In this document: positions 1-64,000 of the stretch, in pieces
How positions within the stretch are numbered: position 1 is the stretch's first letter
How the letters are laid out: every line of letters begins with the position of its first letter
From: Collimonas fungivorans
GTDB lineage: Bacteria > Pseudomonadota > Gammaproteobacteria > Burkholderiales > Burkholderiaceae_D
Direction of reading: 5' to 3'
Assembly: GCF_001584145.1 (NCBI RefSeq)
Contig: NZ_CP013232.1
Coordinates: 2,852,001 to 2,916,000, forward strand
DNA length: 64,000 bases
Program-made: the position numbers and the translations under genes
Notes under the pieces: model-generated
Databases searched by the model: none
Told to the model about the DNA's origin: nothing
What the model saw: only the letters and a program-made list of their open reading frames with translations

Positions 1-89
1 CTTGTACTATTTTCACATCCTGGCAGGCCAGTGAATTTTCTACAAACCTGCCCTTTTGGCAGTTTTCTGGATGGGCAAAAGGATCGCCG

Positions 90-1090
90 TCAGCGCACTT
101 TGATCACGACTTTCCCTTTTGCGCGCCCGGTTTCGACATAGTCCAGCGCTTGCCTGGTTTGTTCGAATGGGAAGACCCGGTCGACTACCGGCCGGATGTG
201 GCCGGCTTCGATCAGCCTGGTGATTTCGCTCAACTGCTGGCCGTTGGCGGTCATGAAATGGAAGGAGTAGCTGGCGCCGCTGCGCCTGGCTGCTTTGCGG
301 ATGCTGTAACTAAGCAGCCGCATTACCAGTCTGACAACGCCGTTCATGCCACGCAGCCTGGCAAAATCGGGATCTGGCGGGCCGGCGATGCCGATCAGTT
401 TGCCGCCCGGCTTGAGAACGCTAAGGGATTTCTTCAGCGTGTCTCCGCCCTGCGTGTCGAGCACCAGATCGTAGTCTTTCAGCTGGGTCGAAAAATCTTC
501 CTTCTTGTAATCGATGACGATGTCCGCCCCCAGGCCCTTCAACATGTCGGCGTTGGCCGCGCTGGCGGTGGTGGCGACCGTGGCGCCGATATGCTTCGCC
601 AGTTGGATCGCGATCGTGCCTACGCCGCCCGAACCGGCGTGAATCAGCACTTTCTGGCCCTTCTTCAGCTGGCCTTTTTCGACCAGGGTCTGCCATGCGG
701 TCAGCGCCACCAGCGGAATCGACGAGGCATCCTCCATCGTCAGGTTGACCGCTTGAGGGCCAGTGATTCTTCCTTAACCGCGATGAATTCGGCAAATGTG
801 CCGATGCGGTCGTCGTCCGGCCGCGCATAGACTTCATCGCCAACCTTGAAACGACGCACGCGCGCACCGACGCGCACAACCACGCCTGCCAGGTCACAGC
901 CCAAAATCAGCGGCATCTTATATGGCAACAGCAGCTTGAATTCGCCGTCCCGGATTTTATTGTCCACCGGATTGACACCGGCAGCATGGATCTGCACCAG
1001 GACGTCATCGTCGTGCAGTACCGGCTCGGGCCGGTCGCCCGATATGAGCACGTCCGACTTGCCGTAGCGGTTGATGAAGTAGGCTTTCAT
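90..1090 (-). pseudogene. NADP-dependent quinone oxidoreductase/alcohol dehydrogenase-like, one frameshift
   Basis: Medium-chain dehydrogenase/reductase of the zinc-independent quinone oxidoreductase type, expected to reduce quinones or activated alkenes with NADPH in the cytoplasm. The GroES-like N-terminal half starts at the ATG at 1090, behind a GGGAGC ribosome site, and hits a stop at 740. The Rossmann half continues from 737 in another frame and carries the nucleotide-binding GSGGVG motif. Adding one G on the plus strand near 751 joins them as ...LALKPVNLTMEDAS..., giving 333 aa, the normal family length with nothing missing. The break is therefore a single-base frameshift, either real or a sequencing error. 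It lies 24 bases after the SDR gene and is probably co-transcribed with it under the TetR regulator at 2059-2661. Confidence 0.85.
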
Positions 1091-1114
1091 GTATTGCTCC
1101 CGTTTTATCGTAAA

Positions 1115-1969
1115 TTATTGTGACAGAGCCGTGGCGCGTTTACGCAGCGCTGGCTGGGAGTCAAGCCTCAAGTCCTTGCGTACGCCGGCTTCGACCAGCG
1201 CGGCGGGCGCGAACCGGCGGAGGAAACGCAGGCGGCCGGCCAGTGCGCCAGAGGTGTAGCGCACTTTCGGCGTCGCCGCCAGCGCCACCTGCACTACCGT
1301 CTCGGCCACCACGCCCGGACCATCTGCGCCTTCCAGCGCTTGCTTCACGCGCAGGTCAAGTCCGGCGCGCAGGTCGCGATATTCGTCGAGCGCCTCATCG
1401 GGCTGCAGCTGGTTGGCGTCGAACGCTGACTTGATATAGGCGGGTTCGACCAGCGAAACACGAATGCCTTGGGTGCGCAGCTCTTGGTCCAGCGATTCCG
1501 AATAGCCTTCCACCGCATGCTTGGTGGCCGAATACAGGGCCATGTATGGCATCGGCACAAAACCCAATACCGAGCTGATGTTGATGATACGCCCGCTCCC
1601 GCGCTGCCGCATGTGCGGCACGACGGCGCGGATCATCCGGACGATGCCGAAGAAGTTGGTATCGAAGATCGCCTGCGCCTGCCGGATCGAGCTCTCTTCG
1701 GCCGCGGCCGGCGAGACGCCAAAACCTGCGTTATTAACCAACAGGTCGATGCGCCCTTCAAGCCGTAGCACTTCGTCGACAGCGGCTGCCACGGATTCTT
1801 CGCTGGTCACATCCAGCGCCAGCATCTCAAAGGCGCGCTTGCCGTTTCGCCCCTGTGTGCCACGGCGGCTAGTGCCATACACCCTGTAACCTGCCCTGAC
1901 GAGCTGCTCGGCGGTGACTTCGCCGATACCCGATGACGCTCCGGTCACGATTGCGATCTTGCTGTTCAT
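1115..1969 (-). CDS. SDR family oxidoreductase
   Basis: Classical short-chain dehydrogenase/reductase of 284 aa, cytoplasmic and NAD(P)-dependent, substrate unknown. The cofactor motif TGASSGIG is at residues 9-16, NNAG at 79-82, and the catalytic Ser133, Tyr146 and Lys150 are in the YSATK context. I chose the ATG at 1969 over one at 1990 because AGAGA lies just upstream and the beta-strand MNSKIAIVTG starts at the usual distance. The gene sits between a TetR regulator and a quinone oxidoreductase on the same strand. A 20-bp palindrome at 1996-2015 lies in its promoter region, so it is probably a direct target of that TetR. Confidence 0.9.
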   Translation of the reverse strand: MNSKIAIVTGASSGIGEVTAEQLVRAGYRVYGTSRRGTQGRNGKRAFEMLALDVTSEESVAAAVDEVLRLEGRIDLLVNNAGFGVSPAAAEESSIRQAQAIFDTNFFGIVRMIRAVVPHMRQRGSGRIINISSVLGFVPMPYMALYSATKHAVEGYSESLDQELRTQGIRVSLVEPAYIKSAFDANQLQPDEALDEYRDLRAGLDLRVKQALEGADGPGVVAETVVQVALAATPKVRYTSGALAGRLRFLRRFAPAALVEAGVRKDLRLDSQPALRKRATALSQ

Positions 1970-1995
1970 TATGTTTTCTCTCAATGCCATTATTA

Positions 1996-2015
1996 AATAT
2001 GACGATCATCATATT
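1996..2015. promoter_or_regulatory. putative TetR operator upstream of SDR gene
   Basis: The sequence AATATGACGATCATCATATT is an almost perfect 20-bp inverted repeat centred on GATC. Sixteen bases of it (1999-2014) recur with one mismatch at 2666-2681, over the start of the neighbouring tetR gene. Two matching palindromes at the regulator and at its target are the expected pattern for an autoregulated TetR repressor. Binding is inferred. Confidence 0.65.
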
Positions 2016-2058
2016 ATTTATCAAAAAAAAGCCCGGAACATGGGCCGCCAGGCCAGCC

Positions 2059-2661
2059 TTATTTGCCAGCCTCTGAAAAATGCTTAAGGGCCGCTGCACG
2101 CAGCGCCTCGGACAACCTGAGATCATCGACCGCGCGCGCCATCACCATCGTGCCGATCATCGAACTGACCATGAACATGGCCTGCTCGTGCGCACCGGGC
2201 GTTCCCCAGTCGGGCAGCTGGCGGGCCACCACATCGATCATCTCCTTGATGTGGCGCGTGGCCGCATGCCGCACCTCCGGCACCTGGCGGTGCATCTCTG
2301 AGCCCAGTGCTGCCACCGGGCAGCCGTTCTCAACCTCTTCCAGGTGCTGCTGCGACAAATAGGCGCGCATCACCTCCTGCAAAGACTGCCCTGGCGCCGC
2401 GGCGGCGGCAATATTGGCCGACAAGCTGACCGCTTCGGCGCCGGCGCGGTCGGCCGCTTCGGCCAGCAGCGCCTCACGCGAGGCGAAGTGCGCATAAAAG
2501 CCGCCGTGCGTCAATCCGGCTTCCTTCATGATATCCGCCACTCCGGTACCGGCATAACCGCTGCGACGGATCGCGCGCGCAGCCACCTCGACGATGCGGT
2601 CGTGCGTCGCCTCCTTGCGACTCTGGAGGGCGCGCTTGCTGCCTGGATGGGTTGATTTCAT
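2059..2661 (-). CDS. TetR/AcrR family transcriptional regulator
   Basis: TetR-type repressor of about 200 aa. After an N-terminal basic stretch the helix-turn-helix reads as TGVADIMKEAGLTHGGFYAH, typical of the AcrR subgroup. The C-terminal half is a TetR ligand-binding domain of the kind with a conserved EEVENGCPVAAL segment. The start is uncertain: ATGs at 2679, 2676, 2667 and 2661 are in frame, and none has a strong ribosome site. I prefer 2661 or 2667 because the operator-like palindrome at 2666-2681 would otherwise lie inside the coding sequence. It precedes the SDR and quinone oxidoreductase genes and probably represses them and itself; the inducer may be an electrophile or quinone (inference). 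Confidence 0.85.
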   Translation of the reverse strand: MKSTHPGSKRALQSRKEATHDRIVEVAARAIRRSGYAGTGVADIMKEAGLTHGGFYAHFASREALLAEAADRAGAEAVSLSANIAAAAAPGQSLQEVMRAYLSQQHLEEVENGCPVAALGSEMHRQVPEVRHAATRHIKEMIDVVARQLPDWGTPGAHEQAMFMVSSMIGTMVMARAVDDLRLSEALRAAALKHFSEAGK

Positions 2662-2665
2662 TCGC

Positions 2666-2681
2666 ATGACGACCATCATAT
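2666..2681. promoter_or_regulatory. putative TetR operator at tetR start
   Basis: ATGACGACCATCATAT matches 15 of 16 bases of the palindrome core in front of the SDR gene. It overlaps the start region of the TetR gene, consistent with autoregulation. Confidence 0.55.
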
Positions 2682-3130
2682 ATCATTTTTGAAAAGAATG
2701 CACGGCTGCGCACCAATTTGATTGTTTGACGATCTGGCGCTGCTACCGCAAAGGCCTGTCCTGCACCAGAAGCCCAGAACTACTGCAAATAAATCCTTTA
2801 GAGGGTTGCGGCGTTTGATTGTGTGATCCAGATCCAGAAGTCTTGTTGGTCAGCAGGAGCGATCATGCCGTTAGAGCTTTCCGAGCGCCTTGAAAAATTG
2901 CCCGGTGTCGATACCCTGTTTCAACGTAAACTGTAAATGAACCTCATCGCGGGCCGCTACCGAAGGCATTGTCTGCGGGATTGCCATATCATTTGACCCT
3001 GTCTCTGTTCTCTGTGGGATCTTAAACCATATCCGCAGTCCGGTTGCAGCTGCGATGCGCGACGGGATAAGAAAACACAAATGACGAGAGTGCCCTTCCC
3101 TGTGCCGCCAACACCGATGAAAGAGGAAAA
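2682..3130. other. intergenic region, mostly unassigned
   Basis: About 450 bases between the divergent tetR and dehydrogenase genes. It holds one small possible reading frame (2871-2987, minus) and the AGAGGAAAA ribosome site of the dehydrogenase just before 3131. I recognise no RNA gene, repeat or longer gene remnant. Confidence 0.5.
2871..2987 (-). CDS. possible 38-aa small protein or 5' gene remnant
   Basis: A 38-residue frame beginning MAIPQTMPSVAARDEVHLQF with an AGGG about 10 bases before the ATG. The sequence looks protein-like, with mixed composition and no low complexity, but matches no family I know. It could be a genuine small protein or the N-terminus left by a deleted gene. Weakly supported. 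Confidence 0.25.
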   Translation of the reverse strand: MAIPQTMPSVAARDEVHLQFTLKQGIDTGQFFKALGKL

Positions 3131-4222
3131 ATGAAGACCACATACAAAATTGCAGTACTTCCCGGCGACGGCATCGGCAAGGAAGTCATGCCGGAAGGCT
3201 TGCGTGTGGTCGGCGCCGCCGCCAAACGCTTCGGCATCGCGCTGGAGCTGACGGAATTCGACTGGGCCAGCTGCCACTACTACGCGCAAACCGGCAGCAT
3301 GATGCCGGAAGACTGGAAAGAGCAGCTGCTGCCGATGGATGCGATTTATTTTGGCGCAGTCGGCTGGCCCGTGATCGTCCCCGATCACATTTCCCTATGG
3401 GGTTCACTGCTGAAATTCCGGCGCGAATTCGACCAGTACATCAACCTGCGTCCGGCGCAGACCTTCGAAGGCGTCCGCAGCCCGCTGGCGGGACGCAACG
3501 CCGGCGACATCGACATGATGATCGTGCGCGAAAACACCGAAGGGGAATACTCATCGGTCGGCGGCATCATGTACCAGGACACGCCCAACGAGATCGTCAT
3601 GCAGCAAGCCGTGTTCTCGCGCCGCGGCACCGAGCGGGTGCTGAAATACGCGTTCGAGCTTGCCAGGACCCGGCCCCGCAAGCATGTCACCGTCGCCACC
3701 AAAAGCAACGGCATTTCGATTTCCATGCCTTGGTGGGATGCCCGGGCGGCAGAAGTCGCCGGCGGCTATCCGGACATCACCTGGGACAAGCAGCATATCG
3801 ACATCCTGTGCGCACGCTTCGTATTGCAGCCGCAGCGCTTCGACGTAGTGGTTGCCTCCAACCTGTTCGGCGACATCCTGTCCGACCTGGGCCCCGCATG
3901 CACCGGCACCATCGGCCTGGCGCCGTCGGCCAACCTGAATCCGGAACGCAGCTTCCCGTCCCTGTTTGAGCCGGTGCACGGTTCCGCACCCGACATCTAC
4001 GGCAAGAATATCGCCAACCCGGTCGCCATGATCTGGTCGGGAGCCATGATGCTCGATTTTCTCACTGGCGGCAGCGGCGCCGGGCGGCAGGCACATGACG
4101 CTATCGTCGCCGCGATCAAATCGGTGCTGGCGAGCGGACCGCACACGGCCGACCTGGGCGGCAGTGCATCCACCACCGAGATGGGCGAAGCCATCGCTCG
4201 CCGCATCGAAGAAGCCGTCTGA
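3131..4222 (+). CDS. ttuC: tartrate dehydrogenase / D-malate dehydrogenase
   Basis: NAD-dependent beta-decarboxylating dehydrogenase of 363 aa in the isocitrate/isopropylmalate dehydrogenase superfamily. The N-terminus carries IAVLPGDGIGKEV, and the metal/cofactor signature NLFGDILSDLGP starts near residue 244, followed by GTIGLAPSANLNP. FEPVHGSAPDI near the C-terminus is the adenosine-binding loop. The 363-aa length and the motif WASCHYYAQTG after the first domain fit the tartrate/D-malate branch (TtuC/DmlA) better than LeuB. It should oxidise tartrate or D-malate to feed central metabolism. The start at 3131 has AGAGGAAAA directly upstream. No LysR regulator of the usual type is adjacent. 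Confidence 0.88.
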   Translation: MKTTYKIAVLPGDGIGKEVMPEGLRVVGAAAKRFGIALELTEFDWASCHYYAQTGSMMPEDWKEQLLPMDAIYFGAVGWPVIVPDHISLWGSLLKFRREFDQYINLRPAQTFEGVRSPLAGRNAGDIDMMIVRENTEGEYSSVGGIMYQDTPNEIVMQQAVFSRRGTERVLKYAFELARTRPRKHVTVATKSNGISISMPWWDARAAEVAGGYPDITWDKQHIDILCARFVLQPQRFDVVVASNLFGDILSDLGPACTGTIGLAPSANLNPERSFPSLFEPVHGSAPDIYGKNIANPVAMIWSGAMMLDFLTGGSGAGRQAHDAIVAAIKSVLASGPHTADLGGSASTTEMGEAIARRIEEAV

Positions 4223-4236
4223 AAAATGATCCTGCG

Positions 4237-4737
4237 TCACCCTTGCGGCTTAAACTCTATCGATCTTCCCTTTTTGCGCAGGAATATTATTTGAGCAGTC
4301 ACCCCGATGACAAGAATGACGAGGAGACTACCCTGGAATCCAAGGAGAAGCGGAGACTTCAGGTCGGTTACGAATGGATGGCCATCCGGAACGCGGCGCA
4401 GCGTCTCGGTTACGGTGGGAACCATCAACAAGAATGCAGTAAGGCTGAGGCTAATGGTTTCGATGTAAATGGCAGCTCGCCCAACGGAAGCAATGTGCGC
4501 TATTCCGTAACCGGTCACCAAAAGCAGAATCGTGGCAATGGCAATGCCATAGCTCACTGGCTGATGCGCAACAAGAAATACCGTAGTTGCGCCTATCAGC
4601 ATCGAAATGAAGTACACCATGCCCGGAGCACTGCGAGGCGCAATCCGGCCATACCGTGCAAACAAATATATGGCCAAAGGTATGGCAGGCAGACTGCCAA
4701 TTGTATGTAACCAGCCTAGGGGCGTTATCCCGAACAT
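4237..4737 (-). CDS. four-helix membrane protein, unknown function
   Basis: A 166-aa integral inner-membrane protein with four hydrophobic segments (about residues 10-28, 40-60, 65-105 and 132-152) and a basic C-terminal tail. The opening GWLHTIGSLPAIPLAIYLF resembles the small predicted membrane proteins of the DUF2306 type, but I am not certain of the family. The ATG at 4737 has AAGGAA at the right distance; the longer frame from 4785 has no ribosome site. It is preceded by a TetR gene on the same strand, with a shared palindrome in both promoter regions, so it is probably the target of that regulator. It ends 14 bases from the convergent dehydrogenase gene. Confidence 0.75.
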   Translation of the reverse strand: MFGITPLGWLHTIGSLPAIPLAIYLFARYGRIAPRSAPGMVYFISMLIGATTVFLVAHQPVSYGIAIATILLLVTGYGIAHIASVGRAAIYIETISLSLTAFLLMVPTVTETLRRVPDGHPFVTDLKSPLLLGFQGSLLVILVIGVTAQIIFLRKKGRSIEFKPQG

Positions 4738-4799
4738 GATGATTCCTTTCGTATATTGACAAAATGATGCTGCTAAATGAATCAAAACTACTCAAAAAT

Positions 4800-4817
4800 A
4801 TCCCTACTAGTTGGTAG
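4800..4817. promoter_or_regulatory. putative TetR operator before membrane protein gene
   Basis: ATCCCTACTAGTTGGTAG is an imperfect inverted repeat centred on ACTAGT. It matches the palindrome at 5439-5456 in front of the neighbouring tetR gene (ACTAGT core and GTAG arm). It lies between the two genes, upstream of the membrane protein. Confidence 0.6.
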
Positions 4818-4856
4818 GTATATAGGTGAAACTGAGCTCTATTTATGGCTGCAGAT

Positions 4857-5429
4857 TTACAGGAGACGCTTCAGCAATGAACCGGTTATTACGCCGAATA
4901 TCTTGGCGTCGCCGTAAGCACGTGCTGAGAGCATGGCGCCATGGACCGTGGCCATGAAACTTTCGGCCTCGATTTTGGCTGACGTTGCCAGTCGAATGCT
5001 GCCCTGTGCTGCGCCACGTTCCAGGACAGAAGCCAGCCAGGCCGACAGGGTCCGAAAATGGGCTCGTACTTCGAACGCAACTTCTTCGGGAAGAACCGGT
5101 AATTGCGTTGCGAGCAACGCGCACACGCAGAACGGGGCTGTAGCGTCAGTAATGCAGGATTCCCAATAATGAATGTATGCACGAAGCTGCTCAACCGGTT
5201 CAGGGACGTTACGCTCCAATTCGGTTATGCCCAGCTGAACTTCGCCTCGATAGTTAACAATAAGTACCTGAACCAGATTGGCTTTGGTTGGAAAGTGGTG
5301 ATGAATGGTCGCATTGCGTACCCCAACCACTTTGGAAATGTCGGCATAGCTGAAGCCGTTATAGCCACCGGAAATTATCAGCGAACGAGCGCAATTTATG
5401 ATTTCGTCGAATGTGTTGTTAGGTTTCAT
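4857..5429 (-). CDS. TetR/AcrR family transcriptional regulator
   Basis: TetR-type regulator of 190 aa. The helix-turn-helix spans roughly residues 24-47, including YADISKVVGVRNATIHHHFP. The remainder is an all-alpha ligand-binding domain containing a conserved CVCALLATQLPVLPEEV stretch seen in many AcrR-like repressors. ATG at 5429 is the only sensible start, although its ribosome site is weak. It lies upstream of a small membrane-protein gene on the same strand, with matching palindromes at 4800-4817 and 5439-5456. This suggests autorepression plus repression of the membrane protein. The ligand is unknown. Confidence 0.87.
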   Translation of the reverse strand: MKPNNTFDEIINCARSLIISGGYNGFSYADISKVVGVRNATIHHHFPTKANLVQVLIVNYRGEVQLGITELERNVPEPVEQLRAYIHYWESCITDATAPFCVCALLATQLPVLPEEVAFEVRAHFRTLSAWLASVLERGAAQGSIRLATSAKIEAESFMATVHGAMLSARAYGDAKIFGVITGSLLKRLL

Positions 5430-5438
5430 GCCCGTACT

Positions 5439-5456
5439 CTACATACTAGTAGGTAG
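5439..5456. promoter_or_regulatory. putative TetR operator upstream of tetR
   Basis: CTACATACTAGTAGGTAG is an 18-bp inverted repeat with a single mismatched pair, ten bases before the tetR start codon. Its half-sites recur at 4800-4817 before the adjacent membrane-protein gene. Confidence 0.65.
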
Positions 5457-5571
5457 CATGTCAAGACCCTTGAAATACTGTTATTATTTAGATAATAGCT
5501 CGGATGGAAATGACTGCCCTAGCCGTTTTGGGCCGTGGCGACAGGTGATTTCGACCTTTGCGGATAGTCAG

Positions 5572-6096
5572 TCATTTGACACTTAGAATTGCCTGGTAGA
5601 CTGCGCATGGAGCGTTGTAATGGGTTTCGATGCCGCGATACTGCATGCCAAGCCGCTTCATCACCGCAATGGAGGCAATATTGCCGGGATTTGCCACGGC
5701 CACCACTTCTGGAATGCCTAGTTCTTTTGCGAACAAAACGATCCGTTCAGCAGCTTCAGTCGCATAGCCCTTCCCCCAGCAGTCTCGCCTTAAGCGCCAA
5801 CCGATTTCCGGGACAGCACCTGCCTGAGCAGCCAATGGTTGCAATGTCGCAGCACCAATCATCAGATTGTCGTCTTTACGGAAAACACCCCACCATGAGA
5901 ATCCGTGCGAGGTCCATCTCGGTTTTACGCGATCGATCATCGCCTGGCTTTCAGCCTCAGACATTGGGGTGCCGTTGCCGATGTAAGTCATGACCTCTGG
6001 ATCACTATTAATCGCCGCCAGACCGGCTAGGTGTTCGTCAGAAAGCGGAATCAATTTCAGCCGCTTTGTTTCAAGAATAGTCATGATTTTCTGCAT
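5572..6096 (-). CDS. GNAT family N-acetyltransferase (RimJ/RimL type)
   Basis: Cytoplasmic acetyl-CoA-dependent N-acetyltransferase of 174 aa. It opens with the RimJ/RimL-like TILETKRLKLIPLSDEH. The acetyl-CoA loop is RRDCWGKGYATEAAERIV, followed by NPGNIASIAVMKRLGMQY, the hallmark of this subgroup. The acceptor cannot be read from sequence; relatives modify ribosomal proteins, spermidine or antibiotics. Start at 6096 or at the internal ATG at 6084, which would remove only four residues. It begins a run of small minus-strand genes up to 7929 that includes a rifampin-modifying enzyme. Confidence 0.85.
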   Translation of the reverse strand: MQKIMTILETKRLKLIPLSDEHLAGLAAINSDPEVMTYIGNGTPMSEAESQAMIDRVKPRWTSHGFSWWGVFRKDDNLMIGAATLQPLAAQAGAVPEIGWRLRRDCWGKGYATEAAERIVLFAKELGIPEVVAVANPGNIASIAVMKRLGMQYRGIETHYNAPCAVYQAILSVK

Positions 6097-6140
6097 TGAG
6101 CGAGGACTTGCGACTAGTTGCGAACTCAGCGCAGGGAAAA

Positions 6141-6565
6141 TTACTCGCGTCTAAAACTGAGAACAGCCCTTCCTGTTGGATTTCCTGGTATTAACGGGTT
6201 CGGCATCCAGGCCGTAAAGACGTCGAGCCTGTCTCCATCAAGCTTGTAGAATCGTTCCTGCTCGCTGCCGTTCCAGGCTTCATTCCAAGATGAGTCAACC
6301 TTTGTGATGAACCTATCCCCATCTATTCGATACCGTCCGGTATAGGCTATCGCAGTACGGAAAAGTGCCACCAGTTTCTCATCTGTATCCCCTGGCTCCC
6401 GCGCCATTGCGGTAACTAGTACCATCATTCGTCCGTCAGAGCCGAAAATAAGGTACCCATTGGGTTGCTGCCCCACGGTTGACTGCGCTCCTTTGAATCC
6501 TGAAGCTCAGTATCAAAAGAAACCAGCCGCCAGCTGCCGTGGAGCTTAGCGTCGCGTTCAGACAT
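6141..6565 (-). pseudogene. lipocalin-like domain protein, one frameshift
   Basis: Small beta-barrel protein of the lipocalin-like type (the family with GTWRLVSF near the start and GYLIY..DGRM after it). The N-terminal part from ATG 6565, behind a strong AGGAGGG, reads MSERDAKLHGSWRLVSFDTE and runs into the wrong frame near 6462. The rest, NGYLIFGSDGRMMVLVTAMA to the end at 6141, is in another frame. Adding one G to the GGG at 6462-6464 of the plus strand restores ...PWGSNPNGYLIFGSDGRM... and a normal protein of about 141 aa. Function of the family is poorly defined; binding of a small hydrophobic ligand is likely. Probably intact apart from this base. Confidence 0.75.
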
Positions 6566-6742
6566 ATTCCCTCCTGTCGTAATTCGCCTAAATGTACCCA
6601 GCTGTCGAGTGTTGGGTAAGTTGCCATGCACAAATTGCAATAACACCGTCAAATTCGCGGGATGCGCCATGGAGCGCTAATGGCCGATTGCCGACGGCAA
6701 GCAATTTTGGGCCTAGTGATTTGGATTGCACACTGGAATCCG

Positions 6743-7198
6743 CTAGTCTTCTATCGCGGCTAAGCCTTTATGCATTTTTTCTTTGAGACCGTCGAGCATC
6801 TGCTGAAGCACTTCCGGTGGGTGTCCCGTCCAATCATTCACCTCACCGACGATTCTCACGGGATCACGTGTGCGGTAGGATTGTGTAGGGTTGCCGGAAA
6901 ATCGCTTATTTGTCAGGTTTGGGTCATCCTCAAAGGTGCCTGTGGGTTCGACGATGTAGATGTAACCACGGCCTTCCGCTCCGGTAAGCGAGGTGGACAA
7001 TTCCGCACCCCAGACAGCCGGCTCTAAGAGGGCAGTGAAATAAACGTTGTTTGAAACCCGGCCTTCCTCGAAGTTGGATGCGAAACCTGGCACTAACAGG
7101 TCACCTATTTCGAGACGGTATTTAGTGCCATGGTAAAAAGGCCCTTTCACGTTGTTACAGCTCTCATGCGTGACCGGGTTCCACTCTAAATTGCTCAT
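6743..7198 (-). CDS. arr: NAD(+)--rifampin ADP-ribosyltransferase
   Basis: Arr-family enzyme of 151 aa that transfers ADP-ribose from NAD to a rifamycin hydroxyl and so inactivates rifampin. The sequence matches the family along its length: GPFYHGTK near residue 20 with His23, VYFTALLEPAVWGAEL with Tyr53, and IYIVEPTGTFEDDPN with the acidic cluster at 90-92. These correspond to the His-Tyr-Asp residues known from mycobacterial Arr. SYRTRDPVRIVGEV closes the domain. The ATG at 7198 has AGGAGA eight bases upstream; an extension to 7288 lacks one. No transposon or integron recombination site is visible nearby, so this looks like a chromosomal environmental arr gene. Confidence 0.92.
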   Translation of the reverse strand: MSNLEWNPVTHESCNNVKGPFYHGTKYRLEIGDLLVPGFASNFEEGRVSNNVYFTALLEPAVWGAELSTSLTGAEGRGYIYIVEPTGTFEDDPNLTNKRFSGNPTQSYRTRDPVRIVGEVNDWTGHPPEVLQQMLDGLKEKMHKGLAAIED

Positions 7199-7288
7199 AT
7201 GCACATCTCCTGATAGTTTTATTTTTGGCGGGTAACCTGCCCCTCCAGCGCTGGCTATATTGCCTTGGTGAACAGCTCTCAATATCAA

Positions 7289-7684
7289 TCATGCAGAGAC
7301 TGTAGCAATCGCATCAATCTCGACCAGCACATCAGGATGGAACAATGCCGCCACGCCGATCAGCGAACTGGCCGGCGGATGCGCCGTATCGACGAAGCGG
7401 TCGCGCACGGAGCGTATGAGCGGCAGTAATCCGGGATGGAAATCGCAGACGTAGATCGTCAACCGCGCCACATTGCCAAAACTGCTGCCGGCGGCTCTCA
7501 GTGTCGCCTCAAGATTGGAAAAAACCTGCTCAAGCTGGATCTCGAGTCCCGGTCCCGCGACTGAGCCGTCGGGCCGGAATGGCACGTGGCCGGAAAGCAG
7601 CAGCAGTTTGCCGCTTTCGATAATCGTCGCTTGCGAAATTCCCGGGATGGTGGGTCCAGGCGGATTGACTGCGCGGAATGTCAT
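7289..7684 (-). CDS. RidA/YjgF/YER057c-like protein
   Basis: Rid-family protein of 131 aa; family members form trimers and RidA itself hydrolyses reactive enamines and imines. Features are an N-terminal NPPGPTIPGISQATII, SGHVPFRPDGSVAG, and the family tail DVLVEIDAIATVSA. The arginine that precedes this tail in true RidA (Arg105 of the E. coli enzyme) is not present; the aligned stretch here is GVAALFHPD. It therefore probably belongs to a Rid subfamily without canonical imine deaminase activity. GAGGAAA precedes the ATG at 7684. It lies 17 bases after a small unknown gene on the same strand. Confidence 0.85.
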   Translation of the reverse strand: MTFRAVNPPGPTIPGISQATIIESGKLLLLSGHVPFRPDGSVAGPGLEIQLEQVFSNLEATLRAAGSSFGNVARLTIYVCDFHPGLLPLIRSVRDRFVDTAHPPASSLIGVAALFHPDVLVEIDAIATVSA

Positions 7685-7701
7685 GGGCGAATTTCCTCGG
7701 G

Positions 7702-7929
7702 TTACATGTCAGGCATCTTCAATTCGGCTGCTTCAAGCCGGTGACCGGTGTCCTCAAGTTCCTTGATCGACAAGGCAACACGCAGGTCCTTCGCAATCGC
7801 CACGTAAATATCGTAGGCCGCACGAAAGGAAAGCTCCCCGGTTCCCACCTGACGTTCCAAGATCGAAAGGACATTGGCTAGCAGCATGTGATCTAAGCTG
7901 CCGGCTGCCTCTTGCCTGCTCTGGGCCAT
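7702..7929 (-). CDS. hypothetical protein (75 aa)
   Basis: A 75-residue acidic, mostly helical protein (MAQSRQEAAGSLDHMLLANV...), without signal peptide or membrane segment. AAGGCG stands eight bases before the ATG, and the gene is spaced 17 bases from the Rid-family gene, suggesting an operon. I do not recognise a family. Confidence 0.5.
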   Translation of the reverse strand: MAQSRQEAAGSLDHMLLANVLSILERQVGTGELSFRAAYDIYVAIAKDLRVALSIKELEDTGHRLEAAELKMPDM

Positions 7930-8222
7930 GATTTGTTCGCCTTGAAGTTGACGATAAGCAATTATGCCAGAAGCACAGAGAAAACCGTGCTATAAATTCC
8001 TGGCAACCAGAAAGCCAAGATCGTCGATGGCAAACGTCGGATGGCTGCGGCGGCGGTTGGTGGCAAGGCAGCCTCGTTCGGCGTCAGACCCCATTCGGCT
8101 TCGGTGGGTAGTCAAATGTTCCAGACAGATGTTCCATTTTCTCCACGATATCGCGCACGCTCAATATATTCGAGTACGTGTGTTGATTTTTATCAGCCGG
8201 GTATGGCCAGGTATGCCAAGCG

Positions 8223-9143
8223 CTAAACGGCAGCAACCGCACCAAAGATCAGCGACCGGTGCGCCGCCACGCCCGCCATGACGCCGTCGGCAACCGCGTG
8301 CGCCACGCCGGGAGCCATGCGCGCGGCGTCGCCGCAGCAATAGACGCCGGCCACGGTGCTGGCCTTCTGCATGTCGGTGCGGATGAACATGCCCGTCATC
8401 CCCTCGTCGAACGCGCAGCCCAGCTGCTCGGCCAGCGGACTGGCGGCGTGGGTGCGACTCATCACGAACAGCCCTGCCATCGACTGGATGCGGCCGTCGC
8501 TCAGTACGACATCGGCCTTGCCCGCAATGCGCGCCACCGGCGTGCGCTCAATCGTCACGCCGCGCTGAACCAGGCTGGACAGCTGTTCATCATCCGGCTC
8601 GAAAGCGCCGTTGAGAAACAGCGTGGTCTTGCCCCAGTCGGGCAGCATCAAAGCCTGGTGTATGGACAAAGGCCCGGTAGCCAGCACGCCGATGCTGCCT
8701 TGGTCGAGTTCGTAACCGTCACAGTACGGACAGCTGAACACGCTGCGGCCCCAGCGTTCAGCCAGTCCTTCAAGCTGCGGCAACTCGTCCACCACGCCAG
8801 TCGCCAGCACCAGCCGGCGCGCCTGCAGCAGTTCGCCGCTATCCAGCGTCACGCGGAAGCCGCCGTCATTGGCAGCAGCTGCCACCGCGCTGCCATCCTG
8901 CCAGGTGACGGTGGAATACGCCAGCAGCTGGGCGCGGCCCTTGGCGACAATGGCGGCGGCGTCGCGGCCGTCTTGCGTCAGGAAGCCGTGCGAATGGCTG
9001 GTAAAGCGGTTGCGGCGCTGGCCAGCGTCCAGCACCAGCACGCGGCGGCGCGCCCGCGCCAGCTGCAGCGCTGCCGACAGGCCGGCGTAGCTGCCGCCGA
9101 CGACGACGGCGTCGAACTCATTTTTTGGGCGCTGGGTGGGCAT
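8223..9143 (-). CDS. NAD(P)/FAD-dependent oxidoreductase, thioredoxin reductase-like
   Basis: Flavoprotein of 306 aa with the thioredoxin reductase fold. The FAD-binding VVVGGSYAGLSAALQLARA lies at residues 13-31, a redox-active pair Cys138-Pro-Tyr-Cys141 follows in the middle domain, and the second FAD motif GVYCCGDAARM is near the C-terminus. The NADPH loop GVLATGPLSIHQ is less canonical than in TrxB, as usual for the small TrxB-like proteins paired with regulators. Its start codon lies inside the end of the Rrf2-type regulator gene (26-base overlap), so the two are translationally coupled. A role in redox detoxification under that regulator is inferred; the electron acceptor is unknown. 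Confidence 0.87.
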   Translation of the reverse strand: MPTQRPKNEFDAVVVGGSYAGLSAALQLARARRRVLVLDAGQRRNRFTSHSHGFLTQDGRDAAAIVAKGRAQLLAYSTVTWQDGSAVAAAANDGGFRVTLDSGELLQARRLVLATGVVDELPQLEGLAERWGRSVFSCPYCDGYELDQGSIGVLATGPLSIHQALMLPDWGKTTLFLNGAFEPDDEQLSSLVQRGVTIERTPVARIAGKADVVLSDGRIQSMAGLFVMSRTHAASPLAEQLGCAFDEGMTGMFIRTDMQKASTVAGVYCCGDAARMAPGVAHAVADGVMAGVAAHRSLIFGAVAAV

Positions 9144-9582
9144 AGTTTTCTTCCTTGTGTTTCGTGTATTGGACGTTGAAGCGCTCTGACAGGTCGGCCA
9201 GCGTGACGTCCTTGAAATGCTCGATCAGCAAGGCTTCGGCCGCGTCAAAAGCATTCGACAACGACTGGTTAACTACCTTTTCCACCAGGCAGTCCGGATG
9301 ATCGGCACGGTGCCCCATTGCGAAAACGGTAGGCGCGCCGACGGCTTCGTAGATGTCGTGCAAGGTCACTTTGCGCAGGTCGCAGGTGATGGTCCAGCCG
9401 CCGCCGTGGCCCTTGCCGGAGCCGACATAGCCGCGTTCACGCAGGCCGGCCAGCACGCGCCGCACCAGCACCGGGTTGGTGCCGAGGTAGGCCGACAATT
9501 CTTCGGAGGTGAATGGACGCTCGCCGTGCGCCATATGCAGCAGCACGTGGAGGATCGATGAAAGTTTGCTGTCTCTTCTCAT
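9118..9582 (-). CDS. Rrf2 family transcriptional regulator
   Basis: Winged-helix regulator of 154 aa. MRRDSKLSSILHVLLHMAHG is the typical Rrf2 opening, TSEELSAYLGTNPVLVRRVL the recognition helix, and GKGHGGGWTITCDLRKVTLH the wing. Only isolated cysteines are present, so the three-cysteine iron-sulfur site of IscR/NsrR is absent. It resembles the YwnA-like group that senses oxidants or electrophiles through single cysteines or other ligands. It overlaps the downstream CPYC flavoprotein gene and probably controls it. Start taken at 9582, the Rrf2 consensus N-terminus. Short arms ATGTA/TACAT at 9581-9601 overlap the start and may be its binding site. Confidence 0.87.
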   Translation of the reverse strand: MRRDSKLSSILHVLLHMAHGERPFTSEELSAYLGTNPVLVRRVLAGLRERGYVGSGKGHGGGWTITCDLRKVTLHDIYEAVGAPTVFAMGHRADHPDCLVEKVVNQSLSNAFDAAEALLIEHFKDVTLADLSERFNVQYTKHKEENYAHPAPKK

Positions 9583-9627
9583 GTAACTAATGATAGTACA
9601 TAATTGGAGTTTGCGCAGGCATGATTC

Positions 9628-9678
9628 AAAAAAGAAGTCGCCAGGATGTTTCGCTGCTTTTGGCAATGAAACATCCTG
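9628..9678 (-). terminator. Rho-independent terminator of the GH99-like gene
   Basis: An 11-bp perfect stem (CAGGATGTTTC with GAAACATCCTG, 9642-9652 and 9668-9678) with a 15-base loop. In the minus direction it is followed by a short spacer and six T residues (9628-9633). It lies 30 bases after the stop codon of the minus-strand gene ending at 9708. Confidence 0.8.
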
Positions 9679-9707
9679 CGCTTCTTGTCGCTACGATCTC
9701 ATGACAG

Positions 9708-11567
9708 CTATTGCGAGATTGGCCGTGTCGGCTCCAGCGTACGATCGCCGCTTAAAACGCGGTTGGCTTCCCGCGCAAGCCGCAGGTAAAAGTCGCTGGA
9801 CAGGCTTTCTCCATCCGCGTCCAGCGTGATGAAGGGCGGACGGTTGGCCGATGCCGGCGGCTCGGTCGGGATCAGCGACTTGTTGGGGGCAACCTTGTAC
9901 ATCGCCGTACCCTCGTCCACTTCATCGAACATGGCGGTGTAGAAGATATTGTTGCCGGCCGATTTGAACTCGTAGAACTGGGTCCACCAGAAACGGCCGC
10001 CCTTGCGCGGCAAGTTGCGTCCGCCCGGGAACATGACCGGCATGTAGCGCCGCCCTACCCGCTTGGCTTCGGCCAGGTCCGGTGCGATAACGTCGCGCCG
10101 CCAGGCTTGCGCTCCGGCTTCATCGCCATACCGGCCGACGGTCCACGGACTGATGACATCGAAGCGGCGATAAACATCCGCCCATGCGGGATCCTGGAGC
10201 GAGTCGTCGCCCATCGTGCGCCAACGTGAAGGCACGCCGCCGATCACGAAGGCACGCTGGTTGTCGGGCGCGTTTTTCGTGAACCAGTCGATCAATTCGT
10301 TCGCCTGGGCCGGTGTGGCGTTGTGGCCGGTGAATCCCATGCCCCAGATCGAGATGACCGGACGTCCGCCCTGGTGCAGGTAGCGGCTAGACGCCAATGA
10401 GCCGTCCGCCGCCAGTGCCGCCCAGTGGTCCTTGATGCGCGGAATGATATTCTCCGATTTCTCTCCCGAGATATCGTACATCACCGCCCAGACCCGACCG
10501 TTTGCTTCTGCCCCGGCGCGCACGTTGGCCGTCACGCCATCGCGGAAACGGCGGTTGGCCGAGCCAGGTTCCAGTTCACCCACGAATTCCTGCAGGAAAA
10601 CGCCGTCCAGGCCATAAGCCTTCATCCATTCGAAATGGCGGTTGACCGTGCTGCGGTTCCAGGCGCTGTAGAGCGTTGCGGGTGAGCCGTCGGGCATGAC
10701 AAACGCCGTATTGCAACGCTCGCCGGCCGGTACGTCGCGCATGTCGGGCCACATGTCGACACTGACGTTTTGCGGGTTCGGCGTCGCGCTTGGCGCCCAG
10801 TGCCGCCAGCCGTTGCCGGCGGCGCTCAGAGGCGAGCCGTCGCCGTTGCAGGCAAACCAGCCCTGGTAGCCGAACATGTGCCTGCCGTCTATGGTGCTGG
10901 CGTCGACCACTGGCGTAGCGATGCCGATGCTGAACCAATTGAAGTTGCCAACCAGGCCGCCGTTGACTACGCTGTCCAGGTGCAGCTGGATCACGTGCTG
11001 CCCTGCGCTCAGAGTGATATTGGTGGAAACCGTTTGCCAGTTCTGCCAGCCTTGGGTATTCGGAATCGTCAGCTGCGGCGTGGCGCTGACGCCATCTACA
11101 TTGAAATGGAAAGTGCCGCCCTGCCCCTGGCTGGCGACCCGGATTTGCGCCGCATAGCTGCCGGCAGCCGCGACATTGACCGTGTAGTTGAGCCATTCGC
11201 CGGCGGTGGTCCAGCCGACGTCGTAACCGGCGCCGGTATCGCTGGTCGCTTCGATCCCGATGCCTTCCGTTTTGCGATACTGGCCGCCCTGGTTGGCATT
11301 GGCTGAATTGAAGTAGCCGACATCCTGGCCGCCGGTGTCAAAGTCTTCCGCCTGGATGGTTCCCGGCAGCGGCCATGCCTTGCCGCCATAAGGGGAGCCG
11401 GCGCTGGCAGCCAGCTTCGCGCTGGCGCCGGCCGATATCGCATCGGAGCTTCCGCCGTCGCTGCAGCTGCTCAGGATGCACATGCCGATGAAGACGGGCG
11501 TGGCGCTTCTTAATAAATATCTGATGGCGGGAGTTTTCAAAATGCTTTCCAATATGTGTTGGACCAT
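9708..11567 (-). CDS. CBM6-type and GH71/GH99-like lipoprotein glycosidase
   Basis: Predicted secreted lipoprotein of 619 aa. The signal sequence ends in a lipobox with Cys35 (CILSSC). Residues about 50-195 form a carbohydrate-binding module of the CBM6 type (IQAEDFDTGGQDVGYFNSAN ... WLNYTVNVAAAGSYAAQIRV). Residues about 215-600 match the GH71/GH99-like group (MFGYQGWFACNGDGSPL ... WNRSTVNRHFEWMKAYGLDGVFLQEFVG ... GRVWAVMYDISG). Such proteins are thought to act on alpha-glucans, alpha-mannans or arabinoxylan-type polymers; the substrate here is not deducible. Start at 11567 has no strong ribosome site, and a slightly shorter form is possible. The neighbouring chitinase supports a role in degrading fungal or other cell-wall polymers. 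Confidence 0.82.
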   Translation of the reverse strand: MVQHILESILKTPAIRYLLRSATPVFIGMCILSSCSDGGSSDAISAGASAKLAASAGSPYGGKAWPLPGTIQAEDFDTGGQDVGYFNSANANQGGQYRKTEGIGIEATSDTGAGYDVGWTTAGEWLNYTVNVAAAGSYAAQIRVASQGQGGTFHFNVDGVSATPQLTIPNTQGWQNWQTVSTNITLSAGQHVIQLHLDSVVNGGLVGNFNWFSIGIATPVVDASTIDGRHMFGYQGWFACNGDGSPLSAAGNGWRHWAPSATPNPQNVSVDMWPDMRDVPAGERCNTAFVMPDGSPATLYSAWNRSTVNRHFEWMKAYGLDGVFLQEFVGELEPGSANRRFRDGVTANVRAGAEANGRVWAVMYDISGEKSENIIPRIKDHWAALAADGSLASSRYLHQGGRPVISIWGMGFTGHNATPAQANELIDWFTKNAPDNQRAFVIGGVPSRWRTMGDDSLQDPAWADVYRRFDVISPWTVGRYGDEAGAQAWRRDVIAPDLAEAKRVGRRYMPVMFPGGRNLPRKGGRFWWTQFYEFKSAGNNIFYTAMFDEVDEGTAMYKVAPNKSLIPTEPPASANRPPFITLDADGESLSSDFYLRLAREANRVLSGDRTLEPTRPISQ

Positions 11568-11587
11568 TGTTTGTCGCAGATAAGCAG

Positions 11588-11614
11588 GCCGCCGTGCTGC
11601 GGCGCTCGACGGCC
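11588..11614. terminator. inverted repeat between chitinase and GH99-like gene
   Basis: CAGGCCG and CGGCCTG arms enclose a GC-rich loop, 20 to 45 bases after the chitinase stop codon in the minus direction. No T-run follows, so this is at most a weak or Rho-assisted terminator or a processing hairpin. Confidence 0.3.
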
Positions 11615-11632
11615 TGGGTTGCGAAGTGCTTT

Positions 11633-12883
11633 TTATAGTCCGAGAGCTGAAATGAACTTGTTGGTATAACCCAGCGTGCCGGCCTTGCCATAGTCATTGC
11701 AGGTACCGGACGAGTGGTTGTCCGAACTCGGCGGAGCGCAATCGCGGTCGCGCGAGAAGGCCCAGAAATGGACGCCGGCCAGCTTCTTGGACAAGGCATA
11801 GTTCGACACCGTGACCGCATCGGCCAGGGTGAACGTCTCGGCGGTGCTGTCGTTGCCGCCTATCATCGGCGTCACCTCGATCTGGCTGTACGGCACCTTC
11901 CAGTGGTTGTGCAGACTTTCGGCGGCAGCGACGGTCGACTTGCCCATGTCGCATTTGCCGCTGCTGTTCAGCGTGCACAGCGCCGCGTTTTCCTGGCCCG
12001 ATTCGGCAAAATCCATGGTCATCAGGTTGATCGTGTAGTTTTTCAATCCGTAATTCTGGATCGCCGTCATCACCTTCACCCCGGTGCCGCCCAGGCTCTG
12101 GCTTTCGTTGCCGCCGTCGGTCGCCAGCGTAAAGCTGTAACGCAGGTTCGGATATGCCGCCTGCGCCGCCGACACCCGCGCCACCAGGTTGTTGATGTCG
12201 CTCTGGGTCTGGCTGCTTTCTATGTCGAAATCGATGCCCAGCAGGTTCGCGCTGTAGTAAGTCTTGATGAATTTGGCGAAATTGGCGTCCGAAGTGCAGG
12301 TAAAGCTGCCACCGCCGCCGCCGGTCGCCACGATGTACTTCTTGCCCGCGTTGACGAAGCTGGCCACGTTCGCCTTGGCAAAGGCCGCGGCAGATACGCC
12401 GCTCCAGTTTTCGCTGCCGCAGTTGCCGGTGGCGAAGGCCCAGGTCACTGCCTGCAGCTTGGCCGGCATTACCTTCAGCAGGATTTGCGAGCTGCCGGTG
12501 ACGGTAGTGTTGAGCTGGTCGCCGTCATAGTCGCCGGAGTAAAAATAAGGGCTGTAGATGAATCCGGTCGGCGGCGGCGTGGCCGGGCCGCTGCAGCTGG
12601 TGGGCTGCCAGTACCAGGTGCTGATGGTCGGATCGGTGCCATCGCTGCCGTTGCTGCCGGCATTGACCTCTTTGTAGAAAGAACCGTTGGCCGGATATTG
12701 CACCACGCTGCCGACCGCATAATTGATGCCGGCGGTCCAGGTGCTGTACTGGCAAGTTGCAGCGGGAGTTGCGGCGGCCTGGCTGATCGCCGTTTCCGCT
12801 GTTCCCTGCAGTCCGGCGCCATGCGCCGAAAACGCCAAACACGACAGACTGATGGCGAGTCCTTTTATCATTTTCGATTTCAC
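11633..12883 (-). CDS. secreted chitinase, CBM5/12 plus GH18
   Basis: Exported chitinase of 416 aa. I place the start at the GTG at 12883 because AGGAGA lies five bases before it; an ATG four codons later is too far from that site. After the signal peptide (to about residue 23) comes a chitin-binding module at about 44-97 (YSTWTAGINYAVGSVVQY ... STWYWQPTSC). The GH18 barrel follows from about 107. The catalytic loop reads LLGIDFDIES with Asp218, Asp220 and the proton donor Glu222 kept, while the first Asp of the usual DxxDxDxE is Leu215. MTMDF and HFWAFSRDRDC are further GH18 elements. It hydrolyses beta-1,4-GlcNAc polymers outside the cell. Confidence 0.92.
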   Translation of the reverse strand: MKSKMIKGLAISLSCLAFSAHGAGLQGTAETAISQAAATPAATCQYSTWTAGINYAVGSVVQYPANGSFYKEVNAGSNGSDGTDPTISTWYWQPTSCSGPATPPPTGFIYSPYFYSGDYDGDQLNTTVTGSSQILLKVMPAKLQAVTWAFATGNCGSENWSGVSAAAFAKANVASFVNAGKKYIVATGGGGGSFTCTSDANFAKFIKTYYSANLLGIDFDIESSQTQSDINNLVARVSAAQAAYPNLRYSFTLATDGGNESQSLGGTGVKVMTAIQNYGLKNYTINLMTMDFAESGQENAALCTLNSSGKCDMGKSTVAAAESLHNHWKVPYSQIEVTPMIGGNDSTAETFTLADAVTVSNYALSKKLAGVHFWAFSRDRDCAPPSSDNHSSGTCNDYGKAGTLGYTNKFISALGL

Positions 12884-13307
12884 TTGATTCTCCTGGATAG
12901 ATTGAAATGGCTTGCCTGATGTGAGCGCGCTCCGGGTGCCATATCGCTGCGGCAAATTGCCGGCCCCGTTTTTTGTCGCGCCCTTGCGATCTATCCTCGA
13001 TATTTCCGCATGGAAACATGTTGTCTGATGACTGTAAGGGTCACAAAAACCACTGTCAACCTGTATCTGAGTGGTATTGCCAGATTGCCCCACCGGCTAT
13101 ATTGCGGCGCAATGAATGCAGCTGCAGGCTGTTGTTTACATTGGCTTTACCGCAAGTCATCGGACCTGTTGTTTTTACAAGTGGACTTGCTGTTTTCCTG
13201 GCGGGAATTTAGTAAAAAAGAAGGAATACGATTGAAACCGGGGAGGATTCGGAAGAGGATTCGAAACGGCGGCGCAAGGAATGCGCCGCTGCGTACGATT
13301 CGAAGAA
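12884..13307. other. intergenic region upstream of chitinase
   Basis: About 420 bases holding the chitinase leader and promoter region and, at its far end, a GC-rich hairpin after the 144-aa gene. I see no convincing gene; short frames here lack ribosome sites and protein-like composition. Confidence 0.5.
13269..13289 (-). terminator. GC-rich hairpin after the 144-aa gene
   Basis: GCGGCGC, a 7-base loop AAGGAAT, and GCGCCGC form a perfect stem 19 bases beyond the stop codon of the gene ending at 13308. The flanking TTCGAA/ATTCGAA bases extend the symmetry. Only a short T tract follows in the minus direction. Confidence 0.4.
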
Positions 13308-13742
13308 TTACTGTGCGGCCTGCTGTGCTTTGTTATGCTCAGCCAGCGCTACCGCCTTATAGTCATAAGAAGGATAGAACTCCGTCCTGTAGCTGCCCCA
13401 AGCTGTGTCTTCGAGCACGCGGTTGACCTCGCGCAGGCGCGAGGCCGGCAAGCGCAGTGTGATGACTTGCCCGATGCCCATCGTTACATACCAGCTCACT
13501 ACCTCTACTCCGGCTGGCGGGAATGCCTTGTAAAACCCCTGCTTGGCAAGCTGCGCGTTCAACTCGCCCAGCGGGCGCGACTGGTCGTGCTTCAGGAACA
13601 CGGTCAGCAACAGCGCATTGTCCGGCGTGGCGACCGCATTGCCGGCAGCGGGGGCCGCCACCGATTGCGCTTTGGCGCCGCCATGGAAAGCGACAGATGC
13701 CAGCAGTGCGGACATCAACAACGATTTGAATTTTCCTTGCAT
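13308..13742 (-). CDS. hypothetical exported protein (144 aa)
   Basis: A 144-residue protein with a clear Sec signal peptide (SLLMSALLASVAFHGGAKAQ, cleavage near residue 25). The mature part is a small domain with LLLTVFLKHDQSRPLGELNA and MGIGQVITLRLPASRLREVN. This resembles proteins that cluster with secreted enzymes in soil proteobacteria, but I cannot name a family. It is expected in the periplasm. It lies 47 bases downstream of the substrate-binding protein gene on the same strand and may be co-transcribed. Start is the ATG at 13742. Confidence 0.65.
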   Translation of the reverse strand: MQGKFKSLLMSALLASVAFHGGAKAQSVAAPAAGNAVATPDNALLLTVFLKHDQSRPLGELNAQLAKQGFYKAFPPAGVEVVSWYVTMGIGQVITLRLPASRLREVNRVLEDTAWGSYRTEFYPSYDYKAVALAEHNKAQQAAQ

Positions 13743-13789
13743 GACGTTTTCCTTGTGCTTAACTGCAATCTAACTGCAATCGGTTTATT

Positions 13790-14575
13790 CTAAGGCTTGA
13801 CCGCTTCCATCCCTTTTTCCTGCAGCACCCGCGCCGTTTCGGGGCTTGCCAGCAAATGCAGGAGCGCCTGTGCCGCTGCCTGTTCCTTGCTGGCGGCGCC
13901 GATGGCTGCGGTGTAGACGGTGAAATTCTGGATCTCGGCAGGCAATGGGCCAATCAGTGTTACGCCTTTGACCGCCAGGATTTCGCTGATCTGCTGGAAA
14001 CCGAGCGTTGCTTCATTGTCCAGCAGATGATCGCCGACGTAACCGCCCTGCACTTTCACCGCCTTGCGCTCGATTTCATCGGCAATTCCCCATTGCCGGA
14101 ACAGCTGCGCCAGGTAGATCCCGCTGGATCCGCCCGCCGCAGGATCGATATAGGCAACCGACCTGGCATTGAGCAGGGCTTGCTTGAAACGCTCCACGGT
14201 ACTGATGTCCGGCTTCGGTGCGCCGGCCAGCACCATGGCGCCAATGCCGACCCGCGCCAGGTTCACCACGCTGGCGGCATTCGCTTTCTGCCTGGCGACC
14301 AGTTGCGCGATCAGGTCCGGCGTCATGATCACCACGTCGAACCCGGCGCCGCCTTCAATGCGTTTGGCAATGCCGCCGGCGGTGTCGTTCTGCAGGATGA
14401 TCTTGTTGCCAGTGCTGGCCTCGAACTGCGGCGCCATGGCCATCACGACTTGTTTGTAGGCGCCGGCGGTAAGCACGGTCAGGTCAGCAGCCGGCGCTGA
14501 AAGCGGCAACAGGATCGCCGCCGCAGTCAAACTGGAAGCGATCCATTTTCTTATTCTGCTGAAATTGTTTTTCAC
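13790..14575 (-). CDS. molybdate/sulfate-type ABC substrate-binding protein, orphan
   Basis: Periplasmic binding protein of about 261 aa in the ModA-like group. A signal peptide (SSLTAAAILLPLSAPAA) precedes the domain ADLTVLTAGAYKQVVMAMAP. FDVVIMTPDLIAQLVAR, IDPAAGGSSGIYLAQLF and GFQQISEILAVKGVTLIGPL are characteristic of ModA relatives that lack transporter partners. No ModB or ModC gene is adjacent, so molybdate transport is unproven and another ligand is possible. The start is probably the GTG at 14575; a TTG at 14587 is the alternative, and neither has a clear ribosome site. It lies divergent from the secreted unknown protein at 14793. Confidence 0.78.
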   Translation of the reverse strand: MKNNFSRIRKWIASSLTAAAILLPLSAPAADLTVLTAGAYKQVVMAMAPQFEASTGNKIILQNDTAGGIAKRIEGGAGFDVVIMTPDLIAQLVARQKANAASVVNLARVGIGAMVLAGAPKPDISTVERFKQALLNARSVAYIDPAAGGSSGIYLAQLFRQWGIADEIERKAVKVQGGYVGDHLLDNEATLGFQQISEILAVKGVTLIGPLPAEIQNFTVYTAAIGAASKEQAAAQALLHLLASPETARVLQEKGMEAVKP

Positions 14576-14792
14576 AATTGATAACAATTATTGTCTGTAA
14601 TATAATGACAGCGAGAATTCAGCCTCGCTGATTTACCCGTAAACCAGCTTGTAAATTTTTATCCGCACCGCGGATATCCTTCGCATCGATGCACGCCAGA
14701 CGTCTCTACAAGATGTTCAGCCGCAACGATCGCTCCAGATAAGTTTTGCCAGCCGTACGCCAGCCAACATCTCACTGCTTTAAGGAAATCCT

Positions 14793-15521
14793 ATGAGAAA
14801 ACGCTTGCCCCGCCTGTTTCGTTCAAGCTCCATTATCGTCGCAGGCTTGCTTGCCGGACCTGCACCCGCATCGGCTGTCGACGTCGATCCCGAATTTTCT
14901 GGCGCTGAAAACCGCCTCAAAGCCAAGAATGCTTTCGACAGCCTCGGCCGCTCCAAGGCAAGGCGCGCTTTCGACGCCTTGCCGCCAGCCGATCGCGAGA
15001 GACTATTATCGTCGCGAATCAGAAAGGCTGCGCCGGATGCTGCCAAAACCAGGATTTTTCTGCGGGACGAGAGCGACGACTGTCGCAACATGCCAAGTTA
15101 TAGCGAGAACAGCGTCGGCTTCAGAATCGGCGTGACGCCGGATGGCTTGAAATTCAGCGGCGGGCCCAGCGAACCGTTGCGGACTCCGTATTCATCCATG
15201 CATAAAGGCACAGGCTTTTGCGATTTTTCCCGGCATGGCATGACGCCGGCAGTCCGGCAAAATCCAGGCGAACAGCGGGGCAATTTGCACGGTGCGAATA
15301 TCCCGCCTCCTTTTAGAAGCCGCCATTCGCCCGCTTCCGCGCTAGGCGAATCGCTGCGCAACCAGCGATATGCAGATGAACAGCAACGGCAATCGGCAAA
15401 CCCGCCGCCGATGCCGGTAACCACGGATACCTATCGCGAAGGCCGCTCAAGCCGGACTCCCCATTTGCCAGGCAGGGTCATCGTTACCACACCTGGCGGC
15501 GGCCTCAGATTCAAGCCGTAG
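14793..15521 (+). CDS. hypothetical exported protein (242 aa)
   Basis: A 242-residue protein with a signal peptide (SSSIIVAGLLAGPAPASA, cleavage near residue 29) behind a good AAGGAAA ribosome site. The mature part is basic, rich in Pro, Arg, Ser and Gly, and largely unstructured, with two cysteines (CRNMPSY and GFCDFSRHG). I recognise no domain. It is transcribed divergently from the ModA-like gene. It is likely periplasmic or secreted; function unknown. Confidence 0.55.
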   Translation: MRKRLPRLFRSSSIIVAGLLAGPAPASAVDVDPEFSGAENRLKAKNAFDSLGRSKARRAFDALPPADRERLLSSRIRKAAPDAAKTRIFLRDESDDCRNMPSYSENSVGFRIGVTPDGLKFSGGPSEPLRTPYSSMHKGTGFCDFSRHGMTPAVRQNPGEQRGNLHGANIPPPFRSRHSPASALGESLRNQRYADEQQRQSANPPPMPVTTDTYREGRSSRTPHLPGRVIVTTPGGGLRFKP

Positions 15522-15531
15522 CAGCTACGGC
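15515..15531. terminator. palindrome at 3' end of the 242-aa gene
   Basis: GCCGTAGCAGCTACGGC is a perfect inverted repeat overlapping the stop codon, between two convergent genes. It lacks a T-run, so terminator function is only possible. Confidence 0.35.
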
Positions 15532-15565
15532 CTGATCCGATTCGCTTGGGCGACGCTGGCCGTGG

Positions 15566-18500
15566 TCAGGTATTTGCGCCTGCTTCCTTGAGCCGGGCGT
15601 CGCTGTTGCAGGTCAGCAGCCTTCTGGCCCAATGCTCGAACTCGTCGATGTAGGTAAACACCACCGGCACCACCAGCAAGCTCAGCGCGGTCGAGGTCAG
15701 CAAGCCGCCGATGACAGCCACCGCCATCGGCTGCCGGAAGCTGGCGTCGGCGCCGAAGCCGAGGGCGATCGGCGCCATGCCGGCGATCATGGCGACGGTA
15801 GTCATCACGATCGGCCGCGCCCGTTTGTGGCAGGCGTCTATCAATGCCTCGAACACCGACATGCCGCGGTCGCGCTTGCCGACGATGGCGTATTCAACCA
15901 GCAGTATCGAATTCTTGGTCACGATTCCCATCAGCATGACCAGGCCGATCATCGATGGGATATCCAGTTCGCTGCGCGCCATCAGCAGCGCCAGGAAGGC
16001 GCCGCCCAGCGACAGCGGGATCGCCGACAGGATCGTGACCGGCTGCAGGAAATCGCGGAACAGCAGCACCAGCACGCAAAACACGCACAGCACGCCGATG
16101 ACGATCGCCATCATGAAGCCGGCGCCCAGTTCCGCCGCTATTTCCGCATCGCCGGTCTGGATCAGCTGCACGCTGGACGGCATCTGCTTGACCGCCGGCA
16201 GCGCTTTCGCCGCCGCCAGGGCTTCGCCCAGAGGCATGCCGCCGAGATCGGCGCTGACCGTGACGTAACGCCGGCGGTCGTAGCGTTCGATTTTCGACGG
16301 CCCGCTCTCCACCGACAAACTTGCCACCGAAGAAAGCGGCACCAGGCCGTTGCGGCCAAGCACATGCAGGTTGGCAAACGTAGTCACGTCCTGGCGGTCA
16401 GTATCCGGCACGCTGACATTGATATCCACCTGCCGGTTGTCGAGGTTCAGCTTGGCCAGGTTTGCCGAAAAATCGCCGGCGGTGGCGATCCTCACCACCT
16501 GGCCGATGGCGGCGGTCGACACCCCCAGTTCGCTGGCGCGCTGGAGGTCGGGCCGCACGATGATTTCCGGGCGTTCCAGGCTGGCGGTGGAACTGATGTT
16601 GGCCAAGCTGCCGACGCCGCGCAACTGCCGCTCCATCGCCTGGGCAGTCGCCTTCAGCGCATTTTCATTGTCGCCGGCAAGGATCAGCTGCATTTTCTCG
16701 CCAGGACCGCCCGCACCCACCGTGAAACGGGCGCCTGGCACATTCAGCAAGGCGCGCCGCACGGCTTTCTCGATTTCCGTCTGGCGCGGACGTTTGGCGC
16801 GATCGGACAAGGAAAGCGTCAGCGATCCGTTGCGCACTTCGCCAGCCTGCAGCTGTCCGCCGCCGACCACCTGCGACACGCCTACCGTGGTAAAGATGTT
16901 ATCGATGCCGCCCACGCTGCCAAGCGCGGTGCGCGCCCGCTCGGCTACCGCCAGCGTATTCTGCAATGAGCTGCCGGGCGGCAGTTCGACGTTGACTGTC
17001 GTATACCCGCGGTCGGCCGGCGGCATTAAACCGGTGGAGATGAATGGAATCAGCGCCACCGAACCGACAAAAAACAGCGTCGCCGCCAGCATGGTGGTCT
17101 TGCGATGCGCCATGCACCAGCGCACCGCATGCAGGTACCAGCGCATGATGCTGCCATCCTGCTGCTCAACCGCAGGCTTGGACTTCAACAGGTAGGCAGC
17201 CATCATCGGCGTCAGGATGCGCGCCACCAGCAGCGAGGTGAGGACGGCGATCACCGCGGTCCAGCCGAACTGTTTGAAGAACAGGCCCGCTATGCCACTC
17301 ATCATGGCCGTCGGCAGGAACACCACGACCAGGGCCATGGTCGTGGCCATCACGGCCAGCGCGATTTCCGTGACCGCATCGCCGGCCGCCTGCAGGATCG
17401 GCTTGCCCATATGCGCATGGCGTTCGATATTCTCGATTTCGACAATTGCATCGTCCACCAGGATGCCTACGATCACCGCCAGCGCCAGCAAGGTCAGGGT
17501 ATTCAGGGAAAAACCGAACCACGCCATGGCGGCGAAGGCTGGCAAGATCGACAGCGGCAACGCCGATGCCGCAACCAGGGTCGCACGCCAGTCGCGCAGG
17601 AACCACCAGACCACCAGCACCGCCAGGATCGAGCCTTCGTACAGCATGTCCATCGAGCCTTCATACTGCTCCTTGGTGTAGCCGACGGTTCCCGAAATCC
17701 GCGTGAACTTCAACGTGTGGTTGCTGGCTTGCAGCTTTTCCAGCGCCGCGGCGACGTTTTTCGCTATCACGGTTTCGTCGTAACCCTTGGCGCGGAACAC
17801 CTTGAAGCCGACCACCGGCTTGCCGTCCAATAGTGCGATCTGGGCGCGCTCCGCGCTGGCGTCGCTGATGGTGGCGATCTGGTCCAGCCTGAGCTTGCGG
17901 CCGTTAGCCAGCGTTATCGGGAACGCGGCCAGCTCCGAGGCCTGGTGCACCGTGGCGATCACGCGCGCAGATTGTTCTTCCTGGCCGAATTGGCCGCGCC
18001 CGCCGGACGATTCCTGCTGCATGTTGCGCAACGCCTGCGAGACCTCGACCGCAGTCACGCCCTGCGCCGCCATGCGCACCGGATCGACGGCGACACGCAC
18101 CTGGCGCGTCAGGCCGCCCACCCGGTCTATGCGGCCGATGCCCGGCACTGCCAGAATCGCCTTGCCGACCGTATCGTCAACAAACCACGACAGGGCCTCC
18201 TCACCCATGTCGGCGGCGATGGCGTACACCAGCACCGCATCGCCGCCGACGGTGACGGCGCTGACGGTCGGCTGCTGCAGGTCGGTCGGCAACTGCGAAC
18301 GTACGCTGTCGACTGCATTCTTGGTGTCGATCAGGGCGTCCGAGAGATTTTTCTCAAGGACGAATTCCACCGTGATCTGCACCTGGCCGTCGGTGATCGA
18401 GCTGCGCAGGTGCTTGAGCCCGCTCATGGTCGCCAAGGCGTCTTCCACCTTGCGCGCCACCTCGGTTTCCAGCTGCGCCGGCGCCGCGCCCGGCTGCGTC

Positions 18501-18646
18501 AGCGTGACATTGATGGTGGGCAGGTCGATATCCGGCAGGTTTTGAATCGGCAACTTGTGGAAACCCATGATGCCGGCGATAGTCAGCAAGGCGAACAGCA
18601 GGATCGCCGGGATCGGGTTGCGGATGGACCACGTGGCGAAATTCAT
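15566..18646 (-). CDS. RND multidrug efflux permease (AcrB family)
   Basis: Inner-membrane proton-driven exporter of 1026 aa, full length for the AcrB/HAE1-type family. The N-terminus is the classical cytoplasmic cap plus first membrane helix (SIRNPIPAILLFALLTIAGI). Helix 4 holds the proton-relay aspartates in LAVIVGILVDDAIVEIENIE, and the second half has MLMGIVTKNSILLVEYAIVG. Large periplasmic porter and docking loops lie between. It overlaps the adaptor gene by four bases (ATGA), and the outer-membrane factor lies upstream of that, so the three make a complete tripartite pump. The sequence does not reveal the substrate. Regulation by the divergent TetR at 21469 is likely. Confidence 0.93.
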   Translation of the reverse strand: MNFATWSIRNPIPAILLFALLTIAGIMGFHKLPIQNLPDIDLPTINVTLTQPGAAPAQLETEVARKVEDALATMSGLKHLRSSITDGQVQITVEFVLEKNLSDALIDTKNAVDSVRSQLPTDLQQPTVSAVTVGGDAVLVYAIAADMGEEALSWFVDDTVGKAILAVPGIGRIDRVGGLTRQVRVAVDPVRMAAQGVTAVEVSQALRNMQQESSGGRGQFGQEEQSARVIATVHQASELAAFPITLANGRKLRLDQIATISDASAERAQIALLDGKPVVGFKVFRAKGYDETVIAKNVAAALEKLQASNHTLKFTRISGTVGYTKEQYEGSMDMLYEGSILAVLVVWWFLRDWRATLVAASALPLSILPAFAAMAWFGFSLNTLTLLALAVIVGILVDDAIVEIENIERHAHMGKPILQAAGDAVTEIALAVMATTMALVVVFLPTAMMSGIAGLFFKQFGWTAVIAVLTSLLVARILTPMMAAYLLKSKPAVEQQDGSIMRWYLHAVRWCMAHRKTTMLAATLFFVGSVALIPFISTGLMPPADRGYTTVNVELPPGSSLQNTLAVAERARTALGSVGGIDNIFTTVGVSQVVGGGQLQAGEVRNGSLTLSLSDRAKRPRQTEIEKAVRRALLNVPGARFTVGAGGPGEKMQLILAGDNENALKATAQAMERQLRGVGSLANISSTASLERPEIIVRPDLQRASELGVSTAAIGQVVRIATAGDFSANLAKLNLDNRQVDINVSVPDTDRQDVTTFANLHVLGRNGLVPLSSVASLSVESGPSKIERYDRRRYVTVSADLGGMPLGEALAAAKALPAVKQMPSSVQLIQTGDAEIAAELGAGFMMAIVIGVLCVFCVLVLLFRDFLQPVTILSAIPLSLGGAFLALLMARSELDIPSMIGLVMLMGIVTKNSILLVEYAIVGKRDRGMSVFEALIDACHKRARPIVMTTVAMIAGMAPIALGFGADASFRQPMAVAVIGGLLTSTALSLLVVPVVFTYIDEFEHWARRLLTCNSDARLKEAGANT

Positions 18647-19788
18647 TTGGCCTCCTTGGCTGCCGGCCCAGCGCTTGCAACCCGCACGGTATCGCCTTCA
18701 TTGAGGAAGCCGGCGCCGAGCACTACCACCTGGTCCGATTGCGCAACGCCTTTGACAATTTCAATGTCGGTTCCCTGCCGGCGCCCGGTGACGACCGCCA
18801 GCCGTTCCACTTTATTGCTGCCGTCGCCCCTGAACTTGAGCACATAAGTATGGCCGTCGCGAATCACTATGCTCTGCGCCGGCACTACCAGCGCCTGGGT
18901 CGGGCTGAGCGCGATCGAACCGTTTGCATACATGCCGGCCCGCACCGGCTGGCCGTCGGCGATATCGGCGTACACCAGTCCAAGCCGCGAGCCGCTGTCC
19001 AGTGACGGCGCGGTTTGCCGCACCACGGCGGATGCCGTGCCGCCGCCCGGCAGCGCCAGCGCCACCTGCTGGCTGGCGGCAATCCGGGCCAGCTGCTCCG
19101 CTGTCACCTCGCCGCGCCACTCCAGGCGACCTTTTAATATCATCCTGAACAGTTCCTGCCCGGTAGAGACCACGGAACCGGGAGTAGCGGAACGTGAGCT
19201 GATGACGCCGTCGTCGGGCGCAAGCACATCGGTATAACGCAGCTGCAGCTGCTTGAACGCCAGCTGCGCGCGCGCCGTCTTGGCCAGCGTAGTCGACTGC
19301 AGCACGTCCTGGTCGCTGATGCCGCCGCTGCCCTGCAAGGAGATCGCGCGTTTGGCATTGGCTTCGGCCTGCTCGTAAGCGGCTACCAGCTGTGCCTCTT
19401 CGGCACGCAGCAGGTCGGGATTGAGGCGCGCCAGGACCTGGCCTTTCTTGACCCGGTCGCCGACGTTGACGCGCACCTGGTCCAGCTGGTAGCCGCCGAT
19501 CTGGCTGCCTATGATTGCCTCCTGCCAAGGCGCAATGGCGCCGGATGCGTTCAGCGTCTCGGCCCAGTTTGCCTGGGACGGCCTGGCCAGCGTCACTGTC
19601 AGCGCCGGCGTGGTCTGGACCGGCTTGGCTTCGGCCTTCCCGGATTTCACCATCATGGTGATGCCGGCGCCGGCCGCTACAGCGACAAAGGCGACGCCGA
19701 TGGCGATGGCTACGCTTTTGCGACGCGGGGTGGATTTGGCAGAGGTTTTATCAAGTACGGCCAATGGTTCGGAGGCATTCATGGTCAA
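18643..19788 (-). CDS. RND efflux periplasmic adaptor (membrane fusion protein)
   Basis: Adaptor subunit of 381 aa linking the RND permease to the outer-membrane channel. An N-terminal membrane anchor lies at about residues 24-45 (KSVAIAIGVAFVAVAAGAGI). It is followed by the lipoyl/barrel-sandwich half IIGSQIGGYQLDQVRVNVGD, a helical hairpin (about 110-165), and the second lipoyl half DVLAPDDGVISSRSATPGSV. The beta-barrel and membrane-proximal domains complete the chain. The stop overlaps the start of the permease gene. It follows the outer-membrane factor gene by 52 bases. Confidence 0.92.
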   Translation of the reverse strand: MTMNASEPLAVLDKTSAKSTPRRKSVAIAIGVAFVAVAAGAGITMMVKSGKAEAKPVQTTPALTVTLARPSQANWAETLNASGAIAPWQEAIIGSQIGGYQLDQVRVNVGDRVKKGQVLARLNPDLLRAEEAQLVAAYEQAEANAKRAISLQGSGGISDQDVLQSTTLAKTARAQLAFKQLQLRYTDVLAPDDGVISSRSATPGSVVSTGQELFRMILKGRLEWRGEVTAEQLARIAASQQVALALPGGGTASAVVRQTAPSLDSGSRLGLVYADIADGQPVRAGMYANGSIALSPTQALVVPAQSIVIRDGHTYVLKFRGDGSNKVERLAVVTGRRQGTDIEIVKGVAQSDQVVVLGAGFLNEGDTVRVASAGPAAKEAK

Positions 19789-19840
19789 GGTTTCCTGGTG
19801 TATTGCTATCGTATGGTTGTGATGGCGTCCGCGTGCGGTA

Positions 19841-21301
19841 TCAGCCCGGGCTATCGATTTGTCCGGTCGCCTGCATCAGGCTGATCCAGGCCTGGCCCTG
19901 GTCGCGTTTGGCGGCAATGAAGTTTTCTTCGGCGGTCTGGCGCTGGCGCCGGATATCTTCCAGCTCGAACATGCTGATGGCCCCGGCCCGCCACTGCGCC
20001 TGGCTGGCGCGGAAACTGAGCTGGGCGGCGTCGACCGCGTCCTGCGAAGATTTCACACGTTCCTCGGCCGAAGTCTGGAAGGCCAGCGCATCCTCCACGT
20101 TCTGCACCACGGTGCGTAAAGTCGACTGCAATGTGGCGGCTGCTTCCTGGTAGCGGCCGGTGGCGGCATCTACATTGGCCGCGCCGGCGCCGCCGTCGAA
20201 CAAAGGAACGCTCAATCCCGGCCCGGCCGACCAGCTGGTGAAACTGACCGAATTGCCGACGGCGCGCAGCCATTGCCCCGACAGCATTGCACTGAGGCTG
20301 ATGGTCGGCAGCCGCTGTGCGCGCGCCACGCCGATATCCGACCAGGCCGCGGCCAGCGAACGCTCGGCCGATACCAGGCTCGGATGGTCGCGCAGCACCG
20401 TCGCCGGCAGCGCCGGCTGCATCGCAGGCGGGGTCGGCATAACGTTCGCGACATCATCCAGGATCGCGCTGCTTTCCTGCGGATCGGCACTGGCTGCGGC
20501 CGGCAATAACAGGCGGCGCACTGCTGCCGCCGGCTGCCCGGTCAGCGCCACCAGCGCATCGACGCTGCGGGTGCACTGCTCTTGCTGGCTGATGCGCGCG
20601 GTGCGGGCGTTAGCCAGGTTGGTCAGCGCGCTGAATTCCGCCGAGGGTGCGATATAACCGACTGCACGCCGCTTGCGGGTGAGGACCAGTTCGGTTTCGC
20701 GAGATGCGATGTCGGCATCGCGCACCTGCAGCGAATAAGCACAGGCGCGCAGGGAAAGACTGTTGTTGGCGACTTGCGCCGCCAGCGACAGGCGGGCGCC
20801 CTGGGCATCCGCCGTGCGCGCATCCAGGCGCCGCTGTGCAGCGGTTACGGACTCGCGAATGCGTCCCCACAGGTCGATTTCCCAGCTGAAATCAGCGCCG
20901 ACAGACGACGAACTCTCAAGCATGGTGGTAGAGCCGCCGCCGACGCCCAGGGTGTTCTGTGTCTGCGCGCGGGTGGCGCTGGCGTTGCCGTTAACCGCAG
21001 GCAAACGCTGGGCATTGGCTACGCCGGCAGCGGCCTTGGCCTGGTCGACCCTGGCAGCCGCCTGGGCCAGCGTCGGATTGTCGGCAAACGCCGATGCGAT
21101 CAGGCTGTCTATGGCCTGGTCGCCCAACTGTGTCCACCACTGTCCGCTCGCCGCCACTGCGCTTGCTTTTCCGGGATGCGGAGTATTTTCCCAATCGGCA
21201 GGAACCGGCGCCTTGGGCGGCGTATAGGCGGGCTGGGTTGCGCATGCGCTCAGGAGCATGGCAACTGCCGCGGCGGCGGCAAACATTCTCATTTTCTGCA
21301 T
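19841..21301 (-). CDS. NodT-type outer-membrane efflux lipoprotein
   Basis: TolC-like outer-membrane factor of 486 aa. The signal peptide ends in the lipobox LLSAC with Cys20, as in the NodT/OprM group. WWTQLGDQAIDSLIASAFADNP and the repeated long-helix segments (FSWEIDLWGRIRESVTAAQR, PSLVSAERSLAAAWSDIGVA) are family signatures. It forms the trimeric exit channel of the pump encoded downstream. It is the first gene of the operon, with two TetR-type operators in its promoter region (21368-21383 and 21422-21437). Confidence 0.92.
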   Translation of the reverse strand: MQKMRMFAAAAAVAMLLSACATQPAYTPPKAPVPADWENTPHPGKASAVAASGQWWTQLGDQAIDSLIASAFADNPTLAQAAARVDQAKAAAGVANAQRLPAVNGNASATRAQTQNTLGVGGGSTTMLESSSSVGADFSWEIDLWGRIRESVTAAQRRLDARTADAQGARLSLAAQVANNSLSLRACAYSLQVRDADIASRETELVLTRKRRAVGYIAPSAEFSALTNLANARTARISQQEQCTRSVDALVALTGQPAAAVRRLLLPAAASADPQESSAILDDVANVMPTPPAMQPALPATVLRDHPSLVSAERSLAAAWSDIGVARAQRLPTISLSAMLSGQWLRAVGNSVSFTSWSAGPGLSVPLFDGGAGAANVDAATGRYQEAAATLQSTLRTVVQNVEDALAFQTSAEERVKSSQDAVDAAQLSFRASQAQWRAGAISMFELEDIRRQRQTAEENFIAAKRDQGQAWISLMQATGQIDSPG

Positions 21302-21367
21302 ATCCGTTTCGATTCATTCCCGCTTTATTCGGAGCCCGACAGGTTTTGTCCGACTGACATTATTTAA

Positions 21368-21383
21368 TAGATCGAGCATTCTA
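21368..21383. promoter_or_regulatory. putative TetR operator, efflux operon side
   Basis: TAGATCGAGCATTCTA fits the pattern TAGA-nn-GAnC-nn-TCTA shared with 21422-21437. It lies about 65 bases before the outer-membrane factor start, in the divergent control region. The flanking AATAGAT/ATCTATT arms add a second symmetry. Confidence 0.6.
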
Positions 21384-21421
21384 TCTATTATATGCAGGAA
21401 TGAGCCGCCGTCAATTTATGT

Positions 21422-21437
21422 TAGATTGATCGCTCTA
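21422..21437. promoter_or_regulatory. putative TetR operator, regulator side
   Basis: TAGATTGATCGCTCTA is an inverted repeat centred on GATC with TAGA/TCTA arms. It matches the site at 21368-21383 and lies about 30 bases before the tetR start codon. Confidence 0.6.
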
Positions 21438-21468
21438 TTTTGTATCTTTTTGGTTTTAAGGAGGCGCC

Positions 21469-22104
21469 ATGCGCAAAATCGACCCGGTAAAACATGAGCA
21501 AAAGCGGCGCGACATCCTCGAAGCCGCAGGCCGCTGCTTTGCCAAGGACGGCTTCCGCGGCGCCAGCATTTCCAGCATCTGCTCTGAGGCGAAAATCAGC
21601 GCCGGCCACCTTTATCACTACTTCGCCAGCAAGGAAGCCATCATCGAGGCCATGGCCGCAACCGGCCTCGAGCATGCGGAAGAACGCTTCAACCACCTGA
21701 TGAAAAGCGAAAACCCAATCGAAGGCCTGATCGCGGAGATCGAGCAAGCCAACACCCAGAGCTGCACTGCGCAGCAGCATCAGATCGACATGCGCGCAAA
21801 AAAACAGCTGCACGTGGACATGCTGGCCGAAGCCGGCCGTAACCCCGCCATGGCGGAAATTGTCAACAAACACTCAGCGAAAATACGTGGGATGCTGGCT
21901 ACCCTGCTGGAAACGGCGCAGAAACGCGGGCAGATCGACCAGGCACTGGATCCGGACTTGGCTGCCGCCATCTTGCTAGGCGCAATGGAAGGCGTCGGCA
22001 ACATGACGATGCGCGACCCCGAGCTCGACATGAAAAAGAAACTGGAAATGCTGAGCACGCTGATCAAGCGTTTCCTGACGCCGGGCTCCAGTAAAGAAAA
22101 ATAG
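21469..22104 (+). CDS. TetR/AcrR family regulator of the RND pump
   Basis: TetR-type repressor of 211 aa behind a strong AAGGAGG. The N-terminal DNA-binding domain reads KRRDILEAAGRCFAKDGFRG with the recognition helix in KISAGHLYHYFASKEAIIEA. The rest is a ligand-binding domain with a NMTMRDPELDM segment near the end. It is transcribed away from the efflux operon and shares a control region with it containing two matching palindromes. It probably represses both transcripts until a pump substrate binds. Confidence 0.9.
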   Translation: MRKIDPVKHEQKRRDILEAAGRCFAKDGFRGASISSICSEAKISAGHLYHYFASKEAIIEAMAATGLEHAEERFNHLMKSENPIEGLIAEIEQANTQSCTAQQHQIDMRAKKQLHVDMLAEAGRNPAMAEIVNKHSAKIRGMLATLLETAQKRGQIDQALDPDLAAAILLGAMEGVGNMTMRDPELDMKKKLEMLSTLIKRFLTPGSSKEK

Positions 22105-22142
22105 AGCCCGGGGGATGGCGTTTACTCAAGCGCATCAACAGC

Positions 22143-22165
22143 GTGGGCACAAAAACCGTGCCCAC
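22143..22165. repeat. REP-like palindrome
   Basis: GTGGGCAC, seven bases, then GTGCCCAC, inside a longer GCGTGGGCAC...GTGCCCACCCTAC context between two convergent genes. This sequence resembles the dispersed GTAGGGTGGGCA-type extragenic palindromes of proteobacteria. It may also act as a transcript end, though no T-run follows. One copy only in this window. Confidence 0.5.
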
Positions 22166-22182
22166 CCTACCAAATACCTGGA

Positions 22183-23376
22183 TTACCTGGCTTGCTTTAT
22201 CGCCAGCCATTCGTTCAGCGCTGCCCTGGCAGTCGGGGTGAAGTCGGTGAACACGCCATCCACGCCCAGCTCGAAATAAGCCTTGTACTCCGCCTTCGGG
22301 TCGCCGCCGTAAGTGCGCGTCAGGCGCGCCGGTTCGTCGCGGTAGGTGAACGGATGCACGAACAAGCCCAGCCGGTGTGCATCGGGGATCAGATTTGTCG
22401 GCGCCATGTTGGATGCATCCGACAGCTTCTTCACGGCATTGCCGGCGGCATCCACGCCCTGCGGCGGCAGTATGTAAAGTTTCCATGGACCGATGCCGTC
22501 GGCATAGGTCTTGATTTCAGCCAGGCCTTCAGGCGTCGCCATTGCCGCGAAGGTGCGCGGATCGCCTTTTTGCAGCCAGGAAAAAGGCTTGGCGGTGTCC
22601 GGCGAGCCGTAAGTCATGGCGCCGGTCTTGAAATCGGTGCCGTCGCCGTCCATCAACTGGACTACCTTGGTTTTCAGGCCGAGGCGGCGCATCAGCTTCA
22701 GGCTTTCCGGCTCGAACGACTGCACAAACACTGGGGAATCATGGGTGTTCCAGCCTTCCTTGATCAGCATCGCGAGCAGTTTTTCTTCCAGCGGCACGCC
22801 CAGCGCGCGCTGGTAGATCGGGTTCTTGGTTTCCGGATAGATCGTCAGGGTGCTGCTGGGGTTTGCAGCACGCGTCGCTTTAGCGAAGTCGATGACTTCC
22901 TGGAACGTCGCCATCGGGTACATGCCGTCGTACTGGTGGCTGCGGACGGCGATCGGCTGCTTGACGCGCAGGGTCTTCAGTTCGGCCGCCGTGAAATCGC
23001 TGATATACCAGTCCGGCGCCACGGCTACGCCGTCGACCGTGCGCGATTTCTTGCGCGACGCGAATTCAGGATGACTGGCGACATCGGTGGTGTCGCTCAG
23101 GAACGGGTTGTGGCAGACGAACAGCACACCGTCGCTCGACGACATCAGGTCCATCTCCAGCGAGTCGGTGCCGGCGGCGATGGCTGCCTGGTAACCGGCA
23201 ATGATTTCTTCCGGATACAGGCCAGCCAGCCCGCGGTGGCCGATGACCAGCGGCGGATTGCCATCGAGCGTCTTGAGGCCGGGATAATGCGCCTTGGCGC
23301 CGGGCGCCGGCTGGCTGGCGCAGCCCGCAGCCAGTGCGGCCGCGGCAAACAATGAAGCTGTCAGTACGTATTTCAT
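22183..23376 (-). CDS. glpQ: glycerophosphodiester phosphodiesterase lipoprotein
   Basis: GDPD-family enzyme of 397 aa that cleaves glycerophosphodiesters to glycerol-3-phosphate and an alcohol. The signal peptide ends in LAAGC with lipidated Cys19, placing it in the periplasm on a membrane. The catalytic motif VIGHRGLAGLYPEE holds His47 and Arg48; the metal ligands lie in DSLEMDLM (Glu74, Asp76), and His89 is in VCHNPFLSDTTDV. ETKNP, VQSFEP and GVDGVFTDF complete the TIM barrel. The length and the insertion before ETKNP fit the GlpQ type rather than the short UgpQ type. It is monocistronic as far as visible. Confidence 0.85.
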   Translation of the reverse strand: MKYVLTASLFAAAALAAGCASQPAPGAKAHYPGLKTLDGNPPLVIGHRGLAGLYPEEIIAGYQAAIAAGTDSLEMDLMSSSDGVLFVCHNPFLSDTTDVASHPEFASRKKSRTVDGVAVAPDWYISDFTAAELKTLRVKQPIAVRSHQYDGMYPMATFQEVIDFAKATRAANPSSTLTIYPETKNPIYQRALGVPLEEKLLAMLIKEGWNTHDSPVFVQSFEPESLKLMRRLGLKTKVVQLMDGDGTDFKTGAMTYGSPDTAKPFSWLQKGDPRTFAAMATPEGLAEIKTYADGIGPWKLYILPPQGVDAAGNAVKKLSDASNMAPTNLIPDAHRLGLFVHPFTYRDEPARLTRTYGGDPKAEYKAYFELGVDGVFTDFTPTARAALNEWLAIKQAR

Positions 23377-23665
23377 ATAGCTCCTGCAGGTTGTTCAGGG
23401 AAAGTGTCTGGAACGGCACAGCGACTATTGCACAATGTCTGCGCGTTGCAAGATATATGTCTGGTTCGGACATAACTTTGCCTGGGAATGCGAGCAAGAT
23501 CCATACCCATACCGATGGGTGAAATGACTGCCTGGAAGAGTATTTAATCGATAAGCTATTTTAATTTTATATACAAATCATGTAATTACTTAAAATATCT
23601 AATCCATTACTTTAAATATTTTACTTCTAATATTTCACTTTAACTTCGTTGGTGTCCGGTCTCGC
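23377..23665. other. AT-rich intergenic region
   Basis: Leader and promoter region of the phosphodiesterase gene, plus an unusually AT-rich stretch at about 23540-23645 that stands out from the GC-rich surroundings. No gene or repeat recognised. Confidence 0.4.
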
Positions 23666-24697
23666 TCAGGCCACTTGCTCCCGCCACCAGCGACGCCCTG
23701 CCTGCGGCTCGGCGAGGCTGAGCTGCTCGCCCATCAGCGGCGTGCTGACCGGCACTCCATGCTGTTCGGCCAGCGCGACGATGCGCTCGAACGGGTCTTG
23801 CCAGACGTGCAAAGCGAGGTCGAAAGTGCCGTTATGCACCGGCAGCAGATGCTTGCCGCCCAGGTCCAGGTGGGCCTGCAAGGTCTGCTCAGGCTGCATG
23901 TGCACATCCGGCCAGTCAAGGTTGTAGGCCCCGGTTTCTATCATGGTCAGGTCGAATGGGCCGTAACGGTCGCCGATTTCCTTGAAGCCGCCGAAATAGC
24001 CGCTGTCGCCGCTGAAGAATAGCCGCAGGTCGTCATCCAGTATTACCCAGGATGCCCATAAAGTACGGTTGCCGTCGCTCAGGCCGCGCCCTGAAAAGTG
24101 GCGCGCCGGCGTGGCCACCAGCTGCAGGCCGCTTACCATGGTGGTTTGCCACCAGTCCAGCTGCTGTATCTTGTGCGCCGGCACGCCCCATTTGACCAGC
24201 GTATCCCCTACTCCCAGCGGCGTCAGGAAATGCTCCACCTTGCCGGCCAGCTGCAGGATGGCGGCATGGTCCAGATGGTCGTAATGGTCATGCGACAGGA
24301 TCACGCCCTTGATCGGCGGCAGCTCGGCAATGCCGATCGGCGGCTGATGGAAGCGCTTGGGGCCGATCCACTGAAATGGAGAAGCGCGTTCGGAAAACAC
24401 CGGATCGGTCAGCCAGAATTCGCCGCGCAGCTTCAGCAGCATGGTGGAATGTCCGAGGCGGAACAGCGAACGGTCCGGCGCCGCCAGCAGCTGTTCGCGG
24501 CTGATCGCCTGCACCGGGATGGGCTTGGCGGGCACCGTGCCGGCCGGCTTGTGGACGGCAAATCGCCAAATGATTTGCAAGGTCTTCCATAAGCCGTTCT
24601 TGTGCTTGGGAAGCTGGTTCCTGAACTTGCCGTCGCGCCGCTGCGATGACTTTGGGGGAATTGTGGTATCGAGAGTTGTGAGCGTTTCGCTTGCCAT
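23666..24697 (-). CDS. MBL-fold metallo-hydrolase (NAPE-PLD-like)
   Basis: Metallo-beta-lactamase-fold hydrolase of 343 aa, cytoplasmic. The metal-binding motif is SHDHYDHLDH with His136, His138, Asp140 and His141. PARHFSGRG, FSGDSGYF and PVHNGTFDLALH supply further ligands and match the UlaG/NAPE-phospholipase D-like group. LGHSTMLLKLRGEFWLTDPV near residue 81 is typical. The substrate is unknown; phosphodiesters are likely. AGGA lies eight bases before the ATG at 24697. A strong palindrome at 24761-24775 lies upstream and may be an operator for this gene. Confidence 0.85.
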   Translation of the reverse strand: MASETLTTLDTTIPPKSSQRRDGKFRNQLPKHKNGLWKTLQIIWRFAVHKPAGTVPAKPIPVQAISREQLLAAPDRSLFRLGHSTMLLKLRGEFWLTDPVFSERASPFQWIGPKRFHQPPIGIAELPPIKGVILSHDHYDHLDHAAILQLAGKVEHFLTPLGVGDTLVKWGVPAHKIQQLDWWQTTMVSGLQLVATPARHFSGRGLSDGNRTLWASWVILDDDLRLFFSGDSGYFGGFKEIGDRYGPFDLTMIETGAYNLDWPDVHMQPEQTLQAHLDLGGKHLLPVHNGTFDLALHVWQDPFERIVALAEQHGVPVSTPLMGEQLSLAEPQAGRRWWREQVA

Positions 24698-24760
24698 GCC
24701 GTTTATCCTGTTGCTACTGTGATTGGTCGAAGATTCCTTGCGGTGGCGAGGAATATTTAC

Positions 24761-24775
24761 ACTACACAGTGTAGT
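24761..24775. promoter_or_regulatory. orphan operator-like palindrome
   Basis: ACTACACAGTGTAGT is a perfect 7-1-7 inverted repeat, extended by TTTA/TAAA on either side. It lies 64 bases before the MBL-fold gene. It has the look of a TetR/QacR-type operator, but no such regulator is adjacent; the only regulator nearby is the truncated LysR fragment at 24853. Confidence 0.5.
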
Positions 24776-24852
24776 TTAAACGAGATAAAAGTAAACTTAT
24801 TAGTGCAAATAATTTGTAACTGGCGCCAAACAGCCTGGCAAATTGCGGCGGT

Positions 24853-25431
24853 TTACAGGGATTCCGTATCGCGCGCGCCTTCCCGGCGGTCCGGCTTGAA
24901 GTGCACGTCAGCATGAATCTCGATTTGCCGGCAATGATTGCGGCGGATGAACTCGACCGGGCAGTAGTGATATCCCTGCCCCGCAGCGAGACCGGCACGG
25001 TATTGCGGCGCACCCGGCTGGCTTGGGTGGCGGCGGAAAATTCCGAGATAACGCCTGGCGCTTCGCTGCCGCTGGCGTTCTTTCCAGCACCATGCATCTA
25101 CCGCCAGGCCGGCGTCGTGGAATTGGACCGTACTGCGCTGGAATGGCACGTGGTATTCACCTCGCCCAGCCAGCAAGGCTTGCGCGCAGCCGTACTGGGC
25201 GGGCTGGCGGTGACGGTGTTGACGCGCGACGACCTCGAGCCCGGCATGAAAATCGTCGATGGCCAGTACGGCTTGCCGCCCTTGCCCAGCGCCGATTTCT
25301 CCCTGATTTGGAGCGGCAGCGGCAAGACCCAGGCAGCCTGCGAGTTCGGCCAATTGATCCTGGAGATGCCGGAACCGCCGCCACTCCCCTTTACCCTTGG
25401 CCGTTCCGAGGCCCGCGCGACTTCCCTGTAG
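24853..25431 (+). pseudogene. LysR-type regulator, C-terminal remnant
   Basis: The frame encodes only the substrate-binding half of a LysR regulator, from RIARAFPAVRLEVHVSMNLD through ELDRAVVISLP, GLRAAVLGGLAVTVLTRDDL and QYGLPPLPSADFSLIWSG. The roughly 85-residue helix-turn-helix and linker that should precede it are absent. Upstream bases read through an in-frame stop at 24817 with no LysR similarity. It cannot act as a normal LysR repressor or activator. It is probably the product of a deletion that also brought the MBL gene near. Confidence 0.75.
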
Positions 25432-25442
25432 CAGCGCCCGCC

Positions 25443-26660
25443 CTATCCCGCGATGGCAACCCTCAGCGCCAGCGCAATCCCCTTGGCCGCTTGCGAGATC
25501 TCGTCCAGCGACGGGAAACTGGGAGCGATGCGGATATGGCGGTCCTCGACGTCATTCCCGTAGGGAAAAGCGGCGCCGGCAGACGTCAGCGTGATGCCCA
25601 GTTCTTTCGCCAGCGCGATAGTCCGTTTGGCACAGCCCGGCGGCGTGACTAGATCGATGAAATAGCCGCCGTGCGGCCGGGTCCAGGACACCCCTTCGTT
25701 CTCGCCAAGGTAGGCGTCGAATTGCGCCAGCACGGCGTCGAACTTCGGTTTCAGCAGCAGGCGGTGGCGCTCCATCAACGCTTCGACATTGGCCCGGTCT
25801 TTCAGAAAACGCACATGGCGCAACTGGTTGACCTTGTCCGGACCGATGGTGCGCACCGAGCTGTTGCGCTGCCACCAGGCTATGTTGGCGGCGGATGAGG
25901 CCAAAGCGGCCAGGCCGGAACCTGCCAGCGTGATCTTGGAAGTCGAGGCAAACACGATGGCGCGGTCCGGATTGCCGGCGTGTTCGCAGGCTTCCAGCAC
26001 ATTGATGGTGCTGTGCTTCTGCTCGCTCAGGTGATGCAGGCGGTAAGCGTCGTCCCACAGCAGCAGGAAGTCCGGCGCCGCAGTTCTCATGGCGGCCAGG
26101 CGTTGCACTACCTCGGCTGAATAGATGCTGCCGGAAGGATTGCTGTATTTGGGCACGCACCACATGCCCTTGATGCTGGCGTCGGCGGCAACCAGTCTTT
26201 CAACCAGTTCCATGTCCGGGCCATCGTCGTTCAGCGGCACGCTGACCATCTTGATGCCGAGCGACTGGCAGATCGAGAAATGGCGGTCGTAGCCTGGCAC
26301 CGGGCACAGGAAAGTCACCGGCTGCTGTTGGCTCCAGGGCGTTTGGCCGGCAATCCCGTACAGCAGGCAAAACACGATGGCGTCGTGCATCAGCGCCAGG
26401 CTGGCGTTGCCGTCCACTACCACTTGTCCGGCAGGCACATCGAGCAGGCTGGCGAACAAGGCGCGTGCTTCCGGCAGGCCGCTGGCGATGCCGTAGTTAC
26501 GGGTGTCGGTGCCGTCCACCGCGGTAAAACCGTCGAGCTGCTGCAGCAAGGCGCTGGACAGGTCCAGCTGTTCCGGAGCCGGCTTGCCGCGCGACATGTC
26601 GAGCTTGAGGCCGAGCTGCTTGAATGCATCGTATTGCGCTTGAATATCTTGTGAAATCAT
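25443..26660 (-). CDS. aminotransferase class I/II, aspartate aminotransferase-like
   Basis: PLP-dependent aminotransferase of 405 aa, of the type starting with LGLKLDMSRGKPAPEQLDLS. This matches the Pfam group labelled aspartate amino-transferase/MocR-like catalytic domain without a DNA-binding part. The PLP lysine is Lys242 in FASTSKITLAGSGLA. YSNPSGSIYS and LLWDDAYRLHHL bind PLP, and RPHGGYFIDLVTP is near the C-terminus. It converts an amino acid and 2-oxo acid pair; specificity is unproven. It lies 60 bases after gamma-glutamyltransferase, separated by a hairpin, and may use the amino acids that enzyme releases. Confidence 0.85.
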   Translation of the reverse strand: MISQDIQAQYDAFKQLGLKLDMSRGKPAPEQLDLSSALLQQLDGFTAVDGTDTRNYGIASGLPEARALFASLLDVPAGQVVVDGNASLALMHDAIVFCLLYGIAGQTPWSQQQPVTFLCPVPGYDRHFSICQSLGIKMVSVPLNDDGPDMELVERLVAADASIKGMWCVPKYSNPSGSIYSAEVVQRLAAMRTAAPDFLLLWDDAYRLHHLSEQKHSTINVLEACEHAGNPDRAIVFASTSKITLAGSGLAALASSAANIAWWQRNSSVRTIGPDKVNQLRHVRFLKDRANVEALMERHRLLLKPKFDAVLAQFDAYLGENEGVSWTRPHGGYFIDLVTPPGCAKRTIALAKELGITLTSAGAAFPYGNDVEDRHIRIAPSFPSLDEISQAAKGIALALRVAIAG

Positions 26661-26677
26661 TGCTCCATCCTGCAGAA

Positions 26678-26697
26678 GCAGCCCCTGGCGGGGCTGC
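26678..26697. terminator. intercistronic hairpin after ggt
   Basis: GCAGCCCC, loop TGGC, GGGGCTGC: a perfect 8-bp stem between the ggt stop and the aminotransferase ribosome site. No T-run follows on the minus strand. It could partially terminate or stabilise the upstream message. Confidence 0.4.
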
Positions 26698-26720
26698 GCG
26701 TTAATTAATCAATAAGTCAA

Positions 26721-28448
26721 TCAATAACCCAGTGCAAGCCCCGAGTTGCGGCGCGGATCGTTGGCGCCGTAGAAACGGTTCTTGCCTACCGGCTTGCCGC
26801 CCAGCGACGGCGCCCCGACCAGGATCGCGGCGACATGGTTGAACGGTTGCGGCACGGTGAATTTCTGGCCCCAGCCTTCAAGGATTTTCTGGGTGTCGGG
26901 GCTGAGGGTGAACGGTTCGAGATTGGTCGCCTCCGGCAGCCACTGCTGGTGGAAGCGCGGCGCATCGACTGCTTCCTGGATGTTCATGCCGTAGTCGATC
27001 ACGTTGAGCATGGTCAGCAGGGTCGCCGTGATGATGCGGCTGCCGCCGGGCGTGCCAACCACCATCACGGTCTTGCCGTCCTTGGTGACGATGGTCGGGC
27101 TCATCGACGACAGCGGACGCTTGCCGGGAGCGATGGCGTTCGCTTCGCCCTGCACCAGGCCGTACATGTTGGGCACGCCGATCTTGGCCGTGAAGTCGTC
27201 CATCTCGTCATTGAGCATGATGCCGGTCTTGCTGGCCATGACGCCGGCGCCGAACCAGTCGTTCAGGGTGTAAGTCACCGACACCGCGTTGCCCCATTTG
27301 TCGACGATCGAATAATGCGTCGTATTGCTGCCTTCATGCGGCTCGACCCCAGGTTTGATGTCCTGCGATACGCCGGCCTTGTGCGGATCGATGGCGCTGC
27401 GGATCTTGGTCGCATAGCCTTTGTCGAGCAGGCGGGCCAGCGGGTTCTTCACGTAGTCGGGATCGCCCAGGTAGCTGTTGCGGTCGACATAGGCATGGCG
27501 CATGGCTTCGATCTGGTAATGCATCGCCTGCGCAGAGCGGAAGCCGAGGTTTTGCATCGGATAACCCTCGAGGATGTTCATGATCTCGCAGATGACCACG
27601 CCGCCCGAGCTGGGAGGCGGCGCCGAGACTACGTGGTAGCCGCGGTAATCGCATTCGACCGGCGCCAGTTCGCGGGTTTTGTACTGGTCGAGATCGGGCT
27701 GGGTGATGATGCCCCTGCCGGCCTGGCTGGAGACGACGATGGCTTGCGCCACCCAGCCCTTGTAGAAACCGTCGCTGCCCTTGGCGCTGATTTCACGCAA
27801 GGTCTTTGCCAGGTCCTTTTGCACCAGCTTCTGGCCGACGCGGAACGGCTCGCCTTTGTTCAGGAAAATGGCGCCCGAGCCGGCCGCATCTTTCCTGAAA
27901 ACTTCGGTCGTGGTCTCCAGCATGTCGACGTCGCCCTGGTCCAGCACAAAACCGTCTTCGGCGTACTTGATGGCCGGCGCAATCACCGCCGCGCGTTTCA
28001 TTGTGCCGTATTTGCTCAACGCCAGTTCCATGCCGGACACCGTGCCCGGCACGCCGACCGCCAGGTGGCCCTTGGTGCTGAGATTAGGGACCACGTTGCC
28101 GTTCTTGTCCAGATACATGTTGGCGGTGGCCGCCAGCGGCGCTTTTTCGCGGAAATCGAGGAAGGTCTTGCGGCCATCGGCCAGCTGGATGGTCATGAAA
28201 CCGCCGCCGCCGATATTGCCTGCGGCCGGGTACACCACCGCCAGCGCATAACCGACCGCCACGGCTGCATCGACGGCATTGCCGCCGTCCTTCAGCACAT
28301 CGACGCCGACGCGGGTAGCCAGGTGCTGGGCCGTGACCACCATGCCGTTTTCGGCAGCGGCCGGCGCTAGCGAAGCGGCTTGCGCGCAGGCAAAACAAAG
28401 GGCGAATGCCGTTGCAAGCAGCGACTTGGCCAGGGGATTGGATTTCAT
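26721..28448 (-). CDS. ggt: gamma-glutamyltransferase
   Basis: Periplasmic glutathione hydrolase/gamma-glutamyltransferase of 575 aa. The start at 28448 follows GGAGACC and gives a proper signal peptide (SLLATAFALCFACAQA). The precursor self-cleaves before the catalytic threonine: the site is SNTTHYS, with Thr376 as the expected new N-terminus of the small subunit. Arg100 in DFREKAP binds the gamma-glutamyl carboxylate. PLSSMSPTIV and GTPGGSRIITATLL form the oxyanion pocket. It breaks down glutathione and gamma-glutamyl peptides to glutamate and Cys-Gly. An aminotransferase gene follows on the same strand. Confidence 0.94.
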   Translation of the reverse strand: MKSNPLAKSLLATAFALCFACAQAASLAPAAAENGMVVTAQHLATRVGVDVLKDGGNAVDAAVAVGYALAVVYPAAGNIGGGGFMTIQLADGRKTFLDFREKAPLAATANMYLDKNGNVVPNLSTKGHLAVGVPGTVSGMELALSKYGTMKRAAVIAPAIKYAEDGFVLDQGDVDMLETTTEVFRKDAAGSGAIFLNKGEPFRVGQKLVQKDLAKTLREISAKGSDGFYKGWVAQAIVVSSQAGRGIITQPDLDQYKTRELAPVECDYRGYHVVSAPPPSSGGVVICEIMNILEGYPMQNLGFRSAQAMHYQIEAMRHAYVDRNSYLGDPDYVKNPLARLLDKGYATKIRSAIDPHKAGVSQDIKPGVEPHEGSNTTHYSIVDKWGNAVSVTYTLNDWFGAGVMASKTGIMLNDEMDDFTAKIGVPNMYGLVQGEANAIAPGKRPLSSMSPTIVTKDGKTVMVVGTPGGSRIITATLLTMLNVIDYGMNIQEAVDAPRFHQQWLPEATNLEPFTLSPDTQKILEGWGQKFTVPQPFNHVAAILVGAPSLGGKPVGKNRFYGANDPRRNSGLALGY

Positions 28449-28560
28449 GTGCGGGTCTCCAGTGCTGAGGAAAGGGACGTTGCTGGCTGCGGCCTGGCGG
28501 CCGGACGACGCCAGGACCGTGCACAACATTCTATAGTGGATAAGCCGGAAATAGCAGAAA

Positions 28561-29289
28561 CTAAGCTGTCGCCGACTCAACCTTGCGCAGCGCTGTCAAC
28601 GATGCGCGCTGCCGCCCTTGCCCATCGAAATTTTCCGGCGCCAGCCATTTTTCAAAAGCGCTGCGCAGCTCGGGCCACTCGCTGTCGATGATGGAGAACC
28701 ACGCCGTATCGCGCGAACGCCCCTTGTAGACGGTGGCCTGGCGGAATATGCCCTCGAACTGGAAACCGAGGCGCGCAGCGGCCTGGCGCGACGGAGCGTT
28801 CAGGCTGTCGCATTTCCATTCGTAGCGCCGGTAACCGAGCTGATCGAAGGCGTGCTTCATCAGCAGATACTGGGCCTCGGTGGAAACCGGCGTGCGTTTC
28901 AGCAAGGGCGAAAACGCCACAAAGCCGACCTCGACGACGCCGTTAGCCGGGTCGATCCGCATCAGGGACAAGGTGCCGACCGCGTTTCCCGTCTTCAGCT
29001 CGATCACCGCATAGTGCAAAGGATCGGCGCTGGCGGCTGCCTGTTCGGCATGCTTGCGGTAGCTGGCGGCGTCGGCGAACGGGCCGACCGACATATAGGT
29101 CCAGTCGCGGCCATCTTCCGCCTGGCTGTAGGCGGCATACAGGGCGGCGGCGTGGCGTTCCGCGTCCAGCGGCTCGAGGCGGCAGTAGCGTCCTTCGATG
29201 GCGGCGTTGTGCGGCGGACGCGCGCGCGCGCTCCATTCAGGCAATGCTGCGCCGATTGGCTGCTGGTAGGGATTCAAAGTGCTGGGCAT
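28561..29289 (-). CDS. GNAT family N-acetyltransferase (RimJ/RimL-like)
   Basis: Acetyltransferase of 242 aa. GRYCRLEPLDAERHAAALYA opens the domain, YAVIELKTGNAVGTLSLMRI is the core sheet, and LNAPSRQAAARLGFQFEGIF matches the end of RimJ-like enzymes. Many relatives are annotated as ribosomal-protein or amino-group acetyltransferases; the substrate here is unknown. It is divergent from the MocR-type regulator at 29413, with an inverted repeat between them. This arrangement suggests that the PLP-responsive regulator controls it. Confidence 0.85.
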   Translation of the reverse strand: MPSTLNPYQQPIGAALPEWSARARPPHNAAIEGRYCRLEPLDAERHAAALYAAYSQAEDGRDWTYMSVGPFADAASYRKHAEQAAASADPLHYAVIELKTGNAVGTLSLMRIDPANGVVEVGFVAFSPLLKRTPVSTEAQYLLMKHAFDQLGYRRYEWKCDSLNAPSRQAAARLGFQFEGIFRQATVYKGRSRDTAWFSIIDSEWPELRSAFEKWLAPENFDGQGRQRASLTALRKVESATA

Positions 29290-29350
29290 AGAAGTTTCCT
29301 TGTTCGATGAGGCCGGTCATGCACTGGGCATGTGCTAAAGTAGGCTTTTC

Positions 29351-29396
29351 GTGGCACCGGAAAAAGAGCCACATCATATATATTTCATGGTGCCAC
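29351..29396. promoter_or_regulatory. putative MocR binding site
   Basis: GTGGCACC at 29351 and GGTGCCAC at 29389 are perfect inverted copies 30 bases apart in the region between the divergent acetyltransferase and mocR genes. Widely spaced paired sites in a divergent promoter are typical of MocR/PdxR regulators. Confidence 0.6.
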
Positions 29397-29412
29397 CAGG
29401 CACATCTTGCCC

Positions 29413-30897
29413 ATGACGACCATCCCAGCCCTCTTGCCGCAAGCCTTGCTCGAAGCGCCGCTGCTGAAACACAGCGGCGCGGCGCCGATGCAGCGCCAGT
29501 TGCACCATCGTATCAAGGAAACCATCCTCGATGGCCGGCTGGCGCCCGGCAGCCGTTTGCCCGGCTCGCGCGCCTTGGCCGAAGCGCTGTCGATCTCGCG
29601 CAACACGGTGACGGCCGCTTATGACCTGCTTGCCGCGGAAGGTTATGTCGAACCGGACCGCCAGGGCACCCGGGTGGCGACGCTCTCGCGCCCACCGCCG
29701 CGCGCCGAGCGCAACACGCCGCCGGCGCCGGCCACCGCACTGCGCCTGAGGCACATCCAGCCCAGTGCGCCGCGCAGCGACGCCAGCGCGACATTGCGGC
29801 CGGGCGTGCCGGCCTTGTCTCATTTTCCACTGGCGGCCTGGCGCCGCGTCGTCGACCGCGCGATCCGCCGCAGCGGGCCGTCGGCCCTGGGTTATGGCGA
29901 TCCGCTGGGCGAACCGGCGCTGCGCGCCGCCATCGCTCGTCACCTTGGAGTCGCCCGCGGCGTGCGCTGCGATCCGGCCCAGGTCATCATTACCGAAGGC
30001 GCGCAGGAAGCGCTGGCGTTGTGCGTGCGTTTGTTGACCAATCCCGGCGATACCGCCTGGGTCGAGGATCCGGGTTATCGCGGCGCAAAGGCGGCGATGC
30101 ATGCGGGCGACCTGCACATCGCGCCGCTGCGCGTCGACAGCGACGGCGTAATCGTGGCCGAAAGTGACTGGAAATCCCCGCCACCGCACTGGCCGCCGCG
30201 CCTGATCTACACCACGCCTTCGCATCAATACCCGGCAGGCGCCGTGCTGACTGTGGCCCGGCGCCTGGAGCTGATTGCGCAAGCGCGTCGCCATGGCGCC
30301 TGGATCATCGAAGACGACTACGACAGCGAATTCCGTCATGCAGGCGAATCCATCGGCGCCATGCAGGGACTGGTTGCGCAGGCGCCGGTGCTGTATGTGG
30401 GGACATTCAGCAAGACCATGTTCCCGTCGCTGCGGCTGGGATTCCTGGTGCTGCCGGCAGCGCTGCTGCCTCAATTGCAGACGCCGCTGGAGGAAATACT
30501 GCGCGGCGGCCACCGCTACGAACAGCTGGCGCTGGCCGAGTTTATCGAAAGCGGCCAGTTCGGCCGGCACCTGGGCCGCATGCGACGCCTGTACCGCGAC
30601 CGCCAGCAGGCGCTGCGGCAAGCCATGGCCCAGCATATGCAGGTGCCGCACACCATTGAAGGCGGCCACTGCGGCTTGCACCTGACGGTACGGCTGCCGG
30701 CCCAATATCCGGACCGCAAGATCGCCGAGGCCGCCCGCCGTTACGGCATCGCGCCCTCCCCGCTGTCGGGTTTCGCGCTGCAGCCAAGGCCGGAAGACAA
30801 TGGCCTGGTGCTCGGCTATGGCAACACCTCCGCCGAACTGTTCGAACCCCTGGTGCGGCGCCTGTCGCAGCTGGCGCGTGCCGCGGAAATCGCTTAA
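29413..30897 (+). CDS. MocR/PdxR-type regulator, GntR HTH plus aminotransferase fold
   Basis: Regulator of 494 aa. Residues about 20-85 form a GntR winged helix (MQRQLHHRIKETILDGRLAP ... LSISRNTVTAAYDLLAAEGY). The rest is a class-I aminotransferase fold used as a PLP/amino-acid sensor. NPGDTAWVEDPGYRG, DDYDSEFRH and the PLP lysine in GTFSKTMFPSLRLGF (Lys334) are intact. I took the ATG at 29413 rather than a TTG two codons earlier. It is divergent from a GNAT acetyltransferase with GTGGCACC/GGTGCCAC arms between, so that gene is the likely target. The 3' end overlaps the convergent DUF427 gene by four bases. Confidence 0.9.
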   Translation: MTTIPALLPQALLEAPLLKHSGAAPMQRQLHHRIKETILDGRLAPGSRLPGSRALAEALSISRNTVTAAYDLLAAEGYVEPDRQGTRVATLSRPPPRAERNTPPAPATALRLRHIQPSAPRSDASATLRPGVPALSHFPLAAWRRVVDRAIRRSGPSALGYGDPLGEPALRAAIARHLGVARGVRCDPAQVIITEGAQEALALCVRLLTNPGDTAWVEDPGYRGAKAAMHAGDLHIAPLRVDSDGVIVAESDWKSPPPHWPPRLIYTTPSHQYPAGAVLTVARRLELIAQARRHGAWIIEDDYDSEFRHAGESIGAMQGLVAQAPVLYVGTFSKTMFPSLRLGFLVLPAALLPQLQTPLEEILRGGHRYEQLALAEFIESGQFGRHLGRMRRLYRDRQQALRQAMAQHMQVPHTIEGGHCGLHLTVRLPAQYPDRKIAEAARRYGIAPSPLSGFALQPRPEDNGLVLGYGNTSAELFEPLVRRLSQLARAAEIA

Positions 30898-31277
30898 CTC
30901 GCCGGCAGTTCTTCTATGGCGTCGACGCGGTCGGGGTAAAACGCCAGGTGGTCCTTGATCTCGGCTACGGCTGCATACGGCGCCTCATAACTCCAGACGC
31001 TGTTCACGGTACGGTCGCCGCCGCCGGGAATGCTGTAATAAGAACATTCGCCCTTGTAGGGACAGTAGGTGGTGTGAGTGCTCGACTCCAGCTGGGACAT
31101 GTCGACATCCTGGCGCGGAATGTACTGCACCCCTGGATACGCCGCCTCGCGCAGCGTCAGCGCATTGCTGGTTTCGGCAATGATGCGTCCGGCGACGGTG
31201 ACGCGGATCCACGCCGGGTTTGGCGTCACTGTGATCGGATGATCCGGGCCCGGGATCTTTATCGGCTTCTCAGTCAT
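30894..31277 (-). CDS. DUF427 domain-containing protein
   Basis: Cytoplasmic protein of 127 aa made of a single DUF427 domain: RVTVAGRIIAETSNALTLRE, YIPRQDVDMSQLESSTHTTY, CPYKGECSYYSI and SYEAPYAAVAEIKDHLAFYP are all family signatures. The biochemical role of DUF427 is not established; the conserved CPYKG and H residues suggest ligand or metal binding. GGAAAGGA precedes the ATG at 31277. It converges on the MocR gene. Confidence 0.9.
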   Translation of the reverse strand: MTEKPIKIPGPDHPITVTPNPAWIRVTVAGRIIAETSNALTLREAAYPGVQYIPRQDVDMSQLESSTHTTYCPYKGECSYYSIPGGGDRTVNSVWSYEAPYAAVAEIKDHLAFYPDRVDAIEELPAS

Positions 31278-31615
31278 GGCGCTAGTCCTTTCCTGTGGCT
31301 TGCGTTAAACGTGTATCGGACAAGATATCACGCACCTGAATGAACCGTTCGAGCTAGTGGAAATCGGTCTAGCGAGACAACTCTTCCCACTGGTCTATTT
31401 CGTGGACTGCTGCACGCTGAGCTTGTCGCGCACGAGGCGCAAGGCATCCGTTCCGAACAGCAAATGCGCCGGCGGATTGTCCGCAGCGCCTAGCCTCAGG
31501 ATTCCGCGTCCCACCTTGGTCGGATCGAATGGTTATTCTCCAGCCTTGAGCCTAAGCAGAAAAATCTATCTCGCCCTCATCCTCAATTGCGTTTCTTCTG
31601 ATACAGGTGAAAGCT
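31278..31615. other. intergenic region with an SDR fragment
   Basis: A 340-base stretch between the DUF427 gene and the first RHS-associated gene. It contains the promoter region of the DUF427 gene and a C-terminal SDR remnant (31395-31529). From about 31540 the base composition turns AT-rich, marking the edge of the RHS cassette region. Confidence 0.5.
31395..31529 (-). pseudogene. SDR oxidoreductase, C-terminal remnant
   Basis: In one minus-strand frame this encodes FDPTKVGRGILRLGAADNPP followed by AHLLFGTDALRLVRDKL and a stop. This is the characteristic C-terminus of a common SDR subgroup (PAHLLLGSDAL...). An in-frame stop lies just before it and no upstream part is present. It is a leftover of a deleted gene at the cassette boundary. 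Confidence 0.65.
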
Positions 31616-32074
31616 CTATATTTCTTTAACCCAACGTTGAGCCTCTTCTCTAATTGCATTATCAAAAAACTGTTTGTCATCTGGTCGCTCTTCCATTTCG
31701 CTCGCAGCATAGATAAAACTATCAAGCTCGTGGAATTCTCGGTCTTGAGCATTAATGGTCGCTCGCCAAATTAAATTTGCACCGTCTAATGGTGAAATTT
31801 TATCGGACAAAATCGAGGACGAAATCTGCTTTGCGTAATGCCTCAAAGCTTCAATCTTCGACATTGCACCGCCACCACCGTTTTTCAGAATTTGTTTAAA
31901 AAATTTCTGAATTTGTTCGGTCTCATTTGGAGAACAGATAGCTAATTGTAAAATCACCTCAGACTCGAAGCCATCAGTAAGTGCGGACCTCGCAAGTTTT
32001 GGCAACTCTGCACTCGGGAGCATTCCCAGCACCCACATTGCCTCAATTTGCAACAAATCAAATGTTTTATTCAT
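31616..32074 (-). CDS. putative immunity protein for RHS1 tip
   Basis: A 152-residue acidic, helical, cytoplasmic protein without signal peptide ([20 protein letters not shown] ... SPLDGANLIWRATINAQDRE ... HELDSFIYAASEMEERPDDK). Its ATG overlaps the stop codon of the RHS gene (ATGA at 32071-32074), so the two are translationally coupled. The position, small size, acidity and AT-rich composition are those of an immunity gene for the variable RHS tip. I cannot name its family with confidence. The immunity role is inferred from context only. Confidence 0.65.
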   Translation of the reverse strand: MNKTFDLLQIEAMWVLGMLPSAELPKLARSALTDGFESEVILQLAICSPNETEQIQKFFKQILKNGGGGAMSKIEALRHYAKQISSSILSDKISPLDGANLIWRATINAQDREFHELDSFIYAASEMEERPDDKQFFDNAIREEAQRWVKEI

Positions 32075-35000
32075 TTAAATTTAAATCCTTCTCGAATACC
32101 GTTCACCAAATTTTGCCAATAATGAATAGTGATATTTTCGCCTGTAGTCAAATTTGTTTGAACATATTGCATTTTCGCCCAAATTTCCTCTGGGTAACGT
32201 GCGTCGTTAATTAATCCCTGCATTATTCTTTGCCCGAGTCCACTTTGCGCGGCCTCCATTGCTAGCTGTTCGGCCAGGTTTACGGCTGCTGTTCTAACAC
32301 CTGTTATAGCGGCTGGCCCAATACAAATACTCGGTCCATTGCCTGTTGAAAAGCAACCATTGTCATCAACTATAGGAGTTGGAAATAGTGGCCCGCAACT
32401 TGTTCCATCGTCAAAAAGGGGATTTCCGCCTGCTTGATAACCTGGCATGAAGCCGCGTAGGCCAAACGGATCAACCCTCGAAATCGGATTTCCCCCGACA
32501 TAGGAATATCCATTGGTTTGTCCGGCATTCCATCCAATTGGGTCCTGCGATACAAACCGTCCCCAAGCCGGTGAGTAATACCGTGCCCGGTAATAATACA
32601 ACCCGATCGCATCATTCTCCCGCCCCGTGTACTGCTGGCTGTTGTCGTTAGTCCCAAGCTGTATCGTATTGCCATAGGCATCGTAGCTGTAACTCGTCAC
32701 CGTCGCCTGCGTCGCGTCCGTCGCCAGAATGACGCTGCCCAGCGCATCGGTCAACATCGTATGATTGCCCGCAGTGCTTTGCCGCGTCAGCACATTGTCA
32801 ACCCCGGGCTCGACGATCAGATTGGCCGTCACCCCGGCGCCGCTGCCGGTGCCGCTCTTCTCCTGCACAAAGTTGATGCCGTCATACAGATACCCGGTCG
32901 AGGTTGTGCCGATCGTCTTGCCTACCCGCCGTCCAAACGCGTCGTACTGGAAACTCGCCGTATTGCCGCCGCCTATGCTCTGCAGCTGGTTCCGTGCATC
33001 CCAGGTATAGGTATTGGTACCGTCGCTGGTCAGATTGCCGTTCGCATCGTACGTCAGCGTCTGCGCACCAAACGTCGTCAACTGGTTCGCTGCATTAAAA
33101 CTGGTCGTGCTCACCGGCGTGCCGGGATTGGTTTGCGCCAGCGATCCACCAACGCCGGTACGGCGTCCCACCGTGTCGTAGGTGTAGCTCAAATCGCCGA
33201 TCGCTGAACCATCCGCCTTGGTGTACGTGATCCCGGTCAGCTGGTTGCCATTGTCATAGCTATAGCCGGCATGGATGCCATTCGGATAGATGCGCTGGGT
33301 CAGGCGGTTGGCGTTGTCGTAGCTATAACCGGTGGTTTGCACCACATTGCCGTTGCTGCTGCCGGCGGCCTGCTGGATCTGCGTCAGCCGGTCCGCCACG
33401 TCGTAGCTATATGTAATCGTCGGCTGGCCGGTGACCGTCAGCGTCAGGCGCCGTCCGCCCGCATCAAATGTCCGGGTAACCGTCCCTTGCGGCGTGGTTT
33501 CGCTCAGTGTCCTGTCCAGCAGATCATAACTGCGCGTGATCGTGCCTGAAACCGAGTCGACGACCTGCGTGAGCCGGTTGCCGTTATCCCAGGTAAATGC
33601 CGTGCTGCTGGCACTACTCGTGCCGCCGGCATTGGCGCCGTAGCTGATGCTGGTGAGGCGCCCCAAGACATCGTAGGTACTGTTGGTGATCTGGCCCTTG
33701 TTATCGATGCTCTGGCTGACCTTGCCGCCCGCCTCATACGATGCCGTGGCCTTGTGCGCCAACGCATCGGTCATGCTGTTCATCCGGTCCCGGCCATCAT
33801 AGGTGAAGCCGGTGGCGTTGTTGTTCTCATCAACCTGGCTCAGCACATTGCCGTTGCCGTCGTAGCTGATCTGCGCCGCCCCGCCCTTGGCATTGGTGAT
33901 CGCCGTCGCACGATCCAGATCGTCATAGCCCACATAGGTGCGATTGCCCAGCATGTCCGTCACGCTGGTCGTACGGCCGATGATGTCGGTGTACGAACTC
34001 ACCGTGCGTCCCAAGGCATCGGTGACTGCCTGCAGATCAGCGCCGGCATAGGCAAAGCTGGTGGCATGGCCCAGCGCATCCTTGACGCTGGTGCGCCGGC
34101 CCTTGCTGTCGTAGGTCATCACCACCGCATGGCCCAGTGCGTCCGTGGCCTGGATCAGGTTGCCCAGGTTGCTATAAGTCAGCGTCGTGCTGTTGCCGTT
34201 CGGATCCGTGATGCTGGTCGGCAGGCTGTACGTCAGGTCATACACGATATTGGTCGTCACCGCATTGCTGGTACCCGACAATTGGGTGATCTGCGTCTTG
34301 TTGCCCAGGCGGTCATACTGGTACGCCGTCACCCGGCCCATGGCATCGGTGCGGCTGTCGAGCAGATGTGTGGTGCTGTTCCAGTTATTGCTCGCCGTTT
34401 GCTGAAGGGACGTACCGAACGCGCTGATGACGCTGGTCGGAGCCCCATTCGTATCGAAGCTATAACGCGTGACCGTACCGCGTTCATCGGTGGCGTCGGT
34501 TTGCAGCACCGTATCGAAACCGGCCGTACTGGTCCCGGTGCCTGTTTGCGACGATTGCAATACATAGCTGAACTGGAAGAACCGGCCATCCGCATAAGTT
34601 TGCTTGCTCAGGCGGCCGTTGCCATCGAAGACATTGGTGGTCTTGACGTTGCCGTTCTTGTCCGTCACCGTCAGCATGTTGGTGCTGGACTTGACGCCGC
34701 CCAGGGAGTGGGCAGGATCGAGCGTCTGCGTCCCATAGGTATATCGGGTGGTCTTGCCTGCCGGATCGGTCACTGTCATCAACCGCCCGCTGGCATCGTA
34801 GGCATAACCGACCGTGCGCGCCAGGTCGTCCTTGACCTGGGTGATGCGGTTGCTTGCATCATAGGTCAGATACACATTGCGTCCGCTCGGCGAAATGATC
34901 TGGGTCAGGTTTGCGTTGGTGCGCACCAGTTGCGTCAGGTTGCCGAAACGGTCCTTCATAGCCAGCATGGCCCCCTGCCGCGCCGTGCCGCTGCCGTCGC

Positions 35001-37770
35001 CGACGCCAGGGAAATAATAGATGTCGCCGGTTTTAAGCGTCACGCTCCAGCTGGCGCCGGGATAGGTGGGATCCCATTTCACAATGGCGCCGTAATACGC
35101 CGTGGTCGGATCCGATGTGCTCTGGAATACCGCATTGGTATAGCCGGTGCCGCCCGAAACACGGACGAAATTGATCTGGCCACCGTCCGGCTTGATCAGC
35201 GCGGCATACGGCAGGATCTGGTCTTTGCTGGTATCGTAGCCGCCGGTCAGGAACATGTCGTAGGACAGGTTCGTACCAATACCGAAGGCGCGGCTGGCGT
35301 CATCGGCCTGGCGGTAACTGCGACTGACCCGGATCGGTACGATGTCGGCGATCGCCAGGTCGGTTTCATGATTGATGAACAGGCCCGAATAGGTATCGAC
35401 CGGATCGGCTGCCTTGCAACCGCAATCCTTCGGGCCAGCGGATGGCGCATTCGTGGAAGGTGCCATTGTGGTGATCATCGCACCGGTAAATTCATAGATG
35501 CGCACATTCGCATCCGGCATCACCTGCTTGCCGTCGGCCGTCACCGTACCCTGGCCGTATTCAAACCAGCCGCGTTTGGCCGCGTCATAATCCCAGAACG
35601 TCATCCGTGTGCCAGGGGCCGCGTGAGGATAGTTTGGATAGACAATTTGCGCACCTTTGGCGCTGGCGGCATTGATGCCTTCCAAGTGCGAGCCACCCGG
35701 CTGCACTGTGAAATACACCGGCACGTTGATATGCGGCAGCGGGAACGGCGGCTGGTTGACCGGCACCGCAGTCATGCTGATTTCAGTGACGATCTTGCCG
35801 TGGGCGTCGCGAATGACCATACCGGCCGGAATCCGCAATTCCAGGCCCGGGATTTGCGGGTTGCTCAATACAGTGTCACCTTGGGTCGGCGAGGCAATCT
35901 TCAGCGTTTGCGGATTCAGGCGCGACATCCAGATCACGAACGGCAGCAAATTGGGCTTGCCAGCTTCCACATTAAACCCATATTCGTAGCGGCCATAGTG
36001 CTGTTCGCCGATGGTCGCCGACTCACCGTCAATGACCAGGATCTGGCGGCCGGACGGCACCGGCGAGAGCGTAAATTCACCATTGTCGTCGGTCTTGACC
36101 TGCCGCTCGCCGATCGAGAGCGTGGCGTTGACCAGCGGTTTGCCATTCAAGCGCAGCACCTGGCCCGAGACCGAGGTCACGCCGGTCGCTACCGGTTCGA
36201 CATTCGGGATCCGTTTCAGGGCGACATCGGCCGGCGTCAGCGACATCAGTTCCGGGTAGCCGTACAGCACACGGCGCAAGGCCAGGTTCTTCGGCAGATG
36301 CTGCTGCGAGACATTGCGGTCGCCGCGTCGCCACTGGCCGTAATGATCGCCCACGCCAGGTACCCACAATTCGCCTTCTTCGGCAGTCGCTTCGCTCGTC
36401 ACCAGGTCATTGGTCGGCGCCTTGGGTGTCGGCACCGGTGCCGCATCCTTGCTGGCGGGACCGCTGCTGGCGCCGGAGGCCGTGCTGCCGTTGCCTGCAG
36501 CTGCTGCACCCTGCACCAAAGTGGCCTGGGCGATGGCGGCAGCAGTGCTTGCCGTATTCAATGCCACCGTCTTGAAACCAACCGCCGTCAACGGCAAGGC
36601 CTGGCCAAACTGATCGGTGGCCCCTTGCACAAACAAGGTATAGGAACTGGCCGGCAGCAATTCCTGTTTCGGTGTCGCAAACAGCAGCACGCCATTGGCG
36701 GCAGCCACCGGCAGCACGCCTACTGCGCCATTCGGCCCCATCAGCGTGACGGTGGCGTTGTTGAACGAGCCGATCGCCATCTTCTGCGAGAAGCGCAGCA
36801 CCACCCGTTGCGCCACCGGCACGTTGGCCGTGCCGCTGGCGGGCGCCTGGCCCAGCACCGCGGGAGCCTCACTACGATTCAGGCCGCCGGCAAGCTGCTG
36901 CACCTGCTCCATCGACAACGGTGCGAACTGGCCGCTCTCGGGTGAGTAGGCTTCCGCTGTCGATTGCACCTGCCCGCTCACCGTAGCGCCGGACCAGACC
37001 AGTACACGATTGTCTGGCAACAGCACGGCGATGGGCGCGATACGGTCGCTGCCCAGCTTGGCGGCGAGACGCTCTATCTTGCGCGACAACGGATCGTAGA
37101 TATCCACGTCGCGGATCGGATTGCCGCGGCCATCGACGCCGCCGGCCAGCAGAACACGGCCGTCCATCAGCACCGTGGCGCTGTGGTCGCTACGCCCTGC
37201 CAGGCCCAGGCTGCCAAGGTCCGTGAACAAACCGGTCGCCGGATCGAACAATTCTGCGTCCGCCAATACCCCGCCATGGCCATCTACGCCGCCCAGCACC
37301 AGCACACGGCCATCAGCGAGCAAGGTCGCGCTATGGCGCGTACGCGCCAGGTGCAGCGTCGCCGGCAAGGCCGTGCGCTGACCATCAACCCCAATCCGCC
37401 AGGCCTGGTTGCCGGCAGCACCGGCACTGGCCCCACCGATGACCAGCCACTGGCCATCCGCCAGCTGCGTGGCGCTTTGCCCGGCAAGCAGCACCGGTTG
37501 TACTGCCAGCAGCCGCGATAGTGCATCAACTGCCGTGGCAGCCGTAGCGGTCGTACTCGCCACAGGCAAGGCCGGTGCCGCTGCCGCTGCCGCCGGCATC
37601 CCCCCTGCACAAACCAGCGCCAGCAACAAGGCGCCGGCAACCCGTCGCGAAACAAACGACGACGCATCCTGCATCATCTTGGTACGTAACGAGTGCTTCA
37701 TGGCGTGGGTGCGTTCCATCATGGAGTGGGAAATGACTTTAAGGTTCTTAGGAAAAATGGCGACCATCAT
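32071..37770 (-). CDS. RHS repeat protein with Kelch-like N-terminus (RHS copy 1)
   Basis: Exported RHS protein of 1899 aa. A hydrophobic signal sequence ([20 protein letters not shown]) follows a polar N-terminus; start at 37770 overlaps the stop of the PPC gene (ATGA), though ATGs at 37719 or 37701 are possible. Kelch-like repeats (about 95-270, [17 protein letters not shown]) come first. Then follow an Ig-like Big_5 type domain (about 310-405), a carboxypeptidase-regulatory-like domain (about 525-590), the DUF6531-type opening [14 protein letters not shown] (about 780), and many YD repeats to about 1690. The RHS core ends in DPFGL (1767-1771). A tip of about 130 residues follows, ending in [20 protein letters not shown]. 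No PAAR or other T6SS domain is present. The tip is probably a toxin, class unknown. Confidence 0.85.
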
Positions 37771-37908
37771 GGCTTCAAACCAAACTGCGTGACAGCAAGC
37801 GTGCCGCTAAAAGAAGTGGCCGCGCTAACCGGAGTAACTAGCAAGGTGTATGTACCCGTCAACGGCAAACCAGTACTCGTGGACGTGACTTCCGGTACAT
37901 TCCAGGTA
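32496..37908. repeat. 5.41-kb direct repeat, copy 1
   Basis: This block recurs at 44890-50300 in the same orientation. Everywhere I compared them the sequences are identical, except for two single-G deletions in copy 2. Copy 1 covers the whole RHS1 gene except its C-terminal tip, plus the last 46 or so codons of the PPC gene upstream. Confidence 0.92.
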
Positions 37909-40900
37909 GCATCTCCCGTAGCCGTCATTGAACTTGTCACCATTGCTCCGTTTGGTCCGATAAGCGAAATACTGATGGGTGAATTTGCCGGGATCGTGGT
38001 AATTCCAGATAGCGTGATATTTAAGTACCATCCCATTGTCCCGGCAAAGGCATAAATCCCGGTTTGGCCCGCCACCTGACTGATGCCAAATTTCGCGCCA
38101 TCGGTCGTCAGCATCCCCGTTGCTGGAGGCAACAGTTGAAGTGCAACCTGGCCTGTTCCACCAGCGTAGGGGATAACGGACACCGTATAAGTGCCGGTTT
38201 GCGACAAGTTGTTGAGTTGTATTTTTCCTGTCGGATTATTGTCGACACTGAAATATTGGGAGGTAACTTGCGAACCATCGGGTGCATAGACATACAGGTA
38301 TGAATAGGTTCCGCTGAAAGTGGCGCCAGTCCATACCAAGCTGTAGTTATCACCAGCCGTGGCGCTAAAGGTGTAACGCGCATTCTGGCCGGCACGTGCC
38401 GTAAACGTAGTCGCCGCAGCATTCGCCGTCAGCACTCCGGTCACTTCGCTCGACAACGTCAATGTCGCTTGCACCGTAGTCGTAGCAGTGGGTGGGGTTA
38501 GCACCAGCGTGTACACTCCTGTCGCTGGCAACACCGGCAAGGTACAACTGCTGTTGGCGCTGAAACTGCTGCAGTTGCTCGTCAATGTCGTGCCATTCGG
38601 CGCAATCACCGACCAGCCGACGGAGCCTCCCGAAGGCGTAATCACCACATTCGCAACGCCTAAACCAAGGCGCTGGCCAACTGCGCCTGTGAACGTGTAT
38701 TGCCCGTTGCCGCCTGCGATCTGATTAATCGCCAGCGGCGCGCCATCGACCGTAAGCACTCCTGTTGCCGGCGACAATAACTGCAACGCAACTTGGCCCG
38801 TCCTGCCCGAATAAGGAACCACGAACACCGTGTAAGTCCCGGTCTGTGGCAAATTATTGAGTTGAATCTTTCCCATCTGGTAATTAGCCGCATCAAAAAA
38901 AGAAGAAGCGACTTGCGAGCCGTCGGGCGCATAGACGTATATGTATGAATAAGATCCATCGAAGGTGGCGCCGGTCCAGGCTAGGCTGTAGTTATCGCCT
39001 GCCGTGGCACTGAAGGTATAACGCGCATTCTGGCCCGCACGTGTCGTCGCAAAGGTGGTTGCCGCAGCATTGGCTGTCAACACCCCGCTCACCTCACTCG
39101 ACAACGTCAATGTCGCCTGTAATGCAGTCGCGACGGAGGATGGCAACAGCACTATTGTGTACGCGCCGGTGGCAGGCAATGCGGGCAAGGTACAACTGCT
39201 GTTGCTGTTGCTGTTGCTGCTGCTGAAACTGCTGCAATTGCTAGACAATGTCGTGCCGTTCGGCGCCATCACCGACCAGTCAATCGAACCTCCGCTTGGA
39301 GTGATCGTGATCCCTGATATACCCAATCCAAGGCGTTGACCAACAGTACCGTTAAACGTGTAACGGCCACCAACGCCAGCCACTTGACTGAGCGCCAGCG
39401 GCGCACCATCGACCACCAATGTCCCCGTCATCTGGGACAACAATTGAATCGCCACCTGTCCGGCGCCACCCAGATAAGGTGCGATAGCTACGGTATAAGC
39501 ACCTGTCTGCGGAAGATTGCTGAACTGAATTTTTCCCATCGAATTATTATCACTAAAATACTGGGAAATAATTTGCGAGCCGTCCGGGGCGTAGACATTC
39601 AAATATGAATTAGATCCTTTGAAAGTAGCGCCGGTCCAAATCAAGGTGTAATTATCCCCGGCTGTGGCGCTGAAGGTATAACGCGCATTCTGTCCGGGAC
39701 GTGCCGTTGTAAAGGTCGTCGCCGCGGCATTCGCCGTCAGCACTCCGCTCACTTCGCTCGACAACGTGAGCGCACCTTGCACGGAAGTCCCGCTACCTGG
39801 CGTCATCGTAACTGTGTACACACCAGCGGAATTCAATTGCGGCAATACACAATTGCTGTTGGCGTTGAAACTGCCGCAATTGAGCAATGTCGCGCCATTC
39901 GGCGCAATCACCGACCAGCTTACCGAACTTCCCGCCGGCGTAATGGTGATATTCGAAATACCCAAGTCAAGATGCTGGCCGACCGTACCGTTAAATGTGT
40001 AGTGGCCAATCGTGCCCGCAGCCTGACCGATCGCCAGAGATGCACCATCGATCACCACGGTTCCATCCGATGTGCCCGATCCCGGAGTGGTCGTTCCCGT
40101 TAAGATCAGCCCTAAAGATACCTGGCCTGTGCTGCCACGATAAGGAACGACAAGTACCGTGAAAACGCCGGTCTGCGCCAAATTAATCAGCTGTAGTGTC
40201 CCCGTCGGATTATTGCCAGCACTAAAATATTGGGAAGCGACTTGCGAACCGTCTGGAGCGTAGATATATAAGTATGAAAAGGATCCATTGAAGGTGGCGC
40301 CGTTCCAGGCCAGATTATAGTTATCGCCAGCCGTGGCACTGAAAGTGTAACGGGCGTTCTGACCGGCACGTGTTGTCGTAAAGGTTGTCGCCGCAGCGTT
40401 GGCTGTCAGCACTCCGCCCGCTTCGCTCGACAACGTCAATGTAGCTTGCACCGCAGTTGCTACGCTCTGCGGCAACAACGCTACCGTATAGATGCCCGTA
40501 GCGGGCAACGGCGGTAATGTACAACTGTTGCTGGCATTGAGACTGCTGCAGTTTGTGGTCAATGTCGTACCATTCGGCCCCATTACCGACCAGCTGACGG
40601 AGCTTCCGGATGGCGTAATGGTGACATCTGAGATACCTAAGCCTAAGCGTTGGCCGACTGTGCCGTTAAACGTGTAGCGGCCACTAACGCCAGCTGCCTG
40701 ATTAATCGCCAGCGACGCACCGTCGATAATCAACGTTCCTGCCGCCGGCGACAGCAATTGAATCGCTACCTGTCCAATTTCACCGAGATAAGGCGCCACG
40801 AATACCGTATAAATGCCGGTCTGGGGCAAGTTGTTGAGCTGGACTTCTCCCGTCGGACTGCTTTGCGCGCTGAAATTGGCAGAAGAAATTTGTGAACCGT

Positions 40901-43502
40901 CTGGAGCATAGACAGTCAGAGCATTATTGTAATTATTGAAAGTTGCACCGATCCACGTCAAGCTGTAGTTATCGCCAGCAGTCGCATTGAACGTATAACG
41001 GGCGTTCTGGCCCGGACGTGTCGTCGCAAAATTTGTCACCGTAGCATTCGGTGTCAGCATACCACCCACTTCACTCGACAATGTTAATGTGGCTTGTAGC
41101 GCAGTCGCTATATCAGGTGGTAGCAATGCCACCGTATAGATACCGGCGGCGGGCAACGCTGGCAGTATACAACTGCTGTTCGCCGTAAAAGATCCGTTGC
41201 AGGTTGTCAATGTCGCCCCGTTAGGCGCAATGATTGACCAACTTACTGAGTGCCCGGCTGGTGTGATAGAAACATTTGAGATGCCCAAGCCTAGACGCTG
41301 TCCGACCGTACCGTTAAACGTGTAGCTGCCGCTAACACCAGCTGCTTGATTGAGTGCCAGCGACGCACCGTCGACCGTCAACGTTCCTGTTGCCGGCGAC
41401 AACAACTGAATCGCTATCTGCCCGGTGCCACCCAGATAAGGCGCGACCACTACGGAATAAGTACCTGTTTGCAGCAGGTTGCTGAGTTGGATCTTTCCTG
41501 CCGGATTATTATCCGCACTAAAATACTGAGAGACAATTTGCGAACCGTCCGGGGCGTAGACATTCAAATATGAATAAGATCCTTTGAAAGTGGCGCCGGT
41601 CCAGATCAAGGTGTAATTATCTCCGGCCGCGGCACTGAAGGTATAGCGCGCATTCTGCCCTGCACGCGTGGTCGCGAAAGGCGTCGCCGTGGCATTCGGA
41701 GTCAGTACTCCACCCGCTTCGCTCGATAACGTCAGTGTAGCTTGTATCGCTGTTGTTATATCAGGCGGCACCATCGCCACCGCGTATACACCTGCAACAG
41801 GCAGCGCTGGTAGTGTACAACTACTATCTGCACTAAAATTGCTGCAAGTCGTCAATGTCGTGCCGTTCGGCGCAATTACCGACCAGCTTACTGAGCGTCC
41901 GGCCGGCGTGACGACTACGTTTGAAATACCTAAACTAAGGTGCTGACCCAACGTGCCGTTAAATGTGTAATGACCGCTGACGCCAACTGCCTGATTGAGA
42001 GGCAGTGGCGTACCATTAATCGTCAACACACCTGTGGCCTGCGACAACAACTGGATCGCAACCTGTCCGATGCCGCCGCTATCCGGAGTGACCAGTACCG
42101 TATAAGTACCGCTCTGCGACAAACTGCTGAGCTGTATTGCCCCAGTTGAATCGCTGCCGCCGCTGAAATACTTTGAAACCATTTGTGAGCCGCCTGGCGC
42201 GTAGACGTTCAGGGTATTGTAGGAGCCGGCGAAGGTGGCGCCAGCCCAAGTTAGCGTGTAATTATCGCCAGCGGCTCCGCTAAAAGTATAACGAGCGCTT
42301 TGCCCCACCCGCGTCGTTGCAAATGTTGTCGCCACAGTATTGGGCGTGAGAATACCTGCAACCGCACTCGACAACAGCAACTGCATATTTACTGTATGAC
42401 TGCTGTCGATATAGAACAAAATTCGATACGCACCTGTTTGCGGTAAGGCAGCAAATGAGCATTTTCCAACGCCGGAGAGCGTACAGGTACTTACGACACT
42501 CCCCGTGGGACCATAGAGCTGGATCGATACGGAACCTGAGCCGCTTGGCGTAGGCGCATACGCAGACATTCCGAGGCTGAGTTGCTGACCCGCAGTGCCG
42601 TCAAACAGCAACATGGCATATTTTCCTGCGGTGGCAATGGCAGGTGTTACCGCATCGCCGTCAATGACGATGCGCCCAGTAGCCACGACATCAGCCACCG
42701 CAATATTGGAAGGAACAACAAAAAAATCTGTAGTGCTCGTGCCGGTACCTGCCGAGGTCTGTATAGTGACTTTCCCGGACTGTGCAGCGTTCGGCACCGT
42801 CATGACAGCCTGGCTTGGGGCTGTCAACGCCGTAATGATTCCACTGACATTACCAATGTACGCTTTGCTCTTGCCTGCACCTGCCTGGAAATTGGTCCCG
42901 TTGACAGTCACCGTCGTACCCGCAGCACCGACGGCCGGGGTAAAGCTGATAACAGTCGGCGTCGACAAGTCCGATCCGACCGTAAATGGCTGGGTCGAGG
43001 TGGCGCTACCATTCGTGTTGCTGACTTTGATCAGGCCAGTGGTGGCTGTTGCAGACACCGTCAGGCTGAGCTGCGTCGCACTGGCTGCCGTCACGGTGGC
43101 GGCAATATCGTTGATGGTGACGGTGTTGGATGCTGCGGCTGTACTAAAACCGCTGCCAAAGACGGTAACGTTGGTGCCGGCAGCACCGGAGGTGGGCGTA
43201 AAACTGGTGATGGCCAGGGTATTGACGGTATTGGCCTTGACCGCAGTGATATGGCCAACCGCATCATAGGCGTATTGGGTGCTGCCGCCATCGGCGGCAA
43301 TCACTTGCACCAGGCGGCCAAGTTCATCATAGACATAATTCACGCCGGCGGCATGAGCGGCGCTGGTACAACTAAGAACACAAGCTAGAATGAATAGCAG
43401 ATAGGGTCGTAATGTACGCGGCAAGAACGTCGACCATGCTGAAAAACCTGTTTGCGCAACGTACTGCACGCGGCATGTCGCCGCGCGGTTTGAATTCGCC
43501 AT
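37767..43502 (-). CDS. giant exported PPC-repeat protein with IPT/TIG domains (PPC1)
   Basis: Exported protein of 1911 aa; ATG at 43502 follows an AGGGAGCAGGGCAG ribosome site. A signal peptide ([17 protein letters not shown]) ends near residue 52. One RHS-like YD pair follows ([18 protein letters not shown]). Two IPT/TIG Ig-like domains lie at about 95-265 ([20 protein letters not shown] and [19 protein letters not shown]). After a first beta-domain there are seven tandem units of about 225 aa. Each unit pairs two sandwich domains resembling bacterial pre-peptidase C-terminal (PPC) domains ([16 protein letters not shown] ... [13 protein letters not shown]). No membrane anchor or sorting signal is visible. 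The stop overlaps the RHS start, so both proteins are made together. Probably an extracellular stalk or carrier. Confidence 0.8.
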
Positions 43503-43774
43503 CTGCCCTGCTCCCTGACTCAATTTTATTGTTACCGACAATCTTGTCGATAATTTATACATTCAGCTAACACTGGCAGTCCGAGCAGACAGCAAACCGT
43601 GATTGCAGTCGCTTCTTTACAGCATGAATATATCTACATGGCAATATTATGGCCCGTCGACAACAGTTTTTTATTGCTCATGAAAAAAATATTTAAATGT
43701 TAAATATTTGCAACGCAGAAATTTTTTCTTCAAATAATCTTGACCAAGAGTGATTTCACCGATAGTAAAAAAAT
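43503..43774. repeat. diverged copy of the PPC upstream region
   Basis: This leader aligns with 59734-60009 upstream of PPC2, with many substitutions. Shared blocks include CTCAATTTTATTGTTACCGA, TTTGCAACGCAG and GATAGTAAAAAAAT. The last block in the other copy belongs to the 3' end of a pseudopilin gene, so the duplication that made the two cassettes began inside that gene. Confidence 0.7.
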
Positions 43775-43950
43775 CAATCAATATTCCGCTATCAGTCGCA
43801 CTATTAATCGTCGTCGCTTGATTATTCGCATCGAGTTATCGTATCAACTCACTGGCAACATCGGCCAATCCCGCACTATTTCACTCTTGTCACGTTCTGA
43901 TAAAACCGATTTGTCAGGATTTAAGCTGCTTACTGACATCTTCTAAAAGG
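43775..43950. other. AT-rich gap before the pentapeptide gene
   Basis: AT-rich spacer between the duplicated PPC1 leader and the 3' end of the pentapeptide gene; no gene or RNA recognised. Any PPC1 promoter should lie here or in the adjoining leader. Confidence 0.35.
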
Positions 43951-44370
43951 TTATGTGTTTTTCAATCGTAAACCTGCGGAGCCAGGTAAGAATCCTTCTG
44001 GGAATTTTGTCTGCATGCTATATAGAACACCATTAAAAATGGTGTCATTTAGGTTGGCATTGGTAAAGTCCGCGCCACTTAAATCTACCTCTCCTCCCAT
44101 ATTGTCAGCTAAGAAGGATGCACCGGTTAAGTCAGCATAGGAAAAATTCACGTCTTCGAAACTCCCACCAATAAGTTTCGTCTCACGCATTAACGCCCTC
44201 TCAAATGAAGCGCCCATGGCAAGCACCAAATAGAATTCGCATTTGCTTAAATCGGCATTGCAAAATGATGCCCCGAACATCGTTACCCCCTCGAAATACG
44301 CATCCGATAGCTTAGCTCTATCAAGATTACAGTCTTCCAGACTACCGCCTTGAAAATGCGCAATGCTCAT
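43951..44370 (-). CDS. pentapeptide-repeat protein, putative immunity for RHS2 tip
   Basis: A 139-residue protein composed of pentapeptide repeats, with the A(D/N/S)LxF-like rhythm visible in CNLDRAKLSDAYFEGVTMFG, SFCNADLSKCEF and DLSGADFTNANLNDTIFNG. These fold as a right-handed quadrilateral beta-helix. ATG 44370 is preferred because GGGAAAA stands directly before it; ATG 44382 is an alternative. It starts 58 bases after the RHS2 stop, the slot where RHS1 has its own small gene. An immunity role is inferred from this position; pentapeptide proteins are known among toxin-protection proteins such as gyrase protectors. Confidence 0.72.
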   Translation of the reverse strand: MSIAHFQGGSLEDCNLDRAKLSDAYFEGVTMFGASFCNADLSKCEFYLVLAMGASFERALMRETKLIGGSFEDVNFSYADLTGASFLADNMGGEVDLSGADFTNANLNDTIFNGVLYSMQTKFPEGFLPGSAGLRLKNT

Positions 44371-44428
44371 AACTTTTCCCATGAATAACAAACTACAAAA
44401 TTATACAAACACATGATTTGCGTATCAG

Positions 44429-47400
44429 TTACGGTATTGGTATAAGATTTCTCGGGGGGAACAATCTGCTACCTTCACTAATTATCCAATATAGAATAGT
44501 TAATCCTGTCGCTGTCCCTGCTGCTTTGGCTGCGGCTTCTTTAGTTCCGTCGTCGACCGGCTCAGGACATGGTGGTGGCGGTGGGCCGCATCTGTTGTTA
44601 AATTCGTTCTGTCTTTTCTGAAGCTGCTCACGATATTGATCACGTAGCTGTTCGTGTCCCCAAACTGAATCCTTCAAGGCTCCTCCGGGGCCAAAAAATC
44701 CCGGGGCATAATAAGGAAGATTTCCAGGATTATTGGCCAAATTGTCGATTTGTCGCTGAACGGCTTCTTTCAAATTTTCAATTGTTTTTTGAAGGTTTGT
44801 GCATCCATCACTATCAGGATCCATTGGACTATTTTTCCAACCGGCTTTAGCCAATCCGAATGGATCTATATTTTTAATTGGGTTACCTGCGACATAGGAA
44901 TATCCATTGGTTTGTCCGGCATTCCATCCAATTGGGTCCTGCGATACAAACCGTCCCCAAGCCGGTGAGTAATACCGTGCCCGGTAATAATACAACCCGA
45001 TCGCATCATTCTCCCGCCCCGTGTACTGCTGGCTGTTGTCGTTAGTCCCAAGCTGTATCGTATTGCCATAGGCATCGTAGCTGTAACTCGTCACCGTCGC
45101 CTGCGTCGCGTCCGTCGCCAGAATGACGCTGCCCAGCGCATCGGTCAACATCGTATGATTGCCCGCAGTGCTTTGCCGCGTCAGCACATTGTCAACCCCG
45201 GGCTCGACGATCAGATTGGCCGTCACCCCGGCGCCGCTGCCGGTGCCGCTCTTCTCCTGCACAAAGTTGATGCCGTCATACAGATACCCGGTCGAGGTTG
45301 TGCCGATCGTCTTGCCTACCCGCCGTCCAAACGCGTCGTACTGGAAACTCGCCGTATTGCCGCCGCCTATGCTCTGCAGCTGGTTCCGTGCATCCCAGGT
45401 ATAGGTATTGGTACCGTCGCTGGTCAGATTGCCGTTCGCATCGTACGTCAGCGTCTGCGCACCAAACGTCGTCAACTGGTTCGCTGCATTAAAACTGGTC
45501 GTGCTCACCGGCGTGCCGGGATTGGTTTGCGCCAGCGATCCACCAACGCCGGTACGGCGTCCCACCGTGTCGTAGGTGTAGCTCAAATCGCCGATCGCTG
45601 AACCATCCGCCTTGGTGTACGTGATCCCGGTCAGCTGGTTGCCATTGTCATAGCTATAGCCGGCATGGATGCCATTCGGATAGATGCGCTGGGTCAGGCG
45701 GTTGGCGTTGTCGTAGCTATAACCGGTGGTTTGCACCACATTGCCGTTGCTGCTGCCGGCGGCCTGCTGGATCTGCGTCAGCCGGTCCGCCACGTCGTAG
45801 CTATATGTAATCGTCGGCTGGCCGGTGACCGTCAGCGTCAGGCGCCGTCCGCCCGCATCAAATGTCCGGGTAACCGTCCCTTGCGGCGTGGTTTCGCTCA
45901 GTGTCCTGTCCAGCAGATCATAACTGCGCGTGATCGTGCCTGAAACCGAGTCGACGACCTGCGTGAGCCGGTTGCCGTTATCCCAGGTAAATGCCGTGCT
46001 GCTGGCACTACTCGTGCCGCCGGCATTGGCGCCGTAGCTGATGCTGGTGAGGCGCCCCAAGACATCGTAGGTACTGTTGGTGATCTGGCCCTTGTTATCG
46101 ATGCTCTGGCTGACCTTGCCGCCCGCCTCATACGATGCCGTGGCCTTGTGCGCCAACGCATCGGTCATGCTGTTCATCCGGTCCCGGCCATCATAGGTGA
46201 AGCCGGTGGCGTTGTTGTTCTCATCAACCTGGCTCAGCACATTGCCGTTGCCGTCGTAGCTGATCTGCGCCGCCCCGCCCTTGGCATTGGTGATCGCCGT
46301 CGCACGATCCAGATCGTCATAGCCCACATAGGTGCGATTGCCCAGCATGTCCGTCACGCTGGTCGTACGGCCGATGATGTCGGTGTACGAACTCACCGTG
46401 CGTCCCAAGGCATCGGTGACTGCCTGCAGATCAGCGCCGGCATAGGCAAAGCTGGTGGCATGGCCCAGCGCATCCTTGACGCTGGTGCGCCGGCCCTTGC
46501 TGTCGTAGGTCATCACCACCGCATGGCCCAGTGCGTCCGTGGCCTGGATCAGGTTGCCCAGGTTGCTATAAGTCAGCGTCGTGCTGTTGCCGTTCGGATC
46601 CGTGATGCTGGTCGGCAGGCTGTACGTCAGGTCATACACGATATTGGTCGTCACCGCATTGCTGGTACCCGACAATTGGGTGATCTGCGTCTTGTTGCCC
46701 AGGCGGTCATACTGGTACGCCGTCACCCGGCCCATGGCATCGGTGCGGCTGTCGAGCAGATGTGTGGTGCTGTTCCAGTTATTGCTCGCCGTTTGCTGAA
46801 GGGACGTACCGAACGCGCTGATGACGCTGGTCGGAGCCCCATTCGTATCGAAGCTATAACGCGTGACCGTACCGCGTTCATCGGTGGCGTCGGTTTGCAG
46901 CACCGTATCGAAACCGGCCGTACTGGTCCCGGTGCCTGTTTGCGACGATTGCAATACATAGCTGAACTGGAAGAACCGGCCATCCGCATAAGTTTGCTTG
47001 CTCAGGCGGCCGTTGCCATCGAAGACATTGGTGGTCTTGACGTTGCCGTTCTTGTCCGTCACCGTCAGCATGTTGGTGCTGGACTTGACGCCGCCCAGGG
47101 AGTGGGCAGGATCGAGCGTCTGCGTCCCATAGGTATATCGGGTGGTCTTGCCTGCCGGATCGGTCACTGTCATCAACCGCCCGCTGGCATCGTAGGCATA
47201 ACCGACCGTGCGCGCCAGGTCGTCCTTGACCTGGGTGATGCGGTTGCTTGCATCATAGGTCAGATACACATTGCGTCCGCTCGGCGAAATGATCTGGGTC
47301 AGGTTTGCGTTGGTGCGCACCAGTTGCGTCAGGTTGCCGAAACGGTCCTTCATAGCCAGCATGGCCCCCTGCCGCGCCGTGCCGCTGCCGTCGCCGACGC

Positions 47401-50162
47401 CAGGGAAATAATAGATGTCGCCGGTTTTAAGCGTCACGCTCCAGCTGGCGCCGGGATAGGTGGGATCCCATTTCACAATGGCGCCGTAATACGCCGTGGT
47501 CGGATCCGATGTGCTCTGGAATACCGCATTGGTATAGCCGGTGCCGCCCGAAACACGGACGAAATTGATCTGGCCACCGTCCGGCTTGATCAGCGCGGCA
47601 TACGGCAGGATCTGGTCTTTGCTGGTATCGTAGCCGCCGGTCAGGAACATGTCGTAGGACAGGTTCGTACCAATACCGAAGGCGCGGCTGGCGTCATCGG
47701 CCTGGCGGTAACTGCGACTGACCCGGATCGGTACGATGTCGGCGATCGCCAGGTCGGTTTCATGATTGATGAACAGGCCCGAATAGGTATCGACCGGATC
47801 GGCTGCCTTGCAACCGCAATCCTTCGGCCAGCGGATGGCGCATTCGTGGAAGGTGCCATTGTGGTGATCATCGCACCGGTAAATTCATAGATGCGCACAT
47901 TCGCATCCGGCATCACCTGCTTGCCGTCGGCCGTCACCGTACCCTGGCCGTATTCAAACCAGCCGCGTTTGGCCGCGTCATAATCCCAGAACGTCATCCG
48001 TGTGCCAGGGGCCGCGTGAGGATAGTTTGGATAGACAATTTGCGCACCTTTGGCGCTGGCGGCATTGATGCCTTCCAAGTGCGAGCCACCCGGCTGCACT
48101 GTGAAATACACCGGCACGTTGATATGCGGCAGCGGGAACGGCGGCTGGTTGACCGGCACCGCAGTCATGCTGATTTCAGTGACGATCTTGCCGTGGGCGT
48201 CGCGAATGACCATACCGGCCGGAATCCGCAATTCCAGGCCCGGGATTTGCGGGTTGCTCAATACAGTGTCACCTTGGGTCGGCGAGGCAATCTTCAGCGT
48301 TTGCGGATTCAGGCGCGACATCCAGATCACGAACGGCAGCAAATTGGGCTTGCCAGCTTCCACATTAAACCCATATTCGTAGCGGCCATAGTGCTGTTCG
48401 CCGATGGTCGCCGACTCACCGTCAATGACCAGGATCTGGCGGCCGGACGGCACCGGCGAGAGCGTAAATTCACCATTGTCGTCGGTCTTGACCTGCCGCT
48501 CGCCGATCGAGAGCGTGGCGTTGACCAGCGGTTTGCCATTCAAGCGCAGCACCTGGCCCGAGACCGAGGTCACGCCGGTCGCTACCGGTTCGACATTCGG
48601 GATCCGTTTCAGGGCGACATCGGCCGGCGTCAGCGACATCAGTTCCGGGTAGCCGTACAGCACACGGCGCAAGGCCAGGTTCTTCGGCAGATGCTGCTGC
48701 GAGACATTGCGGTCGCCGCGTCGCCACTGGCCGTAATGATCGCCCACGCCAGGTACCCACAATTCGCCTTCTTCGGCAGTCGCTTCGCTCGTCACCAGGT
48801 CATTGGTCGGCGCCTTGGGTGTCGGCACCGGTGCCGCATCCTTGCTGGCGGACCGCTGCTGGCGCCGGAGGCCGTGCTGCCGTTGCCTGCAGCTGCTGCA
48901 CCCTGCACCAAAGTGGCCTGGGCGATGGCGGCAGCAGTGCTTGCCGTATTCAATGCCACCGTCTTGAAACCAACCGCCGTCAACGGCAAGGCCTGGCCAA
49001 ACTGATCGGTGGCCCCTTGCACAAACAAGGTATAGGAACTGGCCGGCAGCAATTCCTGTTTCGGTGTCGCAAACAGCAGCACGCCATTGGCGGCAGCCAC
49101 CGGCAGCACGCCTACTGCGCCATTCGGCCCCATCAGCGTGACGGTGGCGTTGTTGAACGAGCCGATCGCCATCTTCTGCGAGAAGCGCAGCACCACCCGT
49201 TGCGCCACCGGCACGTTGGCCGTGCCGCTGGCGGGCGCCTGGCCCAGCACCGCGGGAGCCTCACTACGATTCAGGCCGCCGGCAAGCTGCTGCACCTGCT
49301 CCATCGACAACGGTGCGAACTGGCCGCTCTCGGGTGAGTAGGCTTCCGCTGTCGATTGCACCTGCCCGCTCACCGTAGCGCCGGACCAGACCAGTACACG
49401 ATTGTCTGGCAACAGCACGGCGATGGGCGCGATACGGTCGCTGCCCAGCTTGGCGGCGAGACGCTCTATCTTGCGCGACAACGGATCGTAGATATCCACG
49501 TCGCGGATCGGATTGCCGCGGCCATCGACGCCGCCGGCCAGCAGAACACGGCCGTCCATCAGCACCGTGGCGCTGTGGTCGCTACGCCCTGCCAGGCCCA
49601 GGCTGCCAAGGTCCGTGAACAAACCGGTCGCCGGATCGAACAATTCTGCGTCCGCCAATACCCCGCCATGGCCATCTACGCCGCCCAGCACCAGCACACG
49701 GCCATCAGCGAGCAAGGTCGCGCTATGGCGCGTACGCGCCAGGTGCAGCGTCGCCGGCAAGGCCGTGCGCTGACCATCAACCCCAATCCGCCAGGCCTGG
49801 TTGCCGGCAGCACCGGCACTGGCCCCACCGATGACCAGCCACTGGCCATCCGCCAGCTGCGTGGCGCTTTGCCCGGCAAGCAGCACCGGTTGTACTGCCA
49901 GCAGCCGCGATAGTGCATCAACTGCCGTGGCAGCCGTAGCGGTCGTACTCGCCACAGGCAAGGCCGGTGCCGCTGCCGCTGCCGCCGGCATCCCCCCTGC
50001 ACAAACCAGCGCCAGCAACAAGGCGCCGGCAACCCGTCGCGAAACAAACGACGACGCATCCTGCATCATCTTGGTACGTAACGAGTGCTTCATGGCGTGG
50101 GTGCGTTCCATCATGGAGTGGGAAATGACTTTAAGGTTCTTAGGAAAAATGGCGACCATCAT
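44429..50162 (-). pseudogene. RHS repeat protein copy 2, two single-base frameshifts
   Basis: Second RHS gene, identical to RHS1 over residues 1 to about 1758 at every place compared but for two missing G bases (GGG to GG near 47826 and near 48850). With both restored it encodes 1911 aa: signal sequence, Kelch-like, Ig-like and carboxypeptidase-like domains, YD repeats and core DPFGL (1767-1771). The tip of about 140 residues is unrelated to that of RHS1. It has a helical Gln-rich part (LQKTIENLKEAVQRQIDNLA), a run of prolines, and a hydrophobic end TGLTILYWIISEGSRLFPPR. The start overlaps the PPC2 stop by four bases. It may well be intact if the deletions are read errors. Toxic activity of the tip is inferred. 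Confidence 0.82.
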
Positions 50163-50300
50163 GGCTTCAAACCAAACTGCGTGACAGCAAGCGTGCCGCT
50201 AAAAGAAGTGGCCGCGCTAACCGGAGTAACTAGCAAGGTGTATGTACCCGTCAACGGCAAACCAGTACTCGTGGACGTGACTTCCGGTACATTCCAGGTA
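44890..50300. repeat. 5.41-kb direct repeat, copy 2
   Basis: Same sequence as 32496-37908 with two single-G deletions, 5411 against 5413 bases. Both ends are sharp: one a few codons before the RHS core/tip junction, the other inside the last codons of the PPC gene. Confidence 0.92.
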
Positions 50301-50717
50301 ATCGCCCCAGTGGCTGTCACGGAACTACTGAGCGTTACCCCGTTAGGTCCAATGATCGAGATGGTGGCTGATGAATTTGCAGGTGTTATTGCGACACCGG
50401 ATAGCACGATCTTCAAGTACTGGCCTGCCGTCCCGGCGAAAGAATATGAGCCGTTTTGTCCTACCACTTGATTGACGGTCAATGGCGTACCGTCGATCGT
50501 CAACGTTCCCGTCGCAGGCGACAATAACTGCAACGCAACCTGTCCCGCACCGCCTAAATAAGGCACCACAAACACCGAATACGTACCGCTCTGCGACAAA
50601 TTATTGAGCTGTATTTTCCCCGACGGCGTAGCAGTCCCGAAACTACCTGAAATGACTTGCGAACCATCCGGCGCATAAACATACAGATAAGAAGTGCCGT
50701 TGAAAGTGGTACCAGTC

Positions 50718-52933
50718 CAGAGCAAGGTGTAGTTATCGCCAGCCGTGGCACTAAAGGTGTAACGCGCATTCTGACCCGCACGTGTCGTCGCAAAGGTCGT
50801 TGCCGCAGCATTCGCCGTCAGCATCCCCGTCACTTCGCTCGACAACGTCAATGCCGCTTGCACCGTAGTCGTAGCAGTGGGTGGGGTTAGCACCAGCGTG
50901 TACACTCCTGTCGCTGGCAACACCGGCAAGGTACAACTGCTGTTGGCGCTGAAACTGCTGCAGTTGCTCGTCAATGTCGTACCATTCGGCGCCATCACCG
51001 ACCAGGTGATTGAGCCACCCGCCGGCGCGATGGCAACACCGGAAACACCCAAGCCCAGGCGTTGACCAACAGTACCGTTAAACGTGTACTGACCATTGGC
51101 GCCAGCCGCTTGATTGATTGCCAACGGCGCACCGTCGATCGTCAACGTTCCCGTCGCCGGCGACAATAACTGCAATGCAACCTGCCCCGTACCGCCTTGA
51201 TAGGGCACTACGAACACTGAATACGTGCCAGTCTGCGACAAATTACTGAGCTGGATTTTACCCGTCGGGTAGCTAACAGCATTGAAATATGAAGAAGTAA
51301 CTTGCGAGCCGTCGGGCGCATAGACGTATAGATATGGATAGGATCCACTGAAAGTCGCACCAGTCCAAGCCAAGGTGTAGTTGTCTCCAGTCGTGGCATT
51401 GAAGGTATAACGCGCATTCTGGCCCGCACGTGTCGTCGCAAAGGTCGTTGCCGCAGCATTCGCCGTCAGCACCCCGGTCACTTCGCTCGACAACGTCAAT
51501 GTCGCTTGCACCGTAGTCGTGGCAGTGGATGGCGTCAGCACCAGCGTGTACACGCCAGTAGCCGGTAACGCTGGCAAGGTACAACTGCTATTGGTGCTGA
51601 AACTGCTGCAGTTGCTCGTCAATGTCGTGCCGTTCGGCGCCATCACCGACCAGGTGATTGAGCCACCCGCCGGAGCGATGGCGACACCGGAAACACCCAA
51701 ACCCAGGCGTTGACCAACGGTGCCGTTGAACGTGTACTGACCATTGGCGCCAGCCGCTTGATTGATTGCCAGCGGTGCACCGTCGATCGTCAACGTTCCC
51801 GTCGCCGGCGATAATAACTGCAACGCAACCTGCCCCGCACCGCCTTGATAGGGCACCACGAATACCGAATACGTACCGCTCTGTGTCAAATTGTTGAACT
51901 GAAGCTTACCTGTCGGGTAGCTTGCTCCAAAATAAGGAGAAGAGATGACTTGTGAACCGTCCGGTGCATAAACGTACACATAAGAGTACGAACCAATAAA
52001 GGTATTGCCAGTCCAGGCCAAGGTGTAGTTGTCACCAATCGTGGCATTGAAGGTATAACGCGCATTCTGTCCGGCACGTGTCGTTGCAAAGGTCGTCGCC
52101 GCGGCATTCGCTGTCAGCACCCCGGTCACTTCGCTCGACAATGTCAATGTCGCTTGCACCGCAGTCGTGGCAGTGGATGGAGTTAGCACCACCTTGTATG
52201 CGCCATTGGCAGGCAATGCTGGCAGCGTGCAATTGTTGTTGGTGCTGAAACTGTTGCAATTGGCTAGCGTCGCACCATTCGGCGCCACCACCGACCAGGT
52301 GATTGAGCCACCCGCCGGAGCGATGGTGACACCGGAAACACCCAAGCCCAGGCGTTGACCAACAGTACCGTTAAACGTGTACTGACCATTGGCGCCAGCC
52401 GCTTGATTGATTGCCAACGGCGCACCGTCGATCGTCAACGTTCCCGTCGCCGGCGACAATAACTGCAATGCAACCTGCCCCGTACCACCTAAATAAGGCA
52501 CCACAAACACCGAATACGTGCCGCTCTGCGTCAAATTGTTGAGCTGGATTTTACCCGTCGGGTAGCTAACAGCATTGAAATATGAAGAAGTAACTTGCGA
52601 GCCGTCGGGCGCATAGACGTATAGATATGGATAAGATCCACTGAAAGTCGCACCAGTCCAAGCCAAGGTGTAGTTGTCTCCAGTCGTGGCATTGAAGGTA
52701 TAACGCGCATTCTGGCCCGCACGTGTCGTCGCAAAGGTCGTCGCCGCGGCATTCGCTGTCAGCACCCCGGTCACTTCGCTCGACAACGTCAATGTCGCTT
52801 GCAGCGCAGTCGTGGCAGTGGATGGAGTCAGCACTACCGTATATGTACCGGTGGCATTCAACTGCGGCAGCACACAATTGCTGCCAGCGCTAAAACTATT
52901 GCAATTGACCAGCGTCGTACCATTCGGCGCAAT
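50718..52933. repeat. 2.2-kb internal repeat of PPC2, copy 1
   Basis: Aligns with 55896-58111 at a constant offset of 5178 bases, with only scattered differences and a few short mosaic patches. It spans about three and a quarter PPC units. Confidence 0.85.
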
Positions 52934-55895
52934 GATTGACCAGCTTACAGAACTTCCCGCTGGTGTAATCGTGATCCCTGATATGCCCAAACCAAGCCGT
53001 TGCCCAGCTGTGCCGTTGAACGTGTATTGACCATTGGCGCCTGCCGCCTGATTGATTGCCAACGGCGCACCGTCGATCGCCAACGCTCCCGTCGCTGGCG
53101 ATAACAACTGCAACGCAACCTGCCCCACACCACCTAAATAAGGCACCACAAACACCGAATACGTACCAGTCTGCGACAAGTTGTTGAGCTGGATTTTGCC
53201 CGTCGGGCTGCTGACGCCGAAATAAGGGGCCGCAATTTGCGAACCATCTGGCGCATAAACATACAGGTAAGACCAAGTGCCTGGGAAGGTGGCGCCTGTC
53301 CACGCCAAGGTATAGTTATCTCCTGCCGTGGCATTGAAGGTATAGCGCGCATTCTGTCCGGCACGTGTCGTTGCAAAGGTCGTCGCCGCGGCATTCGCTG
53401 TCAGCACTCCGGTCACTTCGCTCGACAACGTCAATGTCGCTTGCACCGTAGTCGTGGCAGTGGATGGAGTTAGCACCACCTTGTATGCGCCATTGGCAGG
53501 CAATGCCGGCAGCGTGCAATTGTTGTTGGTGCTGAAACTGTTGCAATTGGCTAGCGTCGCACCATTCGGCGCCACCACCGACCAGGTGATTGAGCCACCC
53601 GCCGGCGCGATAGTGACACCGGAAACACCCAAGCCCAGGCGTTGACCAACAGTACCGTTAAACGTGTACTGACCATTGGCGCCAGCCGCTTGATTGATTG
53701 CCAACGGCGCACCGTCGATCGTCAACGTTCCCGTCGCCGGCGATATTAACTGCAACGCAACCTGCCCCGTACCGCCTTGATAGGGCACTACGAACACTGA
53801 ATACGTGCCAGTCTGCGACAAATTACTGAGCTGGATTTTACCCGTCGGGTAGCTAACAGCATTGAAATATGAAGAAGTAACTTGCGAGCCGTCGGGCGCA
53901 TAGACGTATAGATATGGATAAGATCCACTGAAAGTCGCACCAGTCCAGACCAAGGTGTAGTTATCACCAGCCGTGACATTGAAGGTATAACGCGCGTTCT
54001 GGCCCGCACGTGTCGTCGCAAAGGTCGTTGCCGCAGCATTCGCCGTCAGCACTCCGGTCACTTCGCTCGACAATGTTAACGTACCTTGCACGGCAGTACC
54101 GCTGCTCGGCACTAGTACCATTGTGTATATGCCGGTTGCATTTAGTTTCGGCAGTACGCAACTGCCGCTGCTGGTTCCGAAACTTCCACAGTTAATTAAT
54201 GTCGCTCCATTCGGAGCAATGACTGACCAGCTTATTGACCCTACGGCGGAAGTAAGAGTGATACCCATGCCAAGTTGTTGGCCGATTGTGCCGTTAAAAG
54301 AATAACGGCCACTGACCCCAAGGGCCTGATTAATCGCCAAAGACGCGCTGTCAGCCACTACGGTTCCATTCGACGTTCCCGTGCCAGGAGTGGTCGTGCC
54401 TGCCAACGCCACTCCTAAAGATATTCTTCCCACACTGGTCAAATACGGATCAACAAAAATGGTGTATGTGCCGGTTTGCTGTAAATTATTCAACATCAAA
54501 CTCGCACTGGCACTATTGCCAAACGATGAGGAACCAACAATGCTGCCATCGGGTGCGTATACGGTCAGAGCGTTGCCCGATGCTGCTAATGTTGAATCAG
54601 TCAGACTCAAAGATAAATTCTGTTCCATCGTCGCGTTGAACGTATAACGCCCATTCTGACCAGCACGTGTTATTACAAACGCTGTCGCCGGTGCACCCAC
54701 AGTAAACGTTCCTGTGCTATCAGAAGACAACGTGAGATTTGCTGTCAGTGCTGCAGTGGGTGTCGATGGCGTAATTAATATCGTGTAAACCCCGTTCGCT
54801 GGCAACACAGGTAGATTGCAACTCGCGTCTGCGGAGAATCCACTACAACTAATCAGTGTAGTACCAGTGGGAGTAATAATTGACCACCCCATTGAACTAC
54901 CCGACGGGGTGATGGTGGCACCGGAAACACCCAAGCCAAGGCGTTGACCAACAGAGCCGCTAAACGTGTATTGACCATTGGCGCCAGCCGTCTGATTGAT
55001 TGCCAGCGGTGCACCGTCGATCGTCAACGTTCCCGTCGCTGGCGATAATAACTGCAACGCAACCTGCCCCACACCGCCTTGATAGGGCACCACAAACACC
55101 GAATACATACCACTCTGCGACAAATTGCTGAACTGGATTTTTCCCGTCGGGGTATTGGCAGCACTGAAGTTGATGGAAGTTACCAACGAGCCGTCTGGCG
55201 CGTAGATATACAGGTAAGACCAGGTCCCACTGAAGGTAGTGCCAGTCCAAGTCAAGACGTAGTTATCACCAGTCGTGGCATTGAATGTGTAGCGCGCATT
55301 TTGTCCCGCACGTGTCGTCGCAAAGGTCGTTGCCGCAGTATTCGCCGTCAGCATCCCGGTCACTTCGCTCGACAATGTCAATGTCGCTTGCACTGCTGTC
55401 GCGGAGCTCGATGGCACTAAAGCTACCGTATACACGCCTGTGGCAGGTAGTGCCGGTAGCGTACAGTTGCTGTTGGCGCTGAAACTGCTGCAGTTGGTCG
55501 TCAACGTCGTACCATTCGGCGCCATCACCGACCAGGTGATTGAGCCACCCGCCGGCGCGATGGTGACACCGGAAACACCCAAGCCCAGGCGTTGACCAAC
55601 AGTACCGTTAAACGTGTACTGACCATTGGCGCCAGCCGCTTGATTGATTGCCAACGGCGCACCGTCGATCGTCAACGTTCCCGTCGCCGGCGACAATAAC
55701 TGCAATGCAACCTGCCCCGTACCGCCTTGATAGGGCACCACAAACACCGAATACGTACCGCTCTGCGACAAATTGCTGAGCTGGATTTTGCCCGCCGGGC
55801 TATTAGCAGCATTGAAGTTGATGGAAGTCACCAGCGAGCCGTCTGGCGCGTAGACATACAGGTAAGACCAGGTGCCACTGAAGGTAGTGCCAGCC

Positions 55896-58111
55896 CAGAG
55901 CAAGGTGTAGTTATCGCCAGCCGTGGCACTGAAGGTATAACGCGCATTCTGACCCGCACGTGTCGTCGCAAAGGTCGTTGCCGCAGCATTCGCCGTCAGC
56001 ATCCCCGTCACTTCGCTCGACAACGTCAATGCCGCTTGCACCGTAGTCGTAGCAGTGGGTGGGGTTAGCACCAGCGTGTACACTCCTGTCGCTGGCAACA
56101 CCGGCAAGGTACAACTGCTGTTGGCGCTGAAACTGCTGCAGTTGCTCGTCAATGTCGTACCATTCGGCGCCATCACCGACCAGGTGATTGAGCCACCCGC
56201 CGGCGCGATGGTGACACCGGAAACACCCAAGCCCAGGCGTTGACCAACAGTACCGTTAAACGTGTACTGACCATTGGCGCCAGCCGCTTGATTGATTGCC
56301 AACGGCGCACCGTCGATCGTCAACGTTCCCGTCGCCGGCGACAATAACTGCAATGCAACCTGCCCCGTACCACCTAAATAAGGCACCACAAACACCGAAT
56401 ACGTGCCGCTCTGCGACAAATTACTGAGCTGGATTTTACCCGTCGGATAGCTAACAGCATTGAAATATGAAGAAGTAACTTGCGAGCCGTCGGGCGCATA
56501 GACGTATAGATATGGATAGGATCCACTGAAAGTCGCACCAGTCCAAGCCAAGGTGTAGTTGTCTCCAGTCGTGGCATTGAAGGTATAACGCGCATTCTGG
56601 CCCGCACGTGTCGTCGCAAAGGTCGTTGCCGCAGCATTCGCCGTCAGCACCCCGGTCACTTCGCTCGACAACGTCAATGTCGCTTGCACCGTAGTCGTGG
56701 CAGTGGATGGCGTCAGCACCAGCGTGTACACGCCAGTAGCCGGTAACGCTGGCAAGGTACAACTGCTATTGGTGCTGAAACTGCTGCAGTTGCTCGTCAA
56801 TGTCGTGCCGTTCGGCGCCATCACCGACCAGGTGATTGAGCCACCCGCCGGAGCGATGGCGACACCGGAAACACCCAAACCCAGGCGTTGACCAACGGTG
56901 CCGTTGAACGTGTACTGACCATTGGCGCCAGCCGCTTGATTGATTGCCAGCGGTGCACCGTCGATCGTCAACGTTCCCGTCGCCGGCGATAATAACTGCA
57001 ACGCAACCTGCCCCGCACCGCCTTGATAGGGCACCACGAATACCGAATACGTACCGCTCTGTGTCAAATTGTTGAACTGAAGCTTACCTGTCGGGTAGCT
57101 TGCTCCAAAATAAGGAGAAGAGATGACTTGTGAACCGTCCGGTGCATAAACGTACACATAAGAGTACGAACCAATAAAGGTATTGCCAGTCCAGGCCAAG
57201 GTGTAGTTGTCACCAATCGTGGCATTGAAGGTATAACGCGCATTCTGTCCGGCACGTGTCGTTGCAAAGGTCGTCGCCGCGGCATTCGCTGTCAGCACCC
57301 CGGTCACTTCGCTCGACAATGTCAATGTCGCTTGCACCGCAGTCGTGGCAGTGGATGGAGTTAGCACCACCTTGTATGCGCCATTGGCAGGCAATGCTGG
57401 CAGCGTGCAATTGTTGTTGGTGCTGAAACTGTTGCAATTGGCTAGCGTCGCACCATTCGGCGCCACCACCGACCAGGTGATTGAGCCACCCGCCGGAGCG
57501 ATGGTGACACCGGAAACACCCAAGCCCAGGCGTTGACCAACAGTACCGTTAAACGTGTACTGACCATTGGCGCCAGCCGCTTGATTGATTGCCAACGGCG
57601 CACCGTCGATCGTCAACGTTCCCGTCGCCGGCGACAATAACTGCAATGCAACCTGCCCCGTACCACCTAAATAAGGCACCACAAACACCGAATACGTGCC
57701 GCTCTGCGTCAAATTGTTGAGCTGGATTTTACCCGTCGGATAGCTAACAGCATTGAAATATGAAGAAGTAACTTGCGAGCCGTCGGGCGCATAGACGTAT
57801 AGATATGGATAAGATCCACTGAAAGTCGCACCAGTCCAAGCCAAGGTGTAGTTGTCACCAGTTGTGGCATTGAAGGTATAACGGGCATTCTGGCCCGCAC
57901 GTGTCGTCGCAAAGGTGGTCGCCGCAGCGTTCGCCGTCAGCACTCCGGTCACTTCGCTCGACAACGTCAATGTCGCTTGCAGCGCAGTCGTGGCAGTGGA
58001 TGAAGTCAGCACTACCGTATATGTACCGGTGGCATTCAACTGCGGCAGCACACAATTGCTGCCGGCGCTAAAACTATTGCAATTGACCAGCGTCGTACCA
58101 TTCGGCGCAAT
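55896..58111. repeat. 2.2-kb internal repeat of PPC2, copy 2
   Basis: Partner of 50718-52933, same orientation and no net length change. Patches of mismatch beside long identical runs suggest gene conversion between PPC units. Confidence 0.85.
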
Positions 58112-59733
58112 CACCAACCATCCCATTGAACCGCCAGCTGGCGTGAACGCGACGCCTGACATCCCCAGGCCAAGCCGTTGTCCAGCTGTACCGTTGAACG
58201 TGTAACGGCCGCTGGCGCCTGCCACCTGGCTGATCGCCAGCGGCGCACCGTCGATCGTCAACGCTCCCGTCGCCGGCGACAGCAACTGCAGCGCCACCTG
58301 CCCGGTTCCTGCCGTATAGGGAATGACGGTAACCGTATAAGCACCGGTCTGTGGCAAATTGCTAAGCTGGATGATGCCGCTCGGACCGCTGGCGCCGAAA
58401 TAAGGAGCAGCTATCTGCGTGCCATTTGGCGCATAGACATACAGGTAAGACCAAGTGCCAGGGAAGGTGGCGCCTGTCCACGTCAAACTGTAGTTATCTC
58501 CTGCTGTCGCATTGAATGTATAACGAGCGGTCTGCCCGGCCCGCGTGGTCGCAAACGTGCTTGCCACCGCATTCGGCGTGAGGACGCCGGTAACCGCACT
58601 CGATAGCAGCAGGCTCATGCTTGCCGTGTGACTGCTGTCGATACCGACCAGGATCCTATACACACCGGTTTGCGGCAAAGCTGCAAACAAACATTTGTCC
58701 ACTCCGGAGAACGAACAAGTAGTGACTATGCTGCCGGTGGGACCATAGAGCCGGATCGAGACTGTTCCCGAACCGCTCGGCGCGGGCGTAAACGTAGACA
58801 TCCCGAGACTGAGTTGCTGACCGGCAGTACCGTCAAACAGCAACATGGCATATTTGCCTGCGGTGCCAATGGCAGGTGTTGCTGCAGCACCATCTGTCAC
58901 GATGCGTCCGGTAGCCACGACATCGGCCACCGCAATGCCGGATGGAACAACAAAAAAATCCGCACTGCTCGTGCCGGCACCTGCGACAGTCTGTAACGCG
59001 ATCTTCCCGGACTGGCCGCGCTCGGCACCGTCACCACAACCTGGTTCGGCGCCGTCGAACCCGTAAGAATTCCGCCGACATTCCCAAAAAATACCTTGTT
59101 GTTAGCCGTTCCGGCCTGGAAATTGGTCCCGTTGACGGTCACCGCCGTGCCTGCCGCGCCGATGGCAGGCGTAAAGCTGGTAATGGTCGGCGCCGACAAG
59201 TTCGATCCGACTGTAAAGGTCTGGGTCGAGATGACACTACCATTCGCATTGCTGACTTTGATCAGGCCAGTTGTAGCTGCTGCAGGTACCGTCAGGCTGA
59301 GCTGCGTCGCACTGGCTGCCGTCACGGTGGCAGCGATATCGTTGATGGTGACGGTATTGGATGCTGCCGTCGTACTAAAACCGCTGCCGAAGAGGGTGAC
59401 GTTGGTGCCGGCAGCACCGGAGGTAGGGGCAAAACTGTTGATGGCCAGGGTATTGACGGTATCGGCCTTGACCGCGGTAATATTGCCGGCCGCATCGTAG
59501 GCGTATTGCGTGCTGCTGCCATCGGCGGCGATCACTTGCACCAGGCGGCCAAGTTCATCATAGACATAATTCACGCCGGCGGCATGGGCGATGCTACTAC
59601 AACTCAGGATACAAGCCAGGACGAGGAGCAGATGAGATCGCAACATACGTTGCAAGAATATTAACCACTCTGAAAAAGCGGTTTGCGCAACGTACTGCAC
59701 GCGACATGTCGCCGCGCGGTTCGAATTCGCCAT

Positions 59734-59984
59734 CTGCCCTGCTCCCTGACTCAATTTTATTGTTACCGACAATCTTGTCGATGTTTTCTACAATCCCGCC
59801 GTCATCAGCGGCCAGAACAGACAGCAAGCCATAAGCGCGGCTATCTCGTTACAATATGAAACATATCCTTACGGTAACATTATGATTCAACGGCAACGCT
59901 TTTTATTGTCCGACAGCAAAAATTGTTCGAACGTTAAAAATTTGCAACGCAGCAAAATTTTCCATTGAACAATGTTGACTAAAA
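59734..59984. promoter_or_regulatory. leader and likely promoter region of PPC2
   Basis: A 250-base AT-richer gap between the last pseudopilin gene and PPC2. It is conserved in diverged form upstream of PPC1 (43503-43774), including the CGACAATCTTGTCG inverted repeat near 59767, which argues for a shared control function. No exact promoter assigned. Confidence 0.45.
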
Positions 59985-60488
59985 TTAATTTGACGGATAG
60001 TAAAAAAATAACCAGTCTGCATATCGCTCAAGCTGATTGAATTGTTCAAATGGCGGAACGTACCCTGCCCGTCGGATTGGCCGATCGGTCGATGCGCTAT
60101 GCAAACCCATAATCCCTCCTTCAGGAGCCAGGATAAATATCCAGTCACCCTTGCCAACAGGATCTGGATAGGCGGCGCGCAAATAACGGCGCGTGTCTGG
60201 GTAGCGCGGATCCTTTAGAAGCGCTTCGATGGTTGGCGGGAAGCGCTTCTGTCCCGGCGGGGTCGATTCGACGTATAGCTGAATTGCGGTCCGATACTGG
60301 CGACCAACATCCAACAAACGTTCTTCAGCGGCGCGGCGCGCGACCATGGCACTGGTCGTTGCGACAGCACTGGTTAACAAGCCTACCATGGCAAGAAAGA
60401 TCAGCAGCGCCAAAAGGGCGAATCCTTGCTCCCTGAATAACGGCAACGGAGCACTGCACAACCGGACGATCTGCTTGATCTTTACCAT
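59985..60488 (-). CDS. type II secretion pseudopilin-like protein lacking Glu5
   Basis: A 167-residue minor pseudopilin-like protein. A type IV prepilin cleavage site is visible at Gly22/Phe23 (FREQGFALLALLIFLAMVG), followed by a hydrophobic helix. The conserved glutamate at mature position 5 is Ala, a feature of tip pseudopilins of the GspK type. The domain AAEERLLDVGRQYRTAIQLY and the tail with YPDPVGKGDWIF fit small secretion-locus pseudopilins. ATG 60488 lies four bases after the previous gene's stop. It is the last gene of the secretion-like cluster in this window. Confidence 0.78.
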   Translation of the reverse strand: MVKIKQIVRLCSAPLPLFREQGFALLALLIFLAMVGLLTSAVATTSAMVARRAAEERLLDVGRQYRTAIQLYVESTPPGQKRFPPTIEALLKDPRYPDTRRYLRAAYPDPVGKGDWIFILAPEGGIMGLHSASTDRPIRRAGYVPPFEQFNQLERYADWLFFYYPSN

Positions 60489-60492
60489 GGCA

Positions 60493-60909
60493 TCACAGCT
60501 GGCTGAAGGCAATGCCGTCGCGGGTGGCGCCCTGCGCGCCACTATGCAGGTCGAACAGCTTGCCCGACTTGATATCTTCTGGAGCGATCAGTATCCAGGT
60601 AGCCGTGCTATCGGTGATAGGATCGACCGGCAACGCACGCAAGTATTTTTTGGCGACCAGCTCGTCAAGATCATCCGGATAGTGACCGGCATCGGAATAA
60701 TACTGGTCAATCGTCTTGCGCACGACACGCAAATTTTCCTTCAAAATCACCTCCTTCGAATAGTCGAGGCTATGAAAATATTTCGGCACCGATATCGACA
60801 GCAACAGCGCCACAATCGAGAGCACAACCAGAAGTTCGATGAGCGTGAAACCACATCTTCGGCAGCGAAGCGACATTCGACTGGAAATCTGAAACATAGC
60901 TATCACCAT
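60493..60909 (-). CDS. type II secretion pseudopilin (GspG-like)
   Basis: Pseudopilin of 138 aa. The prepilin peptidase motif is CRRCGFTLIELLVVLSIVAL with cleavage after Gly20, and Glu25 supplies the mature Glu5. The downstream segment KENLRVVRKTIDQYYSDAGH, YPDDLDELVAKKYLRALPVD and PITDSTATW is the GspG-type body. It overlaps the preceding gene by seven bases, and the next pseudopilin follows at four bases, so they form one operon. It would form the major pseudopilus or a close analogue. Confidence 0.87.
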   Translation of the reverse strand: MVIAMFQISSRMSLRCRRCGFTLIELLVVLSIVALLLSISVPKYFHSLDYSKEVILKENLRVVRKTIDQYYSDAGHYPDDLDELVAKKYLRALPVDPITDSTATWILIAPEDIKSGKLFDLHSGAQGATRDGIAFSQL

Positions 60910-61421
60910 TTCCGATAGGCGATACCATTGAGACCGGTAGCTGCCGACAGCGAATAAACATCGAACACGTCAGCACCTTCGGCTGGCGCATCCGGCTCGC
61001 TGGCGTAGCTTCGCTTGCCCCAGGTGTCGGCGCTGGAGACTGACGCATCAGACATCATTGGATCTCGCGGAATGCTGCGCATGAAATAGATCTTGCGTTT
61101 GGCCGGGTCACGCGCGTCTTCGACGCCGCTAACCAGGGTAACCAGAGTCGCGGGATAGCCGCTGGCGCCGAGCGTGCGGGCAATGCGGCCGTTGTCATAG
61201 GCTCGCTTATAGTCATCGATGCCAATCCTGATTTCACGCAGGGCGCGCTGCAGTGCTACTTCACGCGTTCGCTGAACTTCAACCTGCGCTACGGGCAAGG
61301 CAATCGTCGCCAGAATCGCAAGGATCGCCAGGCTGATCAGCAATTCCAGCAACGTAAACCCATTCGACCGCTGCAACCGGTCATTATGAGTAAGCAGCCG
61401 GTCGAAAGGATTGCTCATCAT
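60903..61421 (-). CDS. type II secretion pseudopilin (GspG/H-like)
   Basis: Pseudopilin of 172 aa with cleavage motif QRSNGFTLLELLISLAILAI after Gly21 and mature Glu5 at residue 26. The body contains QRALREIRIGIDDYKRAYDN, IYFMRSIPRDPM and a long C-terminal loop with DVFDVYSLSAATGLNGIAYR. It shares the GspG-like layout with the next gene. Its start overlaps the secretin stop by four bases (ATGA at 61418-61421). Confidence 0.87.
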   Translation of the reverse strand: MMSNPFDRLLTHNDRLQRSNGFTLLELLISLAILAILATIALPVAQVEVQRTREVALQRALREIRIGIDDYKRAYDNGRIARTLGASGYPATLVTLVSGVEDARDPAKRKIYFMRSIPRDPMMSDASVSSADTWGKRSYASEPDAPAEGADVFDVYSLSAATGLNGIAYRKW

Positions 61422-63835
61422 GGAACTGCCGTTACAGCAATAGTCTGCGTAGGCGGCGTTAACGACAACGAACTGCCTCCGACTACCGACGGCGTGAGGG
61501 ACAGCACTTTCAATTGCGTCGAGGCCGCGGCGATCAGCGGCGTGACATTCAAGGTAACCAATGCAGCTTGCCCCGTGGCGCCCGCGGCAGCGCTGGTACT
61601 GCGGGCGTCACTGATAAAAATCTGGCCGGTCGATGCATCGATACGTTGCGTAAAGGTCGTTGCAGTGCCGTCAGCACTCAGGAATGTGCCTTCGGTAGCG
61701 CGATCGATCCGCAGCACTGTCGGATCGTAACCGACTACAAAATTGACTCCGCTTACACCCTGCCCACTGGTCAACACCAACTGCTGCTGAATGTTTGTAC
61801 CCACAACCGCCTGCGATGCACCTATCCAAACTACGGCATTTGCGTTGACGCTGCCACTACCTCCGGCATTACCTATATCACCTGCAGAATTTCCAGATGA
61901 ACCTATACCGGCGGCGCTTGTTGCATCCGTGGAAGGCTTAGGAGTAGCGCTGCCGCCAGCATTGGTCGGCGTCGTCGGAACTGGCGGTGTCGGGCGTGAA
62001 CCGCTATCCGAGCGTGGACTGAACCCGCCGTCTCCAGCGCCACGCAGGCTGGATTCCGTGCCACTCTGAAAATCCAGCAAATGACCGGCAGGTAGCACGC
62101 TGTTACGTATGAGATGCGGCGTGATGGACAATACAATTTCTGTTTTTTTATGATCAACGTGACGGCTGGAAAACAATCGCCCAAGATAAGGAATATCACC
62201 CAAGCCCGGGATCTTTGTCACAGCGTCAGTATCGTTGTCATTGATCAGACCGGCGAGTATCTGATTCTCGCCATCCTTCAACCGCAGGACCGTTGAAGCC
62301 GAGCGTGTGCCGATCTGGTATGCCACCGTACCGGCGGTAGTTGTAATCTGATTGGCAATATTACTGACTTCCAACGCAACCTTGATCGACACTTCATTGT
62401 CGATCGTGATCACCGGCGTGACTTCAAGCTTCAGGCCGACATCGAGATACTGGACGCTTTGCGAAACAAAACCGGTCGAGGTAGCGGTCGAAGTAATGTT
62501 CGGCACGCGATCCCCAATCAGTATCTTGGCTGATTCGCGGTTCTTGACTCGAATGCGCGGATTCGCCAGCAACCGGATGTCAGTATCGGTGGCGGTCAGA
62601 TTGATCGCCAACGGGTCAATGGTAGCCCCTGTCGTGCTGGATTTTGCATGAATCAGGTCCGCCAGCGTTACTGCGCCGCCACTGGTCGATGCCAGCGGAG
62701 ACAGCGAAAGTTTGGGTGGATAGCTGATGCCGACGTCTTTTAGTAGATTCCGGTTGATTTCGAGGATTTCAACTTCCAGCATGGTTTCTGGCGTCGGCAA
62801 ATCAGCCATCGAAACAATTTTCTCGGCCATTTCGATTGCATCCGGCGTATCGCGCATGATGATCATGTTCTGATTCTTGTCGACGATCAGGTCACGTGTT
62901 TTCAGAATAGTCTTCAGCGTATTGGCCAATTGCTCAACATCGGCATTCGCTGTGTAGAAAGTGTGAACGCTCAGCGACTGATAGTCTTTCTGTTTGGCCG
63001 GCAAATTGGGATAAATCATTATTGCATTGCGGCCGATTACACGCTGTTCAAGCTGGTTGGTCATCAGTACTACATCAAGCGCATCCTTGACGGTGACGCC
63101 TTTCAGGAACACCGAGGTACGCTGATCGCTCTTGATGTCCTTGTCGAGAACAAAATTGATGTCAGAAGTGCGCGACAGGACTTCAAATACCTGCTTGAGC
63201 ATTGCATCCTTGAATTCTATCGACAACTTTCGGCCCAGCGCTGCCTGCAATTCCGGATCCATCGATGGCTTGGATGCCTTGTCCGTCAGCGCTTTCATCA
63301 GGCGCCTGGCAGAACTGTTGTATGGATCCTCGGTCAGCACCGAGCGGGCAGTACGGGAGGCCGCGGCATAATCCTTGGCGTCGAAGGAAAACTGCGCATC
63401 CAGCATTGATTTTGCCAGCTGCGCATCGCGATCTATTTTCTCCAATTCTCCAGCAGCACGGCGATTGTCGGGATCAAGCGCCAAAATCCTGCGTAACAGC
63501 TGGGTGCGTTCGCTAGCCGATGTTGACGTCGCTTGCTGGTTTAACCAGCGATTAATCGCGCGTTCCCGCAAACCGAGATAAGTCACTCGCAGCTGTGCGT
63601 CTTGCGGATTCTTATTCAACGCATCCTGCAGCTGCGCCATACTGTCCTCGACCCGCCCTTCATCGAATGCTTGACGTGCACTTTGCTGCACAGCAATCTG
63701 AGTGCAGGCGGCTATCGAAGCGACTAACGTAAAAAGCAGAATGGTGCGGCTGCCGGCTGGTAACAAGGTAGCCGCACGCGACAAAACGGCGGGAAAAGTA
63801 AAACAGCTGATGCGGCCGAAATTCATGTGGGTCAT
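61418..63835 (-). CDS. GspD-like secretin with C-terminal cohesin-type domain
   Basis: Outer-membrane secretin of 805 aa. A signal peptide ends in a lipobox-like IAAC with Cys44, followed by TPR-like helices (about 45-190). N-domains follow (KLSIEFKDAMLKQVFEVLSR at about 210 and HTFYTANADVEQLANTLKTI at about 290). The secretin pore lies at about 350-570 (ANPRIRVKNRESAKILIGDR ... VALEVSNIANQI). After a Gly/Ser/Pro linker, residues about 665-805 look like a cohesin-type beta domain (QLVLTSGQGVSGVNFVVGYD). Such secretins belong to type II secretion or MSHA-like loci. It is followed directly by pseudopilins. Start could also be the ATG at 63826. Confidence 0.88.
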   Translation of the reverse strand: MTHMNFGRISCFTFPAVLSRAATLLPAGSRTILLFTLVASIAACTQIAVQQSARQAFDEGRVEDSMAQLQDALNKNPQDAQLRVTYLGLRERAINRWLNQQATSTSASERTQLLRRILALDPDNRRAAGELEKIDRDAQLAKSMLDAQFSFDAKDYAAASRTARSVLTEDPYNSSARRLMKALTDKASKPSMDPELQAALGRKLSIEFKDAMLKQVFEVLSRTSDINFVLDKDIKSDQRTSVFLKGVTVKDALDVVLMTNQLEQRVIGRNAIMIYPNLPAKQKDYQSLSVHTFYTANADVEQLANTLKTILKTRDLIVDKNQNMIIMRDTPDAIEMAEKIVSMADLPTPETMLEVEILEINRNLLKDVGISYPPKLSLSPLASTSGGAVTLADLIHAKSSTTGATIDPLAINLTATDTDIRLLANPRIRVKNRESAKILIGDRVPNITSTATSTGFVSQSVQYLDVGLKLEVTPVITIDNEVSIKVALEVSNIANQITTTAGTVAYQIGTRSASTVLRLKDGENQILAGLINDNDTDAVTKIPGLGDIPYLGRLFSSRHVDHKKTEIVLSITPHLIRNSVLPAGHLLDFQSGTESSLRGAGDGGFSPRSDSGSRPTPPVPTTPTNAGGSATPKPSTDATSAAGIGSSGNSAGDIGNAGGSGSVNANAVVWIGASQAVVGTNIQQQLVLTSGQGVSGVNFVVGYDPTVLRIDRATEGTFLSADGTATTFTQRIDASTGQIFISDARSTSAAAGATGQAALVTLNVTPLIAAASTQLKVLSLTPSVVGGSSLSLTPPTQTIAVTAVP

Positions 63836-64000
63836 TCAATCTGAAGAGAGGATTGCTCGTGCGTCGGCAGATACTCGAAGGTAATCGTCGAAGCCGTGAT
63901 GGCGACAACCTTGTAATCGTCACCGATGATGTCTGACGCCGAAACGATGAACGTGTTGTCATTTTTTTCCAGGAATACTGTCCACCCCTTACCGCTGTCT
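63836..64000 (-). CDS. secretion-system protein, 3' end only
   Basis: The last 54 codons of a gene that continues beyond the window. The frame reads GKGWTVFLEKNDNTFIVSAS, then DDYKVVAITASTITFEYLPT and ends ...SSLQIE. A short beta-rich end with YKVVAI..STITFEYLP is what PilP/GspC-like or secretion-associated inner-membrane proteins show just before the secretin gene. The stop codon abuts the secretin ATG, so they belong to one operon. Confidence 0.65.

What the first reader, a model, noticed from the sequence alone, without database searches (positions are those of the whole stretch)
31616..59733. Two tandem cassettes of giant PPC protein + coupled RHS protein + small variable gene
In transcription order: PPC2-RHS2-pentapeptide gene, then PPC1-RHS1-small acidic gene. 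Each PPC stop overlaps the RHS start (ATGA), so the two giant proteins are made as a pair. The PPC protein itself begins with one RHS-type YD repeat and then IPT/TIG and PPC-type domains. I know of RHS toxins delivered by T6SS (PAAR-linked) or by Gram-positive WapA. A Sec-exported RHS coupled to a multi-kilobase PPC-repeat partner is not a described system that I recognise. The partner could be a surface stalk, a carrier or a receptor.
Basis: partly seen in the sequence, partly recalled or inferred. Interest (0 to 1): 0.85.

Follow-up and report, generated by a model that had tools for sequence, protein, structure and literature searches.

The report
Two-gene RHS toxin with haem enzyme
A soil bacterium (Collimonas) carries toxin-like exported proteins encoded beside a giant stalk-like partner, and in related bacteria the pair usually travels with a haem enzyme of a kind known to chemically remodel other proteins, hinting at a toxin system matured by protein oxidation.

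Summary
The RHS genes agree in 5248 of 5250 columns, then diverge at the DPxGL junction into low-GC tips, each followed by its own small gene: a classical RHS polymorphic toxin pattern. The PPC-RHS linkage is not chance: 27 of 30 resolvable PPC-head genes are followed by an RHS gene, and, three weak kelch-only hits aside, the same 15 of 392 family genomes hold both. New here: a di-haem enzyme of the MauG/CCP family. Its ortholog (at least 350 bits) is at the locus in 22 of 23 cassette genomes, in 0 of 4 with odd heads and 0 of 98 without a cassette. In 9 of 23 genomes, this one included, a type-II-secretion-like operon adjoins. Best reading: a Sec-exported two-partner RHS toxin, oxidatively matured by the haem enzyme and in part of the lineages exported by that operon. 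Linkage is shown; maturation, export and toxicity are inferred. Sec-exported RHS toxins as such are known.

The parts
31616..32074 (-). small gene 1 (152 aa), candidate immunity gene of RHS1
   Evidence: overlaps RHS1 stop by ATGA; GC 41.0% against 61.3% for the RHS core; no Pfam family above cut-off, no NCBIfam or PADLOC match; 22 database proteins including itself, none with a Pfam domain
32071..37770 (-). RHS1 (1899 aa): signal-like N-terminus, kelch, Ig-like, CarboxypepD_reg-like, DUF6531, RHS repeats, Rhs core, variable tip
   Evidence: predicted structure of an N-terminal part, mean pLDDT 72.3
32074..32457 (-). C-terminal tip of RHS1 after DPFGL (128 aa), candidate toxin domain
   Evidence: differs from the RHS2 tip although the cores agree; low GC; no Pfam match, no database relative at E 1e-5
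37767..43562 (-). PPC1 (1931 aa): signal-like N-terminus, one YD repeat, two TIG domains, PPC repeats (8 Pfam stretches, 11 hits of a simple repeat motif)
   Evidence: head predicted at mean pLDDT 85.7
43951..44391 (-). pentapeptide-repeat gene (146 aa), candidate immunity gene of RHS2
   Evidence: starts 37 nt after RHS2; GC 43.1%
44429..50162 (-). RHS2, interrupted: three open frames 48792-50162, 47641-48828, 44429-47650
   Evidence: two one-base length differences against RHS1 over 5250 aligned columns
44432..44851 (-). C-terminal tip of RHS2 (140 aa), hydrophobic near its end
   Evidence: no Pfam match; GC 45.6%
50159..59772 (-). PPC2, interrupted: head 58897-59772 and repeat part 50159-58930 (2923 aa, 26 hits of the simple repeat motif, long internal DNA repeats)
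59985..60542 (-). ORF between the pilin-like genes and PPC2, no Pfam family
60903..61421 (-). pilin-like protein (N_methyl) of the type-II-like operon
61418..63835 (-). secretin (secretin and cohesin matches; TPR below cut-off) of the type-II-like operon; the operon continues outside the window with T2SSE- and T2SSF-like genes and, at its far end, the MauG-family gene (L069:9872-11113, minus strand)

Best explanation
Each cassette is a Sec-exported polymorphic toxin made of two partners. The RHS protein forms the usual YD cage that encloses a swappable C-terminal tip, with immunity encoded just downstream. The YD-TIG-PPC protein is its constant export and display partner: a YD/TIG head on a stalk of variable length that carries the RHS cage outside the cell. 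A dedicated MauG-subfamily di-haem enzyme in the periplasm oxidatively modifies Tyr or Trp residues of the stalk and/or the RHS N-terminal region before export. In Collimonas and some other lineages the adjoining type-II-like operon carries the pair across the outer membrane. Shown by sequence: gene pairing, tip exchange, linkage with the haem enzyme, linkage with the secretion operon in part of the lineages. Inferred: stalk role, binding through the YD head, substrate of the enzyme, route of export, toxicity of tips, protection by the small genes.
For: PPC and RHS heads are found in the same 15 of 392 family genomes, three weak kelch-only RHS hits aside; 27 of 30 resolvable PPC-head loci are followed by RHS on the same strand. 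RHS1 and RHS2 agree up to the core-tip border and differ after it, with low-GC tips and small genes; tips differ between relatives, two of ten with weak, below-cut-off Pfam matches to phospholipase A2 and DUF4258; orphan RHS pieces lie downstream in G697 and G197. MauG profile of at least 350 bits: 22 of 23 cassette genomes, 0 of 4 with a half or reversed head, 0 of 98 without a cassette; 9 of the 22 were not used to build the profile. MauG was not found in five fetched copies of the secretion operon that lie away from a cassette, so it goes with PPC-RHS rather than with the operon. The operon adjoins PPC or RHS in 9 of 23 genomes, among them G697 of another family, where it lies on the RHS side. 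The best PDB match of the MauG profile is 6e1c, entered as 'Di-heme enzyme', which I recall to be MbnH, an enzyme that oxidises a Trp of its partner protein.
Against: No biochemical evidence. In 14 of 23 cassette genomes the secretion operon was not seen at the locus, and secretins of this class occur also in 11 of 18 genomes without a cassette; the adjoining secretin of G117 is itself interrupted. G723 has the pair but no MauG ortholog (assembly 87% complete). Two PPC genes of G117 have no RHS, and G406 has the order reversed. The head domain occurs in the wider database on other stalks, whose gene neighbours I could not read. The MauG profile was built from linked genes, which favours them; the 350-bit line was set after seeing the scores, and G488 and G638 (352 bits) stand only about 40 bits above the best unlinked homolog (310). 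Many cassette genomes are close kin, so the counts are not independent events.
Confidence: 0.5

Rival explanations
1. The PPC protein is an adhesin or surface component that merely shares an operon and export route with an RHS toxin; the two do not bind each other, and the MauG-family protein is a peroxidase that protects the export line.
For: PPC and TIG domains are general secreted-protein modules, and the head occurs on other stalks in the database; the CCP_MauG family includes peroxidases (PMC6405878 passages).
Against: Same 15 genomes of 392 for PPC and RHS; the linked enzymes lack the Met that stands at the aligned place in the peroxidases printed, and their ortholog at 350 bits was not found in 98 genomes without the cassette.
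Confidence: 0.25
2. The PPC protein is a receptor or anchor on the producing cell to which the RHS toxin docks, as proposed for MafA with MafB in Neisseria; it is not co-exported as a stalk.
For: Constant upstream gene plus polymorphic toxin, as in MafA/MafB (PMC3482391 passage).
Against: I saw no lipobox or membrane anchor in the PPC termini printed (by eye; no predictor was run); the stalk length varies about four-fold, 773 to 3210 aa.
Confidence: 0.15
3. The locus is decaying or mis-assembled: nearly identical tandem repeats, with cassette 2 dead or an artefact of consensus errors.
For: Three frame breaks in cassette 2 only, two of them within near-identical DNA; two RHS-less PPC genes beside what look like mobile-element remnants in G117.
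Against: Cassette 1 is intact; unbroken pairs exist in relatives; tips and small genes of the two cassettes differ, so cassette 2 is not a pure duplicate artefact.
Confidence: 0.1

Closest known systems
RHS polymorphic toxins with a signal peptide (the 'T2SS/Sec' class of PMC3482391)
   Same: Signal-like start, RHS repeats, conserved core, variable C-terminal domain, downstream candidate immunity gene
   Different: Constant YD-TIG-PPC partner gene directly upstream and a linked di-haem enzyme; the Table 1 passage of PMC3482391 lists no signature neighbour genes for the Sec class, and the words PPC, kelch, TIG domain and cytochrome do not occur in the part of the text held
Bacterial teneurin-like proteins (PMC13018210)
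   Same: Exported YD shell with a variable, toxic C-terminus and immunity genes (abstract and passages); RHS1 matches PDB chains 9pt5 and 9ifo, named teneurin-like
   Different: Kelch at the N-terminus and no NHL match in the Pfam scan; separate PPC partner; haem enzyme; that paper states no obvious delivery machinery for its proteins
T6SS Rhs effectors (e.g. 8qja; 7q97 is entered as Rhs family protein)
   Same: RHS cage and core: best PDB sequence matches of RHS1
   Different: Signal-like N-terminus and kelch instead of PAAR; no T6SS family in the nine neighbours scanned
MafA/MafB of Neisseria
   Same: Constant exported protein encoded upstream of a Sec-exported polymorphic toxin (PMC3482391 passage)
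   Different: MafA is described there as a lipid-anchored surface protein; here a giant PPC-repeat protein with a YD head; no haem enzyme in the passage read
MauG / MbnH di-haem enzymes
   Same: PF03150 domain, two CxxCH, linked to conserved exported partners
   Different: E-x-x-Y-R in the 22 of 23 linked rows that one search printed, where the unlinked homologs G208, G175 and G406 have E-F-Y-x-x-G-G; the neighbours are a toxin pair, not MADH or MbnP (the last two recalled)

Membership tests
RHS polymorphic toxin | YD/RHS repeats followed by the Rhs-associated core | tested here: met
   PF05593 with 19 stretches; TIGR03696 at 80.3 bits against cut-off 32.5
RHS polymorphic toxin | C-terminal tip exchanged while the core is conserved | tested here: met
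   RHS1/RHS2: 5248 of 5250 columns identical, then divergent tips; differing tips in relatives
RHS polymorphic toxin | tip is toxic and downstream gene gives immunity | not testable with these tools
   position, overlap and low GC only
T6SS PAAR-Rhs effector | N-terminal PAAR domain / T6SS neighbours | tested here: not met
   no PAAR match at E up to 1 in RHS1; no T6SS family in the nine neighbours scanned
Bacterial teneurin-like protein | FN-plug, NHL and YD-shell domains (PMC13018210) | tested here: inconclusive
   no NHL family in the Pfam scan of RHS1, kelch at the N-terminus instead; model of that region has mean pLDDT 72.3; the authors' own profiles were not available
Tc toxin B/C component | SpvB/TcdB domain | tested here: not met
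   no such Pfam match in RHS1 at E up to 1
MauG/bCCP superfamily (linked enzyme) | PF03150 and two CxxCH motifs | tested here: met
   PF03150 in the nine linked proteins given to Pfam; 26 of 26 rows with two CxxCH
canonical bacterial cytochrome c peroxidase | Met ligand of the electron-transfer haem | tested here: not met
   aligned residue is Glu in the linked enzymes; that this is the ligand place is my inference from the alignments and from Met280/His204 of NgBCCP in PMC10094543 (passages)
true MauG | Tyr ligand of the six-coordinate haem; mau operon | tested here: inconclusive
   Glu at the aligned place with an invariant Tyr three residues on; no structure; a mau operon was not searched for
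MauG-type protein-modifying enzyme | oxidises Trp/Tyr of a partner protein | not testable with these tools
   linkage only
Type II secretion system | secretin, T2SSE, T2SSF and pseudopilins in one operon | tested here: met
   secretin and N_methyl in the window, T2SSF in L069; T2SSE shown by Pfam in the ortholog of G186 (L050) and carried over to L069 by similarity
Type II secretion system | exports PPC and RHS | not testable with these tools
   neighbourhood only

The most novel reading that the evidence does not exclude
The MauG-subfamily enzyme installs an oxidative Tyr/Trp modification, possibly a covalent cross-link, that locks the YD head of the PPC stalk to the RHS cage (or arms the cage), so that a polymorphic toxin is delivered as a covalently joined two-protein weapon. 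This would be a toxin delivery system that depends on MauG-type protein radical chemistry, run by a di-haem enzyme with Glu at the place where its relatives have the Met or Tyr haem ligand.
Probability: 0.17. Interest if true: 0.92.

Novelty: new variant of a known kind. Interest (0 to 1): 0.72.

Why it matters
How teneurin-like RHS toxins are delivered is stated as open in PMC13018210 (passage). This locus offers a testable answer for one lineage of exported RHS proteins: a dedicated partner protein and, in 9 of 23 genomes, a neighbouring secretion operon. It also gives a small, clear set of candidate substrates for a MauG-family subfamily, and would link that chemistry to bacterial toxins, a link that I did not find in print (one search returned no paper for MauG with YD repeat).

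Tried and rejected
PADLOC gave no match for either small gene; NCBIfam gave none for small gene 1 and only below-cut-off matches, chiefly pentapeptide families, for the other. A database search with the RHS1 tip found no relative; the relatives of small gene 1 have no Pfam domain and no telling name. PPC1 has no PDB sequence match. The fold search of its head finds IPT domains of plexin and Met, glycan-binding proteins and cyclodextrin glucanotransferases in the 50 rows shown, with low TM-scores, and says nothing on the YD part. The fold search of the RHS N-terminal model finds kelch and galactose-oxidase-like propellers in the rows shown. I considered that the YD always sits at the mature N-terminus as a donor strand: other sequence precedes it in G153, G697 and G488. 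I considered ATGA coupling as general: it is not, gaps reach a few hundred bases in other genomes. I considered the conserved FWxYD...GWxxYG motif of the RHS N-terminal region as the target of the enzyme: of 13 rows looked at, only G723, which lacks MauG, has lost both the first Trp and the last Tyr, but G697 has Phe at the first place although it has MauG, and one case is no test. The idea that MauG belongs to the secretion operon was rejected because five copies of that operon away from a cassette have none in the stretches read. The scan of genome contigs gave only three loci. Paper searches without a paper to the point: no paper; listings; two papers were opened, PMC6405878 and PMC10094543; led to PMC13018210 and PMC3482391.
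Full report
WHAT IS THERE. The window is G000:C1:2852001-2916000, in a one-contig genome of 5.6 Mb. The nearest named locus is of Collimonas silvisoli, 90% identical over the RHS N-terminal region, on a contig of the same length as that of G186, which the tool puts in the same genus as the window; so the host is taken as a Collimonas. On the minus strand, in transcription order, stand a type-II-like secretion operon (its secretin 61418-63835 and a pilin-like gene 60903-61421 lie in the window), PPC2, RHS2, a pentapeptide-repeat gene, PPC1, RHS1 and a 152-aa gene. Cassette 1 is intact. Cassette 2 is interrupted: PPC2 runs in two frames and RHS2 in three. Over the 35 bins of 150 columns from the RHS start to near the tip, RHS1 and RHS2 agree in 5248 of 5250 columns, the two exceptions being one-base length differences. 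Both fall near runs of at most three equal bases, so homopolymer error is not an obvious cause, but a near-perfect 5-kb repeat is a place where consensus errors happen. I cannot tell real breaks from errors.

RHS AS A POLYMORPHIC TOXIN. RHS1 has a signal-like start, kelch repeats, a Big_5 Ig-like domain, a match to CarboxypepD_reg below the curated cut-off, DUF6531, 19 RHS-repeat stretches and the Rhs-associated core. The model of a 698-residue N-terminal part (mean pLDDT 72.3) shows a run of strands in the kelch region, an Ig-like domain, a disordered linker and further beta domains; the Foldseek rows shown are kelch and galactose-oxidase-like propellers. Right after the DPFGL junction the two RHS proteins part company. 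GC falls from 61.3% in the RHS1 core to 44.2% and 45.6% in the tips and 41.0% and 43.1% in the small genes. RHS1 and its small gene overlap by ATGA. Tips of relatives differ widely; of ten tips given to Pfam, two had a match, phospholipase A2 (E 0.0009) and DUF4258 (E 4e-5), both below the curated cut-off. Orphan RHS pieces lie downstream in G697 and G197. This is the pattern of RHS toxins with exchanged tips and immunity genes; toxicity and immunity are inferred.

THE PPC PARTNER. PPC1 has a signal-like start, one YD repeat, two TIG stretches and PPC repeats. By a simple motif count PPC1 has 11 repeat hits and the PPC2 repeat part 26, and PPC2 contains long exact internal DNA repeats. The head was predicted with mean pLDDT 85.7: four strands for the YD part, then beta domains where the TIG matches lie. 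In the PPC proteins printed the YD motif mostly follows the signal-like stretch directly; other sequence precedes it in G153, G697 and G488.

CONSERVED PAIRING. A query of the RHS N-terminal region hit 18 of 392 genomes of the family at E <= 1e-20; three of these (G009, G113, G285) are weak kelch-only matches that I did not follow. A profile of the PPC head hit 15 of the 392 genomes at E <= 1e-25, exactly the other 15. In 399 genomes of the order (some of the same family) the head hit 10 besides G000 and the RHS query 9 besides G000, of which three (G460, G545, G668) are weak kelch-only; the other six are all among the ten. In 229 genomes of the class the head hit only G804 and G861 besides G000, both weakly; in G804 short SP-YD-TIG genes alternate with RHS pieces. 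Only two RHS candidates per genome were scored, so RHS genes without PPC could have been missed. Reading the loci: 35 PPC-head loci were seen, counting G778 and G779. In five the contig ends inside the PPC gene (G153, G258, G697, G488, G779), and in each of these genomes another contig carries RHS directly after a PPC end. Of the other 30, 27 are followed by RHS on the same strand; three of these (G642, G751, G412) are RHS proteins only distantly like RHS1 and without its N-terminal part, the RHS of G197 lies in two frames, and the PPC head of G343 is split. The exceptions are two more PPC genes of G117, beside what look by eye like mobile-element remnants, and G406, where the RHS gene comes first. 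Tandem cassettes also occur in G234 and G323.

THE DI-HAEM ENZYME. Next to the PPC gene of many relatives lies a gene of the CCP_MauG family (PF03150). In the present genome, G117 and G186 it stands at the far end of the secretion operon, about 10 kb from PPC; in G488 it lies about 1.4 kb beyond RHS, with an ORF between; in the other 18 genomes with it, it is beside the PPC head. A profile from 14 linked genes (13 genomes) was run on 45 genomes: at least 350 bits in 22 of 23 cassette genomes (not in G723, 87% complete), in 0 of 4 genomes with half or reversed heads (best 310 bits, G406, about 108 kb from its RHS) and in 0 of 18 without a cassette (best 308). Nine of the 22 were not used in the profile and score 352 to 577; some of these are close kin of profile members, and G488 and G638 stand only about 40 bits above the best unlinked homolog. 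The 350-bit line was drawn after seeing the scores. A further 80 genomes without a cassette gave at most 301 bits. Thus 22 of 23 against 0 of 98. In a tree of 26 rows the unlinked homologs of G208, G175 and G406 are one side of a branch (support 100/100), but several long branches make the placing unsure. The linked enzymes carry E-x-x-Y-R (22 of 23 linked rows; G779 was not caught by the pattern used) where those three carry E-F-Y-x-x-G-G and where the peroxidases of the printed PDB alignments carry Met. From the alignments, and from Met280/His204 of NgBCCP in PMC10094543 (passages), I infer that this is the ligand place of the second haem; that MauG has its Tyr there is recalled, in keeping with the Tyr-His ligation given in PMC6405878 (passages). 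The best PDB match is 6e1c, which I recall as MbnH. Loci with only half a YD head (G642, G751, G412) belong to genomes without such an enzyme at 350 bits.

THE SECRETION OPERON. A secretin and pilin-like genes, with T2SSE- and T2SSF-like genes where the stretch read reaches them, adjoin PPC or RHS in G000, G117, G186, G153, G197, G078, G778, G779 and, on the RHS side, G697 (there only secretin, pilin-like genes and one further operon gene were read): 9 of 23 genomes. The secretin of G117 is interrupted. All 23 have a secretin of this class somewhere at E <= 1e-30, but so do 11 of the 18 controls. Copies away from a cassette in G175, G130, G343, G258 and G001 have no MauG within the stretch read; the one in G175 is flanked by other YD-repeat ORFs. 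Adjacency suggests, and does not show, that PPC and RHS are its cargo.

MECHANISM, IN STEPS. (1) PPC and RHS are made together (overlap or short gap: shown by sequence) and exported by Sec (signal-like starts, no predictor run). (2) In the periplasm the di-haem enzyme oxidises Tyr/Trp of one or both (inferred from linkage and family). Candidate residues are the three Tyr invariant in 12 PPC heads and three Trp invariant in 14 RHS N-terminal regions; with more rows two of these Trp stay invariant in the 13 rows and one does not. (3) The pair leaves through the type-II-like system where it adjoins, elsewhere by an unknown route (inferred). (4) The PPC stalk displays the RHS cage; its length runs from 773 to 3210 aa in the uncut PPC genes read next to kelch-type RHS. 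(5) The tip acts on a competitor, and the small gene protects kin (inferred from the RHS family).

WHAT IS KNOWN. PMC3482391 (passages) lists signal-peptide RHS toxins as a class and describes MafA upstream of MafB. PMC13018210 (abstract, passages and one section) describes surface-exposed teneurin-like toxins without obvious delivery machinery. PMC6405878 (passages and one section) maps the CCP_MauG superfamily and a MauG-like enzyme, BthA, found beside a putative phosphatase. I found no paper that links MauG to YD-repeat proteins (no paper) or RHS to type II secretion and PPC (no paper); searches on MauG with type II secretion and on Collimonas with Rhs gave listings without an apparent link, which I did not open. 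The library holds open-licence papers alone. So the toxin is of a known kind; the constant PPC partner and the linked di-haem enzyme make it a new variant.

Noticed in passing
L047, L049, L056, L059, L061 (two), L067, L075: C-termini of RHS proteins: Eight of the 20 tips printed (some from near-identical genes of kin) end in a C-x-C type motif, such as CGCK, ECGCD or CKCK, although the tips otherwise differ; RHS1 has CGCK just before DUF6531. Meaning unknown.
   Followed up: no
G000:C1:3132018-3139910 and 3174786-3181694; G000:C1:107201-109864: The same genome has two very long open frames (3402 and 5034 aa) and a 1560-aa frame with YD-repeat similarity to RHS1 at 26-44% identity.
   Followed up: no
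L122 (G804:C1:275000-294999): Outside the order, three nearly equal 149-aa SP-YD-TIG genes lie in tandem, two of them followed by partial RHS genes, downstream of a 1909-aa RHS frame: perhaps a minimal head plus orphan-tip array.
   Followed up: partly
L112 (G175:C23:126000-145999): A genome of the same genus without the cassette has the same kind of secretion operon flanked by several other YD-repeat ORFs.
   Followed up: partly
L114 (G343:C12), 13414-20000: The secretion operon of G343 that lies away from its cassette is followed by an ORF of at least 2195 aa of unknown kind; giant exported proteins may be usual cargo of this operon.
   Followed up: no
L077 (G117:C1:3080000-3099999): Two PPC genes without RHS beside fragments that look by eye like integrase and transposase, next to a normal cassette.
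   Followed up: partly
window 50159-58930: PPC2 contains internal DNA repeats: 1605 pairs of exact 60-mers recur at an offset of 5178 bases, none in PPC1; recent expansion or an assembly matter.
   Followed up: no
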